Source: Pontederia crassipes
Lineage: Eukaryota > Streptophyta > Magnoliopsida > Commelinales > Pontederiaceae
Direction of reading: 5' to 3'
Assembly (NCBI GenBank): GCA_030549335.1
Contig: CM060194.1
Location: 33,004,171-33,068,170 of the forward strand
Length of the DNA: 64,000 nucleotides
Shown: positions 1 through 64,000 of the stretch, piece after piece
How the letters are laid out: each line of letters opens with the position of its first letter
Numbering within the stretch: position 1 is the stretch's first letter
Translations under genes and position numbers: made by a program
The notes under the pieces: model-generated
The model's database searches: none
What the model was told of the DNA's origin: nothing
What the model saw: the letters and a program-made list of their open reading frames with translations, nothing else

Positions 1-392
1 CGGCGGATCTTTCAACGGTATTGATCATCCATTAATCGTTAATTTTTTGTATATTTATCATTGTTGTACGTACCATTGATTCTTGAATAATCTCGATAGA
101 TCTTGTATTTTTTTTTTTTACATATTGATTCGGTATTTAGTGTGCAGATCGTTGTTTAATTTGTGTAATCAAATCATTTAAAGTGTCCGAGGTTGCTCTT
201 TGTGATCTTGTGTTAAAGTTTCTACATAAGTAATCACAATGCATGGAAATTAATGATTGATCCTTAATTATGCTTACGATTGCTAATGTTGTATGTCACG
301 TTGTTAATTATGTTGTTTAATTTTTTGTTTGTCGTTGTTTAATGTTGTTTGACATGGAAACTAATTATGTTTTGTACTACTATTGCCTCATT
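1..392 (+). pseudogene. Duplicated fragment of the CCCH zinc-finger gene (end of exon 1 plus start of intron 1)
   Basis: The first ~392 bases align almost base for base with 40008-40358 of the CCCH gene, with scattered substitutions and a few small indels. The first 17 bases are the end of CCCH exon 1 (encoding the residues before the phase-1 donor), position 18 is the donor GT, and the rest is intron 1. The copy is cut by the window edge, so the remainder of exon 1 and its promoter may lie just upstream. Homology stops about 190 bp before the first clear LPXD codons. It may be a dead duplicate or may supply a 5' exon to LPXD; the window cannot decide. Confidence 0.85.
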
Positions 393-547
393 TCTACTAC
401 TATTGCTGCATCTCCGACGTCCTCTTTCCGACAAGATTCTGAGCTCTCTTTGATCCCTTTTCTGAGTGCTTGCAGCATTTTGAAGCAGGCGCGCTCGTCT
501 TCTTTTTTCCTTTTTCTCTTCTTCGTTTTTTGTTACCTCTGTTGTGA

Positions 548-3500
548 TCAGGGGAGCATACGGTCGGAGACTCTTCTTCAGAGTTCCTCCGGTGGAAAAA
601 TGGTGGCGGGCTGTTCCACAGATCGGCGCGCATCCACCCCACTGCCGTCATCGAAGTTGGGGCGGTGGTGCATTCTGATTCTGAACTTGCATCAGACGTC
701 CACATTGGGTCTGGGACTGTCATTGGGACTTCAGTTTCCGTGGGATGCTACACTAGAATTTGGTATTTCAGCAATTTCTTACATCTGAGCAATTAAATAT
801 TTCTCCCTTATTTCATATCTAACCTTTTATTATAAAAGTTATAAATCACCGATAAATTTTCTTCATCTTCATGTTATCACTTTACTTTCTCGGTTACATT
901 TAAGCTTTTTCATTTATCATTTGATGAATTTGCCCCTCTATCTAATAATTCATTTTCTTTTAGAAACAGATACTTGCAAAATGATTTTAATAAAAAGTAA
1001 AAACAATAAGAAAATAAAAACAAATTTGTAAAGAGCATATTAGTTTCTTATGTTTTTCTCAAAATAATTTTAGTTTTAATGAAAACTTTTTTCGTAAAAT
1101 AAAGTGAGTTCACCGCAATCTTTGGAAGCTCTTTTTATCTAAAGTTTTAATTATTTTAAAACGTTTGAGACATGAAATGAGTTTTTTTTTGGTGACTGAC
1201 AATGTTTATAACATAGGGTCAGATATACGAAAGTACACTATAGTTAAAGGGAGTTGAGGAATTAACACAAAAATTAAGTATTTGACCCAACTATTTATTA
1301 CACATTTGGTACCAATCATACTCACACAAGAAATCATATCATCCATATACAATTAGTTTTAATTATTAATAACAAAACCATAAATCGAAGTTTTTTTTTT
1401 TTGAGGATAAATTGAAGATATGGTAGTTACCACTAGTGTTCGTGTCAACAATTGGTTGACACAAAACATGGACTCACATAAAAAAATGGTATGTTCCATT
1501 CCTTTTGTACACAAAATGGAAGTGAACTGAGAGTAGTACACGAAAGAGTAAGATCAACTACAGTGCTAAGTAGTTACAATTTACAAACATTGCATCGAAC
1601 TGTAAGGAAAGACCACAAAATGGTCGGTTTGTAAGCATGATGGTGGTGAATTTTAAATTGGAACACTTTCTTGGTTACAGTTGTGGAAGAAATGTTAGGA
1701 GAAGGAAAGTAGTGTTAATTAACAGCCAATTGCTGAATTACTTGATCCTGTCAGTTCTTCTCTTCAGTACACATTTTTTTGAGATTGAGGGTATTCTCTT
1801 GAGTACATATTTAAACAGTAAATCTAAATTTGACCCCATCACTTCAGGTTTTGCAGGTGATTGTATACGTATCAGATCTGAATGAAGTCATGACTACATT
1901 GTCATAATGAAAAATGTTTTCTTTTGGTTTGTTATAACTATAAAATCAGTTATCCGCTTCAATTTTGTTGTCTTGCAGTCTCTCCCATAATCCAAAATTA
2001 CTATCAGATGCAACTCGCCCCTCAGTAATGATCCAATATAATCTGTGTAGGTATAATGCTGTTCTGAGTAATTGCTGTATTGGCCAGTTCTCGACAATTC
2101 ACAATGGTGTCTGCATTGGCCAGGATGGTAGGACTGAATAGATATTTCTGCAGTGTAATGCAATATTTTATTTCTTTGTAACCAGGTGAAACTAACCATT
2201 TTTTTTAACATCTATAATTTTGTGATTTTCCGTCGCCTAAGTTTGAATTTCATAGCTGATATTTTTCATGTCAAATTTCATAACTTTTGGATTCGCTATT
2301 CTTTGTTTTTTTTTACTGGAATCTATAAGAACACCTAGTTTTGTCAATTGTTACTCTATTACATTTTCAAAGTTTTGGTGTGTCCCTCCCAAAGGCAGGT
2401 TTTGTTTGCAACCTTTCTTTTCACTGTGGGAATGAAATATTGCATCATTCTGCAGTTGCAGTTTTTAGTTTCTTTACTTTTTTTTTGGCCTGTCTGTAGG
2501 ATTTGGATTTTATGTTGATGAAGAAGGCCGAGTTGTAAAGAAGCCCCAAGTCGGTGGTGTTCCCGTCTCTGCTTTAAGAGTTTGACTTTTAATGTATCTG
2601 ATCCCCTATTTGAATTCTACTGTTAGTGCTTAAACAAAAACTTGCTTTCAGGTTTTGAATGTGAAGATTGGGGATCATGTGGAAATAGGTGGCAACACTT
2701 GCATTGACAGGGGAAGGTATCCCTATAACATTTTAGTTTATTGCTTATCAGTTTACTGCTTATCTCAATTAGCACTTCTAATCTTATAAGGTACTGCTAG
2801 TTAGCTTATTTTCTCTAATGTTTTAGTCAGTTTTAATCTTTTTGCTTTATTATGACATACATAGTAATCAAATTCTTGCTATTCCCGTAGTTAACAACTA
2901 CTATTCAACATCTTAATTGTTATACTACAGCTGGAGGGATACGGTTGTTGGAGATCATACCAAAATAGACAATCTTGTTCAAGTAAGCTTGACTTCTACA
3001 CTTTGCACTGAAGATGTCCTCATTTCACTGGAAGTCAGACCTCAACCTAAAGCTAAACAATCTGGTTTTGCAGATAGGTCACAATGTAATAATTGGAAAA
3101 TCTTGCATCATTTGTGGACAAGCTGGAATAGCTGGTTCTGTAACGTAAGCAATTACCTAGCTTCTATGGATGACTACCCAAGCATAGCACTCATCCTTTT
3201 CTTTGTTGAAAAAAACTATTTGTTTCTTTTTCCAGGTGTCCTTGATAGATATTATTACAGGACATATGAGAAATTTATTTGGTAATTACTGTAATATATG
3301 TATAATTTATTAATCATCCATTTGTTTTTTAGGATGGGTGATTATGTCACTTTAGGAGGTAGAGTAGCTGTTCGAGATCATGTTTCCATTGCTTCAAAGG
3401 TAAGTCCGGAGGCTGTAGCGTAAAGATAGCTAGTTATTTTTCTGGATCAAATGATTATGTTTCTGTTGTATAATTGAAGAATATGATGTGTAAGCTTCTG

Positions 3501-3798
3501 TATTGTTTAAACTCCGTAGCAATTGTTGTTAATTCAAGAACCTGGATGACAGGTTCGACTTGCGGCCAATAGCTGTGTGACCAAGGATCTTGTGAAATCT
3601 GGTGACTATGGTGGCTTTCCTGCAGTAAGCAGAGTTTTCCTTTTATCTTGTCAACACAGGTTTTATTTTTTTCCTAGATTATTTAGGTCCTACTTTGTCA
3701 TCCTCAGAATGTTTATGCTATCTTTTCTGATGAAGGTACCCATTCATGAATGGCGAAGGCAATCTGCCAAACTCCGTGTAATCTCGCGGACTCCTTAG
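548..3798 (+). CDS. LPXD: UDP-3-O-acylglucosamine N-acyltransferase-like protein (LpxD family), N-terminus unresolved
   Basis: Nine exons were read by splice sites and frame: 548-762 (5' limit uncertain), 2051-2127, 2500-2549, 2652-2716, 2931-2982, 3074-3144, 3333-3399, 3553-3624, 3736-3798. From 548 they give 243 codons, stop TAG at 3796. Hexapeptide repeats of a left-handed beta-helix are visible, including [20 protein letters not shown] and [15 protein letters not shown]. The His in IGHN matches the catalytic His of bacterial LpxD. In bacteria the enzyme N-acylates UDP-3-O-acylglucosamine in lipid A synthesis; plant homologues are reported in mitochondria. Oddities: no in-frame ATG precedes the conserved region, an in-frame TGA sits at 545-547, and a CCCH gene fragment lies directly upstream. 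The exon 1/2 junction encodes Trp where relatives have Gly before YN. The downstream exons are all intact, so the body looks functional; the start may come from an upstream exon. Confidence 0.9.
763..2050 (+). other. LPXD intron 1
   Basis: A 1.29-kb AT-rich intron bounded by TG|GTATTT and TGTGTAG|GTATAA. The only structure seen is a 16-nt T-rich insertion at 1391-1406 between imperfect 11-nt direct repeats (see findings). No gene is recognised in it. Confidence 0.8.
1380..1417 (-). mobile_element. Ultra-short LINE 3'-end insertion with target duplication
   Basis: The 16-nt insert T12-GAGG (1391-1406) lies between ATAAATCGAAG (1380-1390) and ATAAATTGAAG (1407-1417), which differ at one base. 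The T-run followed by GAGR matches the reversed 3' end of the LINE copies elsewhere in the window. Confidence 0.55.
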
Positions 3799-4637
3799 GG
3801 ATGGCACTCCATGAAGATTGGGTGGATTGTTACATCTACCGATGCACTTTGGATTTGCTGATCGGTAATATGATGAGCTGTGGCGGTAAAACTCAGTTCT
3901 GCAATCCACGCAGATACTGCTGCAGAATCGGTCTGAACATATGGCTAATTGATTCCTGGATCTTGCAACAAGAATTAGAAGTTGCACAAGTGCATCGATT
4001 TTTTTTGTAATCATCGACAATATTTGACATTAATCACCAACACAGTCATACGCGTTTAGTCATTAACATCATAACCTATGTTTACTTTCGTGAACTGTGG
4101 CACGTAGTTGTTTGTTTTGAGTGTTGGAATGACATGCCATGCAATAGTTGTTTCCTGTTCGGAAAATTTTCCGTAGTTGCAATAGCTGCATTTTCCATCA
4201 CGGGTTTTTTTTTCTTTTTGGCTAACTTGAAGCCATTACCTTATTACTATTTGAGGCAACTACTACAATGTTTTGGCATTTAAACTTTATAAGCATGATG
4301 AATGCACTGATCATAATCAAGTAGGAGCTTTCTTTTTTCACCGGAAAATAAAAGAAAACCACTGCAGGGCCTACATGACCATAAATATTGTACTCGTCAC
4401 AATGTGATTGATCAAATCACAAGGTGATTTCCCAAGGCTCAGTGTAGCTTGTAAATTCACAAGAACTTGGAAACATTCCAGCTAAGTCAAAGATAAAAAA
4501 AATTGAAAATTCGACATCTCATCCTTCCCGAGAATTCTTGATATTACAACATGTCCGGTGCATTTACCTTTTTTACTTTAGAATGACTACATGATTCTGC
4601 CGCAGAGGCAACAAAATTTATTGAGAACAATGAATTG
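3799..4637. other. Convergent intergenic region between LPXD and the CHERP-like gene
   Basis: About 840 bp between two stop codons that face each other. It must contain both 3'UTRs. The sequence is ordinary AT-rich DNA with no further reading frame of recognisable kind, and I could not place poly(A) sites with confidence. Confidence 0.7.
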
Positions 4638-7600
4638 TCACCTTGCAGCTGTTCTGGCACTCATAGAAGAATGGTAGTTGGTGCTTCTCTGCTTGCGATA
4701 GGAAGAATAAACGTCATCATACTGGCTCACCTCATTAGGGTCAGCAGAAGCCCCAAGACCCAACCGTCCTGAGCCCCCTGATTTGCGGCCCACACTCCCA
4801 TCAGCAAAGGTTCCAGACTCGGGGTCCACCTGTAAATTTGGTGGTGGAGGAATGCATGCCCCGCCCTTCCGAATAGGTGAGTCTCGCTCATACTCATAGT
4901 CCTCATCATGTGATTCGGATGACCTTAGTGGTCCTTCCGAGGGATTGACCTCTCCAATTTCCTTGAAAAATTTGGAAACTCTCTCAAGAACCTCAGAATG
5001 GGGAACAGTTGATGGAGGGATAACAGTAGGTATATCAAGAGGGCTCATAGATGAATATGGCACACCACTACCTATCTGCATCTTCCTGACCATACCAGGA
5101 ATCAGACCAGGAGGGAACAATGGATAAGGTGGGGGCGTCTGGTCTGCTGTAGTTGCTGTAGCATTCTGATGAAGGTGAGGTATCATTGGTTGCCCAGCTA
5201 ATGGCACAGTCGGTTGGGTGGGCAGAGGCCCTGAAAAGGGCTGTGCAACAGGTGGATAAATGCCAGCTGGTGGCTGGTTTGATATTAAATGTGGAGTTCC
5301 AGCATGCCCAAATTGAGGTTGAAGTACATTAAGATGCAAACGTTTGTCAGGTTCCAGTTGATCCACAGCTGCATTCTGTTTATCTATCCACTGTTGAGGT
5401 GCTTGTGGTAAGCCTGCATAGCATACATAATAAAATATAAGGATATAACGTAACACTTTTTTTATTGCCACCTTAAATATGCTCAAAGTAACAGAAACAC
5501 ACGAGCAAGATAACATTCGCAAGGTCAGCTTATCCATAGATGGAAAAAATAGCCAACTCCACAGTGGTATGTTATGATTTGGTTCTGTGTTATGACCAGG
5601 AAATCAAAGTACGAGAACCACAACTAGCACATACATCTATGTGCATATGTTTGCTTTGCGCACTGTGCATGTGCTTGAGAGAGAGCTAGAGAGAGACCTG
5701 AGAAACCAGAGGGATCTGATGCAGTTATCGCATCCTTTTCTGATGTTGAGCGCATTGGCAATCCACCAGTCATTTCTCCCTCAATGTTGGTGATAGTTTC
5801 CTGGTCATACACCTGTTTTGATGCCCAAAATTGCAATATCTTTTCCAACCGAGACTGGTTGGAATCTTTGTTATGTGGATTATTGTAAATCCGTGAAAGC
5901 ATCGCTCCAATCACAGGTTTGAAGGCAAGAGCCTCATTGTCTAGGTCTTGAGGATTTGCTCGACGCTGCAAACTGGAAAAATGGAGTGTTATGGTTAGTT
6001 TGGAAATATCATCAGTTCTTAAAAGTATCCAAAAGCTTCAATACATGAATATTATGAACTAACCTCAAGATTATAGAAAGGTCAATCAAATCTCAGGATA
6101 CTTGTGTTAGTGTTAGGCATCGGATTAAACTGCTTAACTTTATATCCCCAGATTCAAACTAAAATAAACACATTATAGAAATTCTCCTCCTCGCCTAAAG
6201 CTAACATTTCAGGGAAAGAGAATTTCCAACCAGCTCCAGACCAAGTCATATACCCATGCGCATAATTTCTAACACTACAAGTTAAGAACAGAAAACACAA
6301 CAGCAACCATGTTTGTTTTTATTGCATCACTTCAAAAAAAATTTGTCTTTATTGCAATTGCAACCTATTAACATTGTGAAGCACTACTGAGAACTCAGTT
6401 AATGTAACGAAATTTGCATTGCCACTATCATGCTGGAAACTCTAAAATATTGTTCTAGAAAAGTTTAGACATTTTAAACCTAAGACAAAAAATATGAATT
6501 GAAGATAAATCATATATGTTTTTTTTCTGTGTTACCCCTGATAACCAAAAGCCACTGCGTCATGAATACTCTGGATCAAGGGGGAGAAATGTGAAGTCTC
6601 CTAATAGCAATGCTATTGGGATTCGATCTTGTGATTTCTTACCCGGATCCAATGGCTAGTATTTTCTTTCTGAGAGGATCAATGGCTAGTAGTTGAACTA
6701 ACCAACTGCCGTACATGTTCTTTACCTCTATCAAAGAAGCCCAATCTTATTATTGAAAGTTGTAAACATTAGAAACAACTAGATGGAGCATTGTACACCT
6801 ACACAGCTACACCACATATTTTCTTTAGTTACGCAGGGTGGGTGAGCACATATGAGGAAAAAAGTTTTGGAAGTACCATCCCATAGTGTGGTAATCACAT
6901 TCATATGTACTTGTTAATATAATATATCTCCATAACTATCAAGATTAGTTGACCATAATTTTCCAAAATGGAAAAAAAGGAAGCAACTATAAATATAAAT
7001 GTGTAGTAGTGCACTAGTCTCCCATATGCATCAAAATTAGGGAAAAAACAAGATTAACTGTCACAAATGAGTGAAGTGTTTGAAGTCCATAACACACCAA
7101 GAAGATAGGAGATACACCAAAGTGTTATCAAATGCAAAAGAAACAAGAATTACCATAAAACCTTACAGAAGAAAATAGCAAGGAATCCAGACAATAAATG
7201 CTAGAAGAAAAGAAATGATGGAATTCTTCTTCTAGACACAAGTAGAAACAAAGTGAAAAAATTTAGTACCTGTCAAAAAGAATATCATTGGCAAGAAAAA
7301 TGATGTGAAGCTGCCTCTCAGAATCATCTAAAGCAAAAATCCTGTCTCTGAGAGCTTCAGCCAGAGCTGGTGCGAAAGGTGACCTTTGCATAAACCATGT
7401 CTTGGCCCCTTTGATTGATTCCTTTGTGCCATTTAAATTAGTTAATACACCACTAAGTTCTGCAGCAACATCAGATGGAAGTGGACCAGATAAACCCTTA
7501 AAAGATTTAGTTGAAAGTTCATAATCAGCACGACCTTGACCCATGTAAGGCTGGGAATGAAGAGGTTGTTGGTGCTGATCAAAGAAAGGTGGATAAGGCT

Positions 7601-8291
7601 GATGCATCTGAGGTGCTCCAAACATTGGACCGGGAGGACCAGCTGTACCGCCCAAGGGAGGAGTGTGCATAGCAGATGGATTTATCATAGGATTGTGTGA
7701 TGACGGCATCATAGACATGGATGAAGTAGGAAAAGGGTGGCTGAAGGCTGCACCAGGAGGCCTTGTGGATAGCAATAGCTTATACCTGTAGTAATTGTGC
7801 CCCTCACCACCAAAAAGAAAACTATAAGCGGGGTTCTCTTGTTGTTTCTCACGGATCATAGCTTCAAATTCGGGTCCATTCTTCGCAGCATATTCGACCA
7901 ATTTATCAATCCGCTTCTGAAGCTCAGGATCTGATGGAGGTAGCGCTGGTGGAGGTGCGGAATCCAATGGGTGCAGGAAACCAGGAGACATGTGATGAGG
8001 TGGTGGATGAGGTCCAAAGCCATGTGGTGCCTGCTGCTGCTGGAGATGAGGGAGGGCATGGTGGTGCGGATAGAGCTGCTGCTGTGGAGGCAAGTGAGGA
8101 TTGTACGGAGGAAATTGCTGCATAGAGGGGTGAGGAGGCAAGAATGGCGGTGCCCCATGTACTTGATGAGGAAATTGTTGAGCTTGCGGATGGAAACCAA
8201 ACTGTTGCTGCTGCTGCATGCCTGCCTGCTGCTGTTGTTGCTGTTGTGCAAAGGCCATTGCCGCTGCATAATCATGCCCTTTCCGGTCCAT
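4638..8291 (-). CDS. SURP and CID domain protein, CHERP-like (spliceosome-associated type)
   Basis: Three coding exons on the minus strand: 8291-7270, 5972-5698, 5413-4638. Intron phases (2, then 1) fit exactly and give 690 aa ending TGA. Residues 14-120 are rich in Gln, Pro and His. A SURP/SWAP module follows at about 124-172 ([20 protein letters not shown] ... YRYKL), then a CTD-interacting (CID) domain at about 268-410 that continues across intron 1 (ILFD|SLQRR). The C-terminus is Pro-rich, then acidic ([13 protein letters not shown]), and ends in a charged tail. In animals CHERP associates with U2 snRNP and affects splicing; a nuclear RNA-processing role here is inferred from domain order. 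No G-patch is obvious, unlike human CHERP. The ATG at 8291 is the first in frame and starts the conserved [16 protein letters not shown] block. Confidence 0.93.
5973..7269 (-). other. Intron 1 of the CHERP-like gene
   Basis: A 1.3-kb intron splitting the CID domain (donor CAG|GTACTA, acceptor TTTTCCAG|T). It is AT-rich with no internal gene. At 6645-6691 it contains a short T/C-rich insert between 16-17-nt direct repeats. Confidence 0.85.
6645..6691 (-). mobile_element. Ultra-short LINE 3'-end-like insertion with target duplication
   Basis: The 14-nt insert TTTTCTTTCTGAGA (6662-6675) is flanked by GGATCCAATGGCTAGTA (6645-6661) and GGATCAATGGCTAGTA (6676-6691), a 16-17-nt direct repeat with one gap. 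The T-rich/GAGA form matches the other stubs. Confidence 0.55.
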
Positions 8292-8845
8292 AATATATAT
8301 ATATGACTAAAAGAAGAAAAAAAAAAGGATATGACTTAAAGAAACTGAAGTAGAACATTTGCAAAGTCTATAATGGACGGATAATTCTAAGAACAAGAAA
8401 AAATGAACCAACAAATCATACAACGTAAACTTGAAGAAAAATGCTTCATTTCTTTTAGCAATTTAGTAGTACAAACAATAAAATATTTGAATTTCACACG
8501 AAGAACAGAACAATTTAAGCAAACTGATCCAAACAAACGGAAACGAGATCCGCGGGACACCATATAAAAAAAAAACACTTACGCCTGTTAGGGTTTCGAC
8601 ACTTGGAGCCTTAATAAAATTAGACGGCGATTGAGAGCAATGGGAATGAATTCGCAAGTGAATATGTTTACCTTTGATCCGGCGTCCAAGATGAGTTGCG
8701 ATAGAAAATATTGGTGACGCCGGCGATGCACAGGCGGGGAACTCCGCGGAGAAAACCAGAAAAGATAGTGACGGGTGCGCTGCGACGCCAAATAACTGAA
8801 TAAAGAACGAGAGAAGGTCGAACCGGGCTGAAACCCCCCGATTGG
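8292..8845 (-). promoter_or_regulatory. 5' leader of the CHERP-like gene with a 5'UTR intron
   Basis: On the minus strand a donor AAAG|GTAAAC at 8672/8671 and an acceptor after a long pyrimidine tract (CTTCTTTTAG|TCATAT at 8306) define a ~365-bp leader intron. It leaves a short second leader segment 8292-8306 before the ATG. A TTAGGGTTT motif (telo-box type, common in plant housekeeping leaders) lies near 8587-8595. The upstream boundary is approximate, set from the TATA-like sequence. Confidence 0.6.
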
Positions 8846-8870
8846 CTCAAGGTTAAGTGCGGCCCTTGTT

Positions 8871-8880
8871 CTTATATATT
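8871..8880 (-). promoter_or_regulatory. TATA-like box of the CHERP-like gene
   Basis: The minus strand reads AATATATAAG, about 30 bp ahead of the inferred start of the leader. The GC-richer leader begins immediately downstream and the AT-rich intergenic stretch begins immediately upstream. Confidence 0.45.
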
Positions 8881-10387
8881 ACTAGTCCTAAAATCCCTTA
8901 CGGTACAGAATAAGAAATATTATAAAAATATAATTAAAATACGTTATTATTAAAATTAATTTATTAAGATTTAAATGTGATAAATAACTTAGTCAATTTT
9001 GAATATTTTAAAGCTTAATTTAAATGTATCGAGATCCCAACTTTTACTTAAATTATCTTTTCCTCAAATAATTAATTTAAAAAAAAATTAGAATCATTTT
9101 CTAATTTCTAATTTGTATTTCTTTTATAAGGAACTATTAATTTTCATTGCACTCAAATTGAATTCTGTATTTTAAATTTTGAAAACAAAACAATATCTTC
9201 CAAAAATGAAATAGTATATCATTTTATTATATTTGTACATTACCTTTTAGAAAGAAAAAAATTGTTTATTTTAATCATAAGCTTCTTGAATGGAAAAGCT
9301 GGATTAAGGATTTAAAATAATTGAAGCTATAAGTTGAAGGGTCATAAGTAAAGTAATTTAATAGCTGAAGTTAATTTTTAAAAAAATAGTCACACGTTTG
9401 ATAATAAAAAAGTTATAATTTATTATTTTAGTTAAACGATAAAAATGTCCTTAATGTTATAATATATGAAATATGTGAAAAAAAACTTATATATTCTTAA
9501 GATAAAATAGTGCATTTCTTGAAATTTTTTTCTTTCACGAATAAGCTGGGTCTCTTGATTTATTTTTTCATGTAAAAGAAGTGTTTATCTGTTTATAAGT
9601 CATTTTAATATTGAAACATTAAATACAACAACGACTCCTAACCCAATATATGAATTAGAACTTTACAATATTAAAAAGGTAATTATTTATACAGACAATA
9701 TTTTTAACAATTATATGTTACAATGAATTATCTATCTTTATTTCTTTTCTATTTATATCTAATAATATATATTATTTATTTTAATAATAAATAATTTTTA
9801 AAATACACTTAAAATTGTAATTTTACTAAAACCAAAAAATATTATTATATCTTTATTTATAAGTCAATTATTTATGGGAGTTGTACTACCACTTTTATTT
9901 AGAAGTTAACTTTTAATTTACAGTGCCACTATTATCGCTTCGTAAAATAATATTGCCCTTAATTTTATTTGATAGGGATAAAAATACTCAGCACTAATAA
10001 AAAGAGTGGAATTAGTGCAATATTTCTTAATCAGCAATAGAGCCACTCTTAATTTAATATTATAAAAATAAAATGAACATTATTATATTTTATTCTACTT
10101 TTAGTTAATCTAGTGAAAAGACTCATGTGATGGAGGGTCATTGCAAAATGCAATCAAATTATTATTATATTTTATTATTAAAATAATTTATTATCAATTA
10201 CTTGTGATAAATGGATTAGTCTATCTTGAAACAACTCAAGTATAACAACAATAGCAATATTATGACACATTATCATAAACATATATACATATATATTTAT
10301 AATGTGAGGGCAAACCTTGTTTATTTTACAAATATTTTGTTTTACTTCAAATTTTTTTAAAAAAATCATCATAGATGGAATATCTCC

Positions 10388-10414
10388 TCCCCACCCCACC
10401 CCACCCCACCCCAC
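10388..10414. repeat. (CCCCA)n short tandem repeat
   Basis: Five or so repeats of the 5-mer CCCCA/ACCCC. The complementary strand is a run of GGGGT-like units. The period differs from plant telomere repeats (CCCTAAA). Confidence 0.8.
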
Positions 10415-11188
10415 GCCCTGTATATGTATACATATAAGTAGTACTCCTACTACTTAAAACCTTTTTTTTTTTGTTCAACTAATGCTAAGATCCGTGTCAT
10501 GGACATTACAAAAATTACTTAAACTTTATCGTTTAGTTTAACTAATGCTAAGATATTCATGATGCAAGGACATTAGAAAAAAAAATAATTACAACTGCTT
10601 TTTGGTAATTGAAGTGACTCAATATTAAAAAAAAAGAAAAATATATCATTTAGTATTTTATTAGTAGAAAAGTAAAATTATATATTATGTTTTACTTTGG
10701 AAAAAGTAAATAATTCTTTTAATCAGAACAAGAATCTTATGTATACTCGATTTAAGTATGCTTAAATTATCTTATTTGTTAAAAGAGTAATTATGATGCA
10801 TAGTATTTTTATTATGGTAAAAGACCTTCTTCTTAGTGTTAACGTAATTTAAAAAATATATATCAGAAATTTTATAATATAGATTCGATACTTACTATTT
10901 AGGCTAATTAAAATAAAGTTGACTTAAACAATTGTAAAAAAACACCCGGAAGAAAAATCAAAGCTTAAACAGAGGAAATCAATTTATAAACTATAACTTT
11001 TTTATCTGTATATATATAGAATGTGAATGGAAAGCAGTCCAATGCTAAATGACATGATTATAAATTATCAGAAATAAATTAATATGTTAAATTTGTAGTT
11101 AATAAAAGTATTAAATATATTATAAATTATATTTTATCTATAACAACAATAATAAATAAAAATAAATACTTAACCATATCTATGTATC

Positions 11189-11189
<1 letters not shown>

Positions 11190-11215
<26 letters not shown>
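11190..11215. repeat. (TA)n microsatellite
   Basis: An uninterrupted run of about 12-13 TA dinucleotides in AT-rich intergenic DNA. Confidence 0.85.
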
Positions 11216-11219
<4 letters not shown>

Positions 11220-12189
11220 GACATTTGAAACTTTTAATGAAAAAAATGATAGAATGTATTGAAAAGAATGTGCAATATTGTATTTGAACATTAATTACTC
11301 ATGACAAATTCAAAATTTGTGGCTCATACTCAGATAATAATATTTAAATAAATTTTAATTAATATGTCATATTCTATATTTTATTTTTATTTATAGGCAT
11401 GTATATAGTATATACAATATCTCAAATATCATTCTCACAATTTATTATAACGAGACTTAATATTACTATTGATATTATTTTTTGGAAGTCCATAAAAATA
11501 TGGTAAATAAAAATTAATTAAATCCCATGAAATAATTAACTATTATAGTAAATATTTTAAATTAATCAAATAAATAATAATTATTTAGCATTAATGACAC
11601 ATTTGAAAATTATAATTAATAAACATGTCTATATATCCAAAATAAATTTAGATTGTGTTGGGTTGCTAATATTTCTTAAAAAATAGTAATACTAATAATA
11701 TAATTAGGTTTAATGTGCATGTCAAATGTTTTTCCTGTGAAGACCGTGTTAAATTTAGATACATTTTTTATTTTTATATATATTTCTTCATCAATAATTT
11801 AGAGGATCATTGATAATAATAAAAAATAGTTTTACAACATAATAAATTATAAAAAAATAATTATATATATTGTGAAAGATAATAATGTGTATAAATTTGT
11901 AAATTTTGAAAATAATGAATATAATTATTGTTAATGATTTGAATCCCATTTTGTTATCATCAACGATGATATAAATTGTTAATAAAGAAAGATATAAAAA
12001 ATAAAGAAAAGTACGTGAAAGATGCTCAACACACATCTCATACGAAAAGTGCTTGACAAAATATTAAAGACAATAGAAATTTAGATTCTCCATTAGAAAA
12101 TGATACTTTAGATAAAATTTTAATGAATAATTATTATGACAGACAAATAAGGAGGTGAACAATGCACTCACAATTGTAGTATTACAAAA

Positions 12190-13100
12190 CATAAAAAAGA
12201 GTGAATTAGTGTTTAAATCGAAAATATCGATTTCATAAATATTGTCATGGAAGTTTAAAATTGATTCATTAATATTTAAACCAATACAATAGCAATCATA
12301 TCACATGCATAACAAAGTAGAAAGGAGAGGGAGAGAAAAAAATAAACACAAGATGTACGACGGTTTGTTGACGATGTTCGACTACATTTTGATATACATT
12401 CCTGCTTTGACTTCTCAACCTTGAGGCCGTTGGAAATAACAATAACACCCTTCCTTCGTTTCAAATAAGGCAAGGAATAAATCATTTACAACTCTTGTAT
12501 TTTCTCCTTTTAAGAAGTAAAACGCATCTCTTTCACTCGTAGACTTTCACTCGTCTTTTCTTCTCTCAAGAGATAAGATAAAATCTCTTTTCACTAGGAG
12601 TTAAATGACTATTATAATATCACAATAACACTTCACGATCTCTCTTTTACAATTTTGAACCTCACACAAAGAGTAAGAGAGAAAGAAATCAGATATTTGC
12701 AACTTTGAGCTCAAGATGACTTTTTGAATGAATACAAATGTTTGTCTATCTTTTTCTAGGAAGTTTTATCCTTCTTATGTGTTTTGGACCACTTATATAA
12801 CCTCTAATCTTTTCCTAATCATTAATATTCAAAATTAGTCATTATGTACTTTTCTGCATTAAAATGAGCATTCGTTTTGAGTTTCGGACGTCTATTTTTA
12901 GAACTATTTTTGGAAATATAGTCATTACGTACAACTTTCGGGCACCCGTTTGAGTTTCGGATGGTCGTTAAAAAAATCTTGAAGTTTCGAACATTAACGA
13001 TCACTAACCAACATTTTCGAGTCCGTTTTTATCTCTAACAGTCGACCGAAAGATTTTCAATCGTCCGTTTTTGTCATCAACAGCCTGATGAACTCACACT
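12190..13100. repeat. Dispersed repeat related to the loop of the giant inverted repeat
   Basis: The order of motifs here parallels 34460-34960: a segment resembling ATCGATTTCA...TCATGGAA, a GAGAGGGAGAG-like tract, then GTTGACGATGTTCG, then CTCTCAACCTT/TCGATGACCTT-like text and TCGACCG motifs. The two stretches are clearly related but diverged, which marks a multi-copy element. No coding sequence was recognised. Confidence 0.55.
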
Positions 13101-13104
13101 CTTT

Positions 13105-13990
13105 TATACATAACTTTTTTTGCAAAGTTATCCATATGAGATGATTTTTTATTCTATGAAAAGATAACAAAATTCTCAACAATGTTTATATTCATCATTC
13201 ATCCAAACTCCAATGACATCATAGTCAAACGTTCAATCAAAGTTTAGTGCATAAAATTGTCAATTTCAAATTAAACTTTTTAGATCTTTACTCTTTTATA
13301 CATATCTTTTCATACGAGTATCCAAATGAGATGATATTTTATTTTATGAAAAGCTAACAGGTCAAATATCAATGCTTAGTATACAAAGTTGTGCATTTCA
13401 AATGAAGCATTTTAGACATTTACTCTTTTATACATAACTTTTGATACCGATATCTAAATGAGATGATATTTGTATGAAATTCTAACAACTTTATTTACAA
13501 CTTTTATATTCACCTTTTATCCCAAAATTATTAATAAAGTAATCAAATATTAAATGCAAGTTTAGCACATAAAAATATCAACTTCAAATAAAACTTGACG
13601 TCCTTCATTTTTTTGGCATAATTTTTTATACAATTGTCCAAATGAGTTGATTCTTATTTATATGAAAGGATAAGAGAATTATCTATAATGTTTATATTAA
13701 TCTATTTATCAAATCTCATAATAGAATCCTCAAATATTAAATGCAAGTTTAATACATAAAAATATCAAGTTCAATTCGAAGTTTTTGAGTTTCATTTATT
13801 TAAATATAATTTTTTATTTGGTTGTCCAAATGAGATGATTCTTAATTATCTACAAATATAATAAAATTATTTATACCTTTAATATTTACCTCTTAATGTA
13901 AATCTCGTGAGAACATAGACAAATATTAATCGAAAGTTTAGTGCATGAAGTAACCTATTTTTATTTAAACTTTTTTTGACATTTTAAATA
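13105..13990 (+). repeat. Degenerate tandem array, about five ~130-190-bp units
   Basis: Units begin near 13110, 13308, 13437, 13621 and 13807. Each carries the sequence of blocks (TAT)CCAAATGAGATGAT, ATGAAA..ATAACA, TTTATATTCATC, CAAATATTAAATGCAAGTTTA and ACATAAA..TATCAA in the same order. The second unit is shortened. A single related unit occurs at 34950-35170, with its inverted partner at 33900-34140, inside the giant palindrome. Divergence between units indicates an old array. Confidence 0.7.
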
Positions 13991-14273
13991 TATAATTTTA
14001 TTCTTTTGAGTTTTGTATCATCAAAATATAATTATATAGAGAATAAAAACTTTTCTCCAACAACAAATAATATTAAAAAATTACTAATGATATTTTATCA
14101 AACTTAATTAGATAATTTATTAATATTATTTGTTATAGTCCCACATTTAAAGTTGTTATACATAAGAATATCGAATTTAACCAAGGAAGAATACACGATA
14201 TTACTTTATAATTATTCCGATGAATACTCAATATCAATTTAGTTTGTGATTCACCTAAAAGGTCCATAAATTT

Positions 14274-14632
14274 AATGCTTCTAAATTTTACCCTCCTGTC
14301 ACACCATAATTGAACTTTATTTTAGACCAGTATTATCTACAATTTTTTAGAATGCGGAAGAAAAATAACTTTTAAACTTTCATTTTAGAGTACGAAAGTG
14401 AATCATCTTTCTAACTTTCTTTTCATAATAATCCGCCAAAGGCTAATTAACTTTAAAATAATTTTACATTAAATAACAATAAGAGTTCTAATGACTCAAT
14501 CTCGTGTGCATTTTTGTATCATTACAAACATTACCTCCGCATATATCTCCATTTTACTTGTTAGTTCAATTACATATGGGTTTCCAATTCAAAGAATCAT
14601 AATTTTCATTAGCAATGACATCGATGTAGAGA
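14274..14632. repeat. LTR-type repeat, diverged copy of 19484-19852
   Basis: Aligned blocks include AAATTTTA.CCTC, AATTGAACTT, a GCGGAAG/GCAGAAG-AAATAA block, CTAACTTTC/CTAACTATC, and GTGCATT...ACATTACC..TGCATAT. The same block sits next to a primer-binding-site-like sequence at 19470-19478, which suggests it is an LTR fragment of a Ty3/gypsy element. Confidence 0.5.
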
Positions 14633-14799
14633 AATTATATACATTTTTTCATTACGTTCAACACGCATTTAAGCTATATGTTACTATGTTTACGTGCATG
14701 AACACGAGCTTTATTGTCAGTTTGTTAAGAAGTCTTCAATTAATTTTGATACATGAAGGGAAGTCGGATGAAATCATGAATTTTGTGATAAATTTGCTA

Positions 14800-15840
14800 A
14801 GAACCAAAGGATACATGACACTATTTGGATAATTGTTGATAACTTGATTGTCAAGTCAACACATTTTATACCAGTTCAAAAGGATGATTCTCTTAATACA
14901 TTGGCCAAGCTATATATTGACGAAATTGTGAGACTATATGGTATTCCAATATCTATCATTTCGGATAGAGATCATCGATTTACCTTTCGATTTTGGCATA
15001 GTTTACAAAATGCCTTAGGTACAATTAAAGTTTAGTACTTCATTCAATTATCAAACAGATGAATCAAAGAACAATTCAAACACTTGAAGAGATGTTCAGA
15101 ACTTATATTCTAAAATTTAAGGAATTTTAGGATGAACACTTACCATTAACAGAGTTACCTATAATAATAATTTTCACTCAAGTATCAAGATGACTCCTTT
15201 TGAAGCATTATATGGTAGGAAATGTAGGACACCGATATGTTGGGATGAAGAAAGTGCAATAGTCCTTTTGATACCACAAAAAGTATAAGAGACTGTCGAT
15301 AACCTAAAAATCATCAAACAAAAATTAAAGACAACACAAGATCGTCAAAAGAGTTATGCAGATCAAAATCGTCGAGAAATGGAGTATGACGTGGGAAGTA
15401 AAGTCTTCTTAAAAGTTTCACCTTGGAAATGTGTTATATGATTCGAGAAGAAAGGAATGTTAAGTTCGAGATATGTAGAACCATACAAAATTTTGGAGTG
15501 TATTGGACCAGTTTCATATCGATTAACTCTACCACCGGAGCTATCACGTATTCATGATGTCTTTCATGTCTCTACGCTTTGATGATACCAATCAAATCAT
15601 TATCATGTGTTGGAGCCCCAGTCTATTAAAATACGAGAGGAATTGTCATATAAAGAGAATCCGGTACAAAATATTGGAACAAAGGAAAAAGAACTACGAA
15701 ATTAAAAGATTCCATTAGTTTTGATATTTTGGAGAAATCATTCAAGAGAAGAGACAACTTGAGAGTGAGAGAATCAAATAAAAGAGAAGTAGACGTTCTT
15801 ATTCTCTGAAATAGGTAATCAGATTTCGAAGGTAATTTTT
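14800..15840 (+). mobile_element. Ty3/gypsy polyprotein remnant (integrase C-terminal part), degenerate
   Basis: Broken frames encode typical gypsy integrase text: [17 protein letters not shown], then [20 protein letters not shown], and further on [20 protein letters not shown], a basic segment, [20 protein letters not shown] and [10 protein letters not shown]. Several frame changes and stop codons make it non-functional. The element runs in + orientation and leads into an LTR candidate at 15855. Confidence 0.85.
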
Positions 15841-15854
15841 TTTTGAGGAAGAAT

Positions 15855-17332
15855 TGTCACGAACGTACCCTACAAATGTCATCTTTGCATAATCATGCAT
15901 TTAATTAACATATTAAGTTAGTTTGAATTTCCATTTAGTGATATTTGTATATAGTAATTAATATTTCGATTACAACATACTTATTACTTAATTATTAATA
16001 AACTTTACAAAGTAATTATATAAAGTTATTAGAAATAAATTATAAAATTTATAAATATTATAATATATCTATTTAAATATGATTAAGTAAGTCTAATTAG
16101 GGTTAAAATACTTAGTTATGATAAAAAAAATGTGATTGATCATCATTTAAGTTCCAAGCAATTGAAACAAACAGGTGATGCTTAAAGAGATATTTTTTCA
16201 AACTGCCATATGATGTCAAAAAATTCGGAAAAAAAAGTAACTTAGTGTTATCCTTTCACGTCCAAAGAATTACCAGAAGAAGAACTCAAGAGAAACGAAC
16301 TGGAGAAATTCGAAAACATAGGCTGTTCAAGGTGAGTTCTTAATTCAAAAATTGTCCTTCTGATTTAAAGGATCATTATTTCGTGGTTATCCAACCATAA
16401 ATTATGAAATTTTGTATGGTTAATCCAATAGAAGTTAGCTTTCCATGGCCCCTAAAATCACCTAAAAAAGGGGTTTTATAAAAAAAGTTATGAACTTAAC
16501 TTCGTTGGCCAATCATCCTATCCCGAGTTAGATACATGTTTAATTTATAAATTAGGGCACGATTAAAATATGATGAATTAGGGTTTAAAATTTGGATAGG
16601 ATTAATTAGACATTCCAATGGCTCGATGAGAGGTAGAATCAATATTTGGGAGAAATGAATTTTGCATTTCATATTGATTCTTCTGTCATGTTCTAGGACA
16701 TTGATAGATCACAACCCAAATTCACTATTTTTGTTCTAAGTTTATACAAGTAGTTAAATTCTCTAATTTTTATGAAGAAATAATAAGGAAGTATAGTTTT
16801 TAGGAAAAACATTATCTCATTAAATAGGCAAGTATGAAGAAACATTTAATCTTTCAATGGCACATAGTTAAAGATATTTGGGGTTGGAAACATTAGTATA
16901 TCTAGTTTTTAATTAATACAGAATCAGAAGATGTGCCCATGTGATTAAGAAGCTATGAATTATTAATTGACAGACTCTCAATATGAAATCTTGTGACAAC
17001 ACCTAGTTAAATTTTGGAGGATCGAAAAGTCCCAAGTGTGAAATAGCCTATGAATATAAATATTTAAAGTTAGATATTAGTATTAGAAGATATTATATAT
17101 ATTTTAAGGTGCATAAACATTCATGCATCATGAGCATGCATTGCATATTACTTTATTAGTGATTGAAAAGTAAAAAGACATTATTTACTTGTAGGAAAAC
17201 ATCAAGGTACAAGTGAAAAGAAGAAAAATCTAATAAACCTCCTTGAAAGGATAAAGTATTAAGGTGAGTAGATAAATTTACAACATAACAATTATGTTAA
17301 TTCTTTTATTTAAGATATTATCTCAAGCAGAG

Positions 17333-17380
<48 letters not shown>

Positions 17381-18483
17381 GAAGCATGTCTTGAACTATG
17401 GAAAGTATTTATGATATGTTTCATGAATTTCATATGAGATGGAGAAAACTCTTACATCAAAATATTTTCAAGGAATAATGCTTGTGAACTTAAAATAACT
17501 TAAAAATGATATTGATATGTGATCGTGATATGTTATTTTGGGGCATATATTGGGTCTTTGCCCTTTGAGAGCTGTTCTACGTGTACGTATTGACTCATAT
17601 TATGCTCTTCATATTTGAGAATCATGATTGTGAAGCTCTGTCATGAAGGGATACGTATTGACCCATGATGTACTTTGCGTATACGAGAGTCATGATTGTA
17701 AAGTTCTATTTAACTGTATGACACATATGAAGGGATACATATTAACTCATGATATGATCTGCGTATATATGACACATGATCATGGAGGAATACGTATTGA
17801 CCCATGATAAGTACGTGCAATAATATATGTGTGGAGTTTAACTATGAATAGAATGAGATTTTGAGTTACTTTATTTATGTGAAAATTCCTATAATTTGAT
17901 AACTTATGTTACATGTGTTATGAATTAAATCTTTTCTCATAGTAAAAAAATGTGATTATTTAAATATTATTTGTACTTGTATTGTTCCCTATGTTATATT
18001 TTTATTTCGCTTACTAAGTAAATGATTGTTGCTTATAATACTCATTTTAAAATTTTCAAATACTTATAAGTTCTCGAGTTGAGTCAACTCGGAGTTTATT
18101 TTTGCTGCATATAGAAAAGGTCGAGCCACCAGAGCACTCTTATTTTTCTCTTCACTTTTATTTTTGGAAGCATGCATATAATAGATAAACTTAAGAGTTG
18201 TAAGAGAGTTTGTTAGAATATTTTTGTAAGGATGTATAAAACTTGATCCTGCGGGGTGTTATATGTGAAATGATTTGTGAGACAATAATGATAATATGTG
18301 AACATTATGTCTCATATTCTTGAGTAAACTTTGATGAGTATATATGCATCTATTGTATGCACTAACAAATAACATGAGATAAGTAAGGGGGAGGTTTTAC
18401 CGATTTTATTTTTTGAATTGCTAAACATAATCAAGGGATGTAATAATTGAGATTAAAACTTAGTCACGGAGTTAGGTGTGACA
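15855..18483 (+). mobile_element. Candidate long LTR (~2.6 kb) at the 3' end of the Ty3/gypsy remnant
   Basis: The start TGTCAC follows a purine-rich GAGGAAGAAT tract (polypurine-tract position) directly after the pol remnant. A matching inverted terminus GTGACA occurs at 18478-18483. The span contains no coherent coding sequence and includes a (TTA)16 microsatellite at 17333-17380. The left end of the 7-kb tandem duplication (16551) lies inside this LTR, so the second copy carries only its right part (23541-25506). The LTR extent is inferred from termini, not from a paired 5' LTR. Confidence 0.5.
17333..17380. repeat. (TTA)16 microsatellite, copy 1
   Basis: 48 bp of perfect TTA repeats. It corresponds to the longer tract at 24323-24403 in copy 2. 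Confidence 0.95.
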
Positions 18484-19477
18484 ATTGACGTCTCCCGTGT
18501 TCATTTGATTCCGTGCTGTTGCACTCCACAAATGGACAATTTCTTGCAAAATGTCCAACTTGTCCACAATTAAAACAAGTCTCATTACATTCACTGTCAT
18601 GCCTATGTCCACAATAATTGCACTAAGGCCTAATCCTATTATCTTGGCAGTCCTCATGCCTTTGTTGCTGACCACCTTTCCTTCTAGATTGATTTTGTCT
18701 AGGCTCGTGTATGCTATTCTTGATCTTCTTGTATTTTGCATTTTTACTTTACATTTCTCCATCAAGTTGGTCATCCTGATAGTATCATTTAGTCTCGTGA
18801 TTGTTCATCCTAGTTGAGTATTTTCCAAGTCGTATAAATTTGGTCATGTACTCAGACCTCATGTTATCCTACGCCAATTGTAGGAACTCTTGTTACTTCA
18901 AGTCCCTCTTGTAGGCAAGAAACAAGCACTCTCTATAGATCCTTCTAAACTTTAGACTTCCTCAATGATAAGGAATTCCATATACGATGGCATTCTATCA
19001 TTTTTTAGCATTTCCTGTCAAACGAAATATTATTTTCTTAAGCAAAATTTATGAGCTTGAAGGTCTCCTCGATGGCTTGAATTCATCATTTCATAGTATC
19101 AAAATTATCTATCCCATTGAACTAGGGTGGTATGAGCTTAAGAAACTTTTGAATTGTGCTCTTCTTCATGTTAGCCTCATTTGGTTGAAACCCATTGTTA
19201 GAGTCATTCAACGAGTTGACCATTTGTTGGTTCATTGCAGCTGATCAAATATTTGATTACTATCAACGTTACCCCAGTTTACTTAACTTTTATAACTAAC
19301 TTGATGATAATAGAAGTTATCTACAAGTGCAATATCAATGCATTTCTTCAGACAGTATGTGTCAAATCAAAACTTACTTACATTGGATGACTTGACAACA
19401 GTTCGTGATGTTTTGCACATAGACTTTCAACTAATTTTATCCCAAGAAAGGTCTAACACTTTAGATTTGATACCAAT
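18484..19477 (-). mobile_element. Ty3/gypsy gag remnant (copy 1)
   Basis: On the minus strand, out of frame in places, the text CFNCGQVGHFARNCP is a CCHC zinc knuckle, preceded by Arg-rich segments typical of gag. At 19470-19478 the minus strand reads TTGGTATCA, the sequence pairing with the 3' end of initiator Met tRNA (primer binding site), right after a putative LTR end. Pol is missing: the gag end abuts the oppositely oriented LTR. The element is therefore a broken head-to-head junction of two gypsy copies. The same remnant is repeated at 25507-26500. Confidence 0.75.
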
Positions 19478-19860
19478 TGTAATGCTCCCAAATTTTATCC
19501 TCTTATCGAATGACAATTGAACTTATTTTGGTCCGACGGTACTTATAATTTCTTCTTTTTGAATCTTTCTTACAGAGAACGCAGAAGCGAAATAATTTTT
19601 AAACTTTCTTTTACAAAGTGGGGAAGATAATAACTTTTCTAACTATCCTTTATAATAATCCTCTAAAGGTTAGCTAATTTTCAAATAATTTTATATTAAA
19701 TAAAAAGAAAAGTTCTAATGATCCAATCCCATGTGCATTATCACGAACATTACCGTTGCATATGTTTCCATTTGTACTTATCAGTCCAACTATTTGTAGG
19801 ATTCAAACACAAAAAATAAAATAAAATTTTCATAAGTAATGACGCTCAGTACATGAGATA
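19478..19860 (-). mobile_element. Putative 5' LTR fragment of the minus-strand gypsy element (copy 1)
   Basis: It lies immediately upstream (minus-strand sense) of the TGGTATCA primer binding site and begins TGTAATGCTCCC on the plus strand. It is homologous to 14274-14632. Repeated at 26501-26883. Confidence 0.5.
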
Positions 19861-20029
19861 ATATAAATTTATAATAAAAATAAATCAAACTTAACTATAG
19901 AACAATCATAAGGTCAATAGTCGGCGATCATATTTTTTCAATAAACAATGCTTACTTATCTTATTTTTATTCATATTCATACTCATATTCATATCATGTC
20001 AATTTCACGTTCATATAAGTAACGAACTA

Positions 20030-21600
20030 GCATACGATATGCACGTGGTCATAATTTTTCAAAAGAAATTTAAAATAATAATAATAATAATAATAATATA
20101 TTTATTCTTATTTTAGATCTCCATTTAAGAAAAATGATATTTTCCTTTGTTTTTTAAATATTATTATTTCAATTTATTTTAAGAAATATATAAAAATGTT
20201 TCCAATAAAAAAATAAATATTTAAATTTTAGTAAAATAAATTTCTTTTGTTTTTTTTCATATGTGGACTAGCATATAAACAATCTTATAAAACAATTTTG
20301 AAAAAATTGAAAAAAAGAACATCAAGGCTTGTAATAGCATTAAGAATAACTTGATCCTTTTGGTCAAAAAACTCATTTTTTTTATTTTTTTAAGACCTGC
20401 TTGGTTGCGGATTATGTGGCGAAATAAGTAATTATTCTTTTGAATAAAGTCAAACGCATAGAGGATTAGGAATACAGCATGACATCGTCCACATAGCTCC
20501 AAGGTATGTTTAATCTTGTCTGTAGTGTGTTTTTTGGATTATGATAATCCACATTTTCAATGGAATAGAAGATATTCATTCATTTTGAATTGAGGGTCGA
20601 CCGTCATTTTACTGTTCATTGAAGTCGATAGTAAAATCATTCTCCTTTTAAACTAACTACATGTGAGGGAATTTTAGTCATTTTATTCAACTTGTCCCAT
20701 TCAATTTGAACACTATTAAAAATACAAATATGAATAGGTGTCAAGTTCAATAAAAAAGAAAATAGATTAGTGCTTCACAAAATTCAAGATATCTCACATT
20801 GAGATGAATAAATACACTTATTCACTTCGGCCATGTTTGGTTTGAATATAAATAAAAAATAGTGTTATTCTTTATTATTCTGCCAAACAAGGTAGTTAAA
20901 CCTTAAAAAAGGTAAAGAACAAAGTTTGTATTAATAAAAAATTTATCCTTTTAAAACAGTGTGTTTTATAGAGATAAGTTATTCTATCAAAAAGGTGAAA
21001 TAAGATTTATTCTTTGCACAAACTTCCAAAAATTCTTAATCTATAATAATAATCATGCTTATTCCAAGAATTATTATCCATCAATCAAATACCACCTTTA
21101 TTCTGTATCCAAGATAGGGCCTTACAAGATGTTTGATATGAGAACAAGAGAGATGTTTGATATGAGAACAAAAGCTAAAATAAGAGGTTTGTCCTTATTT
21201 TGGTCAACTTTTTATCATTTTGAAACCAACTCAAAAAATACATAAAACACCATATTTTATTCTTAAAATGAGATAATAATGTTACTACTAATAATAGGAA
21301 CAAATATTTTGTTCTTTATCCAAATACTATTTATCTTTTGTCATAAAAATATTTTGAGTTTTGTTTATCTGAAAAAGATTATTTCTTCTAATTCCTTTTT
21401 AATGTGTTCATGTCGCACTTGGAGCAGCAAACTTCAAGCTGGATTACCAAACCGGCAATTATAATATTTTTTTATTGCAAACATCTGATTCCTAATTTTT
21501 GCTTTTACCTCTGGGTAGAAAATGATGTTTTAGCTTTCTTCGTGTGACATCACATTCTTTGTAACCACGAAGAGCGGATTCTTTTGGGGCGTTGTGTAAC
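20030..21600 (+). repeat. Copy of the CCCH gene promoter region split by a ~1.1-kb insertion (copy 1)
   Basis: 20030-20320 aligns with 39336-39612 (blocks ATATGCACGTG.TCATAATTTTT, AGATCTCCATTTAAGAAAAA, TTATTATTTCAATTTATTTTA). 21463-21600 aligns with 39636-39780 (TTTTTTTATTGCAAACATCTGA, AACCACGAAGAGCG). The ~1.14 kb between them is absent at 39 kb and has no clear terminal repeats. It includes text such as CATGTTTGGTT and CCAAACAAGG, as in some MITEs. Confidence 0.75.
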
Positions 21601-22487
21601 AACTAAAAAACATCCAATGCAATAAATGGCCAACTGTCATTTCATAACAACCAAACAAATGAGAAAAAAATCACAAATTTTTTTAACCCCATAATTTATG
21701 GACAATTAGTTATATTCCATTACAATTTAGAGAAGATCATAATCTCATTAAAATAAATCCCATAAAATCCTTATATTAACCACCCAAATAACCCCCTCAC
21801 AACCCTTTAATTTGGCCACTAATTTTAGAATATGTGAGAAGAAAAAAAAGAGGACAAGAGTTCCTGGATTTCTTCTTTTGCACTTTCTCCTCTCTCCCTC
21901 ATGAGTTTCCCCACTCATAGAGGACGTTATCACGGAAGATCGCAATGGGGCATTGGATCGATGAGGATCAAGGGGACGAGCATGATACCTTGATTAATCT
22001 CTGATCAAAATATGTTTAAGTTTCCTTAATTTTCTTGTTGTTCAGATTTCATAGCGAAAATTATTAAATGATTTCGGATAGAATTTTGTTGTCCATAAAC
22101 GATGAAAAAATTTTGAATGATAGCCCTTGAGGTCTAGTTTTCGTAGAATAAAAAATTGTGTCAATAAGAGTTAATGATCAAAAGTTAATGATGAAACATC
22201 GTGCCAAATAAAATTGTAAAATATGCTAATTACTCAAAATTGCAAAAGTTATTTTGAGGTTTCACTCGTTACTTTTTTCTCTCGATTTAAGAACAAGAAT
22301 GACACAAATACTCAGCATTTTGATGAGCTAGAAAGTGAAAACCTTTTGGGTGAGGATAATCTTGGCAAAGACCTACATATTTTGGACTCTGAGAATATTT
22401 TTGTGGTTGACTTCTAAAATGGAGTCAGTTGCTTATGTTCCAACCAGTGCAAGTGGGCAAATTTTGATTGTTGATGATAGTAGAAAT

Positions 22488-23036
22488 TAGGGCAGAGCAA
22501 AATCGGGTTCGAGTCCGGGTCCACTGTGACCCGGTCCCGACCCGATTTTGCCCGTGTCTAAAAAATTTAGACCCAGTACCGGTACTGGTCCCGACCGGTA
22601 CCGGGACCGTGTTGGACCCGATAAATCGAGAATAAAATCGGGTTCAAAATAAATATTAAAAAATAAAATATATAAAAAAGTTTATATAATTAATAAAACC
22701 AAATCATGATTTGATTAAATAAATATCAAATAAACTTAAGATTACATCAATTTATCATATAATAAATCAATAACATTATTTTAAAACATTTTAAAATGAA
22801 AAAATGTCCATCAAATTAATAAATAATTAGAATTATTACCATAATTATTATTATAACCGAGTCGGGTCACGGGTCGGGTTTTTATACATTGGACCCAGTC
22901 CCGACCCAGAATCCACCGGGATTATTTTTTGAACCCGGTACCGACCCGATTTAGAACTGGACCGGGAATATTTCCCGAATAATCGGGTCGGTGCGGGTCG
23001 GGTCGACCGGGTCGACTCGGCCCGTGCTCAGCCCTA
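22488..23036. mobile_element. hAT-type MITE, 549 bp, inserted in pseudogene coding sequence (copy 1)
   Basis: Terminal inverted repeats TAGGGCAGAGCA (left) and TAGGGCTGAGCA (right, read on the other strand). The 8-bp target duplication GTAGAAAT is at 22480-22487 and 23037-23044. Subterminal parts are GC-rich with repeated CCCGACCCG/CGGGTC motifs and the core is AT-rich. There is no transposase, so the element is non-autonomous. The 8-bp duplication and TAGGG ends fit the hAT superfamily. Confidence 0.92.
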
Positions 23037-23204
23037 GTAGAAATGAAGATGATGAAAAGGGCCACTGGACTCATGCTCGAGTAGCTAAAGTCAGCTTGCT
23101 GATGTCGGTCGACCCGGCCCGTGCTCAGCCCTAGTAGAAATGAAGTTGATGAAAAGGGCCACTGGACTCATGCTCGAGTAGCTGAAGTCAGCTTGCTGAT
23201 ATGT
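23010..23204. repeat. 97-bp tandem duplication spanning the MITE end (copy 1)
   Basis: The last ~25 bp of the MITE, its target duplication and ~60 bp of transporter exon (ending GTCAGCTTGCTGAT) are repeated once, with the GTAGAAAT blocks 97 bp apart (23037 and 23134). A few substitutions separate the two units. Repeated at 30033-30227 in the second 7-kb copy. Confidence 0.9.
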
Positions 23205-24322
23205 CCTTTTTAGTTTTTTGCACAATTGATGTTTAATCTCTTTCTTAAGTATACAACAATTACTATAAATATCTTGGAACAATATCATCAATTTTTTCGT
23301 TACCGCCTTTTTTCTCTAATTTAGTAGTTTTTCTTATTCTTGCAGTCCAACACTATTCAGAGTAGCACATCTAGCCTCTTCACTTTCTTGGTTGCTTTAG
23401 CTTTCTTAGGAGAAACATTCTCATGGGTGGATATGATTAGTGTACTTCTTTGCATGGGAGGAACAATTATAGTTAGTATGACTGATTCTCTTGCTTTGGT
23501 TTCAGCAGGACTACATGTTATCTATATCACTTTGATTCTAATTAGGGCACGATTAAAATATGATGAATTAGGGTTTAAAATTTGGATAGGATTAATTAGA
23601 CATTCCAATGGCTCGATGAGAGGTAGAATCAATATTTGGGAGAAATGAATTTTGCATTTCATATTGATTCTTCTGTCATGTTCTAGGACATTGATAGATC
23701 ACAACCCAAATTCACTATTTTTGTTCTAAGTTTATACAAGTAGTTAAATTCTCTAATTTTTATGAAGAAATAATAAGGAAGTATAGTTTTTAGGAAAAAC
23801 ATTATCTCATTAAATAGGCAAGTATGAAGAAACATTTAATCTTTCAATGGCACATAGTTAAAGATATTTGGGGTTGGAAACATTAGTATATCTAGTTTTT
23901 AATTAATACAGAATCAGAAGATGTGCCCATGTGATTAAGAAGCTATGAATTATTAATTGACAGACTCTCAATATGAAATCTTGTGACAACACCTAGTTAA
24001 ATTTTGGAGGATCGAAAAGTCCCAAGTGTGAAATAGCCTATGAATATAAATATTTAAAGTTAGATATTAGTATTAGAAGATATTATATATATTTTAAGGT
24101 GCATAAACATTCATGCATCATGAGCATGCATTGCATATTACTTTATTAGTGATTGAAAAGTAAAAAGACATTATTTACTTGTAGGAAAACATCAAGGTAC
24201 AAGTGAAAAGAAGAAAAATCTAATAAACCTCCTTGAAAGGATAAAGTATTAAGGTGAGTAGATAAATTTACAACATAACAATTATGTTAATTCTTTTATT
24301 TAAGATATTATCTCAAGCAGAG

Positions 24323-24403
<81 letters not shown>
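24323..24403. repeat. (TTA)27 microsatellite, copy 2
   Basis: 81 bp of perfect TTA repeats, 11 units longer than in copy 1. This accounts for the whole 33-bp length difference between the two 7-kb copies. Confidence 0.95.
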
Positions 24404-25506
24404 GAAGCATGTCTTGAACTATGGAAAGTATTTATGATATGTTTCATGAATTTCATATGAGATGGAGAAAACTCTTACATCAAAATATTTTCAAGGAATA
24501 ATGCTTGTGAACTTAAAATAACTTAAAAATGATATTGATATGTGATCGTGATATGTTATTTTGGGGCATATATTGGGTCTTTGCCCTTTGAGAGCTGTTC
24601 TACGTGTACGTATTGACTCATATTATGCTCTCCATATTTGAGAATCATGATTGTGAAGCTCTGTCATGAAGGGATACGTATTGACCCATGATGTACTTTG
24701 CGTATACGAGAGTCATGATTGTAAAGTTCTATTTAACTGTATGACACATATGAAGGGATACATATTAACTCATGATATGATCTGCGTATATATGACACAT
24801 GATCATGGAGGAATACGTATTGACCCATGATAAGTACGTGCAATAATATATGTGTGGAGTTTAACTATGAATAGAATGAGATTTTGAGTTACTTTATTTA
24901 TGTGAAAATTCCTATAATTTGATAACTTATGTTACATGTGTTATGAATTAAATCTTTTCTCATAGTAAAAAAATGTGATTATTTAAATATTATTTGTACT
25001 TGTATTGTTCCCTATGTTATATTTTTATTTCGCTTACTAAGTAAATGATTGTTGCTTATAATACTCATTTTAAAATTTTCAAATACTTATAAGTTCTCGA
25101 GTTGAGTCAACTCGGAGTTTATTTTTGCTGCATATAGAAAAGGTCGAGCCACCAGAGCACTCTTATTTTTCTCTTCACTTTTATTTTTGGAAGCATGCAT
25201 ATAATAGATAAACTTAAGAGTTGTAATAGAGTTTGTTAGAATATTTTTGTAAGGATGTATAAAACTTGATCCTGCGGGGTGTTATATGTGAAATGATTTG
25301 TGAGACAATAATGATAATATGTGAACATTATGTCTCATATTCTTGAGTAAACTTTGATGAGTATATATGCATCTATTGTATGCACTAACAAATAACATGA
25401 GATAAGTAAGGGGGAGGTTTTACCGATTTTATTTTTTGAATTGCTAAACATAATCAAGGGATGTAATAATTGAGATTAAAACTTAGTCACGGAGTTAGGT
25501 GTGACA

Positions 25507-26883
25507 ATTGACGTCTCCCGTGTTCATTTGATTCCGTGCTGTTGCACTCCACAAATGGACAATTTCTTGCAAAATGTCCAACTTGTCCACAATTAAAACA
25601 AGTCTCATTACATTCACTGTCATGCCTATGTCCACAATAATTGCACTAAGGCCTAATCCTATTATCTTGGCAGTCCTCATGCCTTTGTTGCTGACCACCT
25701 TTCCTTCTAGATTGATTTTGTCTAGGCTCGTGTATGCTATTCTTGATCTTCTTGTATTTTGCATTTTTACTTTACATTTCTCCATCAAGTTGGTCATCCT
25801 GATAGTATCATTTAGTCTCGTGATTGTTCATCCTAGTTGAGTATTTTCCAAGTCGTATAAATTTGGTCATGTACTCAGACCTCATGTTATCCTACGCCAA
25901 TTGTAGGAACTCTTGTTACTTCAAGTCCCTCTTGTAGGCAAGAAACAAGCACTCTCTATAGATCCTTCTAAACTTTAGACTTCCTCAATGATAAGGAATT
26001 CCATATACGATGGCATTCTATCATTTTTTAGCATTTCCTGTCAAACGAAATATTATTTTCTTAAGCAAAATTTATGAGCTTGAAGGTCTCCTCGATGGCT
26101 TGAATTCATCATTTCATAGTATCAAAATTATCTATCCCATTGAACTAGGGTGGTATGAGCTTAAGAAACTTTTGAATTGTGCTCTTCTTCATGTTAGCCT
26201 CATTTGGTTGAAACCCATTGTTAGAGTCATTCAACGAGTTGACCATTTGTTGGTTCATTGCAGCTGATCAAATATTTGATTACTATCAACGTTACCCCAG
26301 TTTACTTAACTTTTATAACTAACTTGATGATAATAGAAGTTATCTACAAGTGCAATATCAATGCATTTCTTCAGACAGTATGTGTCAAATCAAAACTTAC
26401 TTACATTGGATGACTTGACAACAGTTCGTGATGTTTTGCACATAGACTTTCAACTAATTTTATCCCAAGAAAGGTCTAACACTTTAGATTTGATACCAAT
26501 TGTAATGCTCCCAAATTTTATCCTCTTATCGAATGACAATTGAACTTATTTTGGTCCGACGGTACTTATAATTTCTTCTTTTTGAATCTTTCTTACAGAG
26601 AACGCAGAAGCGAAATAATTTTTAAACTTTCTTTTACAAAGTGGGGAAGATAATAACTTTTCTAACTATCCTTTATAATAATCCTCTAAAGGTTAGCTAA
26701 TTTTCAAATAATTTTATATTAAATAAAAAGAAAAGTTCTAATGATCCAATCCCATGTGCATTATCACGAACATTACCGTTGCATATGTTTCCATTTGTAC
26801 TTATCAGTCCAACTATTTGTAGGATTCAAACACAAAAAATAAAATAAAATTTTCATAAGTAATGACGCTCAGTACATGAGATA
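25507..26883 (-). mobile_element. Ty3/gypsy gag and LTR remnant (copy 2)
   Basis: Second copy, shifted by 7023 bp, of the CCHC gag remnant, the primer binding site and the LTR fragment described for copy 1. The chance reading frames in both copies are identical, which shows how little they have diverged. Confidence 0.75.
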
Positions 26884-27052
26884 ATATAAATTTATAATAA
26901 AAATAAATCAAACTTAACTATAGAACAATCATAAGGTCAATAGTCGGCGATCATATTTTTTCAATAAACAATGCTTACTTATCTTATTTTTATTCATATT
27001 CATACTCATATTCATATCATGTCAATTTCACGTTCATATAAGTAACGAACTA

Positions 27053-28623
27053 GCATACGATATGCACGTGGTCATAATTTTTCAAAAGAAATTTAAAATA
27101 ATAATAATAATAATAATAATATATTTATTCTTATTTTAGATCTCCATTTAAGAAAAATGATATTTTCCTTTGTTTTTTAAATATTATTATTTCAATTTAT
27201 TTTAAGAAATATATAAAAATGTTTCCAATAAAAAAATAAATATTTAAATTTTAGTAAAATAAATTTCTTTTGTTTTTTTTCATATGTGGACTAGCATATA
27301 AACAATCTTATAAAACAATTTTGAAAAAATTGAAAAAAAGAACATCAAGGCTTGTAATAGCATTAAGAATAACTTGATCCTTTTGGTCAAAAAACTCATT
27401 TTTTTTATTTTTTTAAGACCTGCTTGGTTGCGGATTATGTGGCGAAATAAGTAATTATTCTTTTGAATAAAGTCAAACGCATAGAGGATTAGGAATACAG
27501 CATGACATCGTCCACATAGCTCCAAGGTATGTTTAATCTTGTCTGTAGTGTGTTTTTTGGATTATGATAATCCACATTTTCAATGGAATAGAAGATATTC
27601 ATTCATTTTGAATTGAGGGTCGACCGTCATTTTACTGTTCATTGAAGTCGATAGTAAAATCATTCTCCTTTTAAACTAACTACATGTGAGGGAATTTTAG
27701 TCATTTTATTCAACTTGTCCCATTCAATTTGAACACTATTAAAAATACAAATATGAATAGGTGTCAAGTTCAATAAAAAAGAAAATAGATTAGTGCTTCA
27801 CAAAATTCAAGATATCTCACATTGAGATGAATAAATACACTTATTCACTTCGGCCATGTTTGGTTTGAATATAAATAAAAAATAGTGTTATTCTTTATTA
27901 TTCTGCCAAACAAGGTAGTTAAACCTTAAAAAAGGTAAAGAACAAAGTTTGTATTAATAAAAAATTTATCCTTTTAAAACAGTGTGTTTTATAGAGATAA
28001 GTTATTCTATCAAAAAGGTGAAATAAGATTTATTCTTTGCACAAACTTCCAAAAATTCTTAATCTATAATAATAATCATGCTTATTCCAAGAATTATTAT
28101 CCATCAATCAAATACCACCTTTATTCTGTATCCAAGATAGGGCCTTACAAGATGTTTGATATGAGAACAAGAGAGATGTTTGATATGAGAACAAAAGCTA
28201 AAATAAGAGGTTTGTCCTTATTTTGGTCAACTTTTTATCATTTTGAAACCAACTCAAAAAATACATAAAACACCATATTTTATTCTTAAAATGAGATAAT
28301 AATGTTACTACTAATAATAGGAACAAATATTTTGTTCTTTATCCAAATACTATTTATCTTTTGTCATAAAAATATTTTGAGTTTTGTTTATCTGAAAAAG
28401 ATTATTTCTTCTAATTCCTTTTTAATGTGTTCATGTCGCACTTGGAGCAGCAAACTTCAAGCTGGATTACCAAACCGGCAATTATAATATTTTTTTATTG
28501 CAAACATCTGATTCCTAATTTTTGCTTTTACCTCTGGGTAGAAAATGATGTTTTAGCTTTCTTCGTGTGACATCACATTCTTTGTAACCACGAAGAGCGG
28601 ATTCTTTTGGGGCGTTGTGTAAC
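27053..28623 (+). repeat. Copy of the CCCH gene promoter region split by an insertion (copy 2)
   Basis: Same structure as 20030-21600, carried by the second 7-kb tandem copy. Confidence 0.75.
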
Positions 28624-29312
28624 AACTAAAAAACATCCAATGCAATAAATGGCCAACTGTCATTTCATAACAACCAAACAAATGAGAAAAAAATCACAAA
28701 TTTTTTTAACCCCATAATTTATGGACAATTAGTTATATTCCATTACAATTTAGAGAAGATCATAATCTCATTAAAATAAATCCCATAAAATCCTTATATT
28801 AACCACCCAAATAACCCCCTCACAACCCTTTAATTTGGCCACTAATTTTAGAATATGTGAGAAGAAAAAAAAGAGGACAAGAGTTCCTGGATTTCTTCTT
28901 TTGCACTTTCTCCTCTCTCCCTCATGAGTTTCCCCACTCATAGAGGACGTTATCACGGAAGATCGCAATGGGGCATTGGATCGATGAGGATCAAGGGGAC
29001 GAGCATGATACCTTGATTAATCTCTGATCAAAATATGTTTAAGTTTCCTTAATTTTCTTGTTGTTCAGATTTCATAGCGAAAATTATTAAATGATTTCGG
29101 ATAGAATTTTGTTGTCCATAAACGATGAAAAAATTTTGAATGATAGCCCTTGAGGTCTAGTTTTCGTAGAATAAAAAATTGTGTCAATAAGAGTTAATGA
29201 TCAAAAGTTAATGATGAAACATCGTGCCAAATAAAATTGTAAAATATGCTAATTACTCAAAATTGCAAAAGTTATTTTGAGGTTTCACTCGTTACTTTTT
29301 TCTCTCGATTTA

Positions 29313-31564
29313 AGAACAAGAATGACACAAATACTCAGCATTTTGATGAGCTAGAAAGTGAAAACCTTTTGGGTGAGGATAATCTTGGCAAAGACCTACA
29401 TATTTTGGACTCTGAGAATATTTTTGTGGTTGACTTCTAAAATGGAGTCAGTTGCTTATGTTCCAACCAGTGCAAGTGGGCAAATTTTGATTGTTGATGA
29501 TAGTAGAAATTAGGGCAGAGCAAAATCGGGTTCGAGTCCGGGTCCACTGTGACCCGGTCCCGACCCGATTTTGCCCGTGTCTAAAAAATTTAGACCCAGT
29601 ACCGGTACTGGTCCCGACCGGTACCGGGACCGTGTTGGACCCGATAAATCGAGAATAAAATCGGGTTCAAAATAAATATTAAAAAATAAAATATATAAAA
29701 AAGTTTATATAATTAATAAAACCAAATCATGATTTGATTAAATAAATATCAAATAAACTTAAGATTACATCAATTTATCATATAATAAATCAATAACATT
29801 ATTTTAAAACATTTTAAAATGAAAAAATGTCCATCAAATTAATAAATAATTAGAATTATTACCATAATTATTATTATAACCGAGTCGGGTCACGGGTCGG
29901 GTTTTTATACATTGGACCCAGTCCCGACCCAGAATCCACCGGGATTATTTTTTGAACCCGGTACCGACCCGATTTAGAACTGGACCGGGAATATTTCCCG
30001 AATAATCGGGTCGGTGCGGGTCGGGTCGACCGGGTCGACTCGGCCCGTGCTCAGCCCTAGTAGAAATGAAGATGATGAAAAGGGCCACTGGACTCATGCT
30101 CGAGTAGCTAAAGTCAGCTTGCTGATGTCGGTCGACCCGGCCCGTGCTCAGCCCTAGTAGAAATGAAGTTGATGAAAAGGGCCACTGGACTCATGCTCGA
30201 GTAGCTGAAGTCAGCTTGCTGATATGTCCTTTTTAGTTTTTTGCACAATTGATGTTTAATCTCTTTCTTAAGTATACAACAATTACTATAAATATCTTGG
30301 AACAATATCATCAATTTTTTCGTTACCGCCTTTTTTCTCTAATTTAGTAGTTTTTCTTATTCTTGCAGTCCAACACTATTCAGAGTAGCACATCTAGCCT
30401 CTTCACTTTCTTGGTTGCTTTAGCTTTCTTAGGAGAAACATTCTCATGGGTGGATATGATTAGTGTACTTCTTTGCATGGGAGGAACAATTATAGTTAGT
30501 ATGACTGATTCTCTTGCTTTGGTTTCAGCAGGACTACATGTTATCTATATCACTTTGATTCGAAAAAAGTTGCCCGATGAGAAGAAAGGAGAAGGCTAAG
30601 CAAGTACTGCCCAATTCCTTAGATTTCTTGGGTTTTTTAATCCGTCGATACTTTTTTCCCATTGCTCTGGTTTTGAACATCACAAGACTAGATCCTTTTC
30701 ACAAGCTTAGCTGGAAGCAACTTGGCCTGATAATTAGAAAAGCTTGGTTGCATTTATTTCCATAACATTCTTTTCACCAAATGCACAATTTGACCTTTTC
30801 CCTTACTGAGTTTGTGTTGTTTTCCTGGTTCCTGTGATAAATTTTCTCCATAAAATGTTAGTCGTTTCATTATGATTACTGACATTTTAGTTGGCCCATA
30901 TATCCTTGTATTGAATTGACTCTTAACCATATTTATAAGTTGATAAGTGCATATGCAAGAGCCGACCATTCTTTTCCATTTAGGCATTAATATTCCAAGA
31001 CAAAATATTTTACACTCTTAGGAACAAGAGACCTATTTTGATGAACATCAGCCTATGGATTCACTATAGCAGTAGTGGCATACGATAAGAAGGAAAGATG
31101 TAATGAACCACAATCAAGTTATCTGTGCTCAAACAATCATATGGATATTACCTTTGGTTTAATTCCCCTATATCGAAATTGGATTCTAGAAATACTGACA
31201 TTTCTATATTTTTTTTGAGGGAGAAATGTCTATTAATATTGATACATGATTGCTGGATAATGTATTGAGTGACTACTTATGGGCGAAGGCAATTCATCTG
31301 ACCATGATCACTATTGCAACAGCTGGTTTAACAATTCAGGTGACCATAAATGCTGTTGTGGATTCCCTAATTGGCCATGCCCCTCATATTATAGATTATA
31401 TTGGAGCTGCCGCAATGATGGTTGGTTTCGTTGGAATGAACTTCCCATTTGACAATTCTTTAGAAAATCAAATGAGTATCGAGGAACAAAAAACTACAAA
31501 TATAGCTTATGTTCAAAATCATCTTGAGCTACCAACAGATAAAGAGACAAACAATATTAGATGA
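29313..31564 (+). pseudogene. EamA/SLC35F-type transporter pseudogene (copy 2, with 3' exons)
   Basis: Same 5' part as copy 1 (MITE insertion, stop in ICPF*, broken donor at about 30288). The sequence continues past 30561 into RKKLPDEKKGEG and an in-frame TAA at 30597, then a frameshift before a block resembling PIALVLNITRLDPFHKLSWK. A last segment 31251-31564 encodes LDNVLSDYLWAKAI, ATAGLTIQVTINAVVDSL, HIIDYIGAAAMMVGF and a hydrophilic tail ending TGA. Transmembrane segments typical of EamA proteins remain readable. Multiple lesions shared by both copies show that it was dead before the tandem duplication. Confidence 0.88.
29511..30059. mobile_element. hAT-type MITE (copy 2)
   Basis: Identical element and target duplication inside the second 7-kb copy, shifted by 7023 bp. 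Confidence 0.92.
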
Positions 31565-31623
31565 TAGAAGTTTATTGTCCATCGACTTTTCACTTATTCT
31601 ATTTGTGATGGTTCATGTGATGT

Positions 31624-32380
31624 TTTTTGAGAGAAAAATAGGATGTTGACGCTAGGTTAATCATCCATTTATTAAAATTTTAGTTATAGGTTACAAGAAG
31701 GAATGTACAAAATTACAAGCACATATCATAATTCTCTCCAATCTTTAATATGTCGCCAGATTGTTTGCACCATATTCTCCACATACATCCTGATGCCACT
31801 GAACAATTTTTCGTTGCGTTGTTTCCAAATGGCCCATAACACAACTATAGATGTCACCCTTTTGTTGGATGATACATATGTATGTAGTTCCTGATCTACA
31901 TCACCAGCACCCCTGAACAATGCCCTGAATCTGTCCACCGATGTCAAGTCCAATGTCAACATGCTCAAATCAGATCACAATCGTCTGGACCACACACACC
32001 CAAAGGACAAATGTGCAGAATCTTTGATTTCATTTGAGTAGAAGACACAAGACTACACATTTGTCGAGCCTTGATAAGCAACTGACGTCTTCGGAATAGC
32101 CAAGCAAATATTCGAATTCTTAGTGGAACTTTCAATCACCAAATCAACCTACAGTCCATGACTACTGCATCATATGGCTACTGGTTCGAACCCTCTAGCA
32201 GTATGTACACCCTTGTCACGCTGAACTATCCAGAAGCCCAAACCCATCCATCCATTTTTCCTGGAATCACTTTGAGCCCGGCTAGATGATCAAGAATGCT
32301 CAATAGATTCGTACTCCTTTGGTAAGATAATGGAGATCTGAACATAAGAATCCATGACCCTCCCCAATGCCATTCCTATC
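31624..32380 (-). mobile_element. L1-type LINE, 3'-terminal fragment with zf-RVT region
   Basis: The minus strand encodes, with stops, text such as KVPLRIRIFAWLFRRRQLL followed by VVLWAIWKQRNEKLFSG, which is the zinc-binding/reverse-transcriptase-associated region at the end of plant LINE ORF2. The 3' end lies at about 31624, where TTTTTTGAGAG is followed by a weak hairpin GGATG...CATCC, as in the other LINE ends here. It is truncated on its 5' side. Confidence 0.75.
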
Positions 32381-32390
32381 AGCACACAAA

Positions 32391-32743
32391 CATTGAGAAA
32401 TCATTGTCCTTTGATCAACTAATAACACATATAAATGATGATACATGCTTGATAAAACACTCCCATTTGTCTAGTTATCCTCCTAGAATCGAAAATCAGT
32501 ACCATCATGTGATGTTATCTAAACATCAACATTATTTTTAGTCATCATAGCAGGTTTCATGCAGATTATGCTAGATGGTTCAAACAACAAATCACCACGG
32601 TCATGAATATTTCATTTTCAGGCCAACTGACTGCTTAATGGGACATGAAACCTCCATGCTCTTGACAAAAATGTTGAGGGATAATACTTCTGCACTGACA
32701 GAACAACAAACTTCAGTTAATCTCTTATTATCTTTCGATATCA

Positions 32744-32809
<66 letters not shown>

Positions 32810-33245
32810 GCAGATATAGAAAGTGTAAGATCTCAAAGGGTACTAAGGGGGGAGGGTCAAGAAAAAAGGAACACATCAAATAGAAAAAGAACATTGAGAA
32901 ACCATTGTCCTTTGATCAACTGATAACACATATAAACGATGATACATGCTTGATAAAACACTCCCATTTGTCTAGTTATCCTCCCATAATCGAAAATCAG
33001 TACCATCATGTGATGTTATCTGAACATCAACGTTATTTTTAGTCATCATAGTAGGTTTCATGCATATTATGCTAGATGGTTCAAACAACAAATCACCATG
33101 GTCATGAATATTTCGTTTTCAGGCCAACTGACTGCTTAATGGGACATGAAACCTCCATGCTCTTGACAAAAATGTTGAGGGATAATACTTCTGCACTGAT
33201 AGAACAACAAACTTCAGTTAATCTTTTATTATCTTTCGATATCAA

Positions 33246-33301
<56 letters not shown>

Positions 33302-33370
33302 CAGATATAGAAAGTGTAAGATCCCAAAGGGTACCAAGGGGGAAGGGTCAAGAAAAAAGGAACACATCAA
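32391..33370. repeat. ~500-bp direct repeat in two copies with different microsatellites
   Basis: Unit 1 (32391-32890) and unit 2 (32892-33380) match closely from CATTGAGAAA.CATTGTCC through CAAACAACAAATCACCA to the GAACACATCAAATAGAAAAA end. At the same internal position unit 1 has a (GATA)n tract (about 32755-32808) and unit 2 has a (TA)n tract (about 33248-33299). Part of unit 2 is the outer end of the giant inverted repeat. Confidence 0.9.
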
Positions 33371-35953
33371 ATAGAAAAAAAAATAGTCATAATGAAATGG
33401 GGAGTATCATGTTTTCAACCTTAATTTAACATATCATTGTTGTATCAAAGTTTTACGTAATATTTTGATTCCTAATATAATTTTTGACTTATGAATTTCA
33501 TAACTTCTAAATCAATTTAATTTAATTTTAAAAAATTTAAAGGGAGTTATTTTTTTCCTATTTCATGACCTTTTATGATACTTTACATATTCATGACAAA
33601 AAGGGGAGAATAAATTATTTTTAGACAGAGGGGGAATTACATATTTTTTTATGTCCTTTATGTGCAAAACTATTTTTTTATGAAACAAAAGGAGAGAAAT
33701 ATGATATGAATATATGAAGAGTACTGTCTTACAATTAGTACTTATGTGAATATCTATTATTGTAAGGAAAGCTAAGTTTTAGAATGAGTAAAATTAATTT
33801 TATAAGATTTTATAATTTTTTCGTAAATTATATATTTTTCATATTTCTCAATTTATCTTCATAAAAAAATGAGGAAATTGTTGGAGTAAAGTTTTAATGA
33901 CATATTAAATTATATTTTGATAATACAAATCTCAAAAGATTAAAGTTAAATGCTGAAAAAGTTTAAAGAAAATATACAACTTCTTGCACTGCACTTTGAT
34001 TAAATAATTGACTATGATCTTATTAGATTCTGGATGAATCATAAATATTAAAATTATAGAGAATCATGTTAGCTATCCATAGAATTCAATATTATCTAAT
34101 TTGAATAATTGTGTAAAAAGTTATGCTTAAAATATTGCAGATCAATCATCTTATCGGTCGATAGAATGAAAGTCGATCAAGACAAGTACGGTCGACCGAT
34201 CCAGTATACCGATCGATCGATCAATGCATGCACTATCCACGTTTAATGATGAGACAATACCAATCGATGCCGAGATGATACCGGTCGATCGGCCAGCTAC
34301 GATCAGTGAAGAAAATAAGCGCAATGGTCATATAGACTGATTCATTAATACAGTCGATCGATCCCCTAGTCAAATGAACAGTAACGATCAATTTTGAAGA
34401 AGAAATTTGTGAAACAATTTCTAAATAAATTTTTCACACACTAGAGTCTATAAAAGACACCATGAGGGGATGAATTATTGTTTAAAACAAAAGTATCGAT
34501 TTCACAAAAATCATCACGGAAACTTAAAACTCATTCAACAATCTTTAAATCATCACAAATCAAATCACATCAACCAATATAAGAAGGGGAGGAGAGAGAA
34601 TTCAATCACAATGCACGCGGTGGTGGTTGACGATGTTCGAAAATACTTTGACCAACGTCCCTACTCCGACTTCTCGATGACCTTCGGATATTCCATTAGA
34701 ACTCTTCTTTTATTCCAAATGGGACAAGGAAAAAAAGTCCGTTATACGACCGTCTTTTGTCCGATTCGAAAGGTAAGACTCACCTCTCCTCCAATGAAAC
34801 TAATCTTGGCATCGATCAGTATTGTCTCGTCATTGAACTTGGGTAGTGCATGCATTGATCGGTCGATCGGTATACCAGATTGGTCGACCGGAATTGTCTC
34901 GACCAACTTTCATTGCTTTCATTCTGTCGATCGAGAAATTGATTGACCTGCGCTATTTTGAGCATAATTTTTTACACAGTTATCTAAATTAGATAATCTT
35001 AAATTCTTGGATAGCTAACATGATTCTCTATAACTTTGATATTTATTATTCATCCAGAGTCTAATAAGATCATAGTCAATTATTTAATCAAAGTGTAGTG
35101 CATAAAGTTATCTATTTTTCTTCGAACTTTTGAGCATTTAACTTTAATCTTTCGAAGTTTGTATCATCAAAATATAACTTAATATGTTACTAAAATTTTG
35201 GTCCAACAATCTTCCCCTTTTTTTATAAAGATAAATTGAGAAATATGAAAAATATATAATTTACGAAAAAGTTGTAAAATCTTGTAAAATCAATTTTACT
35301 CTCCCTAAAACTTAGCTTTCCTTAAAATAATGGATATTCACATAAGTACTAATTGTAAGACACTGTTCGTATATTCATATCATATTTCTTCACCTTTTAT
35401 TTCATCAAAAAATAGTTTGTACATAAAGGGCATAAAAAATATATAATTTCCCCTTTGTCTAAAAAAAATTTATTCTCCTCTTTTTGTCATGAATATGTAA
35501 AGTATCATAAAATGTCATGAAATATGAAAAAATAACTTCCCCTAAATTTATGGCTATTTTAAAATGAAATTAAATTGATTTAGAGGGTTATGAAATCCAT
35601 AAGTAAAAAATTATATTAGAAATCAAAATATTACATAAAACTTTAATACAATAATGATATGTTAAAATAAAGTTGAAAACATTATGATTATGATTAATTT
35701 AGATATCATTATTATGAAAACATTATGATTTATGGCTATCATTATGATTAATTTTCTTTTTCTATTTGATGTGTTCCTTTTTTCTTGAACTCTCTTCTTG
35801 GTGCCCTTTGGGATCCTACACTTTCTACCTTTACTTATATATATATAGTTTGGTATCGAAAAATAATAATAGGTTACTTGAAGTTTGTTGTTCTATCAGT
35901 GCAAAAGTATTATCCCTCAACATTTTTGTCAAGAGCATGGAGGTTTCATGTCC
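33141..35953. mobile_element. Giant inverted repeat / foldback element (~2.8 kb)
   Basis: The left arm 33141-34275 is the reverse complement of the right arm 34808-35953, with moderate divergence. Outer ends are GGGACATGAAACCTCC / GGAGGTTTCATGTCCC. Other matched pairs are CTAAGTTTTAG / CTAAAACTTAG, GACTATGATCTTATTAGA / TCTAATAAGATCATAGTC and CAATGCATGCACTA / TAGTGCATGCATTG. The inner arms are rich in TCGATCGATC/GGTCGACCG motifs. The ~530-bp loop resembles the repeat at 12.2-13.1 kb. No transposase was found. I found no clear target duplication. It may be a foldback transposon, a long-TIR MITE, or an inverted duplication of one insertion. Confidence 0.85.
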
Positions 35954-36177
35954 CTCAACATTTTGTTATTAGAGTTTTTTCATTTTTATATTCTTTGATT
36001 GATGGTAATTGTCAATAAATAAATAAATATAGAGTATAAATCATGTTTATTTCATTAAACAAAATATCATATATTTAAATTTACGGTAGAATCACTTTTA
36101 CGGCATAATATTGAATGCATATAGTGTTAGTAGACTGATAGAGCATTTTTGTATATAACTATATATGAACAAATTTT
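35954..36177. other. AT-rich spacer between two inverted-repeat elements
   Basis: A short AT-rich stretch with a repeated TCAACATTTT.GT motif at its left end. Nothing gene-like is visible. Confidence 0.6.
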
Positions 36178-37027
36178 AACGTTAAATTGAAAAAAATTAC
36201 ACCAAATGCCCTCCAACTTTAAGGTTTGCTCAGTTATGACCTCCAACTTCACAACAATGATGCCATCCATCTTTTAACTAACTTGATGCCCTTTTATCTA
36301 GGATAGATGATCTCCCGATGTGGAGCTGACGTGACGCAGATGTAATGCTGACAGGACTTTTCTCTCTTCTTCACACTTACGTGATAATATTAAAAAATGT
36401 AAGGATGGAGAGGGCACACGCCGCCGCCCCAAGCTCCGACGAGGTCGGGGCCTCCCCCCCCTCTGCGACCTCGCCTGTCGACGAGGTCGAGGGGGGAGGC
36501 CCCCCCTCCTGCACGCCTCACCTGCCTCCTGCACGTCGACAAAGAGAAGGGATGGGGTGGGACGACGAGGAGGGCCTCTCCCTCCCTCTGTGACCTCGTC
36601 GGCGAGCGAGGTCGTAGAGGGGTGGGGAGGCCCTTCTCCTCGCCACCGACGCGGGAGGGGGGCACCCCTCGTCTGCGACCTCGCCGGTCGTCGGAGGGGG
36701 ACGAGCTCCCCTCCCGCGCATCGCCTTCTCCTCATCGGTATGCAGGAGGTGGGGGCAACTCCCCCCTCCATCCTGACATTTTTATTTTAATTATTTTTTT
36801 TAATATTGTCACGTAAGTGTGAAGAAGAGAGGAAAAGTCTTGTCAACGTTACATATGCGTCACGTCAGCTCCGCGACCGGGATCGACTATCCCAAGTAAA
36901 AGAGGGCATTGAGTGAAACATATTAAAAGATGGATGGTATCGCTGTTATAAAGTGAAGTTGGAGGACATCGCTGAGCAAACTTAAAATTGGAGGACATGT
37001 GGTACAATTTTTTCGGTGAACACGTTG
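36178..37027. mobile_element. Long-TIR (MULE-like) non-autonomous element with a GC-rich core
   Basis: Arms of ~215 bp are inverted copies: left CCTCCAACTT..GGTTTGCTCAG, CATCCATCTTTTAA, GGAGCTGACGTGACGCA, TTCTTCACACTTACGTGA; the right arm reads the same on the other strand. The core (~36405-36770) is very GC-rich and contains repeated GACCTCG/CGAGGTCG motifs in both directions. Long frames in several phases occur there only because stops are rare. Arm length suggests a Mutator-type MITE, but no 9-bp target duplication was seen. The core could be a captured gene fragment (Pack-MULE) or a self-complementary filler. Confidence 0.75.
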
Positions 37028-39330
37028 GTTTCACTATGTGCTATGATGTTTTTTTATTAATAGTAGATAAGTTGTATATTATTTAAATTTATCTAATAAC
37101 TTATATTGTTTTGATATTTTTTCAAAATTTTTTCGATGAACCATGGCTGAAAATATTAACTTCATATGTATATATATATATAACATAAATCCAACTAAAA
37201 TACAATATCTCAATATTTGTGCGGTTAGACTACGGAATGCCCATGATTTTGGTAATGCTAACAATACTTATTCCATCGAAATGTTATTATGAGATGAAAA
37301 GATATCAGCAAAAATATATTATTTAGATAATTAGATATTTAAAATTTATAGATTTTCACACTATTTTTTTTTCATTTTATAGGGAGGTTGCATTCATGCT
37401 AATATTGAAAAAAAATCAATCATTCATTTATTTAAATCAAAGGTGAAGGAACTAGGATTGTGTGTCATGAAGAATTTTGTGAGGGGTCAAATATTTTGTA
37501 TTTCATGTGGTGGATATTTTATGAAAATATAGAAAACGTAATATAATTAACTCGAAATTATAAAAGGATTTAGGTAATAAGATCTCCACAAGGTAGAAAT
37601 TGATATATGACACAACTTCATTAAGCCATATATTAAGGTTAAAATGTTAAAATATTTTTAAGATTCATTTAAATATAATGTATAATATATTACTTTAATT
37701 TATCTATATTAGCATGTCAATTTTGATGAAATCACATGTTCTAATAGAAAAAAATAGACTTATCTAATTATTTTATATAAAAATCTATATCTATATCTAT
37801 ATTATGAAAGGTAAAAAATGTTGAACGTGATATTTTTACATTCTCACATAGAAATAATAAAAAACATTGTTAAACATTTTTACATTCTAATATATGATAT
37901 TGTTAAAGAAATATAGATATGAATTGGTATTCATATCTATATTATATTGAAATTAGAAAGATATATAGTTTGAAAGGAGAACTCATGATGTTTTTATATT
38001 GTCATATGTAAATTAACATTAATAAAAAAATTAAGTAATAAATTTTAACAAAATAACAAGGTCGAGGGAGGCAAAAATAGTGTAAAAAATAATTACGAAT
38101 GAAAGAGAATGTAACAAATTTTAAAATTAGTTCTAAATAAATTTAATTTATTATAATATATATAAGTTTATATGTCAAAAAATAATTAGACAGTCTATAA
38201 AATTTATATCAAAATAATTTTTTTATTTTAAATCTAAATTTATGTTTAATTTTGTGTCTTCCGCGCATCGCACAATCATCATGCTAGTTCTATTAAATCA
38301 CTACTCCAAAATTGTACGATTTAAAAAGCATACAGATTCCACGTTGTGGCTTCTACTACTAGAAAGTTAAAATGTGTATTGTCTATAGAAACATGCTGTT
38401 TGTCTGGTTCAACTCAGTTCGCATAAAGCCATGACGCTTACATAAGATAAGATAGTAATTTGTACGTGTACATGGATCTTATTCTGTCTTTATATTTCAG
38501 GAAAACTGGATTGAAACAATAGAAGCAAGTCTGTACTTAGGATGTGCTACAACTTTGTACAATAAAAATCTTTCAGTTCATCCTCTGTTCTCCAGGTCCA
38601 AGTGAGTTATTTTATTTATATTTGCTTCTCATAGCTGCCTGTTAAAGTTTATTATCAATAAGGTCATTTTATACATCTTATATTAAAAAAAATATATAAT
38701 ATGATATATAAATAATACATAATATACTATAAAATATTCATTCTTAATAGATTAAGATTGGGATTATGCTTAGAACGTATTAAGATTAGATATTATATCA
38801 TGATTAGGATTAGTATTATCTAGGACTCGAAATTAATATATGTTAGTACTATTAATTTTTTTATATTACATTTTTAGAACAAGTTAATTAGGAGTTAAAT
38901 ACAATTTTCCTTTTTTAATAATATTAATTTTTCATGACATGAGATTCTTCAACTGTGCATGAGACCACTTATCGACTTGTTGTGCTCGCATGTACTTTTA
39001 TCTATACTTATAGACATATGAAAATAGAAAGTAAATACTTTTAATCACATGGACAACCTTGTTTATATCCATTTTTTTAAAATACCGATAAAGTATATCA
39101 TTTATTTTAAAACAGAAAATAATACTCAAATTTAATGAATATTTATATATATTTTAGCATATTATTTATATGCATTATTAGAATGTGAACAATGTTAAAT
39201 ATACAATTTTAATTATACCGCAAATACTAAATCATAATTGAATAAAAGTCATCTAGTAATGAATAAATTATAATGAACATTTTACAATAAATGGGCAGAC
39301 TAAATTTTATTTAACTTAAGTTTTTTATAT
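37028..39330. other. AT-rich intergenic stretch
   Basis: About 2.3 kb with no recognised gene or complete transposon. An exon-like piece near 38502-38600 is discussed under rejected items. Confidence 0.6.
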
Positions 39331-39897
39331 AAGTAATGAACACACATACAATATGCACGTGCTCATAATTTTTTTCCAAAGAAATTTTAAAATAATAATA
39401 ATAATATATTAGATCTCCATTTAAGAAAAATGATAATTTTCTTTGATTTTTTGTTTTCTGAATATTATTATTTCAATTTATTTTAAAAAAATATACAAGC
39501 ATTCCAATAAACAAATAGTTATTAAGTTTTAATAAAAAACACGTTCTTTTAATTGCACACGCATATAAAAACTTATAAAAATCTTTTTTGAAACATTTTG
39601 GAAAAAGAACATGAAAAACAAAAATATATACCAATTTTTTTATTGCAAACATCTGACTCTTAATTTTTGCTTTGCCTCTCGGATAAGGAAAAAGGTGGAT
39701 TTTGCTTTATTCGTCTCTTCAGGTCACACCGTCACACTCTGCAACCGCGAAGAGCGCTTAGGGTTTCTTTGGGGGCTTTGACTCGCCATTTCTAGGGTTC
39801 TCTCTGCCATCTCTTCAGCAGGTTTTGCGAGGAATCCATCGTCCTCCCCTCCTGCCCTTATCGATCTCGCTAGGGCATTCTGTATCCCTGTGTCACC
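39331..39897 (+). promoter_or_regulatory. Promoter and 5' leader region of the CCCH zinc-finger gene
   Basis: AT-rich upstream DNA changes to a GC-richer leader at about 39700. The leader contains CTTAGGGTTTC (39758-39768) and CTAGGGTTCTC (39793-39803), telo-box-type motifs common in plant genes of RNA metabolism and growth. The region is duplicated in degraded form at 20030-21600 and 27053-28623. No confident TATA box was placed. Confidence 0.55.
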
Positions 39898-42800
39898 ATG
39901 CTCGGCAGGAAGCTCTACAAGACGAAGCTTTGCACGCTCTTCCAGAAGGGCCGATGCCTTCGCGAGAATTGCAACTTCGCCCACGGTGACGCCGAGCTCC
40001 GACGCTTCGGCGGATCTTTCAACGGTATCGATCATCCATTAATCTTTAATTTTTTTGTATATTTATCATTGTTGTACTTACCATTGGTTCTTGAATAATC
40101 TCGATAGATCTTGTAATTTTGTTTTTTTACATATTGATTCGGTATTTAGTGTGCAGATCGTTGTTTAATTTGTGTAATCAAATCATTTAAAATGTCCGAG
40201 GTTGCTCTTTGTGATCTTGTGTTATATCTTTAAATAAAATATTCTACATAAGTAATCACAATACATGGAAAGTAATGATTGATCCTTAATTATGCCGACG
40301 ATTGCTAATGTTGTTTGTCACATTGTTGATTATGTTTTCTACTACTATTGCCTCATTTGTAGTTATGTATAGTTTATTATTGCTGGTGTTTTTGGGCCTT
40401 ATGGGTAAATTGCGTTTGATGTTGGTACTGCTGCTGGTACTCTGAATGAAAGGAAGTTCATATAAGTTGGAATGAGATTTAAAACTTAAAAATGCTTTCC
40501 CTATGCAAGAGAATGGTTGCCATAGTCAGCTGTGTAGTATTTTCTGTGCTTTGTTGTTTGATGCTACTTGAAATTTGTGCAAGTCAAATTCAGGCAGAGT
40601 TGTTAAGCTGTTCACTGACCACAGTGGAAGACATTGAGTTCTTTTCTGTAAATACTCTGTGAGGTTGCCCTTTTTATTTCATGGATGTTCTTGTACAATT
40701 TGAGACAAACTGAAATTTTATCTGGATGATGACACCTTTTATTCCCTGATAAGTTGCAGGATTCTTGTGCTTTAAGATGCACCATTCTGATTTTCTTCCC
40801 TTACTTAAACACGAACTGAAGTGCACAATTGGGGATAATAAGAATTTATGCCTATGGTGATCTAACAAATTCAGAGGACTAGGCTTGTTTTGTTGCAACA
40901 GATAATATTAAGGTGAACCTGCAGCAAACATGGGAGGAATCCTTTCAATAAAACATGGCACGAGAATCTGCCAGTCGATATTCATGTAGCCTGTTGGAAA
41001 TGGCTATGAAGTTCGTAAATGGCTTCTCATTGATCTTGGCATATGTTTTATCTTATAGGTCTTGAAGTAGCTATGTATTTTCTTTCCATATATAATTCTT
41101 GCAATACAGAATGTTATGCCCTGTCTTTGGAATGATGGTATTTACAAAATTGGCTGCAGATGAACTATACATTACTTTTTCTGATCCAAAATCTGCCCAG
41201 GGGAAGGTGTTTTGCAGTACAATTATTACTTAGGTTCTGGTCTTCATTTTGCTATCAACTGAACTGAATATATCTGAAACAGCTTCTCTAATTTCTTCTG
41301 GAAGTGGAGATTGAATTGCTGCTTATTCTTGGCCCTCGAAGTTGGATTTGACATTCCCAACTACTCTGGTAGTGATTTGTGCTATGAAGAGGCACATATA
41401 AGGGTTCATTACTATTACTTTTGCTGCATGCTCATTGGAATCCATGTTTTAATGGTCTTCTCATGACTAGGAGATTCCAAAAGGTTGATCAATGGTGATT
41501 ATCTTAGTTCGGATGTGTCTGGTATCATTCATTTATTGACTTCGTACTAATGATCATCCGAATTTATAATAGAGGAATAGATTCAGAATATCTTTTGGAG
41601 AATTCTTTGATACATTGCGACTGATGCACCAGAAAGGATGCTCTTTCATCATGATATCTTATTGTACAATTAAAGAGAAATTAATCATGCCCAACCATGC
41701 GGTTCCAAAAGGCATGATATATTCCAACAATAATATAATCTCTGCTGGATTTTCTGGTGATCTCAAGCCTCATATGGGTATTCTGAATCTGTGATATCTA
41801 TTAATTTAATGGACTACTTTGTTTGTATGGTGGCCTTTTCGAATTGTACTTGGAGCTAAAACTACTTTCATTTTTTGAATTTCTCATATTTCAAGGTGTT
41901 GGTAAGCTTGCTAGCATTTGTTCTTCCCTGATCTCCAATACTTCACTTTGATGCGAGAAGAGGACTGAGTTCTTATTACTTGCTGAAACTCTACACTTTT
42001 ATCCACTTGAAGGTCGACGAGAGCAAAGAATTAGTGATTTGAGAGATAAACTTGACAGAAGACACTCTCCTTATCGGAGATACTCCCCTGCTAGAGACGC
42101 AAGAGGTCATCATTCCTTTTATAATAGAAAACCAGCATCTTATGACAAGGGTAAGCATCTCCTTGAAGTTATTTGTGATTTCTCGAATCTTTTTCTTACA
42201 ATCAACTTTTTTGTTTCTTCCTTCTTTTTCCTATATTAGCTCTTGGGTGAAAAGGGTAAGGGTGCTATCTCACAAAAAATAAAAATAAAGACAGTAAGGC
42301 TGCATATCTGCTAGCAGAGGGAGGGAGGGAGGGAGGGAGGGGGGGGGGGGGGGTACTGCTTTTGCAGGGAGCTTCAATAGCTCAAACCTACTTATCTCTT
42401 GGTTACTAATGGAGCAACTTAACTGTTGCTTCAAGGTTCCACTCTCATCTAACATTGCATATGTCTTATTTTTCATTAGCTACATTTTCCCTTATCATTG
42501 TACCTTTGGAAGGAATGTAACTTCGGAACTTTTCCTGCAGGCTCTAGCCTTTCACCATCACCTATCAGAAGGTAACTTCTGGTTTTTTTCCTGTATAAAT
42601 TTCCGATTTTAGCTTTTAGTTGACCCCTGTCCTTGGTTCTTGAGTTATTTCAAGATTGTTTTTATGATTGCACATGGAGATAGACAAGTTGAAGTGTGTG
42701 TATATATATATGTATGTATATTCTGAGTTCACAAATTTTAAGTGTCATCCTTATTGATTGCAGTTATAAAGTGATTTCCACTAGTTAATCAAATGTTATC

Positions 42801-43276
42801 TGATTGATCGTTTTAGTTTTGGATGGCAAAAGGTGCCCCATTATAAAGGGATGAAAGCCTCTAAACTATCTCTTTACAGAACTTCATCCTGAAGTGAGTG
42901 GACAATCTTTCTGAACTATAAACAAACAAAGACTGTTTGGTTTAAACAAAGCTATTTGTTTGGTCTTGCTTGAACTGGCATGAACTGACAAAAAAATGAT
43001 GATACTCACAATTACATAGGTGCTGTTTGGTTGCAGGTTTGTTATCCAAGGAATAAAAGGATTTATTCTGACTGATTAGTTATTCAATGGAATTGAGAAA
43101 AGTTATTCATAATTTGTGTTTGGTTAAACAGTTACTGTTCACGAATAAAATGTGTTACTAATATATGTTAGTTTTGGATAGAGAGGAATAATATGTGGCT
43201 ATTCCCTGAACATATTTAAAAAAATAGTTTTTTTAGAAGGCAAAGGATGACAACCAAAGCTTACTATTGTCATCCA

Positions 43277-43307
<31 letters not shown>

Positions 43308-46300
43308 CAAGATTAGTGATGAACATGCACAAGTAGGGTACTCTCGAAAAGAGAGCGGCAAAAAAGGAGAAAATGCTATCCAGAACCCCTCCCGAACAAG
43401 AAAAGAAGTGTGGTATACAATACTATCCACCTGACATCTCTTCCCATAAAAATGACCCAGTTGCGCTAGAGCCAAATGGCCCAGGCACCAGCCAAAAAAA
43501 ACACCAAAGAGAGCCTGCAACGGGGCCTCCATTCCTAGGAGTTCGAAAAGGTTGCCAAAATGTCTCTGACGATGATGGAAAGCTGTCCAAGAAACTCGTC
43601 GGAAATAGGGAATTCGAAAAATAGGTGGTCAACATCCTCCTCTGCCTCCGCAGAATATGCAAAATGTGTGAGAATGGGGTGCTCATCTCTCTCCGTGAGA
43701 ATTTGGCCTCGCCGCAAAAGCCAAACAAAGAGAGTAGTGCTGAAAAAAAAGCACATAGGACTAACACATTTGCCTCTCCATAAAATGTAAGTTGAGCATC
43801 TGTCTATAACATGGATCTTAGACATATACAAAGGATTGATCACATTTGTAATGTCTAAATTTTTTATATATAAATGAAATGAGAACTGATCAACGGAATG
43901 CAGACCATATATTCATGCCTGGAAGTTGGAAAACTGCTAATAGGTACTGATATTCAAAGCATTACAAGACCAGTAACACATACAACTTCATACAGTAACA
44001 CTTAAATTAAAGGTCTGAACTGAAGCAGAAAAAAGGTGAAAAATGTCTCAGCTCCAAAAAGGAGAAGAAATAATAATGTAGAAGATCTTAGGTCAAGATA
44101 AATGAAGATCAATGATCGATGATCGACTAAAAAGCAGAAAAAAGAGCTCATTTTTAGAGAGAAAAATCTTGAAAAATGCAAAAAGTAATATATGTGGAAA
44201 AATAAGAATGCAAAAGACCTCACAGCAACCCAAAGGAAGAAATGAAGATCAGCTAAAAAAAGAAGAAAAATGAAGAGCTCATTTTTAAAGTAGAAAAATC
44301 ATGAAAAACACGGAGAAATAATAATATATGTGAAAAAATGGGAATGTGGAAGACCTTACAGCAACTCAAAAGAAAAGGACGATCGTGAGGCCAATCGTCG
44401 AGACTGATGGAAGAGAACCTTCTAGAACAGCTGCCGCAACACAGAACACAGGAGAAAGGGAAAGTAAAAAAACACAGGAGAGAGGTGAAAAGGGAACTGA
44501 CAGCATGTATATAAACTAGGGCATATTCATTCTCATCTTTTTGACTAAACTGCTCTTGTGAGTAAAAAAGAGCAGGTTAAATAATTTTGCACTACCAATG
44601 GAATTGCGTAACCTGAAAAAGTTGGGATTAAAAGCCGTTGACTAGATTTGCTTATCCAGTGGGGCTCATCTTCACAAGCATGCGTCTTTGGCAAAATGAC
44701 TATTCCATGTCTAATACTGCAACCAAACAGCACCCTAGTGTGTTAAGTAAATACAAGAATCCCCTGAAAAAAAGTAAATACAAGAATCTGGAATGAACTC
44801 ATAAATCAAATAGACAGTCTTCAAGACTTTTCTGTCTGCTTGTTTTATATGTATACAAAGTGTTATTGAGACGTAATAAGTTTGGTTTATTCTTAGGTCA
44901 GGTGGCATATTCTTGTCCTCTTCCTGTTATGTGTATAATTTGTTATAAAACTTTTTTTTTGAGAGGGAGAAGGATGTGACTCACCAGAATGTTAACCATC
45001 CACCCAAGGATTAATTCATTGAAATTGAGGGGTAAAACATTACATCGAAAGCCATAAGTGCAGAGAAGAGGATGAGAGAAAATAGAACAAAGTGCAAAGT
45101 CAACCATATTGAGACCTCTCCCTGATCAGGGCAATGGCATGAGCGAAGATATTCTTGACATAGCAGTGGCCTCCCTGAAAAATCACCATGTTTCACTGCA
45201 GCCAAACAGCCCTAAAGAATGAAAAATTCTGGCAAGCCCGACCGGATTTGTAGGTAATAATCTGCGAAGAAGCAACCCCTCTCCTGAAAGTGGTCCAGAA
45301 ATTTTCGTCAGATCCACAGCTAAGCCAATCAATGCAAGCCTGAATCCTAATTTCCTTGATGAAAGAGCACTTTAAAAAGAGATTATCTGTATCCACTTCC
45401 TCACCAACACACAACCTGCAATCAGAGATCCCCGGCTGCCACCTGCCCCAATAGGAAGCTGTAAGGATCCCCCTTCGCTGAAGGAGCCAAATGAAGATTT
45501 TTATTTTAGTTGGGACACTGGTCCTCCAGATAAGACGGCAATCAGTCACCAGATTAGGATAATCATAGTGCAGAGCTTCCCCAGCAATATATAGGCCTGT
45601 TTGACAGTGAACTTACCCTTTGGAGGACTTATTTATAATTTGAAATGCTTTCTTCTTGAGTTGCAACATTCTTTTTTTGAAATTTTATTTTCTCATGATA
45701 TCTGAGGGTTACCCATAAACTAGCAAATGTGAAGTTTTCCATGTTAGGATCTGCATTTGCACAAGCTCAGTGCACATACCTTAGTGTAGTATGGTGTTTT
45801 CCAGATTCAGAATGGCTCCTAGACGGCCTCACATTGAATAACTTTTTTTTTTTTCTTTTACAGTGTGAAGAGACACAAAAAGAAAAGAGGTGATGGAAAC
45901 AGTGATGTTTCGGAAGATCTTAGAGTCTCTGAGGGCCTTGAAGATAGGAAAAAAGAGAAGGCTTCATCAACTGATGAGAAAGATGCCTTTGAAGAACAGG
46001 TCTCAAATTTGTTTCGTTATTTCTCTCAACATGTATTGCTTTGTTGTCATTTTTCTAAAAAATCTTGTAATTTTCTTTATGGATGAGCTTATATCCTTCA
46101 TGTTGACTTATGCAGTTAAAGCATATTCAGTTGGAAATTGAGACACTCGATGATGAGAATCATCAACTTGAGGTCTGCTTTATTGTGCATTTGGGAAGTT
46201 TTGATTTTACTTACAATTTCTGGTTATTTAGTTCATCTTTTGAAAACATGGATATTGTAGTTAAGAGTAGTTACAAAAAAAAGCAGTTAGTGGTGATGAT

Positions 46301-49300
46301 ACTGGTTCTTGTTCAATTGTTTCTGCATAGTTTCAACTATTTGTAACAGGAAGCTTTTCTACTCTGTATACGTCTATGAGTTCTTTTTCACATGTGGACT
46401 TAGATTAGGTTTTAAATAGGATGATATTTGACCTCACGAGGAGAAAGGATTTTTTTTCTTCATAAAAAAGAGGCATTCATAGAAACTTCATATTTTTGCT
46501 TATTGATTCAAATTTTGAATGTTTCATATTTTTATAATTCACCTATCTTTGATATACAATTTGTTATAGCTGAGAATATTGCTCACATTTGCATCCTTGG
46601 TCTTTTTTTCATCCTATCTACTTCTGGAACCTTCCCCTCAAAGAAATAGATTATTATACTCTTGATGGTAGTTATTCACCTATTTGCTCCTATGTGTTTC
46701 GTACATTTTGTGAAACTTGCTCATTTCGACTGTGTATTATTTTTAAATGTTGCTAGTTTGCATCACTAACAAGCTTATTTTTATACATATCTCTATTCTT
46801 TACTTTATCTTTGGGGTGATTTTTTTGGAGGCTCTCTTTTGATTTTATCTTCTGGTGATTCTCTATAGATCCTGTTGGAAGAGAAAGTTGATGAATCCAA
46901 AAAACTTTCTGATCGAGTGGAAGAACTCGAATCACAACTTATCAAGGAACAAGAAGACTGTAAAAGGTCATACATCATATTATCATAAATGATGTTCTGG
47001 GTAGATTTTTTACTTGTAAGAAAGATTTTTTTTGAGGGAAAATAAGATGACTGCCATCCACATATATATATCACTGTATTTGTAAGAAAAATGATTTAGT
47101 ATTTGCTGACAGATGTGCCATTTGATTTGTCTACCTTATTTTTCAATGCTTTCATTCTAGGGTTAATTCAAGAATTGAAAAGTTCACTAAAGTTCACGGG
47201 CGGTACATAAAGGCACAAGAGGAATTAAAGAGGTAATTGTTTGACAACATGCTCCCTATTGGATAACATTTACTGAGATTTTCTTAAAAAAAGTACTTTT
47301 ACCGAGATCTTGCTGCTTAACTTCAATGTAGTTAGTTAGCTACAACCAAAGGATGCCTTTTATGGAGCTCTTCTTGCAACATCTACCTGTCTCTTTACAC
47401 AGGCTACAAAAGTGATTTGTTATTTATTGAACTTCGACACAGGCTACAAAATCGTCTGCGGAGATTGGTTGATCAGAATAGTTCAGATATATTAAAACCC
47501 AGTGTCAATGAAGAAAATTCAGGTGACAATGCTTTTGGTGACAGAGAGCCTGACAGTGGAAATAAGACGAGCCAAAGGAATTTTGAGTTGCCACATAATA
47601 CGTTGCCCACTAAGAAGAGGTCTTTTGGTTATCCAACCACCAGCGAAGAGGCGAAAATAGGTTAGGAGTCATCTGGGAACTATACACAATTCCACTATGT
47701 TTTAGAAGATTTGTTTGACTTACTGGATCTTCGTCCTATCTAGGAATCCTCCTTGAGCACTTTAATGTTCAGTTCTTTCATATTGAATGTGGCTACATTC
47801 TACATCAAACATATTACTTCATTTCCTGTGTTGCATTCATATTTCATGTTTGCACATGTTTTTTTTTTCAGGAGATCGCACATGTCACTCTTCGTTTATT
47901 GTTGGATGTGATCATTGTTTGTTTGTTTTTTTTCTGCTCAAATGTTTTATATTGGGAACTTTAGTTTTTCTTGTGCAATGACATTTTTGTTCATTTAAAA
48001 CGTCAAGCACTGGATTACCATCCTGTTCAAGAGATCTTAACCTCATGAACCTTGAGTTCAGCACCTTGAACTATATAGGTTGTGGGGAAATGCTAAGTGC
48101 AGAAATGCACCAAACTTGGTCACAGATACAAGTCACTAAAAGATACTAGGTCTCACTGCATAAAAATCTGGGGCCTGAAGTTTGATAGTGTAGAGAGCAT
48201 GTTATCTGCTTGTTAGTCGAAGTTCCATAATTTCATTGGCTTTTTCTTGCAGGTCATAAGATGTCTCTCTTTTTATTTAAGAGTTGTCATGTTGAAACAT
48301 GTCAGTGATTACATGGATGACAACCAAATTGGTAGTCATCCTTTTCCTTTTCAAAAAAAAAAAAATGTCGTGATCACCTCTGCATACTTGTATTGTTGTC
48401 GCAGCTGGCTGCTTAGCAAGGCCTCCAGAAATCAGTTAGCTTTCCAATTTTAGTAACCTTTTGAAAATAGGCTACAAATATGAAGAAAAATGTTATGCAG
48501 TCAACATTCATTCATCATTTTTTTAATCACGGAGTTGAAGTGGGAGTGATCATCTCCACAGCTCCTTGTTTCCTTTTTTTTGTATGTTTTGTTTTCTCCC
48601 ACCTGAAATTGTATAGAAGTTTGAAGTTTTTGTTGAAAAAAGAGTTCAACCACCTTTTTTTGATGTGGTGATGGTTTACACCCCCTTTTGGTTTTTCTTG
48701 CACATTTTCTTTCCATGTTATTTAGTCAATCCTTGCGGTTTTTGTCTATCTAATGCAATATTTCCCAATTCATCCTTTAAAAAAAAGATGGTTCCTGATT
48801 CATTTTTGGTTCATCGTCTGATTGTCTTAGGCGATTCACGTAAAAGAGAGAGACTTTCAGAGGCCATGCACAAATCAGAAAAGTTTATTGGGTCTGAAGG
48901 TCCTGGACAGCAGTCATCCTCTCTTAGCAAAGGAACAGACACAATTAGAGCACTCATCAATAAATATAGATCACCTGCAAATGTTCTTAAGCATAAACAT
49001 GGTTCTAACCGCACTGCCTCTTCGGATAAGGTGTGTCATTTTTCTTATTTCCTGAGGCTATTTTGTATGTTCTATTGTTGTTACATCACATCTGCTTCCA
49101 TATTGTGTAGTTTTTCTTATGCTGTATAGCATATTTTGTTGGTTTATTCATCAGCAACTTGTAATGGTTTCAGTTTTATCCAGATGTAGGTTTCTGATGA
49201 TAATTCAACATTGCAATTTGTTCTCTTATTATCTTAGTGTGCCTCATTACTTTTCTTCTCTTTTCATTTTGTTCTCTACTGTGTAACAGCAATTCTATTT

Positions 49301-49954
49301 GTCATCAGGCAAAAGGTTCTGAAGTTCGCCATTCTTTGCCTTCCACTGGTATGGCTGCTCATGCCGTAGATGAATTCAACGAGGCTACTGAACTGAATGA
49401 CACAACTGAAACCTTGGGTGACACTACAGTCGTAGAAAATGGAGTCATGGATAATGGTATCAAGTCATCTTACATGCCACCCCCACCTCCTCTACTAAAT
49501 GCAAAAGATACTTACAAGCAGGTAAAGAAGTTACCCGCTGTTATTTTCATCATCAGCTACAGTCATGTCTCTGGCCTTCAAAGTAAACATGATATAAAAT
49601 TGATTCAAACTATGTAGTGTCCTTATGCAAACTTTTAAGTGGAGCCCTATAGCTTCACGAAGAAGCCTTTATTTATTTATTTTTTGGAAAAGGAAGAAGC
49701 CTTTATTTGCTTTTGGCAATGCAAAGCTAACTTTATGTTCACTAATAAACCAATGTTCCGGTAAAGCGATCTTTATTTTATTTGCTTATGTAATGATAAT
49801 CTCTTATGCTTGTTAGTCATACCGCGAATCACGAGTTTTTACTTGTTGGTGCTTTCAGTACGAAGGCGATGACGAAGAGGTGGATGTAGAAAAGATGGAC
49901 GATGAGATGTTAGATATTGACCTCAATAGCGAGGTGGAAATTGAGCAGGTATAA
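39898..49954 (+). CDS. CCCH zinc-finger protein with a central coiled coil
   Basis: Eleven exons: 39898-40024, 42013-42150, 42541-42571, 45864-45999, 46116-46172, 46869-46966, 47161-47232, 47443-47660, 48831-49030, 49309-49521, 49859-49954. All phases agree; 461 aa, stop TAA. Residues 1-42 contain KLYKTKLC and a C-x7-C-x4-C-x3-H finger (Cys12, Cys20, Cys25, His29) followed by GDAELRRFGGSF. An Arg/Ser-rich segment (DLRDKLDRRHSPYRRYSPAR) and a basic KRHKKKRG stretch suggest nuclear RNA binding. A long coiled coil (about residues 150-240) has heptads such as LEEKVDESKKLSDRVEELES. The C-terminus has PPPPPLL and an acidic tail. It matches the plant family related to Arabidopsis At3g21810 and rice CCCH proteins of this layout; molecular function is not established. 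Intron 3 (3.3 kb) hosts transposons. Confidence 0.93.
40025..42012 (+). other. Intron 1 of the CCCH gene
   Basis: A 2.0-kb phase-1 intron (AACG|GTATCG ... TTGAAG|GTCGAC). Its first ~335 bp are duplicated at the window start. No nested gene was recognised. Confidence 0.9.
42317..42353 (+). repeat. (GGGA)n followed by an uninterrupted G-run in intron 2 of the CCCH gene
   Basis: Several GGGA units run into about 18 consecutive G residues on the transcribed-sense strand. Such a tract can form G-quadruplexes and is prone to slippage or assembly error. Confidence 0.9.
43213..43850 (-). mobile_element. L1-type LINE 3' fragment inside the DNA element
   Basis: The minus strand encodes zf-RVT-type text (FVWLLRRGQILTERDEHP, then EEDVDHLFFEFPISDEF) followed, after a frameshift, by the usual ORF2 end. 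The 3' end at about 43213 has a T-run, AGAAGG and a perfect-type hairpin GGATGACAACC...GGTTGTCATCC-like (43236-43276, one arm shortened), then a (TG)n/(TA)n tract. It is truncated at its 5' end. Confidence 0.8.
44100..44375. repeat. Two ~135-bp tandem units within the DNA element
   Basis: Each unit contains ATGAAGATCA, AGAGCTCATTTTTA, GAAAAATC.TGAAAAA, AATATATGTG.AAAAA and GAAAGACCT.ACAGCAAC.CAAA-like blocks in the same order. A partial third unit precedes them at about 44030-44095. Confidence 0.75.
44745..44788 (+). mobile_element. 10-nt A-rich insertion between 17-nt direct repeats
   Basis: AAGTAAATACAAGAATC occurs at 44745-44761 and again at 44772-44788, separated by CCCTGAAAAA. It fits a minimal retroposed 3' end but could also be a short duplication with filler. 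Confidence 0.45.
44950..45630 (-). mobile_element. L1-type LINE 3' fragment in intron 3 of the CCCH gene
   Basis: The minus strand encodes SVPTKIKIFIWLLQRRGILT, CRLCVGEEVDTDNLFLKC and a following ORF2 end: the zf-RVT domain with its Cys pairs, here one of the less decayed copies. The 3' end is a T-run followed by GAGAGGGAGAAGGATG. TATAATTTG occurs on both sides (about 44937 and 45628), a possible target duplication. Confidence 0.8.
47014..47095 (-). mobile_element. 53-nt LINE 3'-end insertion with target duplication (CCCH intron 6)
   Basis: The insert 47027-47079 is T-run, GAGGGAAAATAAGATGACTGCCATCC, then a TA-rich tract, lying between TTGTAAGAAAGAT and TTGTAAGAAAAATGAT. It retains the tail, half of the hairpin and the TA tract seen in the longer LINE copies. 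Confidence 0.6.
48300..48377 (+). mobile_element. 53-nt LINE 3'-hairpin plus poly(A) insertion with target duplication (CCCH intron 8)
   Basis: The insert 48313-48365 is the hairpin GGATGACAACC...GGTAGTCATCC, then CTTTTCCTTTTC and 13 A. It is flanked by TGTCAGTGATTAC (48300-48312) and TGTCGTGATCAC (48366-48377). It is in sense orientation to the CCCH gene and shows the complete 3' recognition structure with nothing else. Confidence 0.7.
49659..49708 (-). mobile_element. 18-nt T-rich insertion with exact 16-nt target duplication (CCCH intron 10)
   Basis: GAAGAAGCCTTTATTT at 49659-49674 and 49693-49708 flanks ATTTATTTTTTGGAAAAG. T-run followed by a purine-rich end, as in the other LINE-end stubs. 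Confidence 0.55.
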
Positions 49955-50590
49955 CGTATTGTATCTATCCTGTCTGTAGCCTAGCTGTCGAGAGGAGCAG
50001 AGGTGTTTGAAGAACTCACACTCGCAAATCTTGTAGGATGTGGGCACATCTCTTTTCTGGATCATGTTTTTCTTTATTTAGAAACAAACATTTGCTGGGC
50101 AGTTGATAGGAAAATGTAGGCCAATATTATCAATTATGCCCGTTTCTTTTTCATTATTATGACAGATTCAAGTTATTTTGTTTTAACATGATCACCTTTT
50201 ACTTTACAATGGTAATTGCTCTAAACCTTTTCAGTTTTGTTCTTTTTTATTTCATTGCAGTGTTCTGTCCCTTGTATTAATAATATTTATTAACACATTA
50301 AAGTGAATATGATTACATATCAACATATAAAAATAAAGGGATAAATTTTAGGATTATTTTCATAAATTACTCTTAAATTATTGCGATTTTTTGCATTTAA
50401 TTTCAAACAATGAATTTATTATTTTGTATTATTAAATTATCACGATTTTTTTCATTTTTTTGTTATTTTTTACTTTTTTTTCATTTACCAAAAGATTAAA
50501 TCACTCCTCCCTCCAAAAAAATATAAAATAATAAATATAAAAAAATCATTGGAATGATTAAAGTTTAAAAAGATTAAAGTTTAAAAAGTT
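49955..50590. other. 3' flank of the CCCH gene
   Basis: Contains the 3'UTR of the CCCH gene and AT-rich DNA leading to a copia remnant. No other gene is visible. Confidence 0.6.
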
Positions 50591-50599
50591 TTAAAAGAT

Positions 50600-51398
50600 T
50601 AAACTTGGTTTTTCAGCAGTTAACTCAAGTAGCACCCCTCTTGAGCAGAACTTAATTCTCTAAAGATGCTTTACAGCAAGACCCTCTTCTTGATTTGCCT
50701 GAACGATTTAAACAGTTAATTGGCAGATTAATCTACGTAACTCATACACGTCCGAATATAGCTTTTGTCATCATTTAAGTCAATTTATGTATGCTCCTAA
50801 ACAATCTCATTTAGAGACTGGACTACAAGTGGTTAAGTATCTCAAACAAGCTCTTGGTTCTCAGCTGAAAAGAATTCTCAAGTGTTGGCTTAGAATTCTC
50901 AAGTGTTGGCTTATTGCAGATGCCGACTGGGCATCTTGCATTTTCACCAGAAAATCCATTTTTGCTTTGTGTGTCAAAGTGGGCAGTTCTTTGGTCTCGT
51001 GGAAGTCAAAGAAGCAGTTGATGGTTTCCCGCTCTTCTGCGGAAATAGAGTATCGAGCTATTGTGTTGTTGGTGGGAGAACTTATGTGGTTGGACAGAGT
51101 ATTTAATGAATTGTGTCTGCCACTTCAAAAATCCATTCAAGGTGTTTACAGATAGTCGAGCTGTGATTCAAATGGTTGGAAATCCTATTTTCCACGAAAG
51201 AACCAAGCACATTGGGATAGATTGCCATTTTATAAGGGAGAAGAGTTTGAGTAGTCTGATCACTCTACATCATATTTCTACTAACGTGAGCAACTAGTGG
51301 TGGATCTTCTGACCAAAAGCCTACCACGACAACAACACGAACACAGTTTCCAAGTTGGGACTCACTTGTTCCGACCCCCTAACTTGAGGGGAAGTATT
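50600..51398 (+). mobile_element. Ty1/copia polyprotein remnant (end of reverse transcriptase and RNase H)
   Basis: Broken frames encode DPLLDLPERFKQLIGRLIYV, then TRPNIAFVI, LQVVKYLKQALG, ADADWASC and SLVSWKSKKQLMVSRSSAEI, followed by the usual IHVFTDSRAVIQM-type text after a frameshift. This is the C-terminal part of copia pol. It is followed by a polypurine tract (TTGAGGGGAAGT, about 51384-51395) and an LTR. The element is 5'-truncated and inactive. Confidence 0.9.
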
Positions 51399-51725
51399 GT
51401 TGGGTTGCTTATTAAGTTGCTGTTAATTGGTTTTATTACAAGAGAGTGAAGTGTTGTCCGTGTTCAGGTTATCAGTCATTGTAAGTCACGGTAGCGATAG
51501 TTAAAGTTTATATCGTTTTGGTTTTTTCGCTTTATACTTTTGTGATGTAATTGTCGTGTGGCTGCATCCGTTAGCGACTATATAAACCTCAGAAGTGGAA
51601 GCTGTAGATGATTTTTTATGATTCTGAAATAACATCATACATCTTCTCTCCCCACTCTCTGGTGCTGTTCCATCTCATTGGAATACGATCATGGCGGAGG
51701 GACAAAGGAGCTCTGCAGTTTAACA
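51399..51725 (+). mobile_element. 3' LTR of the copia remnant
   Basis: Begins TGTTGGGTTGC directly after the polypurine tract and ends TTTAACA, so the termini are TGTT...AACA. It is 327 bp long, with a TATATAAA box at about 51580 and a downstream transcript-start context. No 5' LTR is present in the window. Confidence 0.85.
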
Positions 51726-51799
51726 GTTAGCAACCTACCATTGTTGCTTGTGCATTTGAAGCCAAAGCATATATGGTGAGAAATACGAGGATAGGAGAC

Positions 51800-51890
51800 C
51801 CTGTGCTATCCTCATCATGTCAAAAGGAAAAAAAAAAAAAACATACATCCACTTTGCTATCCTCATCATGTCAAAAGGAAAAATCATGCA
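51800..51890. repeat. ~45-bp tandem duplication with an A-run
   Basis: GCTATCCTCATCATGTCAAA followed by AGG, an A-run and CAT.CATCCACT occurs twice (about 51807 and 51857). The first copy has a long A-run (about 15 A) where the second has five. Confidence 0.8.
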
Positions 51891-52145
51891 TCCACTCTCA
51901 TTGAAACCAAGAAGCAAGAAGCAAGAAGCAATGCTTCAGCCTGTTCATAGTTCAAGCCACAACCTTCCACACGGAAAAGCTTCATATTTGTCTCCCTTAA
52001 AAATCGAAAACCTAGGCCCCCTCTTTCATTAATGGCTATACATCCTCCCCATACCATAGGTGCAACTCCTCTGTTATCAGTCCTCGAGTGTTTGCGCAAA
52101 AAATATCTATTGTGTTGATCAATTCTCTTCAACACGAGGCATTTA
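51885..52145 (-). mobile_element. L1-type LINE reverse-transcriptase 3' fragment
   Basis: The minus strand encodes RNYFLRKHSRTDNRG-like text followed by ERGGLGFRFLRETNMKLF, which matches the conserved GGLG(F/I)R..L..N block at the end of plant LINE reverse transcriptase. Truncated on both sides. Confidence 0.75.
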
Positions 52146-54307
52146 AAAGATGGACATCAAATCACTGTTGTCACTAAAACTTACTGCAAAATCGGAAGTG
52201 ACATTGGACCATTTTGAATCGTCCGATCAAAATAGGGATGAACCAGACAAAATCGGTCTGAACAAATTGGCCAAATACTATTTTTATTTTTTTTCACCAA
52301 TCTAATTACTTTTGATCATAGTCATCTCTTAAATCCATTTTATATAAGTTGTCTTCTCCTCACTTTGTTACTATTCTCAATGTGAGATTGTTTATTTATT
52401 TCTTTTTCTCATTTAATAATTAATTTTGTCTTTATTCTTTTGATATCAATGTGAGATTGTTTATTTGTACAATTTTTTATTCATTAATTTGTTCTTACTT
52501 TTTATTTATCAATAATAAACTATTTTATCTATATATTTTCTTTTTATTCTTATTTTGTAGCAATTTAATATATAATACATATATTTTACTTCAACAAATA
52601 TTGCAATCGTGAATTTATTTTTTATATAAAGTTTTTACATTAAATATTAATATAAATTTAGTAGCTACTAAATTAATATGTATTAATTTTTGAAGTTTAA
52701 CTTACGAAGTCATTTTATATGATTATGAACAATATGTGATTTGATTTAACATACTTTTTACAATTATAATATTTTATTCTTATCCAATTCGGATCTAAAA
52801 CAAAAACTTTTTCGGATCCATGTTTAGTCCGATTCTTACAACACTACATCAAATATACCGACAATCTCAATAAGTACAGAAAGACCACCACCGTAAAGAA
52901 GTCTAGACAACTACCAAACCTTTTTCTACCCTTTCCATCACTATCGTCCAATCTCTCATTAAAATTTTTAAAATTTTTAGGATGTCGTTATTGTCACTTC
53001 AAAACACACTATTATCACTCTATCACGTGAATGTTAAAATTACTGGACACTTTTTGAGTGCCGAAATTACTGGACACTTTTATGAGATAAAATAAAGTGA
53101 CAATAATATATTTTAGAGTGACAATAGTAATGTCCAATTTTTATTTGTCAATTAGGAGCAATCCAAGATATCTTTTATTCCATATCTATTTTTGTTCTAT
53201 AAAATTACACGTGTTCTATATTTTACTATAAATAAGTTTAGATGCCTTGTAATAATTACTTGTGTGACTGTTAGCATTGAAATTGTCGACTGTAATATTA
53301 TTATGGATATTTGAATAAATATTAAATAGATGAAAAATGGATAACCAGTTGTTGAGTTCAAGTTTTATTTTTATGAATATCTACCTTTTTAGGGTGACAA
53401 AAATTTAATATGTTACACTTCAAATAAACAATATTTTTTTCACATAATATTCATAATTAAATAATTTGTTATCTTATGTTCATTTATGCCGTTTTATGTA
53501 GATGAAGTCATTCCACCCTTTAAAATGATCAAATACTTATTATTCTCTCAATTGAACTTCTATAAAAGCTAGCATCCCCTTTTCTCTACTAATAAATTGC
53601 TAAAATTATCGTAGGCTTAGTTGACCCTAAGATTAAGAAGTTTGAGTCCTTTCTCGAAACAGCTTGCTCAGTTCAATTAATTAGGTTTCAATAAAATTAA
53701 CCAAGCTACATAAGTTTTAAGAAAACAGTTTATTTTAGTTGGGTAACAAAAAGATAATTAAGATAATATATAAATTAACAAGGGAGCGTGAAAGTGTCAT
53801 CAAAATTGTAGACGTCTTTCTATAAACTGGCGAAAATTTTCTTTTTACTATTACAATCATTCTAGTTGTGAAACAAAAAATATTTTACGACATTATTTTA
53901 AACTCAGTAAGATGGGGAGGTCATCTTTTACAATGATTTTGGAGAAAGAGAGATTACAGAGCAACGAACCCGAAAAAGGAAAAGAAAATATGTTTGTGAG
54001 GTCAGGTCAGGTGTGCAGAAGAAACAAGAGTCCTGAAAGAGGAAAATTTCCCATTTGGCACTTTCGCAAAAGATAAATAGTACATCGTCTGAGTATATAT
54101 CCGTAGCAAATGCTACGTGTCCTCGACTACAAAACAAAAAAAAAAAAAAGTCTAAACAACCAAAACAGAAGGCTAAACACCATCACTTATTTCGGGTTGA
54201 CATATATAATTACAACATCCTGATTATGTACAAAAAGAATATGAGAATACAAAGGCCAGCGGGTTTCGTGCTGACCTGAACAAACAGAACCAACTCTATA
54301 ACCAAAA
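52146..54307. other. AT-rich intergenic region between copia/LINE remnants and the 3' end of the next gene
   Basis: About 2.1 kb without recognised coding sequence. It includes the presumed 3'UTR of the minus-strand gene near 53940-54307. Confidence 0.65.
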
Positions 54308-57300
54308 TCAAACAAGCGTCCGCAACTTCGTCAACATAGTTTGCATGCTTTCAAGCTTCTGCATGAGATCATTTACGCCTGAAATGTGATCCGAAGTGTC
54401 TGCACTGCTCAACTCTGAAACAAGTTTCGAACATTTGGCCTGCGAATCTGAAATTTCGGCTTCTAACAAGGCAATCGTGGACTGCACGGTTTCATTTGGA
54501 GCCTCCATGATGGCGTGTGAAGGGGTCCTGGGAGTGCAGCAGACACTGCCAAAACTACTACGCCTACTCAGTTTGTCTGGCGTCAGAATTTTATCTATGT
54601 TACCGCTTCCTGCAAGAATATAATTGATCAAAAGATGCATAGCAGATAGCACACTAAACACCCGAGAGAGAAAAATTAGGAATGCAGTACACACTAAGTA
54701 GATTAGTGCAATGAAACCAACTAGCCAAAAGTCATAAGCCATCAGCAAGCTCATACACAAGAATGACTAAGAACATTGGTTAGATCATCAAATATTTCAA
54801 AAGTAATTCTAACATAGACCGCCATGCAAATCTGGAAATGAAAACTGTGCAATTTTCATTTTCTCGAGAATTGGAATGTTCCAGTTCGAACACATCATAA
54901 ACCAAAGAACTTACAAAATAAAACTTAAGCTTGTAATAGAATTCTTACCTAAGTTAGTAAGCTGATCCATAGCACCTTGGCCAAGTGATTTATCAAGCTT
55001 AAGCAAACGCAGCATTCCAGCTGCAATTCTGCCCATTGAATCAATTTCAGATCTGCAAAGAGAAGCAAGGTGTTCCAACTCCTCCTTTGTAGCAACTGCT
55101 TCAATCTGCGTTACAGTCATCCCAAGTAACTCACGTCATACTTGTATTCACCACAATAAGAGAACAAAAAGATTTGCAACTTTACCGGTTCTTTCACTGA
55201 GAACTTAATATTCTCCAGTATCCACTTTGCCATCATATCATCGTTGTTGTCAACAACAACTAGACCAACTTCAACATCTAAACCATTGTTACCAACTTCA
55301 CCTAATGACTTCGTTTCTCTCTCCACTTTATTTTCTCCTGAATCTGCTTTAGCATTTTGATGCATCAGACGTGGTTTCAAAGCCTGGAGACCTTCTATAG
55401 ACACCTGCAGTGATCCTTAGCATAATGAGTCATGCGGAAAAAAGAAAGCAAAAGTAATACCAGTGTACATTCTTCAGCCCTTCCCATTCTCACTACACTT
55501 TGTTATACTACAACTACCATAAAGATAGCTTCTTGAAGAAAGTTTGGCCCTAGCCATGAGCCACACACTTAAATCTCTATGTGAGACACTAACAGTTTAC
55601 ACAACATGATGCATATCCTAAAATTTGATTAGTACAAATTTCATTTGAAAGACACAAGATTAAGGCCAATGGAAATTAGGAACAAGTCCAACACAAGAAA
55701 TAAGCTTAGAAGTGCTGTAAGCCAACAGCCTAAGAAAGATCATAGATCGACATCAATAGGCCTTGAGAACTAGTTGATTAGACATTAAAATTTTGGTTTG
55801 ATGTTTGTTTGAAAGAACTGTAATCATGAACTAAAAAATCAATGACCTTTAAATTCTAAAGAGTATTCGGACGAAACATGAAAACTAAGACAATTTTACT
55901 TCTAAAAAGATAAAAATATTAAGTTGAGCAAAAAGTATGACAACTGATTATTATTTTGAATAATAAAACAATAAACAATATAAAAATGAGATTATATATA
56001 AGGTTTTATTTACAATAATCGTACTTGTAGCACTACTGAAATAAGAATATTGAATTGCAATAAAATATTTATGATATTATTCAAAAGTATATGTAACATA
56101 ATACAACAAAATATTTTCTCAAAAAAAAAAAACAACAAAATATCAAGTTTAGCATGATTTATAAATTTGACATGCAAAAAAGTATACTTGTGGTAATACA
56201 AAGGTACTATACATGTAGTTAAAAAAATGAAAATTTGTTGTAAACATTACTACATCCAATAATTACAAATATAATAATATAAACTTGCTACAATGTATAA
56301 TAATTTTGTCGTCCTTTCTCATTTAAAAAAAAATGTTAGTATATATTTTAGCTAATAACTTAATAGAACCCAAATTATAATATAAATTATTTGGTGCAAT
56401 AATTTTAATTCAGAAAAGAACATTATTTCTTTTCTAAAAGCAAAAAGGATGGCCACCCATTTGTGGTAGTCATCCATATCTAATTGAACTTGATAGAGAA
56501 CATTACTTTTTTTTTTTGAGAAGGGATAGAGAACATTACTCAATAATCTATTAGAGAATAAATTAGAAGTTAATTAGTAGCTTACCTAGATAATGTTTTG
56601 GAGAGTTAACATTTTAAATAAAAATTAGTGATCTAGTTAAAAGTATTGATGATTACTAAATATAATAAATAAAACTATTATTTTTCTGTAATAAACAAAT
56701 ATTAGTATGTGCATAGCATTAAGTGTAATAATATAATGGGTTGATTCTTTTGCTGCCTTGAAACTATCGGGTATTTCCATATCCAACCGTGCATTATAAA
56801 AAATGCCAATTGGCTCTTTAAACTTATATCATGTAATTGATATAAATATCAAGTATTACGAAATTGGACAGAGGGATTAAAATGTTGGGAGTACAAAAGT
56901 TCGAGTCAAATGACATTTTTTATAATACAAGGTTAGATATGGAAATATGGCATAAGTAAAAAAAATTAACCACAACATGAAAGTGTTGATATATAATTAA
57001 CAATTCACATTTATTTTAATTAATATCTACATTAAACCATAGACAATAGTCTAGTGTAATATTAAATTAATATTTAAACATATTGTAACATTGAAAAAAT
57101 ATAATATAGATAATAGAACAAAACACCACTTTAGAAAAATGGAAGATAAAAATAGAGGTACCAATCGTCGACTGGAAACAGCTAAAAGCAAAAACCTTAA
57201 AACCAAAACCATGGTCATGAGATCCTTTGATGGGAACTTCAGTTCTGTTGATTCTAGCTTAGGCCATCAAGTCATTTGACAGAATCTGTGGAAGCCAAGG

Positions 57301-60300
57301 TTATTCTGGCCACAGCCAAACCAGCCCAAACCTATTTGATGCACGAAAGAAAAAACTTAGAAAAAGAAATAAAATGTGGAAAAATGACCATAGACCTGGA
57401 ATGTACAACTCCTGTAGATGTATGATATAATCAAATCCTGAGTAAATATACCATAGGTTCTTCCCTATTTGGTGATACCATCAGTGAGGCATCTTCATAA
57501 TGGTGGGATCAGTACATACTTTCTTTTTGGAATCATCAGTACACCCTGGAGCAACATTAGCGATTACTTTCCCTGGATGGTAGCTTTGGCCAAGAGCAGT
57601 AATGGATCCAGCTTAAATTTTTAGGGGGAACAAGCATGTATATATATTATATATAAACTTTAATTTTCTTTTTATATATTATGTAGTCATGTGAAAATTT
57701 GGAGGTTGGGGAGCAAGCCCTCCCTCCCAAAATGATCCCACTCCATCCCTGGGGCCAAGAGGCTTCGGTGTCATCATATTGGTCAGGCCCAAAAGACATG
57801 CAGGGCTGTTAAACAAGATTTGCGATAACATTTGCACCCTCCCTGATGATGTTTAGTCCTCACCTTATTAGACAAGATATCCAACTTCTTTTTAGGAGAA
57901 CAAGATATCGAACTTGAGATGAGGAATTCGATGCCTTGCCTCTGCACGGTACCCACAAAGCCTATGATTTTGCATAGTGCCACCGGTTATTGCATTGGGT
58001 AAACTTTTGTTACTCATGTAGTCCTAATAACTTCAGGAAAAATGCACGGGCATGGTCCTTTGGTTGATTCTTGGCCCAAAGAATATATGCCAAATTTCTG
58101 CCCATGACACCTAAAAGATGGACAGGCAATATACCGGCAATGTCGTAAGGATTGTGTTAACAAGAACAAGGCGGCCACTACGAGAAAAGAATCTAGATTT
58201 CCAGCTGTCCCACCTTTTTTCCACACTTTCCACCATTTTTGTCTAGTCTCTCACTAAAATTTTCCTGTGGTCAAAGATAGTCCAACAATGTGAGAGGTAA
58301 GAGCCTCCACACACATTGACATATGGGCACCTAATTTTGACACCATATGTGCTTTGTGAGCCGGTGAGGATGCTACCCACATAATAAAGTAAGCCTAGGG
58401 GGCCTAGATTTTTTTTTAGAAGAAAAAGGATGGCCACCCTATTATGCGGTTGTCATCCAGGTATATATATATATGGAATGAGAATGATAGACAAGTGTGA
58501 GCTGATGATGTAGGAGAAATAAGATAATATTTTAGTAGTTATTGTTGTTATATTTATCTTTTTAGATTACTTAGAATCTATTAGTTAATATTGTTATCTT
58601 TTAAATTAGTTTAGATTTAATTGTAAAATGTCTATAAATAGGCATGTACTCTTTTGTTATTGATAGTTCAATTATTATCCAATTATTCATTAAACATGTG
58701 TGGTTTTATTCTCGGTGGATTTCGAGCCTCGGTGGATTCTGAGTTTATCAAGCTATTGATGGTGCTTTGAACCGTCAACCTCTTTCGAGATTCGTCCAAA
58801 AGTTGTAATCTCCTCCACTTTACGATCCTCCACTGCGTCAAGATTTTATTCTCGGTGGATTCCGAGCCTCAGTGGATTCCGAGTTTATCAAGCTATTGAT
58901 GGTGCTTTGAACCGTCAACCTCTTTCGAGATTCGTCCGAAAGTTGTAATCTCCTCCACTTTACGATCCTCCGTTGCGTCAAGTGGTATCAGAGCCTTCGA
59001 GGAGATTTACCTCTTCATCCCGGTGCTCGTCTTCTTTTTCATTATCCATTTATTATTTTATTTTATTTTCCTTCCTAACTGAAATGTCTCCATTATTTTT
59101 ATTTTGTTTATTTTCTTATTTGACTACCTCTTTATCATTTTTCTTTCTCTTTCTCTTTTCCCTCGTCATTTGTTAATTACATTATTTTTATCTTTTTTTT
59201 TGTTTTTTTCTTTTAATTTTATTTAACTAATTAGATGAGGATAGATCCACCTTCATTCAATGGGTATTTTGATATCGATGAATTTTTACATTGGATTTCT
59301 AAGGTTGAACACTTCTTTGATTATTAGGATATTCCGGAATCTTAACAAGCCAAATTAGTGGCCAACAAATTTTCAGGCAGAGCATTTTCTTGGTGGAAAG
59401 ATAATAAGTTTGTTATCACAAACAACCTATTCGGAATGGAGAAAGTTGAAAAAAATACTCGTCGAATATTTTTTTGCCTTCATCATATCATTATGTTGTT
59501 TTTCAACAATCAAGCAAATATCAACAAGAGAGGCAAAATTTATTGCAAGAAGTGCAAATTCATTTGAAGAACATCAAAAATTTGATTGAGAAAGTTCAAC
59601 AACGATTGGATAACATAATCAATAAAGTTCCCCACACTCCATCAGATTTTATGCAATCTTGTGAATATCAAGTATCTTTGGAAGTTATATTTGCTCCAAC
59701 TGAAGTACTACAAGAGGCTATTCAACATATTAAAATCTATCCAAATACTGAAGAGTTGGTTATTTTGAATTTTCTTGCAGAATCTGTGCAATCTTGTGAA
59801 GATCAATTATCTTTTGGAAGTTGTGTCTGTTCCAATTGAAGAATTACAAGAAACTACTCAAGATATCAGAATCTACCCAAATTCTGAAGAGTTGGTTATT
59901 TTGGATTTTCTTTCTGAAGCAAAAGAAGATAAATTTATTCAGGAGGTGGATGAAAAGTTGGAATCAAATCCATAAACTGACAAGAAAAATTTGCTTCAAA
60001 TTCTTCAAGTTGATATGAGATGCGTCAAAGTTTTTGTCAGCACCAAAGATTATGAACTTTTGCAGATTGCATTTTCACGCCAAATTTTTATAACAATATA
60101 TTTGGTACTGCTATACAATATACTTGGCTTGAATGACTTATCTGATGAGTTGAAAAAGAAGATTAGACCGTTGCGGGATATTACGCGTGAACCTCCAGAT
60201 ACAATTTTTCAGAGTTCGAGGTCGAACTCTTTTGAAGAAAGGGAGAATGATATAGGAGAAATAAGATAATATTTTAGTAGTTATTGTTGTTATATTTATC

Positions 60301-63300
60301 TTTTTAGATTACTTAGAATCTATTAGTTAGTATTATTATCTTTTAAATTAGTTTAGATTTAATTGTAAAATGTCTATAAATAGGCATGTACTCTTTTCTT
60401 GTTGATAGTTCAATTATTATCCAATTATTCATTAAACCTGTGTGGTTTTATTCTCGGCTCGGTGAATTTCGAGTTTATCAAGCTATTGACGGTGCTTTGA
60501 ACCGTCAACCTCTTTCGAGATTCGTCCGAAAGTTATAATCTCCTCCACTTTACGATCCTCCGCTGCGTCAATGTAGGAGAAATAAGATAATATTTTAGTA
60601 GTTATTGTTGTTATATTTATCTTTTTAGATTACTTAGAATCTATTAGTTAGTATTGTTATCTTTTTTTTGCGGGAAAGAAGGATGTTAGGTGGTTGTCAT
60701 TCGGTGTATATATAACTATGGGATGAAAATGATATACAAGTGTAAGCTCTCAAAGTGAGAGCAGAGCAAAAGCAAAAAGTATTGTTATCTTTTAAATTAG
60801 TTTAGATTTAATTATAAAATGTTTATAAATAGGAATGTACTCTTTTGTTATTGATAGTTCAATTATTATCCAATTATTCATTAAACTTGTGTGATTTTAT
60901 TCTCGGTGGATCCCGAGCCTCGGTGGATTCCGAGTTTATCAAGCTATTGATGGTGCCTTGAACCGTCAACCTCTTTCGAGATTCGTCCGAAAGTTGCAAT
61001 CTCCTCCACTTTACGATCCTCCGCTGCGTCAGCTGAGCTCTCGAAAGAAAGCGAAAAAAAATGGAAATCAACTATCCAAAACCTCACTCCCACAAAAGAA
61101 AAGGAATGTGGTGTACAATATGCTCTGACCGACTATCACTCCCCATAAAAAATCACCCGGTTACGCTGAAGCCATATGGCTCAGAACCAGCAAAAAAACC
61201 GCCAGTGGCGCTCTCCATCTCTGCCTCTGTCATGTGAGAACTCGAGAACATCGCCATAAAGACTGAGAATCCAAGGGAAAGAGATCTCCGATGGTCGTCC
61301 GTTGCCAAATGCCTCGTGCTGTCGGGCAATCTAAGAATCGATGATCAGCGTCCTCCTCCACCTCAACACACAAAACACAGCTAGTGTCCGTGTGAGGTGC
61401 CAATCTCGCCCTGTATATCCTGGTGAGAAGCTGGTCCCGATGCATGAGCTAAACAAAGATCTTGACTTTTAGCAGTATTCAAGATCTCCAGATGAGTAGA
61501 CTCATCTGCCATGAAATCCTCAGATGCATCCATGTCTGGAAGGAATCTGATATATAAGCTGCGTGCTGACCAAGACTCTGAAAGCCATTCCTAGCAGTCT
61601 GACCTGGAACGGTCGAGCCGGTAGGGAGAGATCCTCTGGTGAAGCGCGCGCTAGGAGCTCAGTGAGTGATGCGCTGGTCCGTAAGAGCTGATCTAAAAGG
61701 GGGGGGGGGGTGGTGGTGGGTCCAAGAACTAGAGTCAGTGGCACCAGCTTCGGACCAAGTCTCGCATCAGGATGTGCTGCCAGAGCATATAAATGAGGGA
61801 ATGCCACCAAAATGAGAAGTACTCTCTAGTGCCAAGTGAGGGTATCATGAGTGGGTGCACTTGCAGGAGCAACGCCGCCACTCCCCTCCAAAAAAATGAG
61901 GCCCCACGAGGCAAGATAAGCCTTGACTTCCAAGATAGGCTGCGCCCATAGCAGGTGAAGAAGACCAAACTCCGTAAGCTATCCTCAGGCTCTAAAGGAA
62001 TAATTGGGCTTGATGAGAGGACCTAGATTTGATTTCTTCAATCTTTCAAGGACGTGTTTTATACCAATGGGACACATTCGTGACAGTTTTTTTAGCCATT
62101 TGGCTTGAAGATAACAACTTAGCTCAAAGGAGAGAAATGCTACATTTTTTTTAGAAGAGAAATGCTACATTGAGAACATTATACTTTTTTTTGAGAAAAG
62201 AACATTATATATCACATCCAGTTTTTTCCTACAGAAGTTTTATAATACTTTGTCACTCATCGCTAACTATATATGCACATCTTTCTAGATTCACACGAGA
62301 AGGACTAGTCCTTTTTCTATTCACCCTTTTACTCAATAAAAAAGTACTATATATTGGAGGAAAAGGAGTGGAACCAACAAAAGGATGGATAAACAATAAA
62401 CTTTTGTAAGTTGTTCTTGCACTGATAAACATTACATTACAACAACAACAACAACAACAAAGCCTTATCCCACTAGGTGGGGTCGGCTACATGGATCATA
62501 CGACGCCATATTCGTTGATCCATGTTCATGAGATTCGACAGGGTTATTGATAAATATTACATTATTTAGATATTTTGATCAATGAATATCATGTACATCC
62601 TAGTTTATGACAAATAGTAAGTTTCTTGTTTGTTATTAATAGAAAGCTGTTGTCATCAAAATGCCCTGGAAGCTTTTATAATGGTTATGGCATCGTTTCA
62701 GCCCTTCTATTCCCCTCCTCAACTCCTAATCCAAACAGGGTATAAAATTATTCTCAATCAAACCTAAATGTTCTATACGAAAGACCAATTTAAGCAATAT
62801 CATATTAAAAAAATCAACTGATATGCTCACTATGCACCTGCTCTAGAAGAGAGAAAAAGCATGGGCACAACCACTTAGGGAATGCCGACGACAAGTAACT
62901 TGGTGGGCTTCCAGTTAAGAGAATGAAGATGTTAGCTCCACCTGTCCTATTATAACAACAGACTGCCATTTACCTGATATTCCATAACTGCAGTTGACTA
63001 CTACTTGTAGACCATGTTATTTGCTTATATGTTCCCTTACTATTTGCTTAACTGTTTATCGTGGGTATGCTCCATAAAGATCCATCCAATGCTTTTGTTT
63101 TTGGCATGGATGGTAATTATTGTAGGAGCATTGTCAAGTACATATGAACTATACCGATGATGCTGTTTTAGGATCCCTTTTTTGTTAGGGGGTGTTTTAA
63201 TATCCTTATTCAGAGATCCTTACACTATCATTACTCAAACAAAGATTTTCTTTCTTCCAAATCTGATGTCACCTTCCACTCTATTCTACTTTGGTGTTAC

Positions 63301-63756
63301 TATCACCTGCTCCAAAGCTCATGTCAAACTATATGTCTCATCAAGTCACATCAAACTAATAGTCACAAATGAGATTTAGCTTCAGAATCAGTACCTCATA
63401 GTTCAGTTCCATCAAAAGAATGGAAGATTTGATTTAGCATAACAACATTGAAGAACTATGCCATCAAACACTCACCGTGATTAGTTCAACAGGAAGCTTC
63501 TTTCTGCTTGCTAATTTTCCTTTGCTGCTCAACTTTGAAGTGCTATCACTCTTTGCTTTCAGTTGCAAATTCTGAAATGACGTGTGCCAACACCTTTCTT
63601 CCCTGTTGATATCATTACCATCATATGAAAACCATCCCTCTCTTTCCTCTGTGCCTTCAAGAGCAAAAAGCCAATTATTGAATGATATCGATACATCAAC
63701 ATCATCTGGCATCCCCACATCCAGAAGTCCACCATGATCTTCGTTCAAATTTCCAT
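54308..63756 (-). CDS. Conserved plant protein, 3' part (5' exons outside the window); not identified
   Basis: Four minus-strand exons join in frame: 63756-63476, 55404-55186, 55105-54949, 54609-54308, giving 318 codons before TGA. Splice sites are canonical (CACG|GTGAGT, CTGCAG|GTGTCT, ACCG|GTAAAG, ACGCAG|ATTGAA, TTAG|GTAAGA, TTGCAG|GAAGCG). The first visible part is acidic with NNWLFALEGTEEREGWFSYD, then a Ser/Lys-rich linker, KKLPVELIT|VSIEGLQALKP, an acidic insert, MAKWILENIKFSVKEP and IEAVATKEELEHLASLCRSE. The C-terminal ~90 residues look like a coiled coil (TIALLEAEISDSQAKCSKLV ... LMQKLESMQTMLTKLRTLV). I do not recognise the family and assign no function. Intron 55405-63475 is ~8.07 kb and full of transposons, yet both flanking splice sites are intact. 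Confidence 0.85.
56420..56475 (-). mobile_element. Isolated LINE 3' hairpin
   Basis: AAAAAGGATGGCCACCC...GTGGTAGTCATCC resembles the 3' hairpin of the LINE ends at 43236, 48316 and 58424. A clear target duplication was not located. Confidence 0.45.
56492..56540 (-). mobile_element. 17-nt LINE 3'-end insertion with exact 16-nt target duplication
   Basis: GATAGAGAACATTACT at 56492-56507 and 56525-56540 flanks T11-GAGAAG (56508-56524). This is the clearest of the ultra-short insertions: exact duplication, pure T-run and the GAGAAG boundary. Confidence 0.75.
57780..58408 (-). mobile_element. Outer LINE reverse-transcriptase fragment (part 1)
   Basis: Minus-strand frames with interruptions contain KMVESVEKRWDSWKSRFFSR followed by SGRLVLVNTILTTLPVYCLS, the block after the catalytic core of plant LINE reverse transcriptase. 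It is interrupted at 58408 by a younger LINE; flanking GG.CCTAGAT sequences on both sides of that LINE indicate that it continues at about 62020. Confidence 0.75.
57872..57915 (-). mobile_element. 12-nt insertion with 16-nt target duplication inside the outer LINE
   Basis: ACAAGATATCCAACTT (57872-57887) and ACAAGATATCGAACTT (57900-57915) flank CTTTTTAGGAGA. One mismatch in 16. Same T-run plus AGGAGA form as the other stubs. Confidence 0.5.
58506..58980 (+). repeat. 5' LTR with a 140-bp internal tandem duplication
   Basis: The block from TTTTATTCTCGGTGGAT (58705) to GCGTCAAGA is repeated starting at 58845. The other two LTRs have only one such block, so the duplication arose in this LTR. It starts TGATGTAGGAG and ends GTTGCGTCA. 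Confidence 0.9.
60650..60794 (-). mobile_element. LINE 3'-end insertion (~115 nt) in the third LTR, with target duplication
   Basis: AGTATTGTTATCTTTT at 60650-60665 and again at 60778-60794 (approximately) flanks a T-run, GCGGGAAAG, hairpin GGATGTTAGG.GGTTGTCATTC, (TA)n and a further ~60 nt. The uninterrupted sequence is preserved in the other LTRs, so the insert is unambiguous. Confidence 0.88.
62020..62145 (-). mobile_element. Outer LINE fragment (part 2, tentative)
   Basis: Sequence that should be contiguous with 58408 before the inner LINE inserted, judged from the repeated GG.CCTAGATT. Coding similarity here is weak. Confidence 0.4.
62133..62170 (-). mobile_element. 12-nt LINE 3'-end insertion with exact 13-nt target duplication
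   Basis: AGAAATGCTACAT at 62133-62145 and 62158-62170 flanks TTTTTTTAGAAG. Confidence 0.65.
62173..62209 (-). mobile_element. ~15-nt LINE 3'-end insertion with 11-nt target duplication
   Basis: AGAACATTATA at 62173-62183 and 62199-62209 flanks C-T8-GAGAAA. It lies only a few bases from the preceding stub. Confidence 0.55.
62421..62564. mobile_element. Short retroposon with (AAC)n tract and 19-nt target duplication
   Basis: ACTGATAAACATTACATTA (62421-62439) and ATTGATAAATATTACATTA (62546-62564) flank a 106-bp insert: (AAC)n, then CCTTATCCCACTAGGTGGGG and GTCGGCTACATGGATC. The latter text is widespread in plant genomes as the end of a SINE/RTE-like retroposon (Au-SINE-type sequence). It is unrelated to the hairpin LINE ends. 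Confidence 0.75.
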
Positions 63757-64000
63757 CTGATATGAAATATAAAAATGTCAATCAAATGAAGAGGAATGTT
63801 ACTAAAGAAAACACTGTATAATTTGCATCAACGCATCATTTTAAGTAATATGACAATTGCGAGCAACACTAATCAATACCATCTTTCTTTCAGTGATGCC
63901 TTAAATAAAGAAACCCAGATCTGTTAAATTTTCATAAACTATACAGCCAACTTAGATAGTTGACATTTAAGGATATTTCATTTTAGTATGAAATTCACTG
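63757..64000 (-). other. Intron upstream of the first visible exon of the minus-strand gene
   Basis: Ends (minus strand) at the acceptor TTTCATATCAG|ATGG at 63756. The 5' remainder of the gene is beyond the window edge. Confidence 0.75.

Follow-up and report, generated by a model that had tools for sequence, protein, structure and literature searches.

The window analyzed here is a 64,000-nucleotide stretch from the 1.13 Gb genome of Pontederia crassipes. It carries short inserts between direct repeats, among them solo tails (tail-only LINE inserts between target duplications), together with longer copies of a LINE family, one of which hosts an LTR element. The sites and elements are as follows.

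1380–1417, minus strand: solo tail, insert T12-GAGG, duplication ATAAATYGAAG, repeat with one mismatch
6645–6691, minus strand: short insert TTTTCTTTCTGAGA, its T-run impure, flanked by GGATC(C)AATGGCTAGTA repeats with one indel
43233–43803, minus strand: longer LINE copy ending in a 3′ hairpin (43245–43275) and poly(A), similar to hairpin-bearing loci by tblastn
44445–44481, plus strand: A-run-ended insert lacking the CTTCTC motif, 11-nt exact repeats (motif-free detector; empty paralogue L091)
44745–44788, plus strand: 10-nt A-run-ended insert CCCTGAAAAA, 17-nt exact repeats (motif-free detector)
45193–45612, minus strand: LINE fragment with a zf-RVT domain (Pfam, E 1.4e-11)
47014–47095, minus strand: insert of about 55 nt, hairpin decayed, broken off just beyond it, ragged repeats
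48300–48377, plus strand: insert with poly(A) and the hairpin GGATGACAACCAAATTGGTAGTCATCC intact, broken off just beyond the hairpin, ragged repeats
49659–49708, minus strand: solo tail, T-run then GGAAAAGG, 16-nt exact repeats
56103–56143, plus strand: solo tail TTTCTC-A(n), 12-nt repeats (motif-free detector)
56492–56540, minus strand: solo tail T10-GAGAAGG, 16-nt exact repeats (motif-free detector, shuffle-tested version)
57872–57915, minus strand: solo tail, T-run then AGGAGA, 16-nt repeats with one mismatch
58428–58458, minus strand: 3′ hairpin of the LINE copy hosting the LTR element
58508–58840, plus strand: sister LTR, empty at the site of the 60650 insert
60250–60582, plus strand: sister LTR, empty at the site of the 60650 insert
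60650–60793, minus strand: 112-nt LINE 3′ end within an LTR, 16-nt exact repeats (motif-free detector; empty LTRs)
62131–62171, minus strand: solo tail, T-run then AGA, 16-nt exact repeats (motif-free detector)
62173–62209, minus strand: solo tail, T-run then GAGAAA, 11-nt exact repeats (motif-free detector)

Short inserts between direct repeats

A prior sequence-only reading of the window had listed 11 short inserts between direct repeats of about 10–17 nt. On inspection all 11 intervals proved to be repeat-flanked, with varying quality: the repeats are exact at 44745 (17 nt), at 49659, 56492, 60650 and 62131 (16 nt) and at 62173 (11 nt), carry one mismatch at 1380 and 57872 and one indel at 6645, and are ragged at 47014 and 48300. 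The same reading gave 117 nt for the longest insert, which has to be corrected to 112 nt with the boundaries at 60650 re-drawn. Two further sites, absent from that list, were found at 56103–56143 (with the motif) and 44445–44481 (without it).

Detection did not depend on the motif. Our motif-free detector, which takes an exact repeat of at least 11 nt and a T-run of at least 6 adjoining the first copy, gave 7 matches in the window versus 1 in the mirror arrangement. A slightly altered version again gave 7 versus 1, the two lists differing by one member each (the altered version drops 56103 and adds a 177-nt motif-less insert). When this altered version was run on 50 dinucleotide-preserving shuffles, the mean was 0.26 matches (maximum 1), and 0.36 (maximum 2) for the mirror, so that the proposed comparison with shuffled sequence sets 7 matches in the window against a mean of 0.26 per shuffle. 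Short T-run-led inserts between direct repeats are thus a confirmed observation.

All the inserts had been placed in introns. This is shown for 1 of the 11, that at 6645, which is flanked by two ORFs each with part of one CID domain; the insert at 60650 lies within an LTR element that itself sits inside a LINE. Around seven solo-tail loci, Pfam searches of 10 ORFs gave Vps52_C above cut-off (L036) and, below cut-off, NAD-binding (L050) and Dynein_light (L040), matches that hint at genes near these loci. The 30-kb gene-poor part of the window is insert-free as described, all 13 sites lying elsewhere, but positions 16550–30561 within it are a near-identical duplication. This is a 7-kb tandem duplication, with copies 99.97–100% identical.

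The LINE family and its 3′ hairpin

The CTTCTC-A(n) end of the short inserts is the same end that the longer LINE copies carry, with the layout hairpin, short spacer, CTTCTC, poly(A). Spacer length varies, being shorter in copies like L042 and longer in those like L044. An alignment of 25 copies, from which 6 of 31 candidates were left out, supports a conserved hairpin of 8 pairs, 4 of them with compensatory changes, though with a small covariation term (–0.3); the window copies at 47014 and 60650 form a weak fold or none. A constructed, made-up hairpin query sequence had no match.

Several of the longer hairpin-bearing copies match LINE protein by tblastn, and zf-RVT was found in 2 of 8 ORFs tested with Pfam (L035 and L031), besides the fragment at 45193–45612. 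A tRNA-derived SINE would instead be marked by a tRNA-like head with pol III boxes. The ORFs of the LINE copy at 43233–43803 had no Pfam match. No reverse transcriptase or endonuclease domain appeared in the ORFs given to Pfam, which come from loci reaching about 1.5 kb into the element. The source element would be a LINE family, putatively L1-like. LINE endonucleases nick at sites of the TTTT/AA type; no clear common nick sequence emerged across 15 listed sites, at which overlap with the T-run obscures the exact nick.

Genome-wide occurrence, break positions and empty sites

A genome-wide scan for patterns of the T-run-GAGRAG type, as had been suggested, showed an excess in the forward orientation, with 1558 occurrences of T8-GAGAARG versus 112 reversed, and 1266 versus 42 for a further pattern. 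Of 70 such places inspected, 19 turned out to be solo tails with a target duplication on either side, and we therefore rejected the idea that GAGAAG places are merely the ends of longer LINE copies. A repeat copy at a score of at least 9 (offsets 0–44) was found for 20 of the 70. In 15 of those 20 the break lies 4–10 nt after the T-run, with 4 more places at score 8, while swapped flanks gave 4/280 at a score of at least 9 and 5/280 at a score of at least 8. All 70 places come from C1 and C2, and some events are counted twice (L064/L083) because the two are mutually homologous.

Outside the window, the motif-free detector gave 11 real versus 5 mirror matches and only 5 versus 3, the latter being the real-to-mirror ratio in 180 kb not selected by motif. 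Satellites were rejected as a source: L005 and L020 have many detector matches in both arrangements, but both fell to zero after a tandem filter and were left out of this set.

The breaks cluster about 5–7 nt beyond the poly(A), some 4–6 nt short of the hairpin stem. Because 7 nt of element are already required by the sampling pattern, the 70-place sample's peak at 7 may in part be an edge effect, and only the smaller motif-free set addresses this. Among its 16 matches outside the window, 8 break 5–6 nt after the T-run (one pair being a duplicate), 2 at 3–4 nt, 2 at 10–11 nt and 4 further on. Neither these 16 matches nor the 70-place sample include a pure poly-T insert. Some breaks fall just beyond the hairpin (L068, L073, 47014, 48300), and one inside it, in the loop (L067). 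What is new here is that breaks are concentrated before a conserved 3′ hairpin and not spread out.

Empty alleles were expected to hold a clean single copy of the repeat, and this was borne out. For 18 sites queried, the second copy was apparently empty in 8 and also filled in 6, and 3 sites had no second copy. All 8 retrieved C2 copies lack both the insert and one repeat copy (L043 is slightly ragged), and 5 of the 8 stand opposite solo tails. In the window, both sister LTRs of the LTR hosting the 60650 insert are likewise empty, as is a paralogue (L091, 81% identity) of the motif-less site at 44445; the paralogue of 56103 (L092) is too diverged for the site to be compared.

Origin of the solo tails and comparison with known systems

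The inserts show target-site duplications and an A- or T-run at the insert 3′ end only. Together with the shared LINE end, the zf-RVT copies and the empty sites, this bears out the part of the sequence-only reading that ascribed them to LINE 3′-end insertion; its other part, abortion of target-primed reverse transcription, is supported by the clustered breaks. Probably, then, the solo tails derive from target-primed reverse transcription in which copying often aborts before the 3′ hairpin. LINE RNA would serve as the template at a nicked target, with reverse transcription starting in the poly(A) and then copying CTTCTC. A large proportion of events would halt about 4–6 nt before the hairpin stem, and once the aborted cDNA was joined to the target, a solo tail flanked by target duplications would remain. 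Where the hairpin is passed, copying would either stop soon beyond it or continue for hundreds of nucleotides. The position of the breaks suggests that the hairpin, or LINE protein holding it, causes the stop. More tentatively, the hairpin through which the LINE recognizes its own RNA might act as a gate that the enzyme must melt or release, with one quarter to two fifths of started insertions failing there.

Another possibility is that the template was shortened beforehand: LINE RNA would be cleaved close to the hairpin foot, and the resulting CTTCTC-poly(A) piece retrotransposed to its end. We consider this unlikely: a sharp break is as compatible with a fixed RNA end as with arrest, but the breaks just beyond the hairpin and in its loop need further cuts, and, as inferred from PMC4176376, an RNA piece lacking the hairpin would not carry the signal by which stringent LINEs are recognized. 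It is much less probable that the break is set by joining, with the cDNA end pairing with 1–2 nt of the target and the purine-rich GAGAAGG offering most matches. Such microhomology would agree with the second repeat copies of most solo tails, which start with a purine like the next element letters, yet L036 and L041 begin with T, and the purine-rich stretch continues (NAAAGGATGA) with no further breaks in the 70-place sample.

Double-strand break repair, which is known to leave short tandem duplications and might have added filler DNA without any retrotransposition, is a very improbable source. Its hallmark is unrelated filler of no fixed orientation, whereas the filler here is the same sequence throughout, the LINE 3′ end plus T-run with its T-run-GAGAAG end; its orientation is biased, the T-run always adjoins the first copy of the repeat, and mirror arrangements are rare. 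Chance in AT-rich sequence might account for single weak cases, such as L045 in the sample, the mirror matches outside the window or individual window sites (6645 and 47014, for example), but shuffles, swapped flanks, reversed patterns and empty sites all speak against it, and as the cause of the whole set it is refuted by the empty sites and of negligible probability.

If insertion with frequent abortion is the right reading, LINE insertions that fail are a frequent class of small indel whose presence can differ between homologous chromosomes, and the initiation and elongation of retrotransposition can be counted separately. Such failed insertions may be common, usually overlooked small mutations of about 10–30 nt. 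If the hairpin does act as a gate, solo tails would document in the genome those initiations that no elongation followed; they would tally failed retrotransposition events and steadily supply insertions of about 25–35 bp (tail plus duplication) overlooked by repeat masking. The cause of LINE-copy truncation is an unsettled question, and one preferred break just before a structural element makes it directly testable.

An index-level literature search found no publication on tail-only LINE inserts in plants. The closest plant parallel in layout is the L1 group ‘monocot 1a’, whose 3′ end, likewise a hairpin plus poly(A), is described in the relevant part of PMC3747384 as shared with maize and sorghum SINEs and proposed for stringent recognition. 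There CGAG comes after the stem, and UCU is found in the loop. Neither hallmark, as given in that part of the paper, occurs in the copies of our family, in which NNNTTCTC-type sequence (TTTTCCTTCTC) adjoins the stem on that side, and the loop is variable and different.

The conserved 3′ hairpin of the 25 aligned copies is a feature of stringent-type LINEs. For the stringent ZfL2-1, ZfL2-2 and UnaL2, LINEs of zebrafish and eel, the pertinent text of PMC4176376 describes a stem-loop near the 3′ end to which the LINE protein binds and on which retrotransposition depends, and does not report tail-only inserts. The family described here shares such a stem-loop, with a recognition role that is putative. 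Mammalian 5′-truncated LINE-1 and Alu copies likewise combine target-primed reverse transcription, duplications, poly(A) and truncation on the 5′ side. A figure legend in PMC4859970, citing another source, implicates stem-loops in the 5′ truncation of recent Alu insertions, and the shortest Alu insertion in that paper's table, found in a disease case, has a 40-nt tail and 6 nt of Alu and is accompanied by a 1.4-kb deletion. That tabulated case is a single one, whereas the solo tails described here form a many-copy class with one preferred break before the 3′ hairpin.

Short inserts in the window

The window lies at C12:33004171-33068170 of a 1.13-Gb genome, which its genes and LINE type mark as probably that of a plant. 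Short inserts between direct repeats, with a T-run first or an A-run last, were present at all 11 places where the sequence-only reading had reported LINE 3′-end fragments, and two further sites were absent from its list. A T-run with a few nucleotides of LINE 3′ end between target duplications is called a solo tail here.

Short inserts in the window and their flanking repeats
44745: exact, 17 nt
49659, 56492, 60650, 62131: exact, 16 nt each
62173: exact, 11 nt
1380, 57872: one mismatch
6645: one indel
47014, 48300: ragged
56103-56143: further site, with the GAGAAG-type motif
44445-44481: further site, without the motif

At 62131-62209, a gap of about 1 nt separates two tail insertions whose duplications differ, suggesting either a hot spot or linked events.

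Because the bias of that reading was to be removed, we used a detector blind to GAGAAG. It scans both strands for exact repeats of 11 nt or more whose first copy adjoins a T-run of 6 or more. In the window it gave 7 matches versus 1 in the mirror arrangement (T-run at the opposite end of the insert). A slightly altered detector again gave 7 versus 1, each list of seven having one differing member. Shuffled sequence does not reproduce this pattern: with the altered detector, 50 dinucleotide shuffles gave a mean of 0.26 (maximum 1; mirror mean 0.36, maximum 2) against the 7 of the window. With repeats of at least 10 nt, real matches outnumbered mirror ones by 8 to 1 in the window and by 11 to 5 in the sequence flanking 30 T8-GAGAARG loci; a sample of 180 kb from the 5-Mb position of 18 contigs (20 loci minus two satellite loci) gave 5 to 3, weak alone. 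The satellite loci (L005 on contig C5 and L020 on C20, both 10 kb long and from the 5-Mb position) are arrays whose unit measures about 170 nt, judging from the spacing of detector matches.

All inserts had been placed in introns. Site 6645 is intronic, since the ORFs on either side of it each encode part of a single CID domain; at the remaining sites an intronic position is putative, as is any intron bias. The gene-poor part had been described as free of inserts, and indeed 0 of the 13 window sites fall at 10-40 kb, which is largely a recent 7-kb tandem duplication. The copies, at 16550-30561 and about 7 kb long, are 99.97-100% identical, so that the duplication is either very recent or an assembly artefact.

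Solo tails across the genome and where they break

The genome holds 1,558 occurrences of T8-GAGAARG versus 112 of its reversed control, and 1,266 of T8-GAGAAGG versus 42; exact continuation into N-AAAGGATGACNACC is found at 247 places (control 0). We examined the first 70 of the first 100 matches listed, all on contigs C1 and C2 (30 from the T8-GAGAARG listing, 40 from further listings), seeking a second repeat copy 0-44 nt beyond the T-run. A copy scoring at least 9 was found at 20 places, 15 of which break 4-10 nt beyond the T-run, most often at GAGAAGG. Breaks in this range also occur at four places with a score of 8 (L043, L057, L080, L090), giving 19 solo tails; when flanks were swapped between loci, 4 of 280 scored at least 9 and 5 of 280 at least 8. 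Among the 19, L064 and L083 represent a single event present on both homologous chromosomes, and L057 resembles L090, which leaves about 17 independent ones. Also scoring at least 9 were L033, a tandem duplication rather than a solo tail; L067, the one break within the hairpin (in its loop) that has a repeat; and L068 and L073, which with window sites 47014 and 48300 form a small group of breaks just past the hairpin. L045, AT-rich, reached this score probably by chance. Among the remaining 51 of the 70 places, 26 satisfy a simple hairpin test, about 8 have partial or variant hairpins by eye and about 17 are unclassified.

The break position goes beyond what the sequence-only reading had found. 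The sampling pattern demands 7 nt of element, so its maximum at 7 nt could be an edge effect, a concern that the motif-free scan answers in part. Outside the window, 8 of its 16 matches break 5-6 nt beyond the T-run (GAGAAG, GAGAAC, GAGAA, AGAAG, GAGAGC, AGGGGA; L021 and L024 share one), 2 at 3-4 nt and 2 at 10-11 nt, and 4 are longer inserts; a pure-T insert, though accepted by the detector, occurs in 0 of the 16. By eye, the break falls at 3-8 nt in 9 of 13 window sites. Four letters separate GAGAAGG from the stem in the consensus; taken with the breaks, this indicates that copying usually reaches 5-7 nt beyond the poly(A) and ends about 4-6 nt before the stem.

Empty sites

Joined-flank queries were made for 18 sampled sites, with 40 of 638 candidates scored, so that an absent copy is no proof. 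Apparently empty second copies were found for 8 of the 18, all on C2, and every one, once fetched and aligned, lacked the insert and one repeat copy, as the earlier reading had expected of empty alleles. They lie opposite solo tails (L038, L040, L043, slightly ragged, L060 and L062) and opposite other breaks (L067, in the loop, L068 and L073). Second copies of filled length or pattern were seen for 6 of the 18 (L036, L037, L041, L064, L074, L085), L040 has a further copy of filled length on C13, and L077 has several of empty length, known by length alone; L050, L058 and L080 had no second copy among the 40 candidates scored. Over their length, the compared sites follow one another on C2 in the reverse of their order on C1, and the two contigs are collinear. 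Identity is 93-98% at seven of these eight sites and 85% at the other; in this assembly C1 and C2 are haplotypes or homeologues. Inserts on C1 or C2 only are datable.

In the window, 11 sites were queried (all except 60650 and 62173), and for nine no second place spanned the junction. In a paralogue of 44445 (L091, 81% identity) both the insert and one repeat copy are missing, three more copies being of intermediate length, known by length alone; the sole second copy of 56103 (L092) is diverged and ragged. The 112-nt insert at 60650 lies inside an LTR of which the two other window copies are empty, each carrying the 16-nt target once, with one mismatch. The surrounding 58508-61031 comprises three ordered layers of insertion: an LTR element with three LTR copies, inside a LINE, and itself the target of a LINE tail.

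The source LINE and a proposed cause of the break

The source of the inserts is a LINE, longer copies of which have the same end: the hairpin, TTTTCCTTCTC and poly(A). Pfam places a zf-RVT domain at window 45193-45612 and in 2 of 8 ORFs from sampled loci (L035, L031), and tblastn with the window's LINE ORFs matched further hairpin copies. The ORFs searched with Pfam gave no match to an RT or endonuclease domain, so we infer, rather than observe, membership of the L1 clade. The hairpin alignment comprises 25 of 31 candidate copies; L035 and L088 were dropped as similar to others, and L072, L081 and window 47014 and 60650 as diverged. Compensatory changes occur in 4 of 8 pairs, and the covariation term is small. 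At genome places running into N-AAAGGATGACNACC, the letter before AAAGG is linked to position 3 of GACNACC: an A goes with T or C there, a G in most cases with C, and a C in most cases with A, a pattern that suggests at least three LINE subfamilies.

In our preferred explanation, target-primed reverse transcription halts ahead of the hairpin, owing to either a stable stem or a LINE protein gripping it. Binding of the 3′ stem-loop by LINE protein is established for zebrafish LINEs (PMC4176376); for the LINE here such a hold is putative. The main rival is a template cut beforehand at the hairpin foot, which sequence alone does not separate from a halt. Microhomology joining as what sets the break is the weaker alternative.

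Our literature search, with subscription journals mostly outside it, returned no large class of LINE tails with a preferred pre-hairpin break and empty homologous sites. In PMC4859970, a very short retrotransposed insert is tabulated once (6 nt of Alu plus a 40-nt tail, accompanied by a 1.4-kb deletion), and stem-loops are linked to Alu truncation via another source. The LINE here has the architecture described for stringent LINEs (PMC4176376, PMC3747384) but does not show the CGAG/UCU features that PMC3747384 gives for the monocot 1a lineage.
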